Source: Candidatus Calescibacteriota bacterium (GTDB taxonomy: Bacteria; CAIJMQ01; JAADFP01). Taken from it: DNA of 47,399 bases. This document shows, one piece after another, positions 1 to 47,399 of the stretch; the first letter of the stretch is position 1, and each line of letters opens with the position of its first letter. Position numbers and translations under genes: made by a program. The stretch is from NCBI GenBank assembly GCA_021162785.1, contig JAGGYA010000021.1:1-47399 (forward strand), written 5' to 3'. Below the pieces are notes generated by a model, which saw nothing but the letters and a program-made list of their open reading frames with translations, had not been told where the DNA came from and made no database searches.

Positions 1-179
1 GATATGCAGCCGTGGATATTTTCACTTGTGGGCAGGCTGTTGACCCCTGGAAGGCTTTCCGGAGCCTGAAAGATACCTTAAAAGCAGAGGGATTCTCTGC
101 TTTTGAGGTGAGAAGGGGGAATCTGGAAGAGGTAATGCAGGCTTCGGAAATTGCTTCTAAAATAACTTCCCACTTTTGA
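1..179 (+). CDS. speD: S-adenosylmethionine decarboxylase, C-terminal fragment
   Basis: The gene enters from the left edge; codons are in frame from base 3 and end with TGA at 177-179. The visible 58 residues begin YAAVDIFTCG and continue with DPWKAF, the conserved C-terminal core of bacterial SpeD (class I AdoMet decarboxylase). That enzyme makes decarboxylated AdoMet, the aminopropyl donor for spermidine. The self-cleavage serine and start codon lie outside the window. The next gene starts 3 bp after the stop and speE follows, so this is a complete spermidine pathway operon. The identification rests on the motif plus the context. Confidence 0.85.
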   Translation, partial: YAAVDIFTCGQAVDPWKAFRSLKDTLKAEGFSAFEVRRGNLEEVMQASEIASKITSHF

Positions 180-182
180 AAA

Positions 183-1313
183 ATGCCAAAAAGTATAGAT
201 TTTAATTTTATAGAAGAAGTAGCAAAGAGATATGATACTCCTCTTTTTTTGATTTCGGCCTCTAAAATTCGGAAAAATATTCAAACTTTGAAAAATTTAT
301 TACCTAATGTAGAATTTTTTTATGCAGTAAAAGCTAACCCTCATCCAGACGTAATAAAAGTTGTTGCTGAGAATGATGTAGGATTCGAGGTAAGTTCCCA
401 AAATGAATTTAACCTGGTTTATTCTTTACTTAAAGATTCCTCAAAGATAATCGTAAGTCATCCAGTAAAAAAAGAAGAAGAGATTGAATTTTACGCAAAA
501 CAAGGGATCAGATTATTTACTGTTGATAGTAAGGAAGAGATTAAAAAAGTTAAAAAAGTATGTGAAAGAGCGGATATCTTAGTGAGGATACAAGTTAAAA
601 ATTCTCGCTGTGTAGTGAATTTATCTAGCAAATTTGGTATACCTCTTGAAGAGGCTTTAGACTATTGCAGATATATTAAAAAATTAGGACTTAATCCTAA
701 AGGTTTGGCATTTCATGTGGGTTCTCAGTCACTTTCACCAAAACCATTTATAAATGTGTTAAACCGAGTAAGTAAGTTTTACGAAATTGCAAAAAAAGAC
801 GGGATTTTCCTGGAAATTTTGAATATAGGAGGCGGATTCCCTATTCCTTATAAAAATCCGGTACCGCATTTGGAAGTGTTTTGTAAGCCAATTAAGGAAA
901 TTTTAGATAAAAAATTCACAAAAGTAAAAATTATGGCTGAGCCAGGGAGAGCAATTGTAGGGGATGCAGGTCTCTTAATTTGTAAAGTTATTGGAATCAC
1001 TAAGAGAAACAGGAAGATATGGTATTATGTAGATGAGAGTGTGTATGGACTTTTCTCAGGTAAAATTTATGATCAGGCTTCTTATCCTTTAATGGTAAAG
1101 TGTAATGGAGTAAGAAAGTATAGAAGTGTCATTGCCGGGCGAACTTGTGATTCTTTTGATATTATTGAAAAAGAAATTAAATTACCACTTTTGAAAATGG
1201 GTGATTTGATAGTTGCTTTACAAATGGGGGCCTATACTTATTCGAGTTCGTCAGAATTTAATGGTTTTGAAAAGCCAAAAGTAAAAATTATTGAAGGAGA
1301 TTGGAATGGATAA
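183..1313 (+). CDS. Ornithine decarboxylase-like PLP enzyme (fold III)
   Basis: This 376-residue protein has the alanine-racemase-fold decarboxylase signature. The PLP lysine is K50 in YAVKANP, HVGSQ is at 178-182, the phosphate-binding GGGFP at 216-220 and EPGR at 253-256. The active-site cysteine is C322 in RTCDSFD, and a C-terminal MGAYTYSSSSEFNGF matches ornithine decarboxylases rather than diaminopimelate decarboxylases. It would make putrescine (or cadaverine, if it also takes lysine) in the cytoplasm for the SpeE encoded next. The ATG lies 3 bp after speD, so the two are surely cotranscribed. Substrate preference between ornithine and lysine cannot be decided by eye, so no symbol is assigned. 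Confidence 0.88.
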   Translation: MPKSIDFNFIEEVAKRYDTPLFLISASKIRKNIQTLKNLLPNVEFFYAVKANPHPDVIKVVAENDVGFEVSSQNEFNLVYSLLKDSSKIIVSHPVKKEEEIEFYAKQGIRLFTVDSKEEIKKVKKVCERADILVRIQVKNSRCVVNLSSKFGIPLEEALDYCRYIKKLGLNPKGLAFHVGSQSLSPKPFINVLNRVSKFYEIAKKDGIFLEILNIGGGFPIPYKNPVPHLEVFCKPIKEILDKKFTKVKIMAEPGRAIVGDAGLLICKVIGITKRNRKIWYYVDESVYGLFSGKIYDQASYPLMVKCNGVRKYRSVIAGRTCDSFDIIEKEIKLPLLKMGDLIVALQMGAYTYSSSSEFNGFEKPKVKIIEGDWNG

Positions 1314-2160
1314 TAATTCCTTAGGAGAATTATGGTTATGCGAGGCTTATCACCAATGGGGTAATTGCTTTAAAATAAAGCAAATTTTGCACAGTGAGCA
1401 GTCTCTCTATCAAAGAATCGAAGTAATTTTAAATGAAAAATTGGGGAAGATATTAGTTTTGGATGGTTCGGTTATGTTTTCTGAAAAGGATGAATTTATA
1501 TATCATGAAATGATTGTTCATGTCCCTTTATGTACTCATCCTGAGCCTAAAGACATTCTGGTAGTAGGTGGCGGGGATGGAGGAGCAGTGAGAGAAATAC
1601 TTAAACATCAAGAGGTAGCTAATATTAAGGTGGTAGAACTCGACAGTCGAGTGATTGAAGTCTGTAAAAAATTCTTTCCAAATATGGGGAAAGTTTGGGA
1701 AAGCCCAAAAGTTAAAGTTGAAAATATAGATGGGTTAGAGTTTATTCAAAAGTGTAGTAAAAACCAATTTGATATTATAATTGTAGATGGAATAGATCCA
1801 ATAGGTTATGGAGCACATCTTTTTGAAGAAGAATTTTATTACCATGCAAACCGGTTGCTAAAAGAGAAAGGTATTTTTGTCCAGCAAACAGAATCACCCT
1901 TTTATCATTTTGAATGGGTTTGTAAAATATTCGGTAAAATTAAGAAATTTTTCCACTTCATTGCTATCTATACTATTCCTATGCCGACTTATCCCTCTGG
2001 ATGGTGGTGCTTTACTATTGCATCTAATTCCCTCTCAAATATTACTATTCCGATTGAGGCCAAAGGTAAGCATATTTCAAAAATGTGCAAATATTATAAT
2101 CTGGATGTGCATAAAAGTAGTTTCAAACTTCCTAATTTCCTTTTAGAAAAATTAAAGTGA
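1306..2160 (+). CDS. speE: Spermidine synthase (polyamine aminopropyltransferase)
   Basis: The protein transfers the aminopropyl group from decarboxylated AdoMet to putrescine. Visible family features are YHEM at 66-69, the nucleotide-binding loop GGGDGG at 88-93, the acidic ELD near 111-113, and the catalytic region VDGIDPIG around 160-167. A later PTYPSGWWCF corresponds to the PTYP-G-W-x-F segment of the family. The ATG at 1306 is preferred over an in-frame TTG at 1291 because AAGGAG at 1294-1299 sits six bases before it. The start overlaps the decarboxylase stop by 8 bp. At 284 residues it has the normal bacterial SpeE length. One variation is GYGAH where many members have GPAxx after DPxG. 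Confidence 0.9.
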   Translation: MDNNSLGELWLCEAYHQWGNCFKIKQILHSEQSLYQRIEVILNEKLGKILVLDGSVMFSEKDEFIYHEMIVHVPLCTHPEPKDILVVGGGDGGAVREILKHQEVANIKVVELDSRVIEVCKKFFPNMGKVWESPKVKVENIDGLEFIQKCSKNQFDIIIVDGIDPIGYGAHLFEEEFYYHANRLLKEKGIFVQQTESPFYHFEWVCKIFGKIKKFFHFIAIYTIPMPTYPSGWWCFTIASNSLSNITIPIEAKGKHISKMCKYYNLDVHKSSFKLPNFLLEKLK

Positions 2161-2684
2161 ATAAAACAAAAGAAACCCGTAAAGCTTTTGCTTTGGATAC
2201 TTTAAATATGCTTTACGGAGTGGTATTGGGGTATGGATTTTATTACATTGATAAATGTGAAGGTGTATTTTCATTTCTTAGATATTTCTTGGCATATGGA
2301 ATTTTGATATGGGACTGGATTTATATTAAAAGAACATATTTTCACATCGGTTACCGCTTTAAAAGTTTCTTTTTGATTGATGTAATGATTATTTTTGTAG
2401 CTTCTCGACTAATACAAAATTCAGTGAATAGAGGAAATCCTTATTTTTGGGTGTGGCTGAGTGGTTTGTTCTTGTTATACATTTTATGGGATCTTCTAAT
2501 AAGGAAAGAAACACCCTGTATTAAATCCACCTGGAGTATCTCTTTCGGAATAGATATTGTGGGGTCTATATTATTTTTTTCTTTGTTTTTCCTCGAATAT
2601 AAATATGGCATACACAGGTGGTCCACAATTATAGGAATAATTATCACTATTTTTTTAGTCTCTGCATGGCCACGTGTATCATAA
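2157..2684 (+). CDS. Polytopic membrane protein of unknown function
   Basis: I do not recognise this 175-residue protein. It starts with a GTG that overlaps the speE stop by 4 bp, so it is translationally coupled to the polyamine genes. About five hydrophobic segments are visible: roughly residues 17-30, 40-57, 70-87, 98-112 and 130-170 (probably two). There is no signal-peptide cleavage site and no recognisable catalytic motif. Aromatic residues are abundant near the membrane boundaries. Its position in the speD-decarboxylase-speE operon makes a role in polyamine handling or transport conceivable, but nothing in the sequence shows it. Confidence 0.7.
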   Translation: MNKTKETRKAFALDTLNMLYGVVLGYGFYYIDKCEGVFSFLRYFLAYGILIWDWIYIKRTYFHIGYRFKSFFLIDVMIIFVASRLIQNSVNRGNPYFWVWLSGLFLLYILWDLLIRKETPCIKSTWSISFGIDIVGSILFFSLFFLEYKYGIHRWSTIIGIIITIFLVSAWPRVS

Positions 2685-2696
2685 TGGAGGTAAAAA

Positions 2697-3185
2697 ATGA
2701 GATGGGGAATTATTTCGGATTCACATGATCATCTGGATTACTTAGGAAGGGCTTTAGAAATTTTTAAAGAAGAGGGAGTTTCTTTAATTCTTCATGCAGG
2801 AGATTTTGTTTCCCCTTTTACTGCCCGAATTTTTAAGAAATACCCCTTCCAATTAATCGGTGTTTTTGGAAACAATGATGGAGAGAAAAATGGATTGAGA
2901 AAAGCTTACCAAGGAATAGGGGAAATTTATGAGGATTTCTATATGGGAGAAATAGATGGATACAAAGTCTTTATCACACATAAAGAAGAACTTATCCCTT
3001 ATTTAGCCCGAGGAGGAGAATTTGATTTTCTAATTTATGGACATACACACATTCCCAGGATTGAAAGGATTGGGAGAGGGTTAATAATAAATCCTGGAGA
3101 ATGTGGAGGTTGGCTTAAAGGAGAACCTACTGTAGCTCTTTTAGATCCAGGAAAAAGAGAAGCAAAGATAATTCATCTTAAGTAA
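2697..3185 (+). CDS. YfcE/MJ0936-type metallophosphoesterase
   Basis: This is a 162-residue single-domain calcineurin-like phosphoesterase. The metal-binding motifs appear in order: SDSHDH near residues 7-12 (D8, H10), HAGDF near 39-43, GNND near 62-65, ITHK near 98-101, and YGHTHIP near 119-125. Length and motifs match small bacterial and archaeal YfcE proteins, which hydrolyse phosphodiesters or phosphomonoesters with Mn or similar metals. The physiological substrate of the family is generally unknown. A GGAGG seven bases before the ATG supports the start. The stop overlaps the ATG of the tatD-like gene by one base, so the two hydrolases are cotranscribed. Confidence 0.9.
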   Translation: MRWGIISDSHDHLDYLGRALEIFKEEGVSLILHAGDFVSPFTARIFKKYPFQLIGVFGNNDGEKNGLRKAYQGIGEIYEDFYMGEIDGYKVFITHKEELIPYLARGGEFDFLIYGHTHIPRIERIGRGLIINPGECGGWLKGEPTVALLDPGKREAKIIHLK

Positions 3186-3919
3186 TGACTGTCTATCTCT
3201 GGGATACACATTCCCATCTTTATCAAATCCCTCATTGGGAAGAACTCTTGCCAAAATTTGAAGAAGAAAGAATAAAAGTTATCGTGGTAGGTGAAGAAAG
3301 GAAAAGCAATGAAGAGGTTAAAGAAATTTGTAAGAGGTTTCCAAAACTTCTGTATCCTGCTTTTGGGCTACATCCCTTTTTACTTCCTCAACTCGATGTT
3401 GAAAGGGAACTGGAGTGGCTTGAGGAAAATCTTTCTACTGCTACCGCGGTGGGGGAGGTTGGTTTAGACTTTAAAGGAGAAGAAGCCAAGGATTCCCAAA
3501 TAGAAGTCTTCTTAACTCTGCTTGAGCTGGCCAAAAAATTTGATTTGCCTGTGATTATACACTCAAGAAAAGCAGCTCGAGAATGTTTAGAGGTAGTTAG
3601 AGATTCTGGATGGAGAAAGGTGATCTTTCATTGGTTTACTTGTCCTTCACTTGTTGAGGAGATACTGGAATTAGATGGTTACTTTTCTGTAGGACCTCAG
3701 GCAAGTTTAAGTCATAGTTACCGGAAAGTAGTGGAAAAAGCACCTCTGGAAAGAATAATTCTGGAGACAGATAGCCCAGTAAGTTTCAAAGGTATTCCCA
3801 CATCCCCCCTTCAGGTGAAAGAAGCAGTAAAGGTAGTCTCTTTGCTTAAAGGTGAACCAATGGAAAAGGTTGTGGAGGTAACTTCAGCTAATGTATACAA
3901 AATTTTTGGATTAAAATGA
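3185..3919 (+). CDS. TatD-family metal-dependent hydrolase
   Basis: This 244-residue TIM-barrel hydrolase carries the TatD signatures: DTHSH at residues 7-11 (metal ligands H9 and H11), FGLHPF, GEVGLDF, a conserved IIHSRKA, FHWFTC, and the late LETDSP aspartate motif. TatD proteins are deoxyribonucleases that use two metal ions; cellular roles proposed for the family include DNA repair. It is slightly shorter than the usual 255-265 residues but has all the metal-binding motifs. The start codon overlaps the phosphoesterase stop (TAATGA). Confidence 0.88.
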   Translation: MTVYLWDTHSHLYQIPHWEELLPKFEEERIKVIVVGEERKSNEEVKEICKRFPKLLYPAFGLHPFLLPQLDVERELEWLEENLSTATAVGEVGLDFKGEEAKDSQIEVFLTLLELAKKFDLPVIIHSRKAARECLEVVRDSGWRKVIFHWFTCPSLVEEILELDGYFSVGPQASLSHSYRKVVEKAPLERIILETDSPVSFKGIPTSPLQVKEAVKVVSLLKGEPMEKVVEVTSANVYKIFGLK

Positions 3920-3931
3920 TAAAATGGACAA

Positions 3932-4828
3932 ATGGAATGCAAAAGAGAACCCATATTTCTGATAGGCTATAACATAGAAGCTCAGGACCCTGAAAGTTGG
4001 GAGAAGACTTTAAAATTTCTAAGAATTTGTCCATTAATCCACCGAGAGCTGGATATTCCTTGCACCTTTTTTATATGTGGAAAAACTCTGGAAGATAACC
4101 CAAAGGAATTTTTAAAAATTAGAGAAAATTACTCTGATCTTATAGATTTCCAGCAAAGAACATATTCAAACATTAGATTTAAAGAAATAAGATATTTTCG
4201 AAAGAAACCCCTACTCACCCCCCAAGGGAAGGTGATATTTCAGGAAGGAGAGACGATTTTCTCAGGGGAGGAACCCCGTCGAATTGTAGAAGAAGTAAGA
4301 AAGACAAATTTGCTTATGGGAAAAATACTGGGTGTGAAATGTTCTGGAATAACCGCACCCTATGGGTTTCCTAAGGGATTGAAAGATAGACCTGATCTCC
4401 TCTATTTGCTTTTCAAAGAAGGGATTAAATTTGTGCGATCCTGGAAGGGAACCGACGAAAAATGGGATCCTATAAATGCTACTCCCTTAAGCATACAGCC
4501 ATTCTTTTATGGAGAATGGGGTTATCCTGAGATAATGGAATTTCCCATACATATGGTGGATAATGTTAACCGGGCCAGATACGGCTGGGAGAATCATTCC
4601 CTTTATTTTAGTTTGGTTAAAGCAAAAATGGAGAAGGCAGTAGAAGGAAGGCTGGTTTTCTCATATTCTCAGCATGATTATTCAAGTGTAGAAGGTGATG
4701 AAAATATGGAACTTACCTATAAAATTCTTGAAGAAGCAAAGAAAATGGGTTTCCAATTCTATACTTATTGGCATTACTACATGAGGGAAGTTTCTCGGAG
4801 TAGATTGGAGAGAATGCGTGGATGGTAA
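3932..4828 (+). CDS. Polysaccharide deacetylase-like (NodB-fold) protein
   Basis: This 298-residue protein resembles the NodB/CE4 (beta/alpha) barrel. Near residues 43-53 there is IPCTFFICGK, the conserved T-F-F segment, and SQHDYSS near 250 supplies a late histidine. The usual metal-binding TFDD (or TFDxE) at the N-terminus is replaced by GYNIEAQD, so the first catalytic aspartate is not obvious. No signal peptide is visible, suggesting a cytoplasmic role or a substrate that is not murein. A 12-bp gap separates it from the tatD-like gene, and its end overlaps pyrE by 11 bp. Activity may differ from classical chitin or peptidoglycan deacetylation. Confidence 0.6.
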   Translation: MECKREPIFLIGYNIEAQDPESWEKTLKFLRICPLIHRELDIPCTFFICGKTLEDNPKEFLKIRENYSDLIDFQQRTYSNIRFKEIRYFRKKPLLTPQGKVIFQEGETIFSGEEPRRIVEEVRKTNLLMGKILGVKCSGITAPYGFPKGLKDRPDLLYLLFKEGIKFVRSWKGTDEKWDPINATPLSIQPFFYGEWGYPEIMEFPIHMVDNVNRARYGWENHSLYFSLVKAKMEKAVEGRLVFSYSQHDYSSVEGDENMELTYKILEEAKKMGFQFYTYWHYYMREVSRSRLERMRGW

Positions 4829-5402
4829 AGATATTTTAAAGATATTTGAAGAAAAGGGAGCCCTACTTAAGGGACACTTTCTTCTTTCTTCTGGACTTCA
4901 TTCGGATACCTATCTCCAATGCGCACTTGTCCTGCAATACCCTGACTTAGCAAGTTTCCTTACAGAAGAATTGACAAAAAATCTTGGGATAGAAAAAGTG
5001 GATGTAGTGATTGGCCCGGCCCTGGGTGGGATTATACTTGCCTATGAAGTAGCTCGGAAGATAGGTGCCAGAGCAATATTTGCGGAAAGAGTGGAAGGCA
5101 GGATGCAATTACGTAGAGGCTTCGCTGTGCATAAGGGGGAACGGGTGTTATTAGTGGAAGATGTAATCACTACAGGAGCATCTTTAAAAGAAGTGGAAGA
5201 CTTGGTTAAAGAGAAGGGGGGGATAATTGTAGGGATAGGAACAATAGTAGATAGGAGTGGAGGGAATTCCCTTTTTGGCTCTAAGGTTAAGGCACTGCTT
5301 ACTTTAAAAATCCAAAATTATCTTCCAGAGAAATGTCCGTTATGCAGAAAGGGGATACCTCTTACCGTGCCTGGGAGTAAACAATTGGAAAAGAAATTGT
5401 GA
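4818..5402 (+). CDS. pyrE: Orotate phosphoribosyltransferase
   Basis: This 194-residue type I phosphoribosyltransferase converts orotate and PRPP to OMP in pyrimidine synthesis. The PRPP-binding motif VLLVEDVITTGASL is present, preceded by the substrate region HFLLSSGLHSDTY and a flexible-loop region rich in basic residues (GRMQLRRGF). A CPLC pair near the C-terminus is often seen in OPRTs of anaerobes and thermophiles. The start is GTG, with GGAGAGA at 4807-4813 as ribosome-binding site inside the preceding gene. No other pyrimidine gene is in the window. Confidence 0.92.
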   Translation: MDGKDILKIFEEKGALLKGHFLLSSGLHSDTYLQCALVLQYPDLASFLTEELTKNLGIEKVDVVIGPALGGIILAYEVARKIGARAIFAERVEGRMQLRRGFAVHKGERVLLVEDVITTGASLKEVEDLVKEKGGIIVGIGTIVDRSGGNSLFGSKVKALLTLKIQNYLPEKCPLCRKGIPLTVPGSKQLEKKL

Positions 5403-5403
5403 G

Positions 5404-5431
5404 TTGAAATTAAAAGGTGATTTGTTATAAT
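5404..5431 (+). promoter_or_regulatory. Putative sigma-70-type promoter before the E2 gene
   Basis: TTGAAA at 5404-5409 and TATAAT at 5426-5431 are separated by 16 bp, and TG at 5423-5424 makes an extended -10. It occupies the 41-bp gap between pyrE and the acyltransferase gene. The predicted start would fall about 6 bp before the ATG, implying a nearly leaderless message that loses the AGGTGA at 5432-5437. Confidence 0.4.
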
Positions 5432-5443
5432 AGGTGAACCCTT

Positions 5444-6550
5444 ATGATTAAAGAAGTTTTTATGCCTGCACTGGGTCAGACCATGGAGGAGGGGGTTATT
5501 AATCGCTGGTTTAAAAAGGAAGGGGAATGGGTCTCCAAAGGGGAATTACTTCTTGAGGTTGCCACGGATAAGGCAAATTTAGAAGTAGAGTCTTTTTATG
5601 AAGGATACCTTCGTAAAATTCTTTACCCAGAAGGGGCAAGAGTTCCTGTGACTACAGTTATTGCACTAATAACTGATACACCGGATGAGGAAATACCAGC
5701 AGAATATTTGGAGAAACTAAAAGGAAAGGGAAAAGAAGAGGATGTAAAAAAGAGGGAGAAAGAAGGTAGAGTAAAGGCATCTCCCTTAGCTAAGAAATTG
5801 GCAAGAGAAAAAGGAGTTGATCTTTCTCAAATAAAGGGCACTGGCCCGGAAGGGAGAATAACTGCTGAAGATGTTTTGAATTACATTTCTTTGAAAGAAG
5901 GAGAAATTTCTTTCACCGAGGTAAAGAAGATTACTGCAAGAAAGATGGAGGAAAGCAAGAGAAGCATACCCCACTTTTATCTTCAAATAGAAATAGATAT
6001 GGGAAAAGTAGCGGAATTGAAGGAAAGTAAAGATTTGACTTATACCACTTATATCCTGAAAGCATTGGGATTGACTTTGAGAAAGCATCCCTGGTTTCGA
6101 AGTGTGTATGTGAATGGAGAAGTAATTACCAAAGAGGAAGTAAATATTAATGTAGCCATAGATACCCCCCAGGGACTTTACGCTCCCCTTATCAGGAAAG
6201 TGGATGAGAAGAGTGTAGAAGAAATACAGGGAGAACTTAAAATACTTAAAGAAAAGGCTTTGAAGAACAAACTTTCTCCAGTGGATTTAGAGAACGGTGT
6301 TTTTACCCTTTCCAATTTGGGAATGTTGGGAGTGGAATGTTTTTCTGCCATAATACCCCCTGGCCAGAGTGGGATAATAGCAGTGGGAAAAGTGAAGGAA
6401 GGATTAAAAGTGGAAAAGGGGGCAATTTTAATAAGACCCTTAATGAAGGTGGTTCTTTCCTGTGATCATCGGATTATAGATGGGGGTGAAGGAGCCAGAT
6501 TTTTAAATACTTTTAAGACTATTCTTGAATCAGGAGAAGGACTGGAGTAA
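5444..6550 (+). CDS. 2-oxoacid dehydrogenase E2 (dihydrolipoamide acyltransferase)
   Basis: Domains are seen in order. A lipoyl domain spans residues 1-77, with the lipoylated lysine K43 in TDKANLE. A charged linker follows, then the peripheral subunit-binding domain at about 109-147 (KASPLAKKLA to GRITAEDVL). The catalytic acyltransferase domain runs from about 155 to 368 and has the catalytic DHRIIDGG (H342). At 368 residues with one lipoyl domain it is a short E2. It belongs to pyruvate, branched-chain or acetoin-type complexes, but no E1 alpha/beta, E3 or lipoate ligase gene adjoins it, so the substrate is unknown. The 3' end overlaps the DUF4321 reading frame. Confidence 0.88.
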   Translation: MIKEVFMPALGQTMEEGVINRWFKKEGEWVSKGELLLEVATDKANLEVESFYEGYLRKILYPEGARVPVTTVIALITDTPDEEIPAEYLEKLKGKGKEEDVKKREKEGRVKASPLAKKLAREKGVDLSQIKGTGPEGRITAEDVLNYISLKEGEISFTEVKKITARKMEESKRSIPHFYLQIEIDMGKVAELKESKDLTYTTYILKALGLTLRKHPWFRSVYVNGEVITKEEVNINVAIDTPQGLYAPLIRKVDEKSVEEIQGELKILKEKALKNKLSPVDLENGVFTLSNLGMLGVECFSAIIPPGQSGIIAVGKVKEGLKVEKGAILIRPLMKVVLSCDHRIIDGGEGARFLNTFKTILESGEGLE

Positions 6551-6845
6551 AAGAAAGGGAGGCAAAAAAGAGATTAGAGAGAGGAAGGAGAAAAGATTAT
6601 CTTTTTTTCTAATCCTTGTTTTGCTGGGGGGAATTGGGGGAGGAGTTTTAGGTGAAATACTTAAAATTACTCTACCGGAGGGGAAATTTAGAGAGGTCAT
6701 TACTCAAGGATGGGAGGTCTATCTTAAACCGGTAGAGATAAACTTAGCCATTCTTAGTATAAACTTTGGTTTTGGATTAAAAATTACTCTTTTATCTCTG
6801 GTATTTATGTTTCTTGCGGGTTGGCTCTATTTTAAAGCAAGATGA
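6525..6845 (+). CDS. DUF4321-like small membrane protein
   Basis: This is up to 106 residues, with two hydrophobic helices. The first is followed by a glycine-rich GGIGGGVLGEILK; the second follows INFGFGLKITLLS. That arrangement recalls DUF4321 membrane proteins of Firmicutes and other anaerobes, whose function is unknown. The start is uncertain: there is no ATG before the first helix. The longest frame begins with TTG at 6525 inside the E2 gene. The only good ribosome-binding site, GGGAGG near 6557, points to a non-canonical start (such as ATT) around 6571. The stop overlaps the aroC ATG by 4 bp (ATGA), so the gene is coupled to aroC. Confidence 0.65.
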   Translation: MNQEKDWSKRKGGKKEIRERKEKRLSFFLILVLLGGIGGGVLGEILKITLPEGKFREVITQGWEVYLKPVEINLAILSINFGFGLKITLLSLVFMFLAGWLYFKAR

Positions 6846-7996
6846 GATTCATAACCGCTGGAGAGTCTCATGGAAAAGGATTGATGGTGATTTTGGAAGG
6901 AGTCCCAGCAGGGGTTCCTTTTGACATCCTTTTCATTAATCAAGAATTGAGGAGAAGACAAAAATTTTTCGGTAGAGGGGATAGGATGAAGATTGAAGAA
7001 GATGAGGTGGAGGTTATTTCTGGAGTTAGGGGTGGTGAAACAATTGGTTCTCCAATTGCCTTATGGATCAAAAATCGTGATTGGGAAAACTGGAAGGAAG
7101 TTATGGACCCTCTTAACCCTTCTCCTGCTTCTCCTCTTACTACTCCCAGACCTGGGCATGCGGATTTAGCGGGTGCAATGAAGTTTTTAAGCTGTGATAT
7201 TAGGAATATATTAGAAAGAGCAAGTGCAAGAGAGACTGCTGCACGAACTGCAGCTGGGGCTGTTTGCAAGCTGTTTTTAAGAGAATTGAATATTGAAATT
7301 TGGGGATGGGTAGAGGAAATTGGCGGGATAAAAGCAGATTATGAAGGTATGGAAAAGAGGGAGATTAAAAAGAAAGTAAAGGATAGTGAATTGCTTAGCC
7401 CTGATCCAGAAGCAGAAAAAAAATGGAAGGAAAAAATTAAGTGGGCAATGAAGGAGGGGGATACCTTAGGTGGGGTTTTCTCTCTTATTGCAGAAAATGT
7501 CCCTCCCGGGTTGGGAAGCTATACTCAATGGGATTTAAGACTGGATGGGATGCTGGCACAAGCAGTGATGAGTATTCCTGGGATAAAAGGGGTGGAAATA
7601 GGGGAGGGATTCTCCCTTTCTTCTATGTTAGGTTCTGAAGCTATGGATGAAATCGTATATAAAGGGAAAAGAATAGTCAGATTGACTAACAGAATGGGGG
7701 GTATTGAGGGAGGAATTTCCAATGGAGAGGATATAGTTTTGAAGGCGGTTATGAAACCCATACCCACTTTAAGGAAACCTTTAAAAACGATAGATTTTTC
7801 TTCTTTTAAGGAGTCAGTTGCTTTCCGGGAAAGAGGGGATGTGGTAGCGGTGCCTTCCGCTTGTGTGGTGGGGGAAGCCATGGTTTCTTTTATAATTGCA
7901 AGAGAGATAAAAAGAAAATTGGGAGGCGATACCTTATTTGAGCTAAAGAGAAATCTTGCCAGCTTTTTAAAAGAGGTAAGAAAAAGGTATGGGTAG
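6842..7996 (+). CDS. aroC: Chorismate synthase
   Basis: This 384-residue enzyme converts 5-enolpyruvylshikimate-3-phosphate to chorismate using reduced FMN. Motifs match the family: N-terminal GESHGKGL, the region RRQKFFGRGDRM, TPRPGHADLAG, and the arginine-rich RASARETAARTAAGAV. Late motifs include NRMGGIEGGISNGEDI, MKPIPTLRKPL and RGDVVAVPSACVVGE. Length is typical. The ATG overlaps the preceding stop (ATGA). No other shikimate-pathway gene is nearby. Confidence 0.96.
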   Translation: MRFITAGESHGKGLMVILEGVPAGVPFDILFINQELRRRQKFFGRGDRMKIEEDEVEVISGVRGGETIGSPIALWIKNRDWENWKEVMDPLNPSPASPLTTPRPGHADLAGAMKFLSCDIRNILERASARETAARTAAGAVCKLFLRELNIEIWGWVEEIGGIKADYEGMEKREIKKKVKDSELLSPDPEAEKKWKEKIKWAMKEGDTLGGVFSLIAENVPPGLGSYTQWDLRLDGMLAQAVMSIPGIKGVEIGEGFSLSSMLGSEAMDEIVYKGKRIVRLTNRMGGIEGGISNGEDIVLKAVMKPIPTLRKPLKTIDFSSFKESVAFRERGDVVAVPSACVVGEAMVSFIIAREIKRKLGGDTLFELKRNLASFLKEVRKRYG

Positions 7997-8020
7997 AGAG
8001 AAAAGGAAGGGGTAGAAATT

Positions 8021-8101
8021 TTGGGAGTGATCATAAATAAAGTTTTGCCAGAAAAAATGGAAGAATATATTTCTGTGGAGGAGATCTACCATGCAATATA
8101 A
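8021..8101 (+). other. Possible mini-ORF in frame with the aroC stop
   Basis: The 94-bp gap between aroC and nfnA contains an open frame, in the same frame as aroC, from TTG 8021 (or GTG 8027) to TAA 8099-8101. It encodes about 26 residues including GVIINKVLPEKMEEY. A GAAGGGG stretch upstream could serve as a ribosome-binding site. GVIxNKV-PEK is reminiscent of P-loop BioD/CobB-like proteins, so this could be a relic, a tiny peptide or chance. Confidence 0.2.
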
Positions 8102-8924
8102 TGAAATTATAGATAAAAAGGAACTTGCGGAAGGTATTAAGTCTTTTTTAGTTTATACTCCCTGGATAGCCCGAAAAGCTCAGCCAGGTCAATTTGTAAT
8201 TCTTCGGTTACATGATAAGGGAGAAAGATTCCCTCTTACCCTTTGTGATTGGGATGGGGAGAAGGGGTGGATAAGGTTAGTGGTGCAGGAGGTAGGAAAA
8301 AGCACACGAGAATTAGGGAAGATGGAAAGAGGAGATTGTATTAAAGATATTTTAGGCCCCTTAGGTAAACCTGCTCACATAGACCTTTTTGGAAAAGTTA
8401 TTTGTGTAGCAGGTGGAGTGGGGGCAGCCGAAGTATACCCTTTAGCCAAATCTTTTAAAGAAAGAGGAAACCAAGTCATATGTATAATTGGTTTTCGTTC
8501 CCAGCATCAGTTAGTTCTGGAAGAAGAACTCTCTAAGGTGGTGGATAAATTGGTTATAACCACTGAAGATGGATCCAAAGGGGAAAAGGGTTTGGTCACT
8601 GATCCATTAAAAAGGTTACTTGAGGAAGGAGCGGATTTGGTCTATGCAGTAGGACCAGTAGTGATGATGAAAGCAGTTTCTGAACTTACTCGGAAATTTA
8701 ATGTTACTACAAAGGTATCTTTAAACCCTATAATGGTAGATGGCACAGGAATGTGTGGGTGTTGCAGAGTAAGAGTAGGTGGGGAAGTGAAATTTTGCTG
8801 TGTTGAAGGCCCAGAGTTTGATGGACATCTGGTAGATTTTGAAGAATTAATGATTAGAAATGCTCGGTTCAAGGAGGAAGAAAGAGTATCTCTGGAGAGA
8901 TTTTTGAAGAGTGAGAGGGGGTGA
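8091..8924 (+). CDS. nfnA: NfnA-type ferredoxin-NADP+ reductase subunit alpha
   Basis: This 277-residue FAD/NAD-binding protein of the PyrK/NfnA family has an FAD motif near RFPLTLCDWD, an NAD-binding VAGGVGAAEVYPLA, and a C-terminal [2Fe-2S] domain. The cluster region reads VDGTGMCGCCRV (residues 216-227) and KFCC (234-237). NfnA clusters are held by three cysteines and one aspartate, so D217, C222, C225 and C236 or C237 are likely ligands. Two extra cysteines (C224 and one of C236/C237) replace residues usually Gly or Ala. With NfnB it would form an electron-bifurcating NADH-dependent ferredoxin:NADP+ oxidoreductase. Unusually, two other genes lie between the subunit genes. Confidence 0.85.
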   Translation: MQYNEIIDKKELAEGIKSFLVYTPWIARKAQPGQFVILRLHDKGERFPLTLCDWDGEKGWIRLVVQEVGKSTRELGKMERGDCIKDILGPLGKPAHIDLFGKVICVAGGVGAAEVYPLAKSFKERGNQVICIIGFRSQHQLVLEEELSKVVDKLVITTEDGSKGEKGLVTDPLKRLLEEGADLVYAVGPVVMMKAVSELTRKFNVTTKVSLNPIMVDGTGMCGCCRVRVGGEVKFCCVEGPEFDGHLVDFEELMIRNARFKEEERVSLERFLKSERG

Positions 8925-8927
8925 AAA

Positions 8928-9548
8928 ATGGAGAAAGAGACTGCTATGACTCTTTGGGGATTGATCAAAAGTGGTGGTTGGGTAATGGCCATAATTTTTC
9001 TGCTCTCTTTAGCCTCCTTAGGATTGATTATAAAATTCCTTATAATTTTACGGAGTAGAAATCTTAAGGACGAGATTTTTGAAAGAAATCTTATTGATCT
9101 GGCTAAAGAGGGTGATTTGCGTAAAGTAAGTTCTTTATGCAGGAGGAGTACTCATCTTTTCGCTTCCATAATTCTCTCTTCTCTAACAGATGAAGGCGAG
9201 AATTTTAAAAGTAGGTTAGAAGAAGAAGGTAGAAGAGCAATCATTTTACTTCAACAGAGTATAAGATATTTAGCGGATATTGGAGTAATTGCTCCCATGC
9301 TGGGATTATTAGGAACAGTTATAGGGATGATACAGGCATTTCAAGTGGTGGCTTATGAGACAGGAGTAGCTAAACCTGTTATGCTTGCTGCTGGTATATC
9401 CAAAGCATTGGTTACTACAGCAGCAGGATTAATTGTGGGAATTCCTTCCATGGCTTTTTACTTTTATTTCCGGGGCAAGATCAATCAAATAATACCTTAC
9501 TGGGAGAAACTTGGTGAAGAAATTGTGGAGAAATTGGGAAAAAAATAA
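8928..9548 (+). CDS. MotA/TolQ/ExbB proton channel protein
   Basis: This 206-residue inner-membrane protein has three hydrophobic segments (about residues 13-35, 108-130 and 150-175) flanking a cytoplasmic loop, the TolQ/ExbB topology. The family signature is visible as IGVIAPMLGLLGTVIGMI followed by GISKALVTTAAGL, including the conserved threonine-rich third helix. With the following ExbD/TolR-like protein it should make a proton-motive-force-driven motor that energises a TonB or Tol-like system across a periplasm, implying a diderm envelope. It starts 4 bp after nfnA with a GAGAGGGGGTGA ribosome-binding region. Confidence 0.9.
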   Translation: MEKETAMTLWGLIKSGGWVMAIIFLLSLASLGLIIKFLIILRSRNLKDEIFERNLIDLAKEGDLRKVSSLCRRSTHLFASIILSSLTDEGENFKSRLEEEGRRAIILLQQSIRYLADIGVIAPMLGLLGTVIGMIQAFQVVAYETGVAKPVMLAAGISKALVTTAAGLIVGIPSMAFYFYFRGKINQIIPYWEKLGEEIVEKLGKK

Positions 9549-9551
9549 AAG

Positions 9552-11364
<1,813 letters not shown>

Positions 11365-11365
<1 letters not shown>

Positions 11366-11886
11366 TGAAAGGAAAAGGATTTACTTTGATTGAATTAGTT
11401 GTAGTAATTTCTATTGTAACTACCTTAGCTGGAATTCTTCTCCCTGCACTGGTAAGAGCAAGGGAGCAGGGGAGAAGGGCTGTATGCATGAATAATCTAC
11501 ATAATATTGGTATTGCCCTAAGCATGTATCAGGAAGATTTCGATGGTTTCTATCCGGGGAATAATGTAGAGTATGCTCAACTGTATGCAAAAAAATACAT
11601 TGAGACTGCCAAAACTTTCTGGTGTCCTTCGGATATAGATCCTCCTCCTGAAGAAATTACCCCAGAGAATATAAATATAAGTTATAACTTCAGATATGAA
11701 GCGAAATTGATGGATTCCTATCTTCCCGGAATGGGTGGTGCTTCCACAATCTGGGCTGGATGCGACCTCACACCTATTGGGAAGAGGAATCATGGAAAAG
11801 ATGGAGGTAATGTTCTTTTCTTTGATGGTTCAGTAAGATGGCATAGATTTGGCCCGGATGGAAACTACTCTGGAATCATTCGCTAA
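11365..11886 (+). CDS. Type II-like pseudopilin with H-x10-DG C-terminus
   Basis: The protein (173 residues from the ATG) has a prepilin leader MKGKG followed by FTLIELVVV, with the conserved E5, then one long hydrophobic helix and RAREQGRRAVCMNNL. That is the N1-methylation/cleavage motif of class III pseudopilins. The C-terminus carries NHG...NVLFFDGSVRWH, a variant of the H-x9-DG motif with 10 intervening residues. Such proteins are abundant in PVC and related phyla and are probably exported to the surface. The ATG at 11365 shares its A with the nfnB stop; a GTG one codon upstream is possible. No secretion or pilus assembly genes adjoin it. It ends tail to tail with the next gene, overlapping by 4 bp. 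Confidence 0.85.
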
Positions 11887-12419
11887 AGAAGGGATTTAAT
11901 CTTTTCTATTTTTTCCTTAACTTCTTTACCTAAGGAAGTAGTATCTATAGCCTCCATCAATTCCTTTATTTTTTCTTTTTTTTCTTCCTCTTCCTGGATC
12001 TTCTTCCCCAGTTCTTCTAAGAGTGTTGCTAAGCGAGTAACCCTATCCCCTTTTCTCAATCTTATACTCTCAGGAATTTTTCCTCTTTTCATTTCCTCCA
12101 GAATTTTTTCCAGTCGATAAAGGGGACCAGCAACTCTATGGGAATGGAGGAGGGCTAAAGTAGCCAAAAATAGAGTGGAGAGAATTATTATCAGAATGCA
12201 ACCAATAAGCAATAATCTTTCAGTAGTAAGGAGGTACTTCTCCAAAAGTGTGTTTCCTTCAACTAAGAGAAGGAGGGAGGAGGTAGACTGACTGTAAATA
12301 TAAAGAAAAAAAATTGAATAGAACAAACTGAGTACCATACCACTTCCAGCAAGTAAAGCAATAAAATTAAATTGAATAGCAGGATAAACAAAATATCTTC
12401 TTCTTTTCTTCTTTTCCAT
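11883..12419 (-). CDS. HAMP-type two-helix membrane protein
   Basis: This 178-residue protein has two transmembrane helices (about residues 20-42 and 68-92) separated by a short external loop of about 25 residues. A cytoplasmic HRVAGPLYRLEKIL motif follows, the start of a HAMP-like linker found in chemoreceptor-like proteins of deltaproteobacteria and related anaerobes. The tail is a strongly charged coiled coil (roughly 125-178). No kinase, methyl-accepting or cyclase output domain follows, so it may be a truncated receptor or a scaffold. It is the last gene of the long minus-strand operon, 10 bp after the ferredoxin gene. Confidence 0.6.
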   Translation of the reverse strand: MEKKKRRRYFVYPAIQFNFIALLAGSGMVLSLFYSIFFLYIYSQSTSSLLLLVEGNTLLEKYLLTTERLLLIGCILIIILSTLFLATLALLHSHRVAGPLYRLEKILEEMKRGKIPESIRLRKGDRVTRLATLLEELGKKIQEEEEKKEKIKELMEAIDTTSLGKEVKEKIEKIKSLL

Positions 12420-12429
12420 TTACCTCTTT

Positions 12430-12681
12430 TTACACTTTTACCTTTTCCCTGTCAAGAGAGATTTTTCGGTAAATGGTAATGGCTACATCGGGGCAGATGG
12501 TAATGCAATTGAGGCATCCTGTACATTTCTCTTGAAACTTAGCTTCTACTGGATGGTATCCTTTACTATTTCTTCTGGAGGAGATTACAAGAACTCCTTG
12601 AGGACAAAATCCTATACATAATCCACACCCTTTACATTTTTCCTCATCCACTTTGATGATAAAAGAATACTTTGAAGCCAT
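12430..12681 (-). CDS. Dicluster [4Fe-4S] ferredoxin
   Basis: This is an 83-residue bacterial ferredoxin with two C-x2-C-x2-C-x3-C motifs: CKGCGLCIGFCP near residue 15 and CTGCLNCITICP near residue 53. They are separated by an insert of about 25 residues. The pattern resembles the delta subunit of 2-oxoacid:ferredoxin oxidoreductases (KorD/OorD), but no alpha, beta or gamma subunit follows. Here it is probably a soluble electron carrier serving the Fe-S proteins of the operon. Confidence 0.88.
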   Translation of the reverse strand: MASKYSFIIKVDEEKCKGCGLCIGFCPQGVLVISSRRNSKGYHPVEAKFQEKCTGCLNCITICPDVAITIYRKISLDREKVKV

Positions 12682-12685
12682 TTTC

Positions 12686-14386
12686 CTATTCTACCATAAC
12701 CCTTAGGGATCTCCATCGGTTAAAAGCCTGGGCCACCTCAAATCTGCGAGGTAAAGCGAGGTCAGGGGATGGATGGCCAGTGAGAAACTCAAACCCGAAT
12801 TCTTTAATTCTTTTGAGGATTTTTTCTATACCTTCTCTTAAAGGTAATTTTTCGTTTACTAAATTTTGACCGTAATATCTCATAATTTCTCCTATGCATC
12901 TTAACTGGGTTTCTTCAACAATTTGTTCCACATCCGAGACATCAATGACTTCATTTCCAAAAATTATTTCTTTTAGGCCCTTTGTTTTTACCCAATTTTT
13001 AGCTCTTTTTCTGGAATGGAAACTTTCTTTTTTGACTATTCTGGGTTTGATCTCTCCTGCCCATTCTTTCGCTTCATCTTCCCTCTTAGAGGGATAAAAT
13101 GCACATACTTTTTTGGCTTCCAAAGTCAAATCTTCGGGAAGAAAGTCTTTCATTCCAATTACTACATCTGCTACTTCTAAGTAATCTCCACTTCCTCCCA
13201 CCACTAAGAGAGAAGAAATACCCAATTTTTCCCAGAGCATACGTGCTCTATCTACATAAGGAGTTATAGGTTCTCTTTCTTTAGCTATTAATTTTTGCAT
13301 TCGGCTATCTCTTATGAGGAAATTGGTAGCACAGGTATCTTCATCCATTAGAAGTGCAGTGGCTCCCATTTCCAGTGCTTCCATAATGGAAGCTGCTAAG
13401 GAAGTAGATCCAGACGCATTCTCGGTGGAGAAAAATTTAGTATTTTTCCTTTGAGGGAGGTTGGTAATAAAAGGAGAGATGTCCACACCCTCTATATATC
13501 TTCCATCCTCGCTTCTCACCTTTACCGCATGAGGGTCGGTGATAACCCACTCCCTTCCATCACCAGGAATATGGGGATAAATACCTTCCTGGATAGCATT
13601 TAAAAGGGTAGTTTTACCATGGAATCCACCTCCCACTATTAGAATTACTCCTCGTGGAATGCCCATCCCTTCTACTTTTCCATGATGGGGAGTTTCAAAC
13701 TCTACTCTCATAGAGGGAGGTGAATGAAAAGGAATAGCATTTTCTAAAGGTTTTTGATCTACACCTGACCTTCTGGGAAGGATGGAGTTTTCTCCTACAA
13801 AGGAGATAAGGCTCCTTTGAGGTAGTCTTTCTCTTATCCATTCTATGTCTTCCACCAAATTTACAAATTTTTGGATTTGGTAAGTAGAGAGGTTTGAGTA
13901 AAAGAGGGTAGGAGAAACTTTTTTAATTTCCTCCATCATTTCAATACACTCTTTGGAGAGTATCCTTCTCCCTTTTGCTGGTAAACCCATTAAAAACCTT
14001 ACTTCCACATATTCTTCTTCTACTATGCATCCGGACCGCTTTAAAATAACTTGGCCACCACAAAAGATGCGGTAAACTCCGCTTTTCCCACTTCCCCTTT
14101 TCCGGGAAAAGGGAAGAAGACGGTGAGCAAAATTCCTGAGAAGATAGTTTTCTAAAGCCATTTTCCTTATCCAAGTGGAGTAAAGATGAGAAGGGAAACC
14201 TGCTTTTCCCATAAAGACTCTCAGTCTTACCCGTGAAGGGGTGGCAAAAGGATCCCCTTGAACATGGTCAATTAAAAGAATAACCCCATCCCCAATTCTG
14301 TATTTCCCTTCCAGTTGTTTGTAAGCTTTATAGCCTTTCCCTTCTAAGTTTGCGATTTTTTTCTTCAAATCATCAAAGTTTTGCAT
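12686..14386 (-). CDS. Predicted ABC-class ATPase (COG3044 type)
   Basis: This 566-residue cytoplasmic protein resembles the predicted ATPases of the ABC class that lack membrane partners. An N-terminal region with GKGYKAYKQLEG leads to a Walker A-like VGGGFHGKTTLLNAI about 250 residues in. An S-G-S-T-S signature-like segment and a Walker B ALLMDEDTCATNF come after it. The family is widespread and of unknown function. The start is in a 14-bp overlap with the DUF89 gene; no good ribosome-binding site is seen, so translation is likely coupled. The C-terminal 100 residues end in a Pro/Arg-rich segment (HPSPDLALPRRFE). Confidence 0.82.
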   Translation of the reverse strand: MQNFDDLKKKIANLEGKGYKAYKQLEGKYRIGDGVILLIDHVQGDPFATPSRVRLRVFMGKAGFPSHLYSTWIRKMALENYLLRNFAHRLLPFSRKRGSGKSGVYRIFCGGQVILKRSGCIVEEEYVEVRFLMGLPAKGRRILSKECIEMMEEIKKVSPTLFYSNLSTYQIQKFVNLVEDIEWIRERLPQRSLISFVGENSILPRRSGVDQKPLENAIPFHSPPSMRVEFETPHHGKVEGMGIPRGVILIVGGGFHGKTTLLNAIQEGIYPHIPGDGREWVITDPHAVKVRSEDGRYIEGVDISPFITNLPQRKNTKFFSTENASGSTSLAASIMEALEMGATALLMDEDTCATNFLIRDSRMQKLIAKEREPITPYVDRARMLWEKLGISSLLVVGGSGDYLEVADVVIGMKDFLPEDLTLEAKKVCAFYPSKREDEAKEWAGEIKPRIVKKESFHSRKRAKNWVKTKGLKEIIFGNEVIDVSDVEQIVEETQLRCIGEIMRYYGQNLVNEKLPLREGIEKILKRIKEFGFEFLTGHPSPDLALPRRFEVAQAFNRWRSLRVMVE

Positions 14387-15245
14387 GCTTAGAGAATTTA
14401 GAGGATTTTATAAGAACAATATCCCCTACTTCACCTTTTATATCCCTTGCCACTACGGAACACTTAATCTGGAGGAGGAAAAAAAGAGGGGCTTCTACCT
14501 CGCTTAAAGTCTCATAATTCCCCTGACCTTTTGCCAGGATGAGATCCGAAGAGTGGAATATTTCTCTAAATTTTGAAGAAGAGGATTCCAGTAAAACTCC
14601 CGGAGTTTCATCACCCGTAGAGATTATCTCTGCTACTTCATCCATTTTTATCTCTCTTGCTTCCCTTTCCGTCACATCGTTGATCACAGGCTCCCCCCTT
14701 ACCGCAAAATACACCTTTTTCCCTGGAGGGAATTTCCTTATTACCTCACGGTCAAATACTGCCTCACCTGCATTATCACCTATGTAAAGTATGGTTTGGG
14801 CAGATTCTAAATGGGTTAGAAATTGCTGGAATTGAAAATGCTGGAAGGACTTTATCAATGTTCTTCTTAAATGTTGCAGTAATTCCTTTTCTTCCACATT
14901 CCCCTGTTTAATTACAAAATCGATAAAATTACCTGCCCCAGAAAGCTTCATTAAATCTGCCAGATCCATTGAGGGAATATCCAGTTTCTCAATAACCTTC
15001 TCCACAACTAAATTGGATTGAACTTTATATTCCCTTAAAGGATCTTCGATTTGGGTAAATTTTTTAATGGTTTGATAAATTCTTTTTCCCATTTCCGGCG
15101 GTTTTGAAGAAAGGGAAAAGTGGGGTATAAAAGTGGAAATTTCATCTAAAATACGCTTTTGTAGATCCTCGCTTAATTTTAGTAAACGAAAAATATCCAA
15201 AGCCTGTTTGAAAAAGCAGGGTATACATTCAAGATAGGTTCTCAT
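14373..15245 (-). CDS. DUF89 / ARMT1-like metal-dependent protein
   Basis: This 290-residue member of the DUF89 family starts MRTYLECIPCF, with the characteristic C-x2-C at residues 6-9. It shows the metal-site motifs IGDNAGEAVFD, RGEPVINDVT and STGDETPG, followed by LAKGQGNYETLSE. Characterised eukaryotic relatives are Mn/Ni/Co-dependent damage-control phosphatases acting on sugar phosphates; the small prokaryotic Cys-type members are less well studied. It overlaps the ATPase gene by 14 bp, so the two may work together. Assignment is by motif only. Confidence 0.82.
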   Translation of the reverse strand: MRTYLECIPCFFKQALDIFRLLKLSEDLQKRILDEISTFIPHFSLSSKPPEMGKRIYQTIKKFTQIEDPLREYKVQSNLVVEKVIEKLDIPSMDLADLMKLSGAGNFIDFVIKQGNVEEKELLQHLRRTLIKSFQHFQFQQFLTHLESAQTILYIGDNAGEAVFDREVIRKFPPGKKVYFAVRGEPVINDVTEREAREIKMDEVAEIISTGDETPGVLLESSSSKFREIFHSSDLILAKGQGNYETLSEVEAPLFFLLQIKCSVVARDIKGEVGDIVLIKSSKFSKHAKL

Positions 15246-15246
15246 A

Positions 15247-16032
15247 TTAAAATTTTATTTCTGCACCACACCCAAAATTCAAAAAATCATCCCTCCATTT
15301 ATTTTTAAAAAATATGATGGCTTTATCTCCTGTGCAATGGGAGGGACCCACCTTAGCCACTCCTAATCTTTTAAGTTGAGAAACTATTTCTTTTACTTCC
15401 CTTTCCGAAGCGGAAAGAAGATGAAATCCTCCCAGCAACATATAAATATTTTTATGAAAGCGATCCTTAACATATTCCACAATATTAACAATCCCCGGAT
15501 GAGCACACCCGGTAAGAATTACTAAACCTTTATCACAATCCATTACCAATGACTGTTCTTTTATCCCTTTTCCCAATAAGCCTGTTGACCATACCCCATC
15601 CATGATTTTTAAAGGACCACTTACCTTAATTACCTTTTGGGCTAAGGTAGAAACTTTTTCCACAAAACTGGGAGGAGATATAGCGGGTAGATAAACCGTA
15701 ACTTTACCATTCCGTTGAAGGAAAGAAATAAGACCACCAATATGATCCGCATGGAGATGGGTGATAAAGATTACTTTAATATCCTGAGGAGCTATTCCTA
15801 ATTTTTTAAGATTCTGAAGCAGTATTGAACCATCACTACCTGTGTCAAATAAGATTTTGTAAGTATAGCCTTCAATGACACAGGAAATACCCCAATCGGT
15901 AATTAATCCCTTTTTGTAAGGGAGATTATTATAGACAACTATAATACGGTGGGTTTGGGAAAAGAGAAAAAAGGGGAGAAATGAACTCAAAATTATGATT
16001 ATTGCAGTAAAAACCTTCAGTAATTTTCCCAT
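15247..16032 (-). CDS. Exported metallo-beta-lactamase-fold hydrolase
   Basis: This 261-residue protein has a hydrophobic signal-like N-terminus (residues 6-26) before an MBL domain of the MJ0301 type. The metal motif is THLHADHIGG, with further ligand regions at LTGCAHPGI, GGFHLL and SHCTG near the C-terminus. It is a clear paralogue of the next gene upstream but is predicted to be exported or membrane-anchored. Family members include an archaeal pterin-related synthase, but the substrate here is unknown. It sits 1 bp from the paralogue, consistent with a tandem duplication followed by relocalisation. Confidence 0.85.
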   Translation of the reverse strand: MGKLLKVFTAIIIILSSFLPFFLFSQTHRIIVVYNNLPYKKGLITDWGISCVIEGYTYKILFDTGSDGSILLQNLKKLGIAPQDIKVIFITHLHADHIGGLISFLQRNGKVTVYLPAISPPSFVEKVSTLAQKVIKVSGPLKIMDGVWSTGLLGKGIKEQSLVMDCDKGLVILTGCAHPGIVNIVEYVKDRFHKNIYMLLGGFHLLSASEREVKEIVSQLKRLGVAKVGPSHCTGDKAIIFFKNKWRDDFLNFGCGAEIKF

Positions 16033-16749
16033 TTAAAAGGTAAGAGTTGCACCTGCACCCAAGGAGAGGAAGTTTTCTTCGTATGCTTCCTGGAAGGCTT
16101 TTATTGCTTCCCAACCCGTGCAATGAGTGGGACCAACTTTTTCTATACCCAGACTCTTGAATTTCTCGATAATGTAGTCTATCTCGCTTTTCCCTTTGTC
16201 TAAGAGGTGGAATCCTCCAAGCACTGCAAAGATTTTCTCCTGGGGGAAGAATTGTTTTACCCTTTCCAGAATTGCTACTATCCCTGGATGGGAACAGCCC
16301 GTGATGATTATCAATCCTTTCTCCATTTTCACAATTAGGGATTGTTCAGGCATTGCTCCTCCCATATATACTCCCTTAATTAGCCCCGTGGTAAATATGT
16401 TGGGCTGGAGTTCTTTAAATTCATCGTTGATAATATACTTCCCTCCACCTTTTTTAATAATTATTTTAATTTCCTCTCGGAAACTTGAAAGGATATATAC
16501 TTCTTTCCCTGGATATTGGTGAAGAAAACCATAGAGCCCACCCGTATGGTCATAATGGTCATGAGAAATCACAATTTTTTGAATTTTATTAGCATCTACT
16601 CCCATTGTTTTAACATTTTTAACTAAAAGATCACCATCTTCCCCTGTATCAAAAAGAACATCTTCATTTACTAAGCAAGAGAAACCCCACCCCATTTCAA
16701 ATTTGCTCCGGTCCTGGGTGTAATTGTCAAATAAAATTTTTATTTCCAT
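16033..16749 (-). CDS. Cytoplasmic MBL-fold hydrolase (MJ0301-like)
   Basis: This 238-residue metallo-beta-lactamase-fold protein has the ligand motif SHDHYDHTGG, then ITGCSHPGIV, GGFHLLDKG and GPTHCTG, in the same order as its exported neighbour. No signal peptide is present. COG1237-type members of this group are annotated as dihydropterin-related or metal-dependent hydrolases without firm function. It is followed directly by the exported paralogue and lies 2 bp after the radical SAM gene, so it is part of the same transcript. Confidence 0.87.
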   Translation of the reverse strand: MEIKILFDNYTQDRSKFEMGWGFSCLVNEDVLFDTGEDGDLLVKNVKTMGVDANKIQKIVISHDHYDHTGGLYGFLHQYPGKEVYILSSFREEIKIIIKKGGGKYIINDEFKELQPNIFTTGLIKGVYMGGAMPEQSLIVKMEKGLIIITGCSHPGIVAILERVKQFFPQEKIFAVLGGFHLLDKGKSEIDYIIEKFKSLGIEKVGPTHCTGWEAIKAFQEAYEENFLSLGAGATLTF

Positions 16750-16751
16750 TT

Positions 16752-17690
16752 TTAACCTCCCCTCTTTGGAACAAAATAAATTTTGTTGTTAAACAATTTT
16801 TCTGTAATTTTACCTTTTTTTAACAAAATTTCAATATATTTAAGGATCTCCAGCTTATGAATCCCTAAGGAAGCGGAAAGATTATTTAAAGTTGCTGGTC
16901 TTCGCATGAGGAAAGAGAGGATTTCTTCTTCCAGATGAGCCTTAGGAGAAATTTTCCCTCTTTTTCTAAATTCCGAAATGAATTCTGCTTTACTGCCTAA
17001 GAGTTCTTTTATCTTATTGAGCTTATTTTTCTCCGGAACTTTCACCCATTTTTCCGAAGGGGGGCGGGTGGGGACATTTAATTGGACTTTGTCCGGTTTT
17101 ATTTTCTCTATTGCTCTCTTAAGAGATAAAATTTCTTCCGGTGTATCATTTATCCCATCTACTATCATTATTTCAATCCATAACTTCCCTTCATAGATTC
17201 TTCGGAAATTTATTAATCCTTCCACAATTTTTTCTATTTCCAGTTGGGGATGGGGTCGATTGAGTTTTTGAAAAGTTTCTTTATCAACTGTATCCAAGGA
17301 GGGAATCACAAGGTCAGCTCTCTTTAATTCTTCTCTTACCTCAGGAAGAGTAAGTAGAGTTCCATTGGTAAGTATGGCTACTGGATGGCAAGAAATTCTT
17401 TTGATTTCCTCAATCATTCTCCCTATTTCTAAGTGAAGAGTAGGTTCTCCACTTCCAGAGAAAGTTATGAAATCAATCCTTCTTCCCTCGGAAAGCACCT
17501 CTTTTAAATTTTCCATAATTTTTTCCGTGGGTAAGTAAACTCTGCGATTAATAGTTTTGAGAGTAGTCTTACCCAGTTGGCAATATACACAATCTAAGGT
17601 GCAGGTTTTAAAAGGTATGGGGTCTATTCCCAGAGAGAATCCTAATCTCCGTGAAGGAACAGGACCAAAAATATAGTTTAATTCAGCCAT
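16752..17690 (-). CDS. COG0731-type radical SAM protein with winged helix
   Basis: The first 230 of 312 residues form a radical SAM domain with the cluster motif CTLDCVYCQ near residue 29. It is preceded by [16 protein letters not shown], typical of the COG0731 Fe-S oxidoreductases distantly related to the tRNA wyosine enzyme TYW1. The SAM-binding GSGEPTLH is also visible. The C-terminal ~70 residues ([15 protein letters not shown] onward) look like a winged helix. The substrate is unknown. The 5' end overlaps the Mrp gene by 13 bp. Confidence 0.85.
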
Positions 17691-18511
17691 TCCTCAACTC
17701 TTTTAATAATCTCTATCATCTTTTCCTTTACTCTTCCTTCTCTTAGAATTACTGGTATACCTTCATCACCACACTCTACAACCGAAACATCCAATGGGAG
17801 ATAGCCTAAGAACTCAATTCCCAGTTCTTTTGCAGACCTTTCTCCGCCTCCCTTTTTGAAGAGATATATTTCCTTCCCACAATGAGGACAGATAAACCCA
17901 CGCATATTTTCTATCAAGCCTATCTTTTTCACTCCCAATTCCCGGGCAAACCTTACTGCTTTACGGGAATCTAATAGTGCTACATCTTGAGGAGTGGTTA
18001 CAACAATGGCAATATCAGTTTGAGGGATTAACTGGAGAATGCTTAAAGGTTCATCGCCTGTACCGGGAGGGGAGTCCACCACTAAGAAGTCAAGTTCCCC
18101 CCATTCCACATCTGCTAAGAATTGTCTTATTACACTTGCTTTTAATGGCCCTCTCCAAATCACTGGAGTATCTTTTCCTTGTAATAAGAAAGCCATACTA
18201 ATTACTTTTAATCCCTTATTCCACTCAGGGGGTATGATTCTTCCCCCCTCCATGATCAGTTTTTCCCTCTCCATTCCCAGCATTTTGGGGACATTGGGAC
18301 CGTGAATATCCACATCTAAAATGCCCGTCTTGTATCCTTCTTTTTGTAAAGCTACACTAAGGTTTACTGCTACGGTAGTTTTCCCAACCCCTCCTTTCCC
18401 ACTAAGCACTAAAATTTTATATTTAACCTTCTTCATATTCTCTTTAATCCTCTGATTTTGTTCTTGAATCATTTTCATTTTTTCTTCTGGAGAAAGTCTA
18501 TTCCCTTTCAT
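17678..18511 (-). CDS. Mrp/NBP35-type Fe-S carrier ATPase
   Basis: This 277-residue P-loop ATPase has the deviant Walker [11 protein letters not shown] near residue 36, [20 protein letters not shown] and, near the C-terminus, [14 protein letters not shown] with the CPHC Fe-S-binding pair. Mrp/ApbC/NBP35 proteins bind and transfer [4Fe-4S] clusters. The ATG at 18511 is chosen because it overlaps the DUF169 stop (ATGA) and has GGAGGGG six bases upstream; the longer frame to 18586 lacks such a site. An Mrp-like ATPase next to MinD-ferredoxin ATPases recurs in the orange-protein loci of sulfate reducers. Confidence 0.9.
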
Positions 18512-19122
18512 TTTTTCCCCTCCAAAAGCTTTTTCGCTAAAGGATGTGGGACACCTACCACGAAGGTCTCTCGAGGAATATTGCATTTCTGTCTGGAAAC
18601 TTCACAAGTTAAGGCTATAGTTATATTTTTCTTTATGAAACTTCCCACTGTAACTTCACCACAGACCCCTAATATTCCGGTAAGAGAAATTTTTAATCTT
18701 TCTCCAGTAATTGTGTGGTAATCCCAGATTAGTTTCCCCAATTGAGAAGGTGGTAAATGGGAAAGATAAATATCTGCCTCATTTTCCATTTCCAAACCAA
18801 TATATTGATATCCCGGTGGGAGTTGGGGTATTGCTGAAATTAGAGAGAAAAATTTTTCTTTATTAACTCCTTTACCTGCTTTCTGACAATTTCTGTAAAC
18901 TTCTTCACGGTTCCCTTCTCTAAGAAATACAAATCTTTCTCCAGGATGAGTGACCTGCCTTAAATCAATTATTATTGGACCAATAACTTTTGCCTGATTT
19001 AATGCCTCACAGAAATTTAGATTTTTTAAAGCATTTTGATGATGGGGAGGTATTTCGTGGTAAAAGTTTATTTTGATCCAAGGCCCCCGATAGTGGCATT
19101 CTAATCTTTTAACCATTTCCAT
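18508..19122 (-). CDS. DUF169-like protein
   Basis: This 204-residue soluble protein has [10 protein letters not shown] near residue 36 and a central [10 protein letters not shown]. The later [15 protein letters not shown], and a following cysteine in [11 protein letters not shown], correspond to the cysteine-containing motifs of the DUF169 family. That family has no established activity and is frequent in methanogens and anaerobic bacteria. Several cysteines suggest metal or redox chemistry, but this is inference. It lies between a MinD-ferredoxin ATPase (1-bp gap) and the Mrp gene (4-bp overlap). Confidence 0.65.
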
Positions 19123-19123
19123 T

Positions 19124-19987
19124 TTAAGCCTCCCTTAATCTTTCCCAAGTTTCAATAATGGTTTCTTTGAAAGACTCATCCATTACCTCAACTGGAGGGA
19201 TCCTTTGTTTTACTGCATCAATAATCTTTTCTTGAAAGGGTATTTTCCCAATCACCTCTATGTTATTCTGTTCCGCAAATTCTTCGATTTGGTAGCAATT
19301 TTTTGGATTTATATCGAACTTGTTAATAAGGAGAAAGACCTTTACTCCAAAATGGTGGGCTACACCAATAACTCTTTCCATATCGTGAATTCCAGAGAGA
19401 GTAGGTTCTGTGACTATAAGAGCGGTATTTACCCCACTCAGAGCGGAGATTACTGGACAGCCAATTCCAGGTGGGCCATCAATGAGAATATACTCTAATC
19501 CTTCCTTAACAGCTAATTCTCGTGCCTTTTCTCTCACCACACTTACCAGTTTCCCTGAATTTTCCTGAGCAATTCCCAGTTGTGCATGAACTAATGGACC
19601 ATAAGGAGTGGAAGATACAAAGAATTCTCCTGTTTCTTCTATTTCCAATTTGATTGCCTGTTGTGGACAGACAAGATAACAAACTCCACAACCCTCACAG
19701 GCATATTCATCAATAAAGTATTTTTCTCCTTCCTTATAAATGGCTCCAAATCTGCAGAATTCCTGGCATTTACCGCAATTTTCACACTTTCCGTAATCAA
19801 TAGAGGCTTTTCTACCTCCATGAAAAGTATAAGTTTCCTGAATTTTTGGAGTAACCAGAAGATGAAGATTAGCTGCATCAACATCTGCATCCACCAAGAC
19901 TTTATTTTCCGCTACCACACCTAAGGAAGCAGTTATAACTGTTTTCCCTGTTCCCCCTTTTCCACTTGCAATAACAATTTCCTTCAT
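19124..19987 (-). CDS. MinD-superfamily ATPase with inserted ferredoxin domain (copy 1)
   Basis: This 287-residue ATPase begins with the deviant Walker A ASGKGGTGKT and DADVDAAN. An inserted dicluster ferredoxin at about residues 65-115 follows (CENCGKCQEFC and CEGCGVCYLVCP). Walker B is LIDGPPGIGCPV, and a C-terminal VTEPTLSGIHDM completes the COG1149 pattern. Such proteins occur in pairs in anaerobes; two are part of the orange protein (ORP) complex in Desulfovibrio. The function is thought to be metal-cluster assembly or electron transfer coupled to ATP. The second copy is at 21378-22214. Confidence 0.9.
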   Translation of the reverse strand: MKEIVIASGKGGTGKTVITASLGVVAENKVLVDADVDAANLHLLVTPKIQETYTFHGGRKASIDYGKCENCGKCQEFCRFGAIYKEGEKYFIDEYACEGCGVCYLVCPQQAIKLEIEETGEFFVSSTPYGPLVHAQLGIAQENSGKLVSVVREKARELAVKEGLEYILIDGPPGIGCPVISALSGVNTALIVTEPTLSGIHDMERVIGVAHHFGVKVFLLINKFDINPKNCYQIEEFAEQNNIEVIGKIPFQEKIIDAVKQRIPPVEVMDESFKETIIETWERLREA

Positions 19988-20008
19988 TTTTACACCCCTA
20001 ATCTTTAA

Positions 20009-20284
20009 TTAAATTTTGGATTTGGCTATTCGGTTGAGTTTTTTTCTGAGAAGAGCAAGTTCCTTTTCTATTTTTTGAATCTGTGTATGTATATCTTTAA
20101 GAGAATAAGAAGGCTTTATCTTTTTTATTGCAGACCGAGGACATATCTTTGCACAGAGGAGGCACTCTCTACAAAGAGAAGTGTTTATAGAGGCTTTCCC
20201 CATTATCACTTTAATAGCTCCTGTAGGGCAAACTCTTTCACAAGCACCACATCCTAAGCATAAGGAAACATCTACCCTCAACAT
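20009..20284 (-). CDS. Dicluster ferredoxin with C-terminal coiled coil
   Basis: This 91-residue protein has two [4Fe-4S] motifs: [12 protein letters not shown] near residue 9 and [12 protein letters not shown] near residue 38. An amphipathic charged helix follows ([19 protein letters not shown]). The ATG at 20284 with AAGGAGG upstream is preferred over an in-frame TTG at 20299. The added coiled coil could dock it on a partner and resembles the helical tails of small proteins at the head of this operon. It lies between metV and the first MinD-ferredoxin gene. Confidence 0.82.
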
Positions 20285-20310
20285 CTTTTCCTCCTTCAAA
20301 TTGAAAAATA

Positions 20311-21042
20311 TTAAATTCCTAAGGATTGGATTACTTTCTTAGTCTCCTTGAGTTTTTCCAGAAGGTCTATAGGTTCTACCTCTAATTTCCTTGGTCTAAG
20401 AGCCTTTTCCCAATTATGGGGTGGGTGTATTTTTTTGAGGAGAGAAAGTTTTCCCAAATTTTTTAATCTCTCATAAATCAATACCCAGGCACAGTCTTTC
20501 TCAGGATCCACTTCACATTTCCCATTGGGACGAGTGCCACCACATGGGCCATTGAGTAATCCCTTTGGACATTGAGTTAGAGGACATATCCCTGCAGTCA
20601 AACCCACTTCACATTCCCCACAACCCTGACACTTTTCCAGAAATTCTTTTGGCCCTTCACCAAAGAAGCCAAGTGCATTATTAGCTGGGTATACAGGTTT
20701 AATGATACCTTTTTCTTTTTCTAAGTAACTGCGAACCACCTGTAATCCATCACCACAACTCATCATTAATACAGCATCACAATCTCTAAATTCCTTTTCA
20801 AACTGGTTGACAAACATAGAACTCATGGGTAGATAGCAGCAAAACACACCAAAAGGTAAACCTATAGCAGCCAGAACCTCTTTCCCTTCCTTTTTAAGAG
20901 TCTCTGCCATATCCTCCACTTCCTTTACACCTCCTGTGTGGAAAATCGTGGCACATCCACCACATCCCATAATCACTATTTTCTTGGCACCGTTTAAATA
21001 CTCCATTATTTCCTCTAAGGGTTTCTGAACTTGCCCCATCAT
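20311..21042 (-). CDS. metV: MetV-type methylenetetrahydrofolate reductase accessory protein
   Basis: This 243-residue protein has an N-terminal [16 protein letters not shown] and a cysteine-rich C-terminus with [17 protein letters not shown], then [15 protein letters not shown] and a final [12 protein letters not shown]. These are the signature of the MTHFR C-terminal/MetV family. In acetogens MetV pairs with MetF, bringing Fe-S clusters to methylene-THF reduction in the Wood-Ljungdahl pathway. No metF lies in this window, so MetV is either separated from its partner or recruited elsewhere. The ATG at 21042 has GGAGG upstream. The gene lies 3 bp after the NifX-like gene. Confidence 0.85.
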
Positions 21043-21045
21043 CTC

Positions 21046-21381
21046 TTAATCCTCCTTTCTATTTTCCTCAAGATAAGGGAGAATTTCTTTTATTTTTCCC
21101 TTTACACCTACAAAGAATTTAATTCCCCATTCATTAAAGAAGTCCTGTGCTCTTTTACCCATTCCTCCAGCTACCACCAAATTTACTCCCTTTTCCTTCA
21201 AGAAAGCGGGGAGAGCCCCTGGTAAAGGAGAAGAGTTTAGGTAAGGATTAGGAATTTCCTCGATTATTTGGAATCCTTCTTCTGTTTTCCCTACAATTAC
21301 AAAAATTACACATTTCCCGAAATGGGGAGAAATAATACTTTCCCACCCTTTACTATCTTGGCAGGCAAAGGCTATCTTCAT
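21046..21381 (-). CDS. NifX/NafY-like cofactor-binding domain protein
   Basis: This 111-residue single-domain protein of the dinitrogenase FeMo-cofactor-binding family starts MKIAFACQDSKG. It has SPHFGKCVIFV, a run NPYLNSSPLPG, and VVAGGMGKRAQDFFN. The NifX/NifB-C/ORP fold binds metal-sulfur clusters. In Desulfovibrio the related orange protein holds a Mo-Cu cluster and is encoded beside MinD-ferredoxin ATPases, the same arrangement as here. No nitrogenase genes are seen, so a role in nitrogen fixation is unlikely. It overlaps the ATPase gene by 4 bp. Confidence 0.85.
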   Translation of the reverse strand: MKIAFACQDSKGWESIISPHFGKCVIFVIVGKTEEGFQIIEEIPNPYLNSSPLPGALPAFLKEKGVNLVVAGGMGKRAQDFFNEWGIKFFVGVKGKIKEILPYLEENRKED

Positions 21382-22214
21382 TTTATTTTCACCAATTTTT
21401 TAATTTTTTCCCATAAATTTTGGAATTTATCTTTGTGTTCTTCTGCTAAGGTTTCCCCCTTAGAGTAACTCTCTGCAATTTCCCTTTTCAAAGGTATCTT
21501 GTCCAATACCGGGATATCCCTTTTTTCACAGTATTCTTCGATAAGTTCATCACCTTTTCCAGCTCTATTGATGAGCACACCTTTCTTTACTCTTAGTTCA
21601 TCACACATCCTTACTGCTAAGTCCAAATCATGGAGGCCAAAAGGGGTGGGTTCAGTGACAAGAAGAGCAAAATCTGCACCGTGTACCGCCTCTACAACTG
21701 GACAGGAAGTGCCTGGGGAAGTATCTATGATTGTATCTATTTCGTCTTTTGGAATCTTCTTTTTCAAAGCCTTTACTAAAGGAGTGGGGGAGGATTCGCC
21801 TACGGTAAGTTTCCCTTGCCAGAATTTAATATTTTCAACAGTTCCACTTTCAATTATTCCCTTCTCCACATCCACTTCAAATATTGCCTGGTAAGGACAA
21901 GCTATGCTACAAGCACCACAAGAGTGACAAAGTTCATGAAATATTAAGACTTGCCCTTTTACCACTGCAATTGCATTATATTGACATACTTCTGCACATT
22001 TACCACACCCTTTACACTTTGTATCATCAACTATTGGTTTGGGGAGGTAGATAAACTCCCTTTTTTCTATCTTTGGCTTTAGAAAAAGAAAGGCATTAGG
22101 TTCTTCCACATCTGCATCGATGAAGAGGACCGGTTTTTCCAGGGATAAAGCTAAACTGGTAGAGATCAAAGTTTTCCCTGTTCCCCCTTTCCCACTGGTT
22201 ACTGCTACTATCAT
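21378..22214 (-). CDS. MinD-superfamily ATPase with inserted ferredoxin domain (copy 2)
   Basis: This 278-residue paralogue of copy 1 has the deviant Walker A TSGKGGTGKT, IDADVEEPN, and a ferredoxin insert at about residues 63-110 with CKGCGKCAEVC and CHSCGACSIACP. Walker B is IIDTSPGTSCPV, and TEPTPFGLHDLDL completes the set. The two copies are similar in plan but clearly diverged, as in the paired ATPases of ORP loci, where they are believed to act together. It overlaps the methyltransferase by 4 bp upstream and the NifX-like gene by 4 bp downstream, so expression is tightly coupled. Confidence 0.9.
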   Translation of the reverse strand: MIVAVTSGKGGTGKTLISTSLALSLEKPVLFIDADVEEPNAFLFLKPKIEKREFIYLPKPIVDDTKCKGCGKCAEVCQYNAIAVVKGQVLIFHELCHSCGACSIACPYQAIFEVDVEKGIIESGTVENIKFWQGKLTVGESSPTPLVKALKKKIPKDEIDTIIDTSPGTSCPVVEAVHGADFALLVTEPTPFGLHDLDLAVRMCDELRVKKGVLINRAGKGDELIEEYCEKRDIPVLDKIPLKREIAESYSKGETLAEEHKDKFQNLWEKIKKLVKIK

Positions 22215-22852
22215 CTTTCTCCCTCAAAAGAAATTTTCATTCCAATAAATCCTCCAAAGGGGAGGAATCTCAATTTTGGGAGTAAAAGTGGATATAACAC
22301 GGTTTTCCAGTAAATCTTTTTTAGAATGAATTTTTGGTTATCCATAGCCATTTTTGCCAATCTTTTAAGAGATAGAGGATTATAAAAGGTCCCAAAGGAA
22401 CAATAACTTTGAGAAAAAAGACCCTTTATTCGTCGGCTTATTCCTAAGATACTCCAACTGTTAAGTACACCCAAAAAAATTATGCCCCGACTCACCCGAT
22501 AAGCTTCTTTTAAGGCCTGGATAGGGTTGTGAATATACTCCAGCGAAGTAATAAAAATTACTCCATCAAAACTCTTTTCTTTAAAAGGTAGTTGTTGTGC
22601 ATCTCCTTGGATGAGATATTTCACTCGCTTATTTTCTTTTGCAAATTTCAGCATGGGAAACGAGATGTCTATTCCCACCACTTCATAACCTTCTTTTTCC
22701 AGCCAGGAGGCAAATCTACCTGTTCCTGTTCCAACTTCCAGGATCTTTCCTTTAGAAGGTAGGAAAGATTTCATGAGATCCGTCTCCTCTTTGAAAGCCC
22801 TTTTTCCAAAATTTTCTTCATACCATCTATCATATTTTTCTACCCATTTCAT
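22211..22852 (-). CDS. Class I SAM-dependent methyltransferase
   Basis: This 213-residue Rossmann methyltransferase has motif I ILEVGTGTGRFA near residue 37, VVGIDISFPML, and GDAQQLPFKEKSFDGV. It belongs to the ubiE/COQ5-like superfamily, but the acceptor is unknown. Start at ATG 22852 (MKWVEKYDRW) rather than the TTG at 22882, because it overlaps the J-domain gene stop in the usual ATGA manner, although its ribosome-binding site is weak. Methyltransferases of this small type recur near MinD-ferredoxin genes in anaerobes. Confidence 0.8.
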   Translation of the reverse strand: MKWVEKYDRWYEENFGKRAFKEETDLMKSFLPSKGKILEVGTGTGRFASWLEKEGYEVVGIDISFPMLKFAKENKRVKYLIQGDAQQLPFKEKSFDGVIFITSLEYIHNPIQALKEAYRVSRGIIFLGVLNSWSILGISRRIKGLFSQSYCSFGTFYNPLSLKRLAKMAMDNQKFILKKIYWKTVLYPLLLPKLRFLPFGGFIGMKISFEGER

Positions 22853-23142
22853 TTTTTCCCGCTTAACCAATCTCCCTCCCAAAATTGTTTTTTAAGTCTT
22901 TCTTCCAGGTCTAATTTTTCCACATCCTCCTTCCGAAAAGAAAGGGGATAATGAAGGTAGTAATCTTTTAGGATGTCATAGGCCCAATTAATCTTCTTTA
23001 TTTTCTCCGTAGTATTTTTCCCCTTATCTGGATGACTTTTTTTGGTTAATTCCCTGTATCTCTGGACAATTTCTTCCCAGCAAGCTTCTTCTCCTAAACC
23101 TAAGATCTTTCTTGCCCGATTAATCAACTCAAATTTTTTCAA
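22849..23142 (-). CDS. Small J-domain protein
   Basis: This 97-residue protein consists mainly of a J domain: RARKILGLGEEACWEEI, then the invariant HPD in SHPDKGK near residue 37, and INWAYDILKD. It lacks the Gly/Phe and zinc-finger regions of DnaJ, so it is a J-only co-chaperone that may direct an Hsp70 to a specific client. By analogy to HscB it could assist Fe-S protein maturation, fitting its neighbours, but it lacks the HscB C-terminal domain. It overlaps the thiamine-binding protein gene by 14 bp. Confidence 0.82.
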   Translation of the reverse strand: MKKFELINRARKILGLGEEACWEEIVQRYRELTKKSHPDKGKNTTEKIKKINWAYDILKDYYLHYPLSFRKEDVEKLDLEERLKKQFWEGDWLSGKK

Positions 23143-23437
23143 CTAATTTCTCCTTTAAAGAAGACACTTTACCTTCTATAGTTAAAGGTTTGTCTTTTCT
23201 TTCATCGATTTTTACAGTGGTTACAACCCTTACCACATCACTTTCCAAAACAGCTCTATGCATTTCTTCAACCAATTTCAGCAATTCAGAAATTTCCCCT
23301 TCCACGATTGTCCCCATAGAGGTAATCTCAAACTTTACTCCCTTCCTTTTCAGAACCTCCACTGCTTTAGCAACATATTTACTTACAGATGGAGTAGATG
23401 TTCCTATAGGAATAATGCTAATCTCTGCAATAGCCAT
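23129..23437 (-). CDS. MTH1187/YkoF-type thiamine-binding protein (DUF77)
   Basis: This 102-residue ferredoxin-like-fold protein of COG0011 has the signature start AEISIIPIGTSTPSVSKYVA, then TSMGTIVEG and later VVTTVKIDERKD. Family members bind thiamine-like ligands and form tetramers, and are common in archaea and anaerobes. Its link with the Fe-S operon is not explained by sequence. AAGGAG upstream supports the ATG, which lies 18 bp after trxA. Confidence 0.88.
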   Translation of the reverse strand: MAIAEISIIPIGTSTPSVSKYVAKAVEVLKRKGVKFEITSMGTIVEGEISELLKLVEEMHRAVLESDVVRVVTTVKIDERKDKPLTIEGKVSSLKEKLVEKI

Positions 23438-23455
23438 ATTTTACTCCTTACAAAA

Positions 23456-23782
23456 TTATTCCTCTATGTAATTTTTTAGTTTTTCCACAATTGTCTCCTT
23501 AGGGACAGCACCAACGATTCTTTCTTTTTCCTCTCCATCTTTAAAAATAATCAAAGTGGGAATAGCCATCACACCGTAATCAGTAGCAGTGACTGGTGCT
23601 TCATCAACATTTAGCTTACATACCTTCACCTTACCAGCATATTCCATAGAAATTTCTTCCACTATAGGTGAGACTATCATACATGGACCACACCAGGGTG
23701 CCCAAAAATCCACCAGGACTGGTTTCCCCTTTTCTTCCAGCACCTCTTTTCTGAAGTTTATATCGGTCAAAGGTATAACCAT
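23456..23782 (-). CDS. trxA: Thioredoxin
   Basis: This 108-residue classical thioredoxin has the active site WAPWCGPC near residues 28-35 and the cis-proline loop VMAIPTLIIF. It should reduce protein disulfides in the cytoplasm. In this operon it may receive electrons from the flavoprotein at 24458-25816, since no dedicated thioredoxin reductase is adjacent; that pairing is inference. The gene is 4 bp after the OsmC-family gene. Confidence 0.95.
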   Translation of the reverse strand: MVIPLTDINFRKEVLEEKGKPVLVDFWAPWCGPCMIVSPIVEEISMEYAGKVKVCKLNVDEAPVTATDYGVMAIPTLIIFKDGEEKERIVGAVPKETIVEKLKNYIEE

Positions 23783-23786
23783 TCTT

Positions 23787-24215
23787 CTACCCTCCCTCTT
23801 TTATTTCAGGAGATAGTATTATCTCACAATTTAAGGAATTTGAAATCAAACAGTGATTCTTAGTTTTCTCCATAATTATTTTTACCTTTTCCAACTCCCC
23901 TTTTTCAACTTTAATTTGGGGAAGTATTTTTACTTTCTCAAATTTGAGTTTCCCTTCTTTGAATATTACTTCACCTTCAATCTTGCTTTGATAAGAAAGC
24001 AAATGAATTTGAGCTTTTTCTACAAAATAAAGAAAAGTTGTGAGAATGCAAGAATCAATTGAAGCTAAAAAGAGTTCTTCAGGACTTATGAAACCCTGGG
24101 GACCTTTAAATTCAGGTGGAGTAGAAATCTCTATTTTTAAATTGTTAGGGAAGGAAACCACTCCTTTCTTACCCTCTATCCATTTTAACTCTGTAGAAAA
24201 AGTAAAAGGTTTCAT
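23787..24215 (-). CDS. OsmC/Ohr-family protein
   Basis: This 142-residue protein of the OsmC fold has GPQGFISPEELFLASIDSC near residues 40-58, including the conserved active-site cysteine C58. A second cysteine lies near the C-terminus in KTKNHCLISNSL. The two cysteines fit a thiol peroxidase (organic hydroperoxide) mechanism. The pairing with thioredoxin next door suggests an oxidative-stress role in an anaerobe. It is 3 bp from the zinc-ribbon gene. Confidence 0.88.
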   Translation of the reverse strand: MKPFTFSTELKWIEGKKGVVSFPNNLKIEISTPPEFKGPQGFISPEELFLASIDSCILTTFLYFVEKAQIHLLSYQSKIEGEVIFKEGKLKFEKVKILPQIKVEKGELEKVKIIMEKTKNHCLISNSLNCEIILSPEIKEGG

Positions 24216-24218
24216 CTT

Positions 24219-24437
24219 CTATTCTCTTACCATGGGTGTCCCACAGTTAGGACAATTAAGAGTGTAGCAGGGGACGCCCCGTTCATGAGGCACCCGAGTT
24301 CCACAGCGGGGACAAATGCAGTATCCTCCAGGACCTTTTCCTAACCCTCCCATTCTTCCTCTACCTCCACCTCTACCCATGCCTCTTCCCATTCCCGGAC
24401 CAGCACTTAGAGGCCCAGTTCCATTACCACGGGGCAT
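24219..24437 (-). CDS. Glycine/methionine/arginine-rich small protein with zinc-ribbon tail
   Basis: This 72-residue protein begins MPRGNGTGP, the start of DUF5320-type proteins. It runs through a Gly/Met/Arg-rich stretch (GMGRGMGRGGGRGRMGG) and ends in two C-x2-C pairs (CPRCG and CPNCG) with a third, CICP, just before. The ATG at 24437 is chosen over GTG 24446 because AGGAGGTGAG lies five bases upstream. The repeats resemble the tail of the NifX-like protein at 26094-26684. Function unknown; metal binding by the ribbon is likely. Confidence 0.72.
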   Translation of the reverse strand: MPRGNGTGPLSAGPGMGRGMGRGGGRGRMGGLGKGPGGYCICPRCGTRVPHERGVPCYTLNCPNCGTPMVRE

Positions 24438-24457
24438 TTTTCTCACCTCCTTTCATT

Positions 24458-25816
24458 TTAAGAAATATCTCTCATTTTTCTGGTCCCATCCATTGTGGCA
24501 GCCACTAAAGGATAAAGTGTGGGAGGAGAAGTGAGCCAGGGATGCGTAGCCATTTGGAAAGTTTCCAGTTCAACAGCCGGTGCTCTTTTCTGAATAGCCA
24601 TTCCCACAACATTAATGAGTTCACCCACACTTGCACCTCCAGCAATTTGACCACCAAGGATGGTTGTAGAAAGTCGTGAGAATATAAGTTTTATCCTTAT
24701 CTTTTTAGTTCCATGAAGGGTGGCAGGATGTTTATCCGGGACAGTAGTTTCACCTATCACCACTTCGAAGTTCTCCTCCTCCGCTTTTCTCTGAGTCAAC
24801 CCCGCTGAACCAAGAACCTGCTCTCCAACTTTTGTTGAGAAGACAGCAATGGTCCCCTTTATTTCCCTCAAAACCTTCACTCCAAAAAGATTGGAGCCTG
24901 CCACTCTTGCCTCCGCAGTAGCAGTGGAAGCAAGCATCACTGGAAGGTGTTTCCTTGTAAAGAAACAACGTTTTTCAGCACAGTCTCCAACAGCAAAAAT
25001 GCTGGGATCTGATGTTCTCATGTATTCATCCACCCAAATTCCTCCTCCTCTCCCAATCCAGAGACCCATATCCTCAGCCATTTTAATGTTCGGTTTTGCT
25101 CCAATGGATAAAATTACGAGATCAGCAGGGATGGTCTCTCCGCCAGAAAGTTTGACTTCTGATACCCGTTTCCCACCTTCAAAACTTACCACTTTTCTTC
25201 CCAGCCACAACTTTACTCCTTTTTTCCTGAGTTCTTCTTCTGCAAGAATACAGAATTCTTCGTCAAATGCCCGAAGTAGACAATGGGGAAGAAGTTCCAC
25301 GATATGAATTGACTTCCCGCTAATATTGGATATCTCATCTGCAAATTCCACTCCTATAAATCCTCCTCCCACAATTACAATATTTCTTGCTTTATAGACT
25401 TCTTCCCGTAAAGTTTCCAGATACTCAAGTTCCTTTTTTATAGTGAAGATTCCTTCCTTTTCCACACCCGGAATTTTAGGAATCAAAGGTTCTGATCCTA
25501 TAGCCAGAATAAGTTTGTCGTATTTGATCTTTTTACCATTAGCCAATTTTACTTCTTTTTTATCTCGGTCAATCTGGATGACTTTGCCTATGAGAACTTC
25601 AATATCGTGGGTTTTAAGTGGTTCATCAGAAAGGATGTCCTTTTTAGCAGAGTCTAAACTATGAAAGATATAGGGTATACCGCAAGGAATTACACTCACC
25701 TTATGTTCCCTTATCAATAAAAAATTTTTTTTAGGATAATATTTTTTTCCCGTAACTGCACTTACCACTCCCGCAGGTCCTCCACCAATTACTACAACAT
25801 CAAAAAATTCGGCCAT
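24458..25816 (-). CDS. FAD-dependent disulfide reductase-like oxidoreductase
   Basis: This 452-residue flavoprotein of the CoA-disulfide reductase/NADH oxidase/polysulfide reductase group has FAD motif VVVIGGGPAGVVSA near residue 7. The redox cysteine is in VIPCGIPYIF near residue 45, and the NAD-binding VIVGGGFIGVEFADEI lies near 155. FAVGDCAE precedes the C-terminal dimerisation domain. The single conserved cysteine, not a CxxC pair, separates it from thioredoxin reductases. It could reduce CoA-disulfide, polysulfide or oxygen. The ATG at 25816 has AAAGGAG about eight bases upstream. Confidence 0.87.
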   Translation of the reverse strand: MAEFFDVVVIGGGPAGVVSAVTGKKYYPKKNFLLIREHKVSVIPCGIPYIFHSLDSAKKDILSDEPLKTHDIEVLIGKVIQIDRDKKEVKLANGKKIKYDKLILAIGSEPLIPKIPGVEKEGIFTIKKELEYLETLREEVYKARNIVIVGGGFIGVEFADEISNISGKSIHIVELLPHCLLRAFDEEFCILAEEELRKKGVKLWLGRKVVSFEGGKRVSEVKLSGGETIPADLVILSIGAKPNIKMAEDMGLWIGRGGGIWVDEYMRTSDPSIFAVGDCAEKRCFFTRKHLPVMLASTATAEARVAGSNLFGVKVLREIKGTIAVFSTKVGEQVLGSAGLTQRKAEEENFEVVIGETTVPDKHPATLHGTKKIRIKLIFSRLSTTILGGQIAGGASVGELINVVGMAIQKRAPAVELETFQMATHPWLTSPPTLYPLVAATMDGTRKMRDIS

Positions 25817-25857
25817 TTTCTTCACTCCTTTCCCTTCTTTACCTTAACTTTTTACCT

Positions 25858-26091
25858 TTACTTTTCGCAGCAGCGCTTAGGGTTATCGCAGGGATTTGGA
25901 CAGCAGGTGGGCTTTTTATAATCTGTGGCGTAAAATCCGGGACCTTTGAAAATAAAACCACCACCTCCCGAGAAGAGTCTCTGAACTTCTCCCCCACACT
26001 TAGGGCAGGTTTTAATGGCTTCTTCTTTTATACTTTGGAATTTTTCAAATCTATAGCCACAATTTTTGCACTGGTATTCGTAAGTAGGCAT
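25858..26091 (-). CDS. FmdB-type zinc-ribbon protein
   Basis: This 77-residue protein starts [16 protein letters not shown] and contains [18 protein letters not shown]. The paired C-x2-C ribbons are typical of the FmdB family of putative regulatory proteins. The tail adds an unusual cysteine cluster (CCPNPC, then [10 protein letters not shown]) that goes beyond the family core and could hold metal. It starts 2 bp after the NifX-like gene. Confidence 0.85.
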
Positions 26092-26093
26092 TT

Positions 26094-26684
26094 TTATTTC
26101 TCCTTTTCCAATTCCTCAATCCTCTTAAGAATGACCTCTAATTGTTTTTTCAAATTATCAGCTTGGTTCTTGAGCATTTTAAGTTCTTCCTCTCGGGAAA
26201 GTGAGGGAGGAGTAGGAGTAGAAGGAGCAGGTGGATAGAAACCGGGGGCCATTCCCCAGCCTCTCCCTCTCCCCATACCAAAGCCTCCCATTCCTCTTCC
26301 CATACCAAAACCCATTCCGGGACCCATTCCAAAGTGGGGTGGAACATTGGGTTGGAAAGCGGGCTGTAATTCGCCCCGTTTAAATCTTTCCACTGCATCT
26401 CTTACTCTACCCACTACACCCACGATTACCTTTACACCTGCAGTTTGGAGTACCTGAAAAGCATTTGGACCGCAACTCCCTGTAAGGACTGCTTCCACGC
26501 CTTGGTTAGCTACAAATTGGGCTGCCTGAATTCCTGCTCCGGTGAGACTGTGAGCATATGGATTTTCTATTGCTTCAAACTCCATACTTTCAGTATCCAC
26601 AATGATGTAGTATGGGCATCGGCCAAATCTTGGATCCACGGAGGAATCAAGAGAACTTCCCTGAGCAGTTACCGCAATCTTCAT
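26094..26684 (-). CDS. NifX-like protein with Gly/Met-rich linker and coiled coil
   Basis: Residues 1-115 form a dinitrogenase cofactor-binding (NifX/ORP-like) domain: [37 protein letters not shown] and [14 protein letters not shown], the last with a cysteine at a likely cluster site. Residues 118-150 are glycine/methionine/arginine/phenylalanine-rich ([20 protein letters not shown]), followed by a proline stretch. Residues 160-196 are a coiled coil ending [10 protein letters not shown]. The last module resembles the end of the neighbouring 108-residue protein. The ATG overlaps that gene's stop (ATGA) with GGAGGGG upstream. It is clearly distinct from the single-domain NifX at 21046. Confidence 0.87.
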
Positions 26685-27007
26685 TTTTTCCCCTCCAGTT
26701 CCTCAATCCTTTTCCTTATACTTTCTAATTGATCCTCTAATAGTTCCTGTTGCTGCCTAAGGTAGTTAAGTTCATCCTCTGGAGTAGGTGGATTAGCAAA
26801 TGGGAAACCAAATGCTGGGAAAGGTGCATATCCGCTCTGGAATGCCTGCCAGAAAGCCTGCATTTGTGGAGTTGGCCATGTTCCATAGAGAAGGTAGGTA
26901 GCTGCTGGACCAAGTCCTGTTGGGCTTCTTCCTATCCATCCCGGTGAAAATCCAAACCTCATCCAACCGGGAAGCCCGGTGAGATAGAACATCCAGCGAT
27001 ACCTCAT
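26681..27007 (-). CDS. Trp/Phe/Tyr/Pro-rich small protein with coiled-coil tail
   Basis: This 108-residue protein is unrecognised beyond DUF5320-like character. The N-terminal 75 residues are rich in W, F, Y, G and P. From about residue 75 a charged helix starts PTPEDELNYLRQQQELLEDQ and ends [10 protein letters not shown], closely matching the end of the NifX-like neighbour. The helical tails may let these proteins associate. No signal peptide or clear membrane helix is seen, although the N-terminal 30 residues are hydrophobic. AAGGAGGTGA upstream of the ATG supports the start. Confidence 0.65.
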   Translation of the reverse strand: MRYRWMFYLTGLPGWMRFGFSPGWIGRSPTGLGPAATYLLYGTWPTPQMQAFWQAFQSGYAPFPAFGFPFANPPTPEDELNYLRQQQELLEDQLESIRKRIEELEGKK

Positions 27008-27033
27008 TTTTCCATCACCTCCTTTTCTTTATC

Positions 27034-27246
27034 TTACCAGTAAGGAAAGTATCTATAACCCCAGGTTGCCCAGCTGGCAGGAGTCCACCATCCTGCATAA
27101 TAAGGTATGGTGGAGGCGTAGTAACCTGCATAAGGAGTTGCCCACCACCAGCGAGGTAACCAGGGGAACCATCTGCAGAAAGGATAGGGATTTCCTCTCC
27201 ATCCCCATCCATACCACCATCCACCTCTTCCAAATCCACGGGGCAT
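27034..27246 (-). CDS. Trp/Tyr-rich small protein, first gene of the sigma-54 operon
   Basis: This 70-residue protein begins MPRGFGRGGWWYGWGW and is almost all W, Y, G, P and A. It shares the MPRG start with the zinc-ribbon protein at 24219, so a DUF5320-like relationship is plausible. ATG 27246 is chosen because AAAGGAGGTGAG lies directly upstream; a longer frame to 27339 would run through the hairpin and promoter. There is no catalytic motif. Function unknown; repeated aromatic residues could bind a ligand or another protein. Confidence 0.6.
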   Translation of the reverse strand: MPRGFGRGGWWYGWGWRGNPYPFCRWFPWLPRWWWATPYAGYYASTIPYYAGWWTPASWATWGYRYFPYW

Positions 27247-27275
27247 CTCACTCACCTCCTTTCTTTCAGGGAAAA

Positions 27276-27292
27276 AGCAAAGTTCATGCCAA
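27276..27292 (-). promoter_or_regulatory. Sigma-54 (-24/-12) promoter
   Basis: Read on the minus strand, the site is TTGGCATGAACTTTGCT. The GG and GC elements are 12 bases apart, as required, and the only deviation from TTGGCAC-GR-N3-TTGCW is C to T at one position. The predicted start, about 12 bases below GC, falls near 27265. That gives a ~19-base leader holding the AAAGGAGGTGAG ribosome-binding site before the ATG at 27246. Confidence 0.75.
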
Positions 27293-27304
27293 ATTGAAAA
27301 TGTG

Positions 27305-27343
27305 CTTAAAATAAAGGGTTTTTGAGATACCTTACTCAAAAAC
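27305..27343 (-). terminator. Hairpin terminator after tgt
   Basis: A perfect 9-bp inverted repeat (GTTTTTGAG / CTCAAAAAC, at 27318-27326 and 27335-27343) with an 8-base loop lies 16 bp downstream of the tgt stop. On the minus strand it is followed by CCTTTATTTT, a modest U-rich tail. It would separate the divisome operon from the sigma-54 operon. The AT-rich stem makes strength uncertain. Confidence 0.5.
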
Positions 27344-27359
27344 TGTTTAATTATGAAAC

Positions 27360-28849
<1,490 letters not shown>

Positions 28850-28850
28850 A

Positions 28851-29639
28851 TCACCACCTATCCAGATCCCAGGAGACTTTTCTTAATTTTTCAAACATTG
28901 TTTGAACAGGTTTATATCCCCCTTTAACTGGGAAAATCAGGATAAAGACATCCATAGTGTCTCCTTTTTTCAAATACTTAACCTGAGGGACCGGATTAAC
29001 GAAAAGAAAATCTTCTCCTTTACCTACCAACCAGGGGGTAATTATTCCCAATCCATAACCTTTTCCTGAATGAGCATAGACCCAGGCAACCTTTCCAATC
29101 TTTGTTTTTCTTTTGGAAAATCTTCCCTTACTTTGGAGTTTAAAAGTTTTAACCTTTCTCCCTTTTGGGATGGTGTAATATTTGAAGTGGTCACCTATTC
29201 CCCAGTTTAATGCAGTTTTTGCTTTTTTATCTCCCATGTATTTCAATTTGGAGTAGAAAGCAAGGAATGGATAGCCCTTCCATATTTCAAATGTAACTTG
29301 AAGTATATAATCGTTAATTCGATGTCCTTTTCCATCATGGAGATAAATAAGGGTTAAGATATCCTTTTTGTTTTCTTCATCTCTTACAACTTTTACCTCT
29401 TTAAAATCATCCATCAGCATAGATTTCTTTTCTTTAAGATTTTCAGCAGCAAAGTATAAGAGGTAATTTTCCACCTTAATGGCTGTGGGTATGATATCGT
29501 ATTTAACACCCTCAGCATAGAGAGTTATTTTAAAGATTTCCCCTTTTCTTCCTTTGGTGAACTCATAGCCAAATTTCTCTTCCCCAATGGAGAGGAAAGA
29601 TATAAGAATTATGAGAAGTATAAAGGGAATCTTTCGCAT
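28851..29639 (-). CDS. Secreted protein of unknown function
   Basis: This 262-residue protein has a signal peptide (about residues 1-19, hydrophobic core [13 protein letters not shown]) and a beta-rich body containing [12 protein letters not shown] and [18 protein letters not shown] do not recognise a family. It begins 31 bp inside the glyA 3' end, with AAAGGAGGTGA spaced well before its ATG, so the overlap is real. It lies inside a divisome/glyA/tgt operon; the export signal hints at an envelope role, without direct evidence. Confidence 0.68.
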
Positions 29640-30850
29640 AATTCTTTCACCTCCTTTCTTGCCATCTCCATGATTCTTTCATCACCAGGATGGGAAAGAA
29701 CCATATCTATGAGTTTAGCAATCACCTCCATTTCTTCCTCTCCCATCCCACGGGTTGTAATGGCTGGAGTTCCAATTCTAATTCCACTGGTTTGAGCAGG
29801 GGGTAAAGGGTCGTAAGGAATAACATTTTTATTTACGCTTATTCCCACTTTTCCTAAGAGGTCTTCTGCCTGTTTTCCAGTAAGCCCCTTGTTTCTCAAA
29901 TCCACCAGAAAAAGGTGAGTATCCGTGCCACCACTTACTATTCTATAACCTTTTTCTTTCAGTAAATTAGCCAATCTTTTTGCATTTTGAATGACCCTTT
30001 TCTGATACTCTTTAAATTCCGGTTGGAGTGCCTCTTTAAAACAAACCGCTTTTGCTGCTATTACATGCATTAAAGGTCCCCCCTGGATTCCAGGAAAAAC
30101 CGATTGATCCACTATGGAGGCAAATTCCTTCTGACACATAATAATGCCTCCTCTTGGACCTCTTAAAGTTTTGTGAGTGGTGGAAGTAACAAAATGGGCA
30201 TGAGGGAAAGGAGAAGGATGGAGTCCAGCAGCAACTTCCCCAGCAATATGGGCTATATCTGCAAGAAGATAGGCTCCGACTCTCTCCGCTATTTCCCGAA
30301 AAGTTTTAAAATCAATGATTTTAGGGTAAGAACTTGCACCACATATTATTATTTTTGGTTTATGCTTAATGGCTTTATCTTCTACTTCATTAAAATCTAT
30401 TTCCTCCTTTTTGGGATCTACTCCATAATATACAGGAGTGAAGAGTGTGCCGGAAAAATTTATCTTATGTCCATGAGTCAGATGACCACCAGAGGAAATA
30501 TCCATTCCCAGAATTACATCTCCTGGCTTTAAAAGTGCTAAATAAATAGCCATATTTGCCTGAGAACCGGAGTGAGGTTGCACATTCACATGGGGGGCAG
30601 AGAATAGTTCTTTAGCCCTTTTTATAGCCAGCTTTTCTATTTCATCTATGAACTCACAACCCCCATAGTATCTTCTTCCAGGGTAGCCTTCTGCATATTT
30701 ATGGGTAAGCACAGAGCCCTGAGCTTCTCTCACTGCAGGAGAGGTGTAGTTTTCTGAAGCAATAAGGATAAGGTTAGATTTTTCCCTTTCTTCTTCCTTT
30801 TTTATCCAATTATAAATTTCCGGGTCTACTTGAGAGAGAGTCTTTAACAC
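29609..30850 (-). CDS. glyA: Serine hydroxymethyltransferase
   Basis: This 413-residue PLP enzyme interconverts serine and glycine and supplies methylene-THF. Conserved motifs are [12 protein letters not shown] near residue 26, [24 protein letters not shown], the PLP lysine in [14 protein letters not shown], and [13 protein letters not shown]. Length is typical. The start is GTG 30850, overlapping the ftsZ-like stop by 7 bp, with GAGAGGGG upstream. Placement inside the divisome operon is unusual. Confidence 0.96.
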
Positions 30851-31797
30851 AGTGAACCCCTCTCTTCCAGAACAGGAATTTCAGAAATTAACTTTTTCTT
30901 AAAAGTTTTTATTCCCAGAAGTATTACCTTAAGGCGATTCTCCAGTTCCCCTTTCACTACAGCACTTATGGCAATTAGAGCCTCTGGATTAATTCTTAAA
31001 GTCACTGCTTCACATATTTTAGTTAATTCTTGCATGGTTAAGTCTTCCCCACACTGAACACTTATTAAAATTCTCCGGATTTGACGGGGATTTATACCTT
31101 GCCATGATGGACAGGAAATTATATCATCAATCACCTTATGAGAGCGATTTTCTCCTTCTCTTTCCCCCCAACCTAAGACCACTTCGCCACCCTCTTCAAT
31201 GATTTTCTTTAAAGTGGGAAAGTCTAAGGGGAGGTAGGTTGGGGATAAAAGGGGTTCGATTATTCCTCCAAGAATTCCCGTAATTTCCTTATTTACCTGA
31301 GTAAAAAATTCGTTGAGGGGCGAATTATAAAAAAGACGGTAATACCAATTATTGGAGAAAATTAATAAAGCATCTGCTTCCTGTGCCAAAATTCTTCTAA
31401 GTTGTTGAGCACGGGTGATTTTAAGCTTCCCTTCGAAATCGAAGGGGAGGATTCCAGCCACTATCACCAAACCTTCACCAGACTTTATTTCTCTTACCAA
31501 AGGAAGGAGATATTTTTGAGATATATCCCCCCCAAGCCCTGCCAAGATGAGGAAGAGTTCACCACCTTCTAAGAAAGGGCTTATATCCTTTTTAAGAGAA
31601 GATTCTTTTATTTTTTCCTCTAAAGGGGGTAGGGTTAAGTGAAGAAAGGGGGAGGATGGAAGGGATAGGGTGTCTAAATGAATTAATTCTATCCCAGAAA
31701 GACCCAGGTTTTTAAAACACTCCAGGAGATTTAATCCTGCTTTTCCTAACCCAAGGATTTTTATACGGGGTATCTGGGAACTAACTTCAAAACTCAT
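30844..31797 (-). CDS. Highly divergent FtsZ-like protein
   Basis: The 317-residue protein shows the FtsZ plan. It opens [18 protein letters not shown] (FtsZ nucleotide fold start), then has [11 protein letters not shown] where FtsZ carries its GGGTGTG signature, and [12 protein letters not shown] like TKPFx[15 protein letters not shown] corresponds to the N-x-DFADV of the T7 loop, and [13 protein letters not shown] to the GG-DL-L-E segment. The tubulin signature GGGTGTG (residues 88-94) is absent. In the T7 loop N becomes P and the second acidic residue becomes T, although one D remains. The short end [10 protein letters not shown] may mimic the IPxFLRR tail. It overlaps ftsA by 4 bp. GTPase activity is doubtful; identity rests on plan and synteny. 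Confidence 0.75.
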
Positions 31798-32975
31798 ATC
31801 TTTTCCCGTAGCCAGTTTATCATTATTATAAATGGTTTTAAATAAGGAGGGAGAGAAAAGGTTGGTTCTTCCTTTTTTTCCTGAAGAAATTTAATAAATG
31901 CCCAGGTAGTTGAGTACTGAGGGGTAGGTGGAAGAGGGGAATTGGGTGGAGGAAGTGCAATTCTTACAGGCAAAGAAAAGAAATTTCTTAACGCTTCATC
32001 AATACCCTTTAAGTTAGCCATCCCTCCACATATAACTAAGCCTGCATTGAGGGAGGGTAGGTGAGGTTTAATGATTCCTGAGAGACTTTCCATCCATTGG
32101 TATAAATACTCCTCCAAGTTTTCATTAAACGCTCGAATATTTATCTTTTCTTTCCCTGAAAATCCCTTCACCTCTATTTCTCTATTTTCCGAAAGGTACC
32201 TTAAAGCTGTCCCCCATTCTTTTTTAATTTTTTCTGCTTCTCTTAAGGGAATATGAAATTTTTTAGCAAGAAATAGTGTAAGTTCTCTTCCTGCCTTATT
32301 CAGAATCTTAAAATCTTTTAACCTCCCCCCTTCGTAAATAGTGATATGACTTAAACCTTCACCTATATCTACCAAAGCAACACCTAACTCTTTTTCTTCA
32401 TCATTCAGTAATACTTCTCCACCTGCGTAAGGTAAGAAGATTATTCTTTCTACATTAAATCCACATCGATTTATACATCTCACATAAGTGTCGTAGGAAG
32501 TAGAAAGGAGGGAGACTACTAAACACTCTGCAGAAAGGGACTCGCCTTCCAGAAGTAAAGGATTCTTTACCGACCCTAACTTATCTATATGGTAAAGATA
32601 AGGAATGACATGAATAACCTCCCATCCACTACCTCTTTTCCCCTTCTCTCCCACTAACCGAAGCAATTTTTGCACTTCTTTCTGGGTTATTTCTAAATCC
32701 TTTTCATCTCTTTCCAAGCGGGCATTTTCTTTTACAAACTGAAAGACCTCTCCGGAAACACCCAGAAAAACTGCATCAGGTAAGGGTTGAATATTCAAAT
32801 TCATAATGGCTTCTCTGACACACCTTTCTTGCTTGTCCATATCTGTGATCTTCCCTTTTTCTATACCCTGGGAAGGAACCATACCTATCCGTGGTAAACT
32901 TCCTTCTTCAAGATAAAAAGCAATAGTTTTTGAAGATCCCAGTTCGATACCCAGAATCCCTTCTCTTTTCTTCAT
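31794..32975 (-). CDS. ftsA: Cell division protein FtsA
   Basis: This 393-residue actin-like divisome anchor starts GILGIELGSSKTIAF. It has SQGIEKGKITDMDK, VALVDIGEGLSHITIY with KAGRELT, and late GLVICGGMANLKGIDEAL, then the C-terminal amphipathic helix [13 protein letters not shown] expected for membrane binding. It normally tethers FtsZ to the membrane. It overlaps ftsQ (ATGA) and the ftsZ-like gene (ATGA), the usual ftsQAZ order. As it is itself well conserved, FtsA may not be degenerate in step with FtsZ. Confidence 0.9.
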   Translation of the reverse strand: MKKREGILGIELGSSKTIAFYLEEGSLPRIGMVPSQGIEKGKITDMDKQERCVREAIMNLNIQPLPDAVFLGVSGEVFQFVKENARLERDEKDLEITQKEVQKLLRLVGEKGKRGSGWEVIHVIPYLYHIDKLGSVKNPLLLEGESLSAECLVVSLLSTSYDTYVRCINRCGFNVERIIFLPYAGGEVLLNDEEKELGVALVDIGEGLSHITIYEGGRLKDFKILNKAGRELTLFLAKKFHIPLREAEKIKKEWGTALRYLSENREIEVKGFSGKEKINIRAFNENLEEYLYQWMESLSGIIKPHLPSLNAGLVICGGMANLKGIDEALRNFFSLPVRIALPPPNSPLPPTPQYSTTWAFIKFLQEKKEEPTFSLPPYLKPFIIMINWLREKI

Positions 32976-33619
32976 TTGATAATAACTTCTTCTCCAAATC
33001 TAAGATCTATGCGGGAAAGAGGTCTCACCTTATCAATTATCTTTTTGAGCCTTGCCATTTGCTGGGGAACATTTCCTTCCCCAGAGAAAATTATAGTAAT
33101 TCCTCGATTAGTGTGGAGGAAAATCCCTGTCTCCTTTATTTCTAAGCTTCGGATTTCCCATTGAGGGAAATGATGGCGGAATTCCCTGAAGACTTTAACG
33201 CCATTAGATAATTCAGAGAATTTCTCACCCGCGGAAAAATCCTTTTTCCATATTACTAAAGGAGAAGGAGATGAGGGATGAGAGGGAAAAACAACACCTT
33301 CTTCATCTACACCCCACCAAGTTTTATTCCTGCGAAAGAAAAGAAAAGGATGCCTCTTTTCAATATGGACTTCTAAAGTGGAAGGGAATTTTTTGGAAAC
33401 TTTCACTTCTTTAATCTCGGGAATACTCTTTAAATCCTTTCTTATCTCTTTTACAGAGGTTAGAAAGATATTTCTCCCTTTATATTTTTTAAGCAGGGAG
33501 GAAAAATTTTCAGTTTTGATTGTTTTAATGCGAAAAAAAGGATGGAGGAGAAAAAGGGCAGATAATAGGAAAAAAGGTGATATTTTGAGAAGGAAGATGA
33601 GAAATTTTCTTTTAAACAA
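32972..33619 (-). CDS. ftsQ: Cell division protein FtsQ/DivIB
   Basis: This 215-residue single-pass protein has a cytoplasmic MFKRK, one helix (residues 7-27), then a POTRA-like segment beginning FRIKTIKTENFSSLL and KDLKSIPEIKEVKVSKKFPSTLEVHIEKRHP. That is the FtsQ/DivIB pattern. It lies between murB and ftsA. The start is a TTG with GGAGGT five bases upstream (33625-33630), within the murB 3' end, giving an 8-bp overlap. Confidence 0.85.
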   Translation of the reverse strand: MFKRKFLIFLLKISPFFLLSALFLLHPFFRIKTIKTENFSSLLKKYKGRNIFLTSVKEIRKDLKSIPEIKEVKVSKKFPSTLEVHIEKRHPFLFFRRNKTWWGVDEEGVVFPSHPSSPSPLVIWKKDFSAGEKFSELSNGVKVFREFRHHFPQWEIRSLEIKETGIFLHTNRGITIIFSGEGNVPQQMARLKKIIDKVRPLSRIDLRFGEEVIIK

Positions 33620-34496
33620 TGACTACCTCCAAATCCAGGAGTATCCCAAATTTCTTTTCCACTTCCCTTTTTATCAATTCAACAAGAGATATAAAATCTT
33701 GGAAAGAGGCAGGGCCAATTTTTACAATGAAATTTGCATGAATAGGTGATACCATAACCCCCCCAATTCTCCTTCCTTTAAGACCCGCTTTCTCAATAAG
33801 GTAACCTGCACTAACTTCTTTTGAGGGATTTTTGAAAACACATCCACAGGAGGGAAATTTTAAAGGGAATTTTTCCTTTCTCTTTTTAATAATCTCCCTA
33901 ATTTTTTTCTTTATTTTTTCTTTACTTGATGGAACCAATCTTACCCAGCAACCCAAGATAATCCCTCCAGTGTTCACCCCCTTCCGATAAGAAAAATCTG
34001 GAGAGATAGTTTCTTCTCCACCCTTTTTCCAAACCCATACTTTTGTAACACTGTCTCCAATACAATAGTTATTTGCTCCTGCATTCATGGTAAGAGAACC
34101 TCCTATAGTTCCAGGTATCCCTGCAAGTTCTTCCATTCCCGCTAAATTCTCCTCTTCAAGAAATTTCATAAGATGATTTATTTTAACCCCAGCACCAACA
34201 AAATAGGTTTTCTGGCCAACTTTTTCTATTTTTTCAAATTCATCTTTCAATTTCACAATAATCCCTGGATAAAATCTATCCTGAAAAATGGTATTGCTAC
34301 CATTACCCAAGACAGTAAAAGGGATACAGTTTTCACTTTGTATTTTTAAAAACTTCTTAACATCCATGGAATTTCTAAGAAAAAGAAGGCCACCTCCTCT
34401 TCCCCCTATTTGCATTCGAGAAAGGGTATACAATGGAAAATTTGGGAAAAATTGCTCAGGGAAGTTTTTTTGAATAATTTTAATCCAAGATGCCAT
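33612..34496 (-). CDS. murB: UDP-N-acetylenolpyruvoylglucosamine reductase
   Basis: This 294-residue FAD enzyme of peptidoglycan synthesis has TVLGNGSNTIF, AGIPGTIGGSLTMNAGANN, the SYRKG segment, and PSCGCVFKNPSKEVSAGYLIEKAGLKG. In E. coli-type MurB a serine occupies the position held here by the second cysteine in SCGCVFKNP, the general acid of the reaction. Cys at this site is also seen in some other bacteria. The start ATG at 34496 has no good ribosome-binding site but a strong promoter upstream. It is the first gene of the ftsQAZ operon; murC and ddl are absent. Confidence 0.95.
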   Translation of the reverse strand: MASWIKIIQKNFPEQFFPNFPLYTLSRMQIGGRGGGLLFLRNSMDVKKFLKIQSENCIPFTVLGNGSNTIFQDRFYPGIIVKLKDEFEKIEKVGQKTYFVGAGVKINHLMKFLEEENLAGMEELAGIPGTIGGSLTMNAGANNYCIGDSVTKVWVWKKGGEETISPDFSYRKGVNTGGIILGCWVRLVPSSKEKIKKKIREIIKKRKEKFPLKFPSCGCVFKNPSKEVSAGYLIEKAGLKGRRIGGVMVSPIHANFIVKIGPASFQDFISLVELIKREVEKKFGILLDLEVVIV

Positions 34497-34518
34497 ATTT
34501 TTAAGTCTTTAATAGGTA

Positions 34519-34527
34519 TGGTAAAAT
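34519..34527 (+). promoter_or_regulatory. Possible extended -10 for the elongation-factor-like gene
   Basis: TGG followed by TAAAAT (34522-34527) resembles an extended -10; the -35 region (34499-34504, TTTTAA) is poor. The start near 34534 would leave a 30-base leader with AGGAGGG before ATG 34564. It overlaps the opposing murB promoter. Confidence 0.3.
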
Positions 34528-34538
34528 CAACCTGGTTC

Positions 34539-34547
34539 ATTATAACA
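34539..34547 (-). promoter_or_regulatory. Extended -10 promoter of the murB-ftsQAZ operon
   Basis: On the minus strand the bases read TG-T-TATAAT, with a perfect -10 at 34544-34539 and the extended TG at 34547-34546. No convincing -35 is found 16-18 bp upstream. The predicted start is about 34532, giving a 36-base leader to the murB ATG. Confidence 0.5.
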
Positions 34548-34563
34548 TAAAGGAGGGATGGAA

Positions 34564-34818
34564 ATGGAGGAGATAGAAGTTGGAAGGGTAGTTCACTATT
34601 TTTCCCGCATAAGTGTAGCAGCAGTGGAGTTAACAGGAGAACTTAAAGTTGGTGATGAAGTGCATTTCAAAGGCCATACAACTGATTTTACTCAAATGGT
34701 GGAATCTATGCAGATTGAAAATAAACCTGTAGAAAAAGCCGGCCCGGGAGATAAAGTTGGTATAAAAGTAGTGGATAAAGTAAGAGAAGGGGATAAATTG
34801 TTTCTCATTGTGAAGTGA
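34564..34818 (+). CDS. Stand-alone EF-Tu domain-2-like protein
   Basis: This 84-residue beta-barrel protein resembles domain 2 of translational GTPases (the Translation_Factor_II group). It begins EIEVGRVVHYFSRISVAAVEL and has TGELKVGDEVHFKGHTTDF near residue 26, then QIENKPVEKAGPGDKVGIKV, the usual pattern of an EF-Tu-type barrel. There is no G domain. ATG 34564 is preferred over 34558 because AGGAGGG (34551-34557) then has seven-base spacing. Such proteins occur beside peptidase U32 or alone; the function is unknown. The stop overlaps the helicase GTG start. Confidence 0.8.
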   Translation: MEEIEVGRVVHYFSRISVAAVELTGELKVGDEVHFKGHTTDFTQMVESMQIENKPVEKAGPGDKVGIKVVDKVREGDKLFLIVK

Positions 34819-36761
34819 AAAACCCGCATTTTTCTTCATTTAACCAGGCATTCACGGTATTTGAAAAAGAACTCAATCCAGAGCAGAGAGAAGCAGTTTA
34901 TCACTCAGGTGGTCCAGCCTTAGTAATTGCTGGAGCAGGAAGTGGAAAAACTCGGGTAGTGACCTTTAGAGTGGCTTATTTGGTAAAGAAAGGTATTCCT
35001 CCTTCTCGTATATTTTTAGCCACTTTTACTAATAGAGCAGCTAAAGAGATGGTAAGAAGAGCATCACATTTGAGTGGGGTTGAACTTTCTTCCCTATGGG
35101 CTGGAACCTTTCATCATTTAGCAAATATGGCATTAAGGAAGACTGCTCCTTTAATAGGATATTCTAAGGATTACACTATACTGGATCGAGAAGATGCTTT
35201 GGAACTTTTGAGAAGTGTGAGAAAAGAATTTTTGGAGAAAAAGGAAAAGAAAAAATTCCCTAAGGAAAATGTTCTTCAAGATATATACTCCTTAGCAGTT
35301 AATACAGGCACATCCGTAGAAAATGTGATTTTGGAGAAGTATCCAGATCTTTTTAAATACCTGGAGGATATAGAGAAAATAAAAGTTGAGTATGAGAAAA
35401 AGAAGAAGGCTTTAAATGTAATGGATTTTGATGATCTTCTTTATTATTTCTTAAAGATTTTGGAGATTGATAAAGTGAGGGAGAAATATGCAGAATTTTT
35501 CTTACATGTTATCGTTGATGAGTATCAAGATACAAATCTACTTCAGGCAAGAATTGTGGAATACTTAGGAAATATCCACAGGAATATTATGGTAGTGGGA
35601 GACGAACACCAGTCCATCTACTCTTTTCGAGGAGCAAGATTTAAAAATATCTTAGATTTTTTAGAAAAATTTCCCGATGCCAAGATTTATACTATTGAGA
35701 CTAATTATAGGAGCACCCCTGAAATACTTAGGGTGGCTACCTCTATAATTTCCTCTTCCATTTTTTCCTTTAAGAAAGGTCTAAAGCCTGTAAGAAAGAA
35801 CGGTGAAAAACCAAAACTTGTAGTTGCCAGTGATGTATATCGTCAGGCAGTTTTTGTAGCAGATAAAATATTGGAGTATTATGAAGAAGGTGTACCCCTT
35901 TCCCAAATTGCTGTTTTGTATCGCAATCATTTCCATTCTATGGAATTACAAATGGAACTCACACGAAGAGGTATCCCCTTTGTAGTTAGATCAGGGTTAA
36001 GGTTTTTTGAACAGGCACATATTAAGGATGTTTTAGCTTTCCTTAAAATACTCCAGAACCCTAAGGATGAACTTGCCTGGAGAAGGGTGCTTAAACTTTT
36101 CCCGGGAATTGGAGATAAAACTGCTTCTGCAATTTTTAATAAGTTGGGAGAGAAAGGTAACTACTGGGAAGTATTTTTGGAATATAAACCCCGTAATGAG
36201 ACAGTAAAAGAGAGTCTTCATCTTCTTTACCAAATTTTTCAAAGGTTAGAGACGAATAAAGAAAATGTTTCTGCATCCATAGAATGTGTTTTAGATATGT
36301 TTTATGCTGAATACTTAGAGGAAAATTATCCCAATTGGAAATCAAGAGTTGAAGATGTTCTCCAGCTGGCGAAATACGCAGAAGGATTTCCTTCCTTAGA
36401 AGCATTTTTAAGCGAACTCTCCCTTCTGGGTGGAATGAGGGCAGAAGACATTTTTATCAGAGAAGGGGAAGAATGTGTTGTTCTCTCAACCGTTCATCAG
36501 GCAAAAGGACTGGAATGGAAAATAGTTTTCATTATCTGGTTAGCAGAGAATCACTTCCCTTATTACAAATCTTTTGAAGAGGAAGAAATTGAGGAAGAAA
36601 GAAGGTTGTTTTATGTAGCTGTCACAAGAGCACGGGATATTCTTTACTTGGTCTATCCTTTATCCGTAGGTAACGATCCCTGGGATTTCCGAATTTTAAG
36701 ACCTTCCCCTTTTCTTGAAGATTTGGATTCTTCCTGTTATGAGGAATGGAGGATAGAATGA
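34815..36761 (+). CDS. UvrD/PcrA-type ATP-dependent DNA helicase
   Basis: This 648-residue superfamily 1A helicase shows all motifs in order: Q-motif LNPEQREAV, Walker A AGAGSGKT (residues 39-46), LATFTNRAAKEM (Ia), FDDLLYYF, Walker B VDEYQDTN, VGDEHQSIYSFRGA (III), ETNYRSTPEIL (IV), VLSTVHQAKGLEWKIVFI (V) and ERRLFYVAVTRARD (VI). At 648 residues it is shorter than the usual ~720; the C-terminal region typical of PcrA is brief. It unwinds DNA in repair or replication restart. The start is GTG 34815, overlapping the upstream stop (GTGA). Confidence 0.94.
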   Translation: MKNPHFSSFNQAFTVFEKELNPEQREAVYHSGGPALVIAGAGSGKTRVVTFRVAYLVKKGIPPSRIFLATFTNRAAKEMVRRASHLSGVELSSLWAGTFHHLANMALRKTAPLIGYSKDYTILDREDALELLRSVRKEFLEKKEKKKFPKENVLQDIYSLAVNTGTSVENVILEKYPDLFKYLEDIEKIKVEYEKKKKALNVMDFDDLLYYFLKILEIDKVREKYAEFFLHVIVDEYQDTNLLQARIVEYLGNIHRNIMVVGDEHQSIYSFRGARFKNILDFLEKFPDAKIYTIETNYRSTPEILRVATSIISSSIFSFKKGLKPVRKNGEKPKLVVASDVYRQAVFVADKILEYYEEGVPLSQIAVLYRNHFHSMELQMELTRRGIPFVVRSGLRFFEQAHIKDVLAFLKILQNPKDELAWRRVLKLFPGIGDKTASAIFNKLGEKGNYWEVFLEYKPRNETVKESLHLLYQIFQRLETNKENVSASIECVLDMFYAEYLEENYPNWKSRVEDVLQLAKYAEGFPSLEAFLSELSLLGGMRAEDIFIREGEECVVLSTVHQAKGLEWKIVFIIWLAENHFPYYKSFEEEEIEEERRLFYVAVTRARDILYLVYPLSVGNDPWDFRILRPSPFLEDLDSSCYEEWRIE

Positions 36762-37846
36762 ATTCTATAGAAGGAGAGGATATTTATTCTCACCTATTAA
36801 ATTTCTTTGATGTCTATGACCTCCAGGTAACTCCTCAGGGTTACACCTTTTTCTTCCACAACATGTATGCACCTTTTGAAGAAATAAGAGAATCTTTTGA
36901 GAAAAAAGGATACTTTATCTTTCTCAGAAAAAAGGAAGACAAAAAGATGGGTCTTCTATTAAAGACTCCTCCTCCAACAAAAGAAATAACTCATCTTCCT
37001 TTAATACTTTTGGCTTTGACCTTTCTCACCACTACTTGGGCAGGATGGATTAGATCCCAGGAACTGGTTAAACTCGGATATCTCTCTACTCCTATTGTGG
37101 GTGCTTTGAGTTTCTCTTTAAGCTTACTTTTCATTCTGGGTAGCCATGAACTGGGACATAAGATTACCTCAATCAAGCATAAGATTCGTTCTTCGGGCCC
37201 CTTTTTCATACCCTTGCCCCCTTTTATCTTCCCTCTGGGGACGATGGGAGCGGTGATTAAAATGAAGTCACCCGTGCCTGACCGAAATGCATCGGTTAGA
37301 TTGGGAGCCAGTGGCCCCATAACTGGTTTCATCCTGAGTATTCCCATTCTAATAGTGGGTTTGAAACTTTCCTATGTAGTAGAACCTTTAAAGATTGTAA
37401 AAGGAAAAGAAGTAATTGTTTTCGGGGAGCCTCTCCTCTTTATAATTTTGAAAAAATTGCTTCTCAACATTAGCCCGGATAAAGCTCTTTTACTTCATCC
37501 TTTAGCTTTTTCAGGTTGGGTGGGTTTATTTGTCACAGCCTTAAATCTAATCCCCTTAGGGCAACTGGATGGTGGCCATATACTTCGGGCTATTGTGGGG
37601 CCTGAAAATTTCCGAAGGATAAGTGGAGTAATAATAGGTTTGCTTTTTTTATGTGGGATACTCCTGTGGGAAGGTTGGCTTATTTGGGCATTTTTAGGTT
37701 TGTTTTTCACTCTGGGTGGAAATCCAGGTGCTTTGAATGAATTGGAAGGAGTAGGAAAGAGAGAGAAATGGGTAGCTATTTTTACCTGTTTAATTTTTAT
37801 TCTTACTTTTATTCCTACCCCAGTAAAAATAATCCAAATAAAATAG
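36758..37846 (+). CDS. M50-family intramembrane metalloprotease
   Basis: This site-2-protease relative (362 residues) is related to EGY-type plant and bacterial proteins. An N-terminal soluble region (about 65 residues) precedes the membrane part, where FILGSHELGHKI contains the zinc motif HExxH and a late LIPLGQLDGGHI gives the third ligand. Between them are GPFFIPLPPFIFPLGTMGAVI and about six hydrophobic helices. It likely cleaves membrane-embedded regulators or surplus proteins. The ATG at 36758 overlaps the helicase stop (ATGA), with GGAGGA four to five bases upstream. An ATG at 36746 is also possible. The stop lies one base before the tRNA on the other strand. Confidence 0.85.
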   Translation: MNSIEGEDIYSHLLNFFDVYDLQVTPQGYTFFFHNMYAPFEEIRESFEKKGYFIFLRKKEDKKMGLLLKTPPPTKEITHLPLILLALTFLTTTWAGWIRSQELVKLGYLSTPIVGALSFSLSLLFILGSHELGHKITSIKHKIRSSGPFFIPLPPFIFPLGTMGAVIKMKSPVPDRNASVRLGASGPITGFILSIPILIVGLKLSYVVEPLKIVKGKEVIVFGEPLLFIILKKLLLNISPDKALLLHPLAFSGWVGLFVTALNLIPLGQLDGGHILRAIVGPENFRRISGVIIGLLFLCGILLWEGWLIWAFLGLFFTLGGNPGALNELEGVGKREKWVAIFTCLIFILTFIPTPVKIIQIK

Positions 37847-37919
37847 TGGGACGTGGAGGACTTGAACCCCCAACCTACGGATTAAGAGTCCGTTGCTCTA
37901 CCAGTTGAGCTAACGTCCC
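37847..37919 (-). tRNA. tRNA-Lys (anticodon CTT)
   Basis: The minus strand folds into a 73-base cloverleaf: acceptor stem GGGACGT/ACGTCCC, D-arm GCTC-loop-GAGC, anticodon stem ACGGA/TCCGT with loop CTCTTAA, T-arm GGGGG-TTCAAGT-CCTCC (one G-U pair), discriminator A. Anticodon CTT reads AAG lysine codons. The CCA end is not encoded. It starts immediately after the protease stop on the other strand. Confidence 0.97.
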
Positions 37920-37928
37920 ACTTCACCA

Positions 37929-37937
37929 ATTATACCA
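37929..37937 (-). promoter_or_regulatory. Extended -10 promoter of tRNA-Lys
   Basis: TG-G-TATAAT on the minus strand (TATAAT at 37934-37929) places the start a few bases before tRNA base 1 at 37919. The -35 region at 17-bp spacing (TACAAT, 37957-37952) is weak, as is common with extended -10 sites. Confidence 0.6.
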
Positions 37938-38005
37938 GAATTTTGGAGTAAATTGTATAGTTTCTGGCAGGCAAACCTGAATTAAAGGGATGAAGAATTT
38001 CGGTT

Positions 38006-38202
38006 AAACTCAACTTTGACACCCCGATTTCTGAAAAGTGCATGAATAAAAGGATTGGGAGATTAAGGGAGAGAGGGGTCATTAAAGGTAAGGATTCGAG
38101 AAGGAAATCCTATTTTGAGTTCCGGAAAGGTTTCGCATAAGATAATTTCCTCCTTAATTTCACCACTGTGAATTTTAAGCGGAAACTGTCAAAGTTGAGT
38201 TT
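38006..38202 (+). repeat. MITE-like inverted-repeat element, copy 1
   Basis: The 197-bp unit starts AAACTCAACTTTGACA (38006-38021) and ends in its exact reverse complement (38187-38202): 16-bp perfect terminal inverted repeats. A second copy begins at 47216; the 3' ~115 bases are identical and the 5' part differs by a few substitutions and small indels. Inside is a 32-codon frame (38042-38140) starting MNKRIG and ending FRKGFA. No full transposase is present. Target-site duplication could not be resolved. Confidence 0.8.
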
Positions 38203-38257
38203 TAGTAAGAAATATATCCGGACTATGCAGAAAAAAATTTGAACTTACACAAGAAAA

Positions 38258-38974
38258 TTAATTTCTGTTAAAATTTTCATAAAGGGATTTAATTTCATCT
38301 GCGCTCAGAGCCCTATTGTAAATGCGGACTTCATCAACAATGCCTTTGAAATGAGCACCACCATCTCCTGTTCCAATGCGTAACGGCTTATTAGGGTTGC
38401 CTGCCACAATAAGTCTGGCCTCATCGTGTGTAGCAATACATTCACCGTTCACATATATTCTCATTTCCGCTATATCGTAATCATAAGTAGCAGCAATGTG
38501 ATACCACTTACCTTTTACAAATCTGTATTCTTTGCCAGCCATCATTCCTGCAAAATTCTTCCCCCCTACATAAAATGAAAAATATACAGGATTTTCCCGT
38601 TTTCCCCAAAAGCCTAAATAATAATTTCTACATACTATATGTGCATTGACTTTTGAAGGTTCAGAAAGAAACTTAATCCATAGAGAAATTGTTAGCTCTT
38701 TACCTTTAATAGCTGTATTTTTTCCACAATCAACATAATCATCCACTCCATCAAATTCTAAAGCATAGCCACTTTTTCCTTTTACCCATTTTGCCCCATG
38801 AACTATTCCGTGATTGGCATTTTCCGATTTATCCAAAGTAATTTCTCCTTTTCCTTCATCAAAACTCCAATAGCCATACAACCCCTTTTCAATCTCTTCG
38901 GCTATTCCTACTGCCTTTAAAGTTATAAAAGTACCAATTAACAATACCAATGTTTTCAATATCTTATCAGTCAT
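38258..38974 (-). CDS. Secreted LamG-domain protein (paralogue A)
   Basis: This 238-residue protein has an N-terminal signal-like helix (about residues 5-24), then a concanavalin-like LamG domain. The start is GLYGYWSFDEGKGE; DGVDDYVDCG, ITLSLWIKF-like ELTISLWIKF and GKWYHIAATYDYD follow, and the end is VDEVRIYNRALSADEIKSLYEN. LamG modules in this form usually bind carbohydrate or sit on surface proteins. It closely parallels the gene at 40899-41612. It is the last gene of the cargo operon, 13 bp after the binding-protein gene. Confidence 0.85.
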   Translation of the reverse strand: MTDKILKTLVLLIGTFITLKAVGIAEEIEKGLYGYWSFDEGKGEITLDKSENANHGIVHGAKWVKGKSGYALEFDGVDDYVDCGKNTAIKGKELTISLWIKFLSEPSKVNAHIVCRNYYLGFWGKRENPVYFSFYVGGKNFAGMMAGKEYRFVKGKWYHIAATYDYDIAEMRIYVNGECIATHDEARLIVAGNPNKPLRIGTGDGGAHFKGIVDEVRIYNRALSADEIKSLYENFNRN

Positions 38975-38987
38975 CTTTCACCTCCTC

Positions 38988-40295
38988 TTACTTTAATCGA
39001 TATTTTTTTAAAAGAGTATTTATTTCTTTATTCATCTTGATAAGATTCTCTTCCATCTTTTCTCCGTTGTGTAAAATTATACTTTCTCCATATCTCCTTA
39101 TGATTTCCCGTATTTCAAGGGCATAAGGAGACCGTATAAATTCTATTCCATATTCTAAACTTTTCTCGGGGATATTCTTATGGATAACATCCTTATAGAC
39201 AGGATCTTTGAGATAGTAGCTTTTAGCCGCCTCCTTAGATGAAGGAAAGGCCCTTCCAGAATAGGCAAGATCTTTTAATATTTCCTTTGAGGTAAGATGC
39301 TTAATGAGCTTCAAACAGGCTTGTTTATTCTTTGCATCTTTATGAAGAGCATAACCTACCACATATAGGTCAGTCACCCTTTTTTCTCCTTTTGGGACTA
39401 ATGTCATATCCCATTTAAAAGGAACTCCTTTTCTTGCAAGTTGCATGCATGTCCAAGGACCGCTTATAAGCATCGCTATTTTACCTGTAAAGAATGCTTC
39501 ATTACCCCAACCAAAACTTGTTTTTGTTATAGGAGAAGGAGTTGCTTTCTCTTTGATTGCATGTAAGATAAGACTTAAGGCTTTTCGACAGGCATTATCT
39601 TCTTCATTCCCAAAAACAAATTCTCCTTTTTCATTAAAGAACTTTGAACCATAAGAAATAGAACATAGTTCCCAGGGAATCTGTAAAAGGCCATATTGAG
39701 TAATTTTACCTCTTTCATCTTTTTTAGTAAGTTTTTTAGCTACTTCTATCAGTTTTTCCCATGTCCAGCTTTCATCTGGATAGGGAATGCCTTCTTTATC
39801 AAAAAGATCTTTATTGTAATACAAAACCTTAGCATTACATTCTCTCGGAATACCATAATAGTGACCTTTATATTTAAAAGCTTCTAAAGCAATAGGGTAT
39901 ATATCTTCTTTCCATGCTTCATTATCCGGGTCATTTATAAAGCTATCTAAAGGAGCTAATACACCTTTCTCTGCATAAGCAGAGATAAGGCCTAAATCGC
40001 AATCACTTACCATCATTACATCAGGAGGAGTTCCTCCAGCACACATGGCTAATACCTTTTCAGTATAATTGGGAGAGGCTAAAATGCAGTTTACCTTTAT
40101 ATTTGGATTTTTTATTTCAAAATCTTTTAGCCAATTGTCCATCTGTTTCTTCTCTACCGCTGCTCCCCACATAATAAAGGTAATTTCTTTCTTTATAGTT
40201 TCTTTTCTACTGCAAGAAGACAAAAGAAGTAGACTAGTTAGCAGAAGAAAAAGAACTGTTAAAGTTATGTGAGGTCTTTCCTTAAAAATTTGCAT
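38988..40295 (-). CDS. Extracellular solute-binding lipoprotein (sugar type)
   Basis: This 435-residue family 1 substrate-binding protein has a hydrophobic leader and lipobox LLLLSSC (lipidated Cys near 28), then ITFIMWGAAVE, GGTPPDVMMVSDCDL, YYGIPRECNAKVLYYNKDLF and DESWTWEKLIEVAKKLT. It would be anchored to the outer face of the inner membrane and deliver sugars or oligosaccharides to an ABC importer. No permease or ATPase gene is in the window, so it is an orphan here. GGGGGG precedes the ATG. Confidence 0.92.
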   Translation of the reverse strand: MQIFKERPHITLTVLFLLLTSLLLLSSCSRKETIKKEITFIMWGAAVEKKQMDNWLKDFEIKNPNIKVNCILASPNYTEKVLAMCAGGTPPDVMMVSDCDLGLISAYAEKGVLAPLDSFINDPDNEAWKEDIYPIALEAFKYKGHYYGIPRECNAKVLYYNKDLFDKEGIPYPDESWTWEKLIEVAKKLTKKDERGKITQYGLLQIPWELCSISYGSKFFNEKGEFVFGNEEDNACRKALSLILHAIKEKATPSPITKTSFGWGNEAFFTGKIAMLISGPWTCMQLARKGVPFKWDMTLVPKGEKRVTDLYVVGYALHKDAKNKQACLKLIKHLTSKEILKDLAYSGRAFPSSKEAAKSYYLKDPVYKDVIHKNIPEKSLEYGIEFIRSPYALEIREIIRRYGESIILHNGEKMEENLIKMNKEINTLLKKYRLK

Positions 40296-40304
40296 TGTGC
40301 CCCC

Positions 40305-40902
40305 CTACATACTTTCTATTTTAAATAGTCTCAAACCATCACCTTCCAATTTCAATTCAAAGATAATACTATTAGATGCTTCGTCAAACTTAACTTGCTC
40401 ATTAGAAAATACTTCCGTAATTTTATACCTGCTGGTCTTTAGTATCTTTTTATCTATTTTTAACTTTCCATAAGTAACCATCACCAACGCTCCTAAAAGT
40501 TTAGCACACTGAGCTATCAAAAGCCCAACCGCCCAAGGCTCCCCAACAAATATTAGGAAAGGTAGATTTCACTAAATTAACCAAAAGCTCCAAATTCCCA
40601 AGAACAAAGTGAAACCTATCCCCTCGCTCAAACCCAGATACTTTTTCTCCTACTCCTACTACTTCTCCAGCGCCCTTATTTCCGGGGATAGAAGGCGAGC
40701 TTCGCTGAAGAGGCTCTGAAGGAACAAACCCTTTAATTATAGAAGGATCGGTGGAATTACAGATGGTGGCAGCTTTTATCTTAACCAATATTCTGTCCGG
40801 AGTCAATGTGGGCTCTTCTACATCTCTTAAAGCTACTTTATTTATCCCTCCTATTACCACTGCCTGCATTTCTCTCATCCCCTTTTTTAATTTAAAATTC
40901 AC
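40305..40902 (-). pseudogene. Decayed zinc-type alcohol dehydrogenase, fused to an unrelated tail
   Basis: The 5' frame (40902-40501) encodes the N-terminal GroES-like half of a medium-chain dehydrogenase: MQAVVIGGINKVALRD, TICNSTDPSIIKG, GNKGAGEVVGVGEKV, GFERGDRF. Reading then shifts by one base near 40505-40560. The next frame continues VGLLIAQCAKLLGALVMV, part of the NAD-binding half, so much of the middle is deleted. From about 40450 the sequence becomes a beta-rich tail (KITEVFSNEQVKF, then GDGLRLFKIE) that is not a dehydrogenase and may be the end of another enzyme, perhaps a glycosidase. The gene lies between the LamG and binding-protein genes. Confidence 0.75.
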
Positions 40903-41612
40903 TCTATTTTATTCTTTTCATAGAGAGATTTAATCTCTTCCATACTTAAAACTCTATTATAGATTCTAACCTCATCGATAGTACCTTTAAAATAACTTTT
41001 TGTATCTCCTATACCGATTGTTAAATGCTTATGCGGAGAGCCAACTATAGCTCTGGGATGATCTCCACAATTATCAAGGACACCGTTGATATAGATCTTC
41101 ATTTCAGCAAGATCATAGTCATAAACGGCTACAATATGATACCATTTACCTTCTTCCCATTCATTCTGAGTAGTCCGAAGATAAGCAAAATCTTTTCCTC
41201 CACAGAAATATGAGAACAGGATATGTCCTCTATGAAAATACAAATAATAATTCTTGCACAAAAGCTCGCCTTTAAAAGCATCATCGTAAGTAATAGAAGG
41301 TTTAAACCATAAAGAAATGGTTATTTCTTTTTCTGGAGAATTCAGACTTTGGTCATTTCCGCAATCAACATAGTCATCTATACCGTCAAAATAAAGAGCA
41401 GAACCAAATTTGCCTTTAACCCACCTTGCACCATGAATTACAGCATGGTTAGCATTTTTCGATTTATCAAAGGCTATCTGTCCCTTTCCTTCATCAAAAC
41501 TCCAGTAAGCACATAAGCCCTTATCAACTTTCTCCTCTGCTTCTATTACCCATTGATTTATAAAAATACCCCACAACAAAATCAATGCTATCAACAAGCC
41601 TTTTTTACACAT
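40899..41612 (-). CDS. Secreted LamG-domain protein (paralogue B)
   Basis: This 237-residue protein has a signal-like N-terminus (about residues 5-22), then LCAYWSFDEGKGQ, DGIDDYVDCG, ITISLWFKP, GKWYHIVAVYDYDLAEMKIY and VDEVRIYNRVLSMEEIKSLYE. It matches paralogue A over its full length and so arose by duplication, with the pseudogene and binding protein now between them. The stop overlaps the pseudogene start by 4 bp. Presumably exported and sugar-binding. Confidence 0.85.
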   Translation of the reverse strand: MCKKGLLIALILLWGIFINQWVIEAEEKVDKGLCAYWSFDEGKGQIAFDKSKNANHAVIHGARWVKGKFGSALYFDGIDDYVDCGNDQSLNSPEKEITISLWFKPSITYDDAFKGELLCKNYYLYFHRGHILFSYFCGGKDFAYLRTTQNEWEEGKWYHIVAVYDYDLAEMKIYINGVLDNCGDHPRAIVGSPHKHLTIGIGDTKSYFKGTIDEVRIYNRVLSMEEIKSLYEKNKIE

Positions 41613-41637
41613 TTTTCTTTCCTCTTCTTATTTATCC

Positions 41638-43839
41638 CTATTTTTTTAATTTTTCCAACACTACTTTCTCCCCAGGCTTTAATTTTACCTTTAATTTAAC
41701 TACATCACCCCTTTTCGTTTTTATCATCTTTTCTGAGCAAATCCTTCCTTGCTTATTAAAAATTTTTCTCAAAACTATCTCATCTTTGTTTAGATGAATA
41801 AGAAAAACTCTTTCTATTGGTTTATCCAAATAATTCTTTACTATCCCCACCTTCTGATCTTTGCCTATTTCAATGTATGGTTTCCCTTCCCAATTAAGTA
41901 GCCTTCCAGCATAGATTTCATAATCATAGATGTTTACTGTTTCCCTCTCTAATATATTTGGCCCATATTTTTTAACTAAATACTGCATCCATTTCATTAT
42001 GAACTCACGAAACCAATCAGCAGTCATTCCTCCTAAACTCCAGGAGAGGACTGTATATACCCCTCCTTTTCCTATGGGATGGAAGATAAGAAGAGGATAG
42101 GAGGGACCATCTTCTGGACTAGGAAACATATCCGGACCACGAGGCTTCTTGGTATATAATCTCACAACTTCCTTTGTGCCATCTTGAAGTTTCCCTTTGA
42201 GAAAATAGAAACGAACAAAACTATTCCCACAACCATAGTATTCTGTGGAATAATCAAAAGGAACCAAAGGTGTAGTTTTATCTATCACTTTACACTTGAA
42301 ATAATACTTGCTCATCCCTGTACTTTCATATTTAAACCCAGAAAACCTTTCAAATAAAGGTCTTATCTGAGAAGGGCTTGGATATAAAAATACCTTCTTA
42401 GGTTCCTTTTCATAATACTCCAATTTCTCAAATTCCAGCATCTCTTTCCCAGTTTCAGGATCATGCAAATATGCCCCTGCAGATTGTATCACATAACCTC
42501 CTTTTCTGCAAAAATTACTCAATTTATCTACTGTGGCCTTATCCATGTTCCCAGGTCCTACTAAAATAACTACTTTCGTTTTAGGAGTAATACATGTAGT
42601 ATAGAGAAACTTCTGAGGATCAAAATATCTCAAAGGAGGACCATCATAGGGAGGAGTATATCTTGAAGCATAGAGTCGGATCCCCCATCCAGGCCAGCGA
42701 ACACCATGCATTATAAAAGGATTGTCCGCGCAAATGGGAGTAGCATCTCCATTAAAGAATCTATTGGCTTCTACCACCCTGAGCATATTAAATACAGTGT
42801 TCCCAAAATAACATTCATTGGGATAGCGTAAGATGGCTATGCCAGTATCTAAACAATAAGAAGTAGCATTATATTTATGTCCCATTTCTATTGCTTCCTT
42901 AAATGCTTTTCCCCATTCATTCAAAGTTGCATTGGGAGAAGTAGCATCATCAAAATATGTGCGTAAATAAGCATGATCTTGCAGTTCCCAGGTGCGTGCT
43001 CCTGAAACAATGGCTTTTTTAAGCAATATCTCCAAGTGTTGTGGTGTAAATGAGACAATTGGTGAACCATCACTACTTAAAGCAACACCCCAGCCAGCAA
43101 TCTTCCCTTCTTTTACCAAATCTTCATAACATTGGATATCCACCCAACCAAAACTTTTCTTGCAAAGAATCAGGTTTTTAGCATAATCATGTTTTAAAAG
43201 TGAATTTATATCAGGCATGTCCCATTGGTTAGCAACAAGTATTTTTATTTTTGGATTTACTTTGTAAATCTGCTCTAATCTTTTTCCAAGTGTATTCTCC
43301 ATAGCCCAACTTAATCCAGTGTAGGTATTCTCTAATTTTTCATAGGGGAACCCTAATTTTTGCAAGGGAATCCATTCGCTATATCTTCTAAACCCAAGAG
43401 GAATGCGAATCTTTGTAGCATGAATAAAATCAGCCCTCCCTCCCCAACTCTCTGAAATAAGAAGTAATTGAACTACATCAGGGTAATTTTTATACACATA
43501 TTTTAAAGTTTCTAAATCCCAACCTACCAATCCTACAGGGTAACCCTTTTCTCTACAGTAGTCCAAGATTTTGTAGAACAAGTCTTTAGTTTGAGGTCTA
43601 TTGAAACCAGCCAACCATACATAATCTACTCCTAATTTATTGAAATAGTTATCTAAAACATTTTTCACATCAGAGAACATTTTTATAGGCTTTCCTCCAC
43701 CCCATCTCCCTCCTTTTAACACCCAGGTAGAAGCATAGAATTTGTTTCTAAAATCAAGCTGGGGGACTTCTCCATAAACGCTACACACCAGAAAAATCCC
43801 TAAAACTAATCCTACACTCATTTTTACAATGCGTTCCAT
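41638..43839 (-). CDS. Large secreted protein, putative TIM-barrel glycosidase
   Basis: This 733-residue protein has a signal peptide (about residues 8-23), then an N-terminal region with FYASTWVLKGGRW, VGLVGWDLETLKYV and TWELQDHAYLRTYFDD typical of a barrel enzyme. A middle region, TKVVILVGPGNMDKATVDKL followed by KGGYVIQSAGAYL, resembles the GATase-like domain of beta-galactosidases. The C-terminal half is beta-rich. I cannot name a family. Probable glycan-active enzyme, secreted, in the cargo operon between LamG B and the GH98-like gene. GGGAGG precedes the ATG. Confidence 0.6.
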   Translation of the reverse strand: MERIVKMSVGLVLGIFLVCSVYGEVPQLDFRNKFYASTWVLKGGRWGGGKPIKMFSDVKNVLDNYFNKLGVDYVWLAGFNRPQTKDLFYKILDYCREKGYPVGLVGWDLETLKYVYKNYPDVVQLLLISESWGGRADFIHATKIRIPLGFRRYSEWIPLQKLGFPYEKLENTYTGLSWAMENTLGKRLEQIYKVNPKIKILVANQWDMPDINSLLKHDYAKNLILCKKSFGWVDIQCYEDLVKEGKIAGWGVALSSDGSPIVSFTPQHLEILLKKAIVSGARTWELQDHAYLRTYFDDATSPNATLNEWGKAFKEAIEMGHKYNATSYCLDTGIAILRYPNECYFGNTVFNMLRVVEANRFFNGDATPICADNPFIMHGVRWPGWGIRLYASRYTPPYDGPPLRYFDPQKFLYTTCITPKTKVVILVGPGNMDKATVDKLSNFCRKGGYVIQSAGAYLHDPETGKEMLEFEKLEYYEKEPKKVFLYPSPSQIRPLFERFSGFKYESTGMSKYYFKCKVIDKTTPLVPFDYSTEYYGCGNSFVRFYFLKGKLQDGTKEVVRLYTKKPRGPDMFPSPEDGPSYPLLIFHPIGKGGVYTVLSWSLGGMTADWFREFIMKWMQYLVKKYGPNILERETVNIYDYEIYAGRLLNWEGKPYIEIGKDQKVGIVKNYLDKPIERVFLIHLNKDEIVLRKIFNKQGRICSEKMIKTKRGDVVKLKVKLKPGEKVVLEKLKK

Positions 43840-43853
43840 TCTCTACCTCCCTT

Positions 43854-46208
43854 CTATCTTACTAATTTTAAAATTAATTCACATCCACCGAACTGATGAG
43901 TAACAATCAAACTTAATGTTTTATCTTTATCTGAATAGCTCTGAGATATAACTGCCTTAGATGGATTTGCTTCTACTCTAACTTTCTTTCCACAGACAAT
44001 TGCAAGATTAACTTTCCTTTCTTTTCGCCCATTAAGATAAAGCATTAACTTATCTCCCTCACATTTTCCTACCAGAAAAGACTGTGTAGGAAGTTCTACT
44101 TTAAGATTAGCAAAAGGTGCCTTTAAAGGAAGGGAAAACCAGCTCTGTGTATCCCAATTTTCCCAGGGATTACAGGCATAGATATTGTTCCCAAGTTTAA
44201 TTACAAAAGCATTCCCCTTATATTTTTTTTGCGGATAACTTTTTTCAAAAAGTTCCTTTAGAAATTCTCTATCTTCAATCTTAGAGGGAGGAATAAATTT
44301 AATAGAAAAAGAGAGGTCCTCTTTACAAGCAAGTTCTGGAAAAACAGGGATAAAATAATAAGCTCTCCTCCCGGGTTTAGGAATTATCTGATTAAAGTAG
44401 AATAAATTATAAGCAACATCGAATAAGGTTGAAAGTCTGCCATAACCTTTATCCCACACTAAATCTTTCTTTGTTGCCTGATAGCCAACAGGGATATTTG
44501 AAATCACTTCTTTCTTTGAAGGAATGAGTTCCCATTCAACAAGCTTTTGGAACAAAGGTAACATTACTTCCGAAAATAGCTGAGAGAGTTTTCTTTCTTG
44601 GGTAAAAGCCAATGGCCATTCTAAGCCATATACTGTTGCCCCACTTGCTGTTCCTAAAAGCATCAAAATTCCCAAAAAATTATCTGGCATTAGGTCTATA
44701 TTACCGTCATGACGACCAGTAGCAATTCCTAATTCACCAAAACCCGCTTCCCCCCAGTACCATGATTCACTTGCTACTCCCCAGTTCTTACAGGCATCAG
44801 AAAGCCAAAGCCCCATCACTGCAGAATGAACTAAGTGTGAGGAGTAAGGAGAATTCTGTTTCCAGAGCAAAACTACATTCTCTCTATACTTTTTAAATGT
44901 CCTAAACAAATCCTCACAGCTTCCTATCTCAAGAAATCTGTGAGAAGTTGAATCGTGATCAGCAATTGCTACTAATTTACCGTAGCAGTGAGCAAGCATG
45001 ATGAGTCTTTTGGTGTACTCTTTTCTTGTTCTCCTCGCCCCGTAAATTTGCTCATTGTAATACTTCCCCGTACCTAAACTGTTCCACTCAGCTAAAAAAC
45101 ATCCTTTAACCGAAGGATATTTCAGAAATATTTCCTCTATTAACGAAAGGGGAAGCAAAGGAGAATGATGAGATGGTTGAAGAAAAACTGCTGCACCTGT
45201 CTCTTTAATTGACTCTAAATTTTTTCTACCCCATTTCTCCTCTCTTAATACTACATAGGGCTTAAGAGAATCAGGAAGAGCATCCCAGCAATCTCCTGCA
45301 AGGTAATCTCCTGTGCTTAAAATCAGCAAAGGTCTCTCAGGAGATATGGAAAGACAAATTTTATCATACACTTTATAAGGTTTTACAATAAAAGAACGAG
45401 TTTCTGACCACTCTCCTGTTTGTTTGCCTTTAATTCCCCTTACTCGCCAGAACCACTTACCCTCTGCGGGAATATGTTCGGGCAAAAATGAAACAGTAGA
45501 TGCAATAGAAGAAGGGATTTCAAAACACTGTGCATCTTCAAAACTTTCTGTTCTTGAAAGTTGCAATTCATACTTTGGAAATCTTATCCTATCATTTACC
45601 CATGAAAAAGATACTGCAATATTAGTAAGAAGCATTTTATCTCGAGGGTAAAGCAATTTTGGCGTTTGCGGAATGCTCTTGAGTGGAAGAACGGAGATAA
45701 TTTTAATATTATCAAGGCAAATACTGCCCTGTCTGTGAATACCAAAGATTATATTATATCTTCCTGTAGAAGGAACTCTAAATACCACTCTCTTCTGTTC
45801 TATCTTCCCCAATGGTTCTTTCCACTTCTTAAAACAAATATGACCCACACCAGAATGAGGTGCGCATATAAAATAGAAATAAGCGTCTTCCTTTCTATTC
45901 AATATCTTATAATCAAAACTTACAATATACTTTTCACCTTTCTCTTTTGGGAAAATTTTGCCTCTAAGAAATTCATGCCATCTTGCAGAAGAATTGGTAG
46001 TATCTGCCTTTAGAGAATATTTCCCATTAATTATTTCTTGAGAATTTTGAGTTAATTTGGCCCCCCACCTTAATTCCCACCAGCCAGAAACAGTTCCAGA
46101 TTCAAAATCAGAAAAAATAATTACCTCTTTTTCTTGAGCAAAGCTAATCCCTAACAAAAGAAATAAAAACACTGTGCCAACCAAAAATTTCATACAATCT
46201 TTCATCAT
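43854..46208 (-). CDS. Secreted multidomain GH98-like glycoside hydrolase
   Basis: A signal peptide is followed by a jelly-roll-like module (about 20-155; IIFSDFESGTVSGWWELRWG) and an Fn3-like module (about 170-265; FSWVNDR, KWFWRVRGIKG). The catalytic region around 285-590 has GVASESWYWGEAGFGELG, LLGTASGATVYGLEWPLAF and LPLFQKLVEWELIPSKKEV. This last block recalls GH98 endo-beta-galactosidases, which cleave host or matrix glycans; the assignment is by memory of the pattern. The frame opens at 46241, but the ATG at 46208 is chosen so that the leader starts MMKDCMKFLV and the overlap with the pseudopilin disappears. The start is uncertain. Confidence 0.55.
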   Translation of the reverse strand: MMKDCMKFLVGTVFLFLLLGISFAQEKEVIIFSDFESGTVSGWWELRWGAKLTQNSQEIINGKYSLKADTTNSSARWHEFLRGKIFPKEKGEKYIVSFDYKILNRKEDAYFYFICAPHSGVGHICFKKWKEPLGKIEQKRVVFRVPSTGRYNIIFGIHRQGSICLDNIKIISVLPLKSIPQTPKLLYPRDKMLLTNIAVSFSWVNDRIRFPKYELQLSRTESFEDAQCFEIPSSIASTVSFLPEHIPAEGKWFWRVRGIKGKQTGEWSETRSFIVKPYKVYDKICLSISPERPLLILSTGDYLAGDCWDALPDSLKPYVVLREEKWGRKNLESIKETGAAVFLQPSHHSPLLPLSLIEEIFLKYPSVKGCFLAEWNSLGTGKYYNEQIYGARRTRKEYTKRLIMLAHCYGKLVAIADHDSTSHRFLEIGSCEDLFRTFKKYRENVVLLWKQNSPYSSHLVHSAVMGLWLSDACKNWGVASESWYWGEAGFGELGIATGRHDGNIDLMPDNFLGILMLLGTASGATVYGLEWPLAFTQERKLSQLFSEVMLPLFQKLVEWELIPSKKEVISNIPVGYQATKKDLVWDKGYGRLSTLFDVAYNLFYFNQIIPKPGRRAYYFIPVFPELACKEDLSFSIKFIPPSKIEDREFLKELFEKSYPQKKYKGNAFVIKLGNNIYACNPWENWDTQSWFSLPLKAPFANLKVELPTQSFLVGKCEGDKLMLYLNGRKERKVNLAIVCGKKVRVEANPSKAVISQSYSDKDKTLSLIVTHQFGGCELILKLVR

Positions 46209-46222
46209 ATCTATTCCACAAT

Positions 46223-46933
46223 TTACGGAACATAAAACCAACTGTCACTGCTCCATGGCATATTCAATTCTACCCAACTATGCCATGAAACATGCCCATC
46301 ACAGAAACAAACATTAGACCCACCACTGTGTCTGTCTGAACCTTGGTTCATAGTGGGGTTGTTCCATGGTGGAACCCAACAGTTAGGCTCAAACTGGTTG
46401 TTATCTCCTCTACTTTTTACATCAAGTATGAGGACTTTCTTGGAAGGATTTGTGAGTCTGCATAACTTCGTGCAATATTGGTTAGTCTCAGCAAAAATAA
46501 CATGGGGGTTAAGAACATTACCAAAATCGCGTGGAACACCATATCCTCCTCCATACTGATAAAGACCGGGCTTAAATCTAACTGACGGACACCTCCAAAC
46601 ACCTGTACGCACATCCCCATATTTAAAACTACGCCATTCTTTAACCACCAAGTATCCTCCATCACTAAGGGTCTGCGTGTAAAGCATATAGGTAGGGTTA
46701 CCAGAAGGATTATCTACATAGGGGGGTAAATAGCTATTATGATCAGCAGCATACATCATAAAAGCAACCCCTATCTGTTTTAAATTGTTCATACAAACTC
46801 CCTGTCTCGCCTTCTCCCTTGCTTTATGTAGTGCTGGAAGAAGTATCGCTGCAAGAATTGCAATAATGGCAATAACTACCAGAAGCTCAATCAATGTAAA
46901 TCCCCCACAGTGTCTGCGAATACAGTTCATCAT
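46223..46933 (-). CDS. Type II-like pseudopilin with H-x9-DG C-terminus
   Basis: The prepilin (236 residues from ATG 46933) has leader [11 protein letters not shown] followed by [16 protein letters not shown] and [13 protein letters not shown], the class III pseudopilin start. It ends with [20 protein letters not shown], a full H-x9-DG motif. AAGGAGGTGAGG precedes 46933. The same frame continues upstream without a stop to an ATG at 47062, which also has AAAGGAGGTG and a promoter. That start would add a 43-residue hydrophobic extension ([15 protein letters not shown]). Which start is used is unknown. It is the first gene of the cargo operon. Confidence 0.8.
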
Positions 46934-47090
46934 CCTTACCTCACCTCCTTTCATTTTGGTTTTTGGACTTCGGATTACGGATTTTTTATTCCGCAATCCA
47001 AAACCCATAGTCCACATTCCCAATGCCACAACACCTATTATAACACAAAACCAAACAGCCATCTTTTACACCTCCTTTCCATCATTTACA

Positions 47091-47118
47091 ATTCTAACCC
47101 CCCCCAAATTTTTGTCAA
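47091..47118 (-). promoter_or_regulatory. Sigma-70 promoter of the cargo operon
   Basis: On the minus strand TTGACA (47118-47113), a 16-bp spacer with a run of Gs, then TAGAAT (47096-47091). It lies about 30 bp upstream of ATG 47062. This is the only clear promoter upstream of the minus-strand cargo genes. Confidence 0.55.
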
Positions 47119-47136
47119 GAGTTCGAGTTGCATCAT

Positions 47137-47160
47137 CAAAAATCTTCCCCAAATGGGAAG
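47137..47160 (-). terminator. Small hairpin plus U-tract upstream of the cargo promoter
   Basis: On the minus strand CTTCCC-ATTTG-GGGAAG forms a 6-bp GC-rich stem (47160-47144), followed by ATTTTTG. It could stop transcription entering from the repeat side before the cargo promoter. Confidence 0.4.
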
Positions 47161-47215
47161 CATTATTGACCTTTAAAAAGAGAGACTTTCCTTTTTATTT
47201 CACAGGGATGTATTT

Positions 47216-47399
47216 AAACTCAACTTTTACACCCCGATTTCTGAAAAAGGGCATAAATAAAGGGATTGGGAGATTAAGGGAGGGGGTCATTAAAGGTAAG
47301 GATTCGAGAAGGAAATCCTATTTTGAGTTCCGGAAAGGTTTCGCATAAGATAATTTCCTCCTTAATTTCACCACTGTGAATTTTAAGCGGAAACTGTCA
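47216..47399 (+). repeat. MITE-like inverted-repeat element, copy 2 (cut by window edge)
   Basis: It begins AAACTCAACTTTTACA (one base different from copy 1). It carries a one-base insertion and a 3-bp deletion relative to copy 1, and from about 47286 to the window end it is identical to it. The right end stops at TGTCA, the first five bases of the terminal repeat. Same strand as copy 1. Confidence 0.8.

Follow-up and report, generated by a model that had tools for sequence, protein, structure and literature searches.

A gene block built on an ORP/IssA-type core in Candidatus Calescibacteriota: a probable operon for iron-sulfur assembly, storage and delivery

What function could gather about 25 genes into one block around a pair of MinD-type ATPases that carry inserted ferredoxins? 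The question is raised by a 47,399-nucleotide contig (GCA_021162785.1, JAGGYA010000021.1; analysed whole and called the window here) from the 0.95-Mb, 64% complete assembly of an uncultured and probably anaerobic bacterium, Candidatus Calescibacteriota. ORF and Pfam calls place the genes back to back on the minus strand, from 27246 down to 11883. The initial annotation had described the core genes as lying together on one strand with gaps of no more than about 40 bp, and the layout agrees: no gap within the block exceeds 32 bp, and overlaps between genes are frequent. The genes that it named can all be recognised from ORFs, Pfam matches and motifs. The block also holds several that its title left out, namely those for OsmC, a CoA-disulfide-reductase-like flavoprotein, FmdB, a Gly-rich zinc ribbon, two DUF5320-type proteins, MTH1187, a methyltransferase and a PF09818 ATPase.

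For the first gene the most likely start codon is the ATG at 27246, accompanied by AGGAGGTG; it lies about 113 bp beyond the TGT gene. The gap between the two contains an inverted repeat of 9 pairs (GTTTTTGAG-taaggtat-CTCAAAAAC; 27318..27343, minus strand), and this hairpin could be either a terminator for the upstream genes or an operator; no second copy was found in the window or in the fetched loci. The TGT gene ends a separate upstream run on the same strand, murB-ftsQAZ-SHMT-TGT, which is likewise tight. At the other end of the block, the last gene overlaps a convergent pilin-type gene by 4 bp at 11883. Separate promoters or terminators splitting the region had been named at the outset as evidence against a single unit. 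A scan of the block gave internal promoter-like matches (31 vs 36) and terminator-like matches (12 vs 19) that were not above shuffled sequence, so that nothing detected divides it. Considering the single strand, the short gaps and the lack of signal beyond chance, it is plausible that the block is one transcript.

At the core of the block lie two ATPases, MinD-Fd1 (21378..22214; this and all further genes of the block on the minus strand) and MinD-Fd2 (19124..19987), each with a KGGTGKT motif and an inserted 2[4Fe-4S] ferredoxin bearing two CxxCxxCxxxC motifs (motif scan). AlphaFold2 modelled both with confidence (pLDDT 90 for the first, 92 for the second) and with a MinD fold; the MinD-Fd1 model matches MinD, ATPase-type HypB, ApbC and ChlL-type folds, MinD better than ChlL. 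The eight ferredoxin cysteines are kept, with one Ser exception, across 91 aligned MinD-Fd1 and 83 aligned MinD-Fd2 homologues, counts that include the window proteins. Both proteins have an extra Cys seven residues past the Walker-B Asp (Cys171 in MinD-Fd1, Cys177 in MinD-Fd2), which is invariant in the two alignments (91/91 and 83/83). The aligned Mrp homologues have Asp at this position (43/43). A scan of viral contigs for MinD-Fd1 found no relatives.

How does the extra Cys relate to that of the NifH/ChlL reductases, which share with MinD-Fd the P-loop fold and a Cys at this distance from the Walker-B Asp? In NifH, whose sequence was checked against the PDB, Cys132 follows Asp125 by the same seven residues. 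When MinD-Fd2 was stripped of its insert and aligned to NifH by profile, Cys177 fell on Cys132 and Asn143 at Cys97. The local profile alignment of MinD-Fd1 covered the P-loop part only, and the equivalence to Cys132 is thus aligned for MinD-Fd2 and one of spacing for MinD-Fd1. These results suggest that the extra Cys and NifH Cys132 may belong to a metal site common to both families at a dimer interface. The cluster ligands of NifH, however, are Cys97 and Cys132, and in MinD-Fd2, with Asn143, the second ligand is missing; moreover, unlike NifH and ChlL, the MinD-Fd proteins carry two inserted 4Fe-4S clusters and have a fold nearer to MinD than to ChlL. They also form a family separate from Mrp/NBP35 (ApbC, Nbp35/Cfd1), marked by the ferredoxin insert and by a Cys, spaced as Cys132 is in NifH, at the position that Asp takes in Mrp. 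The window's own Mrp/NBP35 ATPase (17678..18586; PF10609, E 2e-94) resembles the latter family in its deviant Walker A (KGGVGKT) and CXXC (CPHC) in a motif scan. It is a single-domain protein of 302 aa without a NifX domain, P-loop NTPase families being its only Pfam matches, and its start is probably internal to the longest ORF, since that ORF overlaps the DUF169 gene.

The core also includes two NifX-domain proteins, NifX2 (21046..21381; PF02579) and NifX1 (26094..26684; PF02579, PF17253), the latter with a NifX/ORP domain followed by a Gly/Met/Arg tail, a Pro stretch and a predicted coiled coil. The best PDB match of NifX1 is 2wfb, the ORP of Desulfovibrio gigas (E 2.2e-24, 89 bits), and MTH1175 is also close (81 bits). 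Its 88-aa tail has a pI of 9.5, with 17% Gly and 14% Lys/Arg. Tails of this kind, basic and Gly-rich, have been described for IssA as well as for the IssX clade, which is uncharacterised (PMC5524996). NifX1 shares with IssA/IssX (Pyrococcus furiosus PF2025 and relatives) a NifX-type domain and a basic, Gly-rich, partly aromatic tail, but its tail is Met-rich too and ends in the predicted coiled coil (DUF5320-like), and it is encoded with the MinD-Fd pair and Mrp.

The Desulfovibrio vulgaris ORP system (Orp3/4/5/8/9) is like the block in having a paralogous MinD-like pair, each member with two 4Fe-4S motifs, together with an ORP/NifX protein and an Mrp ATPase. There, however, Mrp is fused to a NifX-type domain (MrpORP), and the literature describes two divergent operons under sigma54 control with a sigma54 activator (PMC6345978, PMC3897727), as well as transfer of Fe-S clusters from MrpORP to Orp3-Orp4-Orp8 in vitro (PMC6345978). 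The window, in contrast to this divergent, sigma54/IHF-controlled arrangement, has an unfused Mrp and a single-strand block with many additional genes, among whose proteins Pfam found no sigma54 activator. The description of the block as the core of the ORP complex thus holds for the MinD-Fd pair and the ORP protein and not for the MrpORP fusion or the divergent sigma54 operons; because these two features are missing, the block is better regarded as a variant than as the Desulfovibrio ORP system itself.

Interleaved with this core are the accessory genes. The operon opens with a 70-aa protein rich in Trp, Tyr, Gly and Arg (27034..27246; 40% aromatic, pI 9.8), which found no match in Pfam, and a DUF5320-type protein (26681..27007; PF17253). 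Between NifX1 and MinD-Fd1 come an FmdB-family zinc ribbon (25858..26091; TIGR02605), a CoA-disulfide-reductase-like flavoprotein with a PCGIP Cys (24458..25825; match below the equivalog cut-off), a Gly/Arg-rich protein with two CxxC motifs (a zinc ribbon; 24219..24446; pI 10.4), an OsmC-like protein (23787..24215; PF02566), a thioredoxin with WCGPC (23456..23782; PF00085), an MTH1187-family thiamine-binding protein (23129..23437; TIGR00106), a small J-domain protein with HPD (22849..23142; PF00226) and a class I methyltransferase (22211..22882; PF08241). MetV (20311..21042; PF12225) and a 2[4Fe-4S] ferredoxin (20009..20299; from motifs) lie between NifX2 and MinD-Fd2, and a DUF169-like protein (18508..19122; PF02596) lies between MinD-Fd2 and Mrp. 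Mrp is followed by a radical SAM protein with CxxxCxxC (16752..17690; PF04055), of COG0731 type, and by two MBL-fold proteins with HxHxDH (16033..16749, PF00753, PDB match 7dck; 15247..16032, PF00753), the second with a probable signal peptide at its N-terminus. The block closes with a DUF89/ARMT1-like damage-control phosphatase (14373..15245; PF01937, PDB match 2g8l), an ABC-class ATPase of the PF09818/MRB1590 type (12686..14386), another 2[4Fe-4S] ferredoxin (12430..12681; from motifs) and a two-TM, HAMP-like protein (11883..12419; called from its sequence) without a match in Pfam.

Does this assemblage recur elsewhere? We surveyed 100 MinD-Fd loci chosen by similarity to the window MinD-Fd1. 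A first set of 20 came from genomes sampled around that of the window, and the other 80 are named loci spread over many phyla of bacteria and archaea; 38 random regions from genomes of the first set served as control. Families were counted with profiles built from hits, and the fractions below give the genes on the same strand as the core. NifX occurs in 89 loci (199/204) and Mrp in 44 (41/44), with 2 control loci. Other neighbours, accessory families of the block among them, recur at lower frequency: the Gly-rich zinc ribbon in 30 loci (34/34), NifU/IscU-like proteins in 23 (25/25), DUF134 in 22 (17/22), the methyltransferase in 21 (23/28), MBL-fold proteins by two profiles (24/27; one MBL cluster in 21 loci, total about 21), COG0731 in 18 (17/19), Fur in 17 (16/17), FmdB in 17 (23/25), DUF89 in 16 (16/16), DUF5320 in 16 (18/18), FeoB in 10 (8/11), FeoA in 8 and MIP18 in 6. 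The small J-domain protein, which recurs in three phyla, was counted in 8 loci (7/8), although the one in L058 is an ordinary DnaJ; OsmC is found in 4 (4/4) and DUF169 in 3 (3/3). Each family appears in 0-2 of the random regions, except the sigma54 activator (3), and Mrp is the one core family found there. Same-strand contiguous runs with at least five accessory families occur in the window's class (L038, L039, L040) and also in Planctomycetota (L068, L113), Omnitrophota (L084) and Bipolaricaulota (L093). With the core families other than Mrp absent from the control and the accessories recurring on the core's strand, the association exceeds chance. The initial annotation had reasoned that a random distribution of the extra genes in relatives would count against it. 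This objection fails for the genes of the zinc ribbon, the methyltransferase, MBL, COG0731, FmdB and DUF89 and, in smaller numbers, for those of the J-domain protein and DUF169; it stands for MetV, MTH1187, the ABC-class ATPase and the HAMP-like protein. Titles, abstracts and quoted passages, which made up most of the literature consulted, contain no description of the extended gene set.

A similar picture emerges from 60 sampled genomes, 22 with and 38 without the MinD-Fd pair, in statistics that ignore relatedness and anaerobic life style. DUF89 is present in 16/22 MinD-Fd genomes vs 6/38 others (p 1.6e-5, kinship ignored) and COG0731 in 18/22 vs 9/38 (p 1.4e-5, likewise), and both values stay below 1e-4 when the window's phylum is cut to one genome; the small J-domain protein is present in 6/22 vs 0/38 (p 0.0015, again ignoring kinship). 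Part of this co-occurrence stems from a common anaerobic life. In searches anchored on COG0731 or DUF89 the majority of copies lay at a distance from the core, and most sampled genomes have copies so placed. Their obligate membership was accordingly rejected, and they are recurrent partners rather than obligate subunits. Some of the extras are held together in satellite operons: Mrp, COG0731, NifU-like, methyltransferase, TrxR-like, Trx, DUF89, Mrp and HypA in one (L204), DUF89, methyltransferase and TrxR-like in another (L199), and RACo-like, methyltransferase and J-domain in a third (L198).

Four genes of the block probably share its transcript as passengers: those for MetV, MTH1187, the ABC-class ATPase and the HAMP-like protein. 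MTH1187 and the PF09818 ATPase were found in 0/100 MinD-Fd loci, and the HAMP-like gene was not recurrent among them. The MetV gene of the window is the only copy detected in the genome; in sister genomes MetV adjoins MetF or sits in a hydrogenase operon. With 1/100 loci (1/1 same-strand) and this relocation between sister genomes, MetV was rejected as a defining member.

The link to iron comes from the relatives. Their operons often start with a Fur-family gene, and in two genomes (G004, G006) the Fur within the MinD-Fd operon is the sole Fur found. Fur-box-like 7-1-7 sites lie at operon-leading promoters in six loci (L037, L038, L039, L041, L070, L084). Their density over all loci, 17.2 per Mb, shows no enrichment over the 16.5 of random regions, and the Fur-box evidence is therefore positional, noticed on inspection. 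The window operon itself lacks a fur gene, nor is there a strong Fur box where it begins; the fur gene of this genome sits with feoAAB on another contig. SUF, ISC and NIF carry a cysteine desulfurase and a scaffold, whereas Pfam found neither among the block's proteins. Another contig carries a canonical IscU and a desulfurase-like gene, so that the block is not the sole Fe-S system of the genome, and this candidate role was rejected. SufB is absent in one family (f1) and present in another (f2); since the genomes are incomplete and one (G001) lacks both SufB and the core, this pattern was given no weight.

Any account of the block has to start from a conserved core (the MinD-Fd pair, NifX and often Mrp), recurrent accessories, an iron linkage in relatives and an invariant Cys. 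Perhaps the MinD paralogues place the septum while the metal-sulfur proteins sense redox, as the putative part in septum positioning ascribed to the D. vulgaris ORP (PMC3897727, PMC6345978) might lead one to expect; the MinD fold and the fts cluster upstream on the same strand would fit. We consider this very unlikely, however: the hairpin and the roughly 113 bp set TGT apart from the operon, what lies beside the core in other phyla is Fur, FeoAB, NifU/IscU, Mrp and zinc ribbons, and no fts or min gene was recognised in the recurrent families of the 100 loci. An equally slim chance attaches to a super-operon of a compact genome, whose transcript would join a small ORP core to housekeeping genes that have nothing to do with it. 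Against this, several extras recur on the same strand across phyla, co-occur at genome level and stay together in the satellite operons, even though the window does have other tight same-strand runs such as the one ending in TGT, the four passengers are non-recurrent, and COG0731 and DUF89 often lie elsewhere.

Two further alternatives concern the product. The block might serve to mature or activate one-carbon/corrinoid or nickel enzymes of the Wood-Ljungdahl type: the window has MetV, 4 loci have RACo-like activators and 4-5 have LarB/LarC, an FTHFS-like gene adjoins the core in Omnitrophota (L084), and a satellite operon has HypA. With MetV in just one other locus and differently placed in sister genomes, and the ACS family in 1/7 searched genomes of the phylum (several of them incomplete), this too seems unlikely. 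That the metal is not iron, as in a Mo-Cu or Cu/soft-metal sulfide system, we regard as highly improbable. A Mo-Cu-S cluster is described for ORP-type proteins (PMC6345978), and the Met/Gly-rich tails and zinc ribbons would suit such a system, but the linkage to Fur, FeoAB and NifU/IscU indicates iron rather than a heterometal.

We therefore favour, as probable on the sequence evidence, a Fur-linked operon for iron-sulfur (metal-sulfide) assembly, storage and delivery on an ORP/IssA-type core. The ORP-type core and the metal-sulfur role proposed initially both find support here. In such an operon, NifX1 and the Gly/aromatic-rich proteins would hold iron-sulfide species, and the MinD-Fd proteins, with their ferredoxins and at the expense of ATP, would work as a pair to reduce or move the clusters on NifX1, in the part of a donor or loader; this transfer step from MinD-Fd to NifX1, of an electron or a cluster, is put forward tentatively. 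Mrp would carry the product to apo-proteins, the J-domain protein would recruit Hsp70 for the hand-over, and the thioredoxin, the CoA-disulfide-reductase-like flavoprotein and OsmC would protect thiols from oxidation. The remaining recurrent partners, metalloenzymes among them, are COG0731, DUF89, MBL and the methyltransferase. A bolder and rather doubtful version is that MinD-Fd1 pairs with MinD-Fd2 in a heterodimer gated by ATP as NifH is, with four ferredoxin clusters and an interface site made from the two invariant Cys. This dimer would both reduce and mobilise an iron-sulfide store on NifX proteins of the IssX/ORP type and, with Mrp and the dedicated J-domain protein, would make up a Fur-linked Fe-S supply of its own kind for anaerobic life, common among bacteria and archaea.

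What would this mean for anaerobes? ORP genes are common among them, and both septum positioning and Fe-S maturation have been put forward as their role. That the core is linked to Fur, FeoAB, NifU/IscU-like and small J-domain genes and has an invariant Cys spaced like NifH Cys132 offers testable predictions on how anaerobes may store and deliver iron-sulfur.

The two adjacent metallo-beta-lactamase-fold genes of the ORP-type operon, both on the (-) strand, differ at the N-terminus. Because MBL2 (15247-16032) alone of the pair begins with a signal-peptide-like hydrophobic segment, which is missing from the adjoining MBL1 (16033-16749), their sequences suggest that the two proteins may act in separate compartments.

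Upstream of the operon, an fts run includes a gene for an FtsZ-like protein (30844-31797, (-) strand), which gives a good match to FtsZ_C and a weak match to the GTPase domain, and which by eye has AGLGGDIS at the position of the GGGTGSG-type motif. Considering this motif and the weak GTPase-domain match, the protein may be a degenerate FtsZ. Elsewhere, exbB- and exbD-type genes sit between a DHODB/NfnA-like gene (8091-8924, (+) strand) and a GltD/NfnB-like gene (from 9926, (+) strand; GltD likeness judged by eye), an unusual placement inside an Nfn-like pair (8091-11365).

Within the phylum, the SufB/D family was matched in none of the three incomplete assemblies of family f1 (G000, G001 and G002), and had one match per genome in f2, whose four assemblies are incomplete too. 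Several genomes carry RACo-like corrinoid-activator homologues next to either the core or genes that are satellites of it (loci L038, L039, L043, L198 and L207). In genome G019, locus L208 carries Fur, then three NifX-type genes and COG0731 on a single strand, apart from that genome's MinD-ferredoxin pair; L208 is possibly a second form of the operon, without the core.

Follow-up and report, generated by a model that had tools for sequence, protein, structure and literature searches.

The window, by which we mean the whole 47,399-nucleotide stretch of DNA analysed here, carries 25 genes in one orientation downstream of a sigma-54 promoter element on the minus strand. The gaps between these genes range from -79 to 32 bp, the -79 reflecting an uncertain start of gene 18. 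By its content the operon is of the ORP (orange-protein) type, with NifX proteins, paired ferredoxin-MinD ATPases and Mrp, so that the 25-gene redox/metal operon claimed in a preliminary description of this DNA is borne out in both layout and content. The promoter sits in a 113-bp gap downstream of tgt, and the upstream neighbours form a murB-fts-glyA-tgt operon on the same strand. The features are as follows.

27355-27368, minus strand: palindrome GAAAC-N4-GTTTC, GAAACATAAGTTTC, overlapping the tgt stop codon, centre at about -96
27318-27343, minus strand: inverted repeat GTTTTTGAG-N8-CTCAAAAAC with 9-bp arms, between tgt and the promoter, centre at about -66
27276-27292, minus strand: sigma-54 -24/-12 promoter element, TTGGCATGAACTTTGCT, matching the consensus
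27247-27265, minus strand: predicted +1 (27265, placed from the promoter geometry) and 19-nt leader with Shine-Dalgarno sequence AAGGAGGTGA at 27252-27261
27034-27246, minus strand: gene 1, a 70-aa W/Y/G-rich protein without a Pfam match
26681-27007, minus strand: gene 2, DUF5320 protein
26094-26684, minus strand: gene 3, NifX/orange-protein domain fused to DUF5320
24219-26091, minus strand: genes 4-6, FmdB-type zinc ribbon, CoA-disulfide-reductase-like flavoprotein, small zinc-ribbon protein
22211-24215, minus strand: genes 7-11, OsmC, thioredoxin, thiamine-binding (MTH1187) family, DnaJ domain, methyltransferase
21378-22214, minus strand: gene 12, MinD-type ATPase with a 2x[4Fe-4S] ferredoxin insert (Orp3/Orp4-like, also by alignment)
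20009-21381, minus strand: genes 13-15, NifX-type protein, MTHFR C-terminal-type protein, ferredoxin
19124-19987, minus strand: gene 16, second MinD-type ATPase with a ferredoxin insert
16752-19122, minus strand: genes 17-19, DUF169, Mrp/NBP35 ATPase, radical SAM
11883-16749, minus strand: genes 20-25, two metallo-beta-lactamase-fold proteins, ARMT1-like protein, ABC-class ATPase, ferredoxin, membrane protein

Within the division cluster of the window, an FtsZ-like gene (30844-31797) is very divergent. Its FtsZ C-terminal domain matches and its tubulin GTPase domain stays below the cut-off (21 bits), a domain that gives a normal match in both same-family relatives; no second FtsZ was found elsewhere in the incomplete (64%) assembly.

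The promoter element agrees at all 13 specified positions with TTGGCAYR-N4-TTGCW, reportedly the sigma-54 consensus of Barrios et al. 1999, and contains the GG-N10-GC core. Placing the C of GC at -12 puts +1 at 27265 and hence leaves a leader of 19 nt; the ATG lies 29 bp from the promoter and has a perfect ribosome-binding site. The sigma-54 sequence, the 19-base leader and the ribosome-binding site that had been proposed earlier are thus confirmed. Elsewhere in the window there is no second match to the exact sigma-54 16-mer, and pattern searches of the 949-kb assembly returned six exact 16-mers including this one, where a first-order Markov model of the window predicts 0.76 (P(>=6) = 1.4e-4). 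Under the same model the 17-mer with 13/13 matches is expected about 0.1 times per Mb. Four of the five other exact sites lie a short distance upstream of a correctly oriented start, in front of genes for an HD-domain response regulator, Hsp20, a prepilin and a prepilin-type operon, and the fifth falls within a coding region. We regard the promoter and the operon as very probably genuine.

Sites before Hsp20 and prepilin genes (exact in L010 and L012, with one mismatch in L024) suggest that pilin and stress genes form a sigma-54 regulon in the source organism. The last gene of the ORP operon (11883-12419) has a paralogue at L014 1526-2077 (30% over 177 aa); this paralogue comes first after another of the exact sigma-54 sites and precedes a prepilin gene.

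A search for rpoN had been proposed in the preliminary description; the assembly encodes RpoN with its activator-interacting, core-binding and DNA-binding domains. That description had seen no enhancer-binding protein (EBP) and had placed the activator elsewhere; indeed, the window contig encodes none, and four true EBPs are found in the rest of the assembly. Three of them are response regulators with GAFTGA (C24, C26 and C11:7572-8903), all with close orthologues in the only two same-family genomes found, G001 and G002. The fourth (G000:C11:5351-7000, minus strand) is a one-component PAS-PAS-AAA+-Fis protein. It carries CX8CX3C in its second PAS domain and has the OrpR-type architecture, i.e. 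PAS, sigma-54 AAA+ and Fis HTH with CX8CX3C in a PAS domain. OrpR is said to detect redox state by means of a [4Fe-4S] cluster held by its PAS domain (a finding ascribed to Fievet et al. 2021). No match covering the PAS region of the C11 activator was found in G001 or G002.

The operon is orthologous in G001 and G002, and its body is closest to theirs, with proteins 2-5 mostly at 68-77% identity. The position of gene 1 is occupied there by a glycine-rich protein of the MPRGDGTGPMG type. In G002, the one same-family relative with an intact 5' end, the operon begins with a Fur gene that follows TTGACA-N16-TATAAT and a near-consensus Fur box, CGATAATCATTATCA; the G001 contig begins partway through this Fur gene, and the final 38 residues of the gene product show 79% identity. 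A Fur-family gene also heads the operon in the same-class genomes G003, G004 and G006 (in G003 judged from gene order). Unlike G002, the window has no Fur gene at the operon head, and searches of its control region revealed neither a Fur box nor a sigma-70 promoter. The control region therefore differs while the body is common to these genomes, and from the sequences compared the same operon appears to have moved between control systems. The single Fur gene of the assembly was considered as a displaced ORP Fur and ruled out: it heads feoA-feoA-feoB and shares about 34% identity with ORP-type Fur.

We collected 106 ORP-type clusters in three ways, starting from the NifX protein, from the C11 activator or, in named genomes, from the MinD ATPase, and counted a sigma-54 site where at least 11 of 13 positions with GG-N10-GC matched before a cluster gene. 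A linked OrpR-like PAS EBP was present in 25 of the 106 clusters and an ORP-type Fur gene in 16, and no cluster had both. Sigma-54 sites preceded genes in 20 of the 25 EBP clusters versus 5 of the 81 others (Fisher 1e-12), counts that are phylogenetically non-independent and include some loci ending short of the operon head; the reversed-pattern control matched in 2 of 106. The set collected by the MinD ATPase only (80 loci), which is free of selection for EBPs, gave the same split (11/13 EBP clusters versus 4/67 others; P = 9e-9). Upstream of the EBP clusters, at about -110 to -166, GCA-N4-TGC palindromes occurred 19 times against 1.0 expected. Loci L062, L076, L114, L121 and L200 carry them in pairs, spaced 30-33 bp, upstream of sigma-54 sites, and these pairs look like binding sites of OrpR-like activators. 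Among the 16 Fur clusters, a sigma-70 promoter with at least 11 of 12 matches was found in 12, and a Fur box better than shuffles (P <= 0.05) in 10. Conservation of GG-N10-GC, which had been suggested as a check on the promoter, is thus lacking in the nearest relatives and present in more distant genomes with a matching activator.

How does the C11 protein relate to the activators linked to such clusters? It shares CX8CX3C with each of the 14 EBPs linked to clusters in the first set. It falls inside the wider CX8CX3C EBP family and outside the cluster-linked subclade, as sister to an EBP of G007, a genome of another lineage that holds its nearest homologue (57%). The recognition helix reads SRTTLWRK in these two proteins versus mostly HKTTLWRK or HKSTLFRK in the cluster-linked EBPs. 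In G007, DUF5320-NifX is preceded at 58 bp by a 12/13 sigma-54 site, and no EBP is linked. The ORP operon with this site also includes a Fur-family gene (L063 10711-11169), an arrangement that is a possible intermediate. The C11-like activator of G007 (L107) has two CX8CX3C PAS motifs and shares its contig with another Fur gene and feoB.

Two palindromes lie upstream of the window promoter, and neither is the motif of the EBP-linked clusters; a search for GCA-N4-TGC palindromes there found none. The inverted repeat at 27318-27343 may be a weak terminator of the tgt operon and/or an activator site: it is terminator-like, and the stretch that holds it has a more stable fold than 199 of 200 shuffles; a search of the assembly for a further copy gave matches at control level only. 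The palindrome at 27355-27368 is a weak candidate for an activator site. Its sequence GAAACATAAGTTTC resembles GAAATAAACATTTC upstream of the G007 sigma-54 site, a likeness noticed post hoc. TTTCA-N4-TGAAA, which precedes the sigma-54 site in G007, was also tried on the window and discarded, its best match having two mismatches, which is shuffle level.

We propose that the sigma-54 promoter would start one long transcription unit, running from 27265 down to about 11883 and encoding an ORP-type iron-sulfur/metal redox module, and that an EBP encoded elsewhere would be needed to open it. We assign a probability of roughly 0.7 to this combination of promoter and unlinked activation, in which the identity of the activator is the weakest step: the promoter at 27276-27292 is well supported, and we infer which protein activates it and where that protein binds. 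The best EBP candidate in the assembly is the OrpR-like one-component regulator C11:5351-7000, and we lean slightly towards it as the trans-acting activator of the operon. By analogy with OrpR, it may bind an iron-sulfur cluster that responds to redox state, and may activate the operon when conditions are reducing. Within the family, the operon body would have been inherited and the control region exchanged. The relatives begin the operon with a Fur-family gene, preceded by a sigma-70 promoter and Fur box where this region can be seen; the window lineage has a sigma-54 promoter and no Fur gene at the head. This exchange probably ran from Fur to sigma-54 control.

If the promoter is real, its activator might be one of the three response-regulator EBPs or an EBP from the unassembled third of the genome. 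The response regulators carry GAFTGA, the window promoter has no recognised OrpR-type palindrome, and, at 64% completeness, the assembly may lack a further activator (or a displaced Fur gene). All three response regulators, however, have close orthologues in G001 and G002, where the ORP operons are Fur-headed, and the EBP type linked to ORP clusters elsewhere is PAS/CX8CX3C, which makes this alternative rather unlikely. We consider it very improbable that the sigma-54 match arose by chance, with transcription coming instead from the murB-fts-glyA-tgt operon or an unrecognised promoter of the sigma-70 type. The murB-fts-glyA-tgt genes do lie on the same strand, promoters may go unseen in AT-rich DNA and one of the six exact sigma-54 sites in the genome is inside a gene. 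Against this stand the 13/13 match at the expected distance, the 113 bp that separate tgt from the operon and include a terminator-like hairpin, the failure to find any sigma-70-like site at 9 of 12 positions in 27100-27500, and the strong general association of such sites with ORP/EBP clusters.

It is also conceivable, and in our judgement improbable, that the sigma-54 promoter is ancestral in the family and that the Fur gene was gained in the lineage of G001 and G002. Sigma-54 architecture is widespread, the distant G007 combines a sigma-54 site with an internal Fur-family gene, and, since only one same-family relative has an intact 5' end, an ancestral sigma-54 site could have been lost in the lineage of that relative. 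Yet the same-class genomes G003, G004 and G006 are Fur-headed as well, which makes Fur the simpler ancestral state.

A broader scheme can be drawn up, which we offer tentatively and rate a little below even odds. ORP operons would exist across bacterial phyla in two mutually exclusive states, Fur/sigma-70 and OrpR-like/sigma-54, so that the module is wired to either iron or redox sensing. In the window lineage, a new promoter region and an acquired, unlinked iron-sulfur PAS activator would have turned the first state into the second. If Fur-family proteins control the module in some clusters and redox-sensing sigma-54 activators in others, with no compared cluster using the two together, then one process may have metal status as its input in the first case and redox state in the second. 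If true, this would offer a direct, testable clue to the purpose of the ORP module and an example of a whole-operon sigma-factor switch inside one family.

Among described systems, those nearest to the window operon include the orp operons of D. vulgaris Hildenborough with OrpR/DVU2106 (PMC3897727, PMC6345978, PMC4641369). The promoters of these Desulfovibrio operons have been studied with an E. coli reporter. The Desulfovibrio orp operons are sigma-54 dependent (PMC6345978, PMC3897727), and their activator binds palindromes at -131 and -88 (PMC3897727). The function of the ORP complex is poorly known, with a link to cell division and iron-sulfur biogenesis in Desulfovibrio. The preliminary description had treated sigma-54 dependence as known for orange-protein loci in Desulfovibrio; that precedent stands (PMC3897727, PMC6345978), but sigma-54 control is not general for such loci, since most of the 106 clusters have no site and the same-family relatives are Fur-headed. 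The window operon shares with Desulfovibrio orp the NifX-type orange protein, the paired ferredoxin-MinD ATPases, the Mrp ATPase, the sigma-54 promoter and a one-component EBP as likely activator. Genes 12 and 16 correspond to Orp3/Orp4, which are paired MinD ATPases with two [4Fe-4S] ferredoxin motifs, and genes 3 and 13 to the NifX-type orange protein Orp8. In contrast to MrpORP/Orp9, where Mrp is fused to a NifX-type domain, gene 18 encodes Mrp/NBP35 alone. Desulfovibrio has two divergent operons and a linked activator gene, whereas the window has a single 25-gene operon with many extra genes, no EBP on the contig and no palindrome of the cluster-linked EBP type. Fur-headed ORP clusters such as those of G002 (L059) and G033 (L061) contain the same gene module, with an orthologous body in G001 and G002, but differ from the window in having a Fur-family first gene behind a sigma-70 promoter and, in most cases, a Fur box. 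The EBP-linked ORP clusters, for example those of G142 (L062, 13/13 site) and G120 (L076), differ in their adjacent EBP gene, in their GCA-N4-TGC palindromes at about -110 to -166 and in a small separate NifX gene that usually comes first. Like the window, they have a sigma-54 site at the head of the operon, and their genomes, like that of the window, encode a PAS EBP with CX8CX3C.
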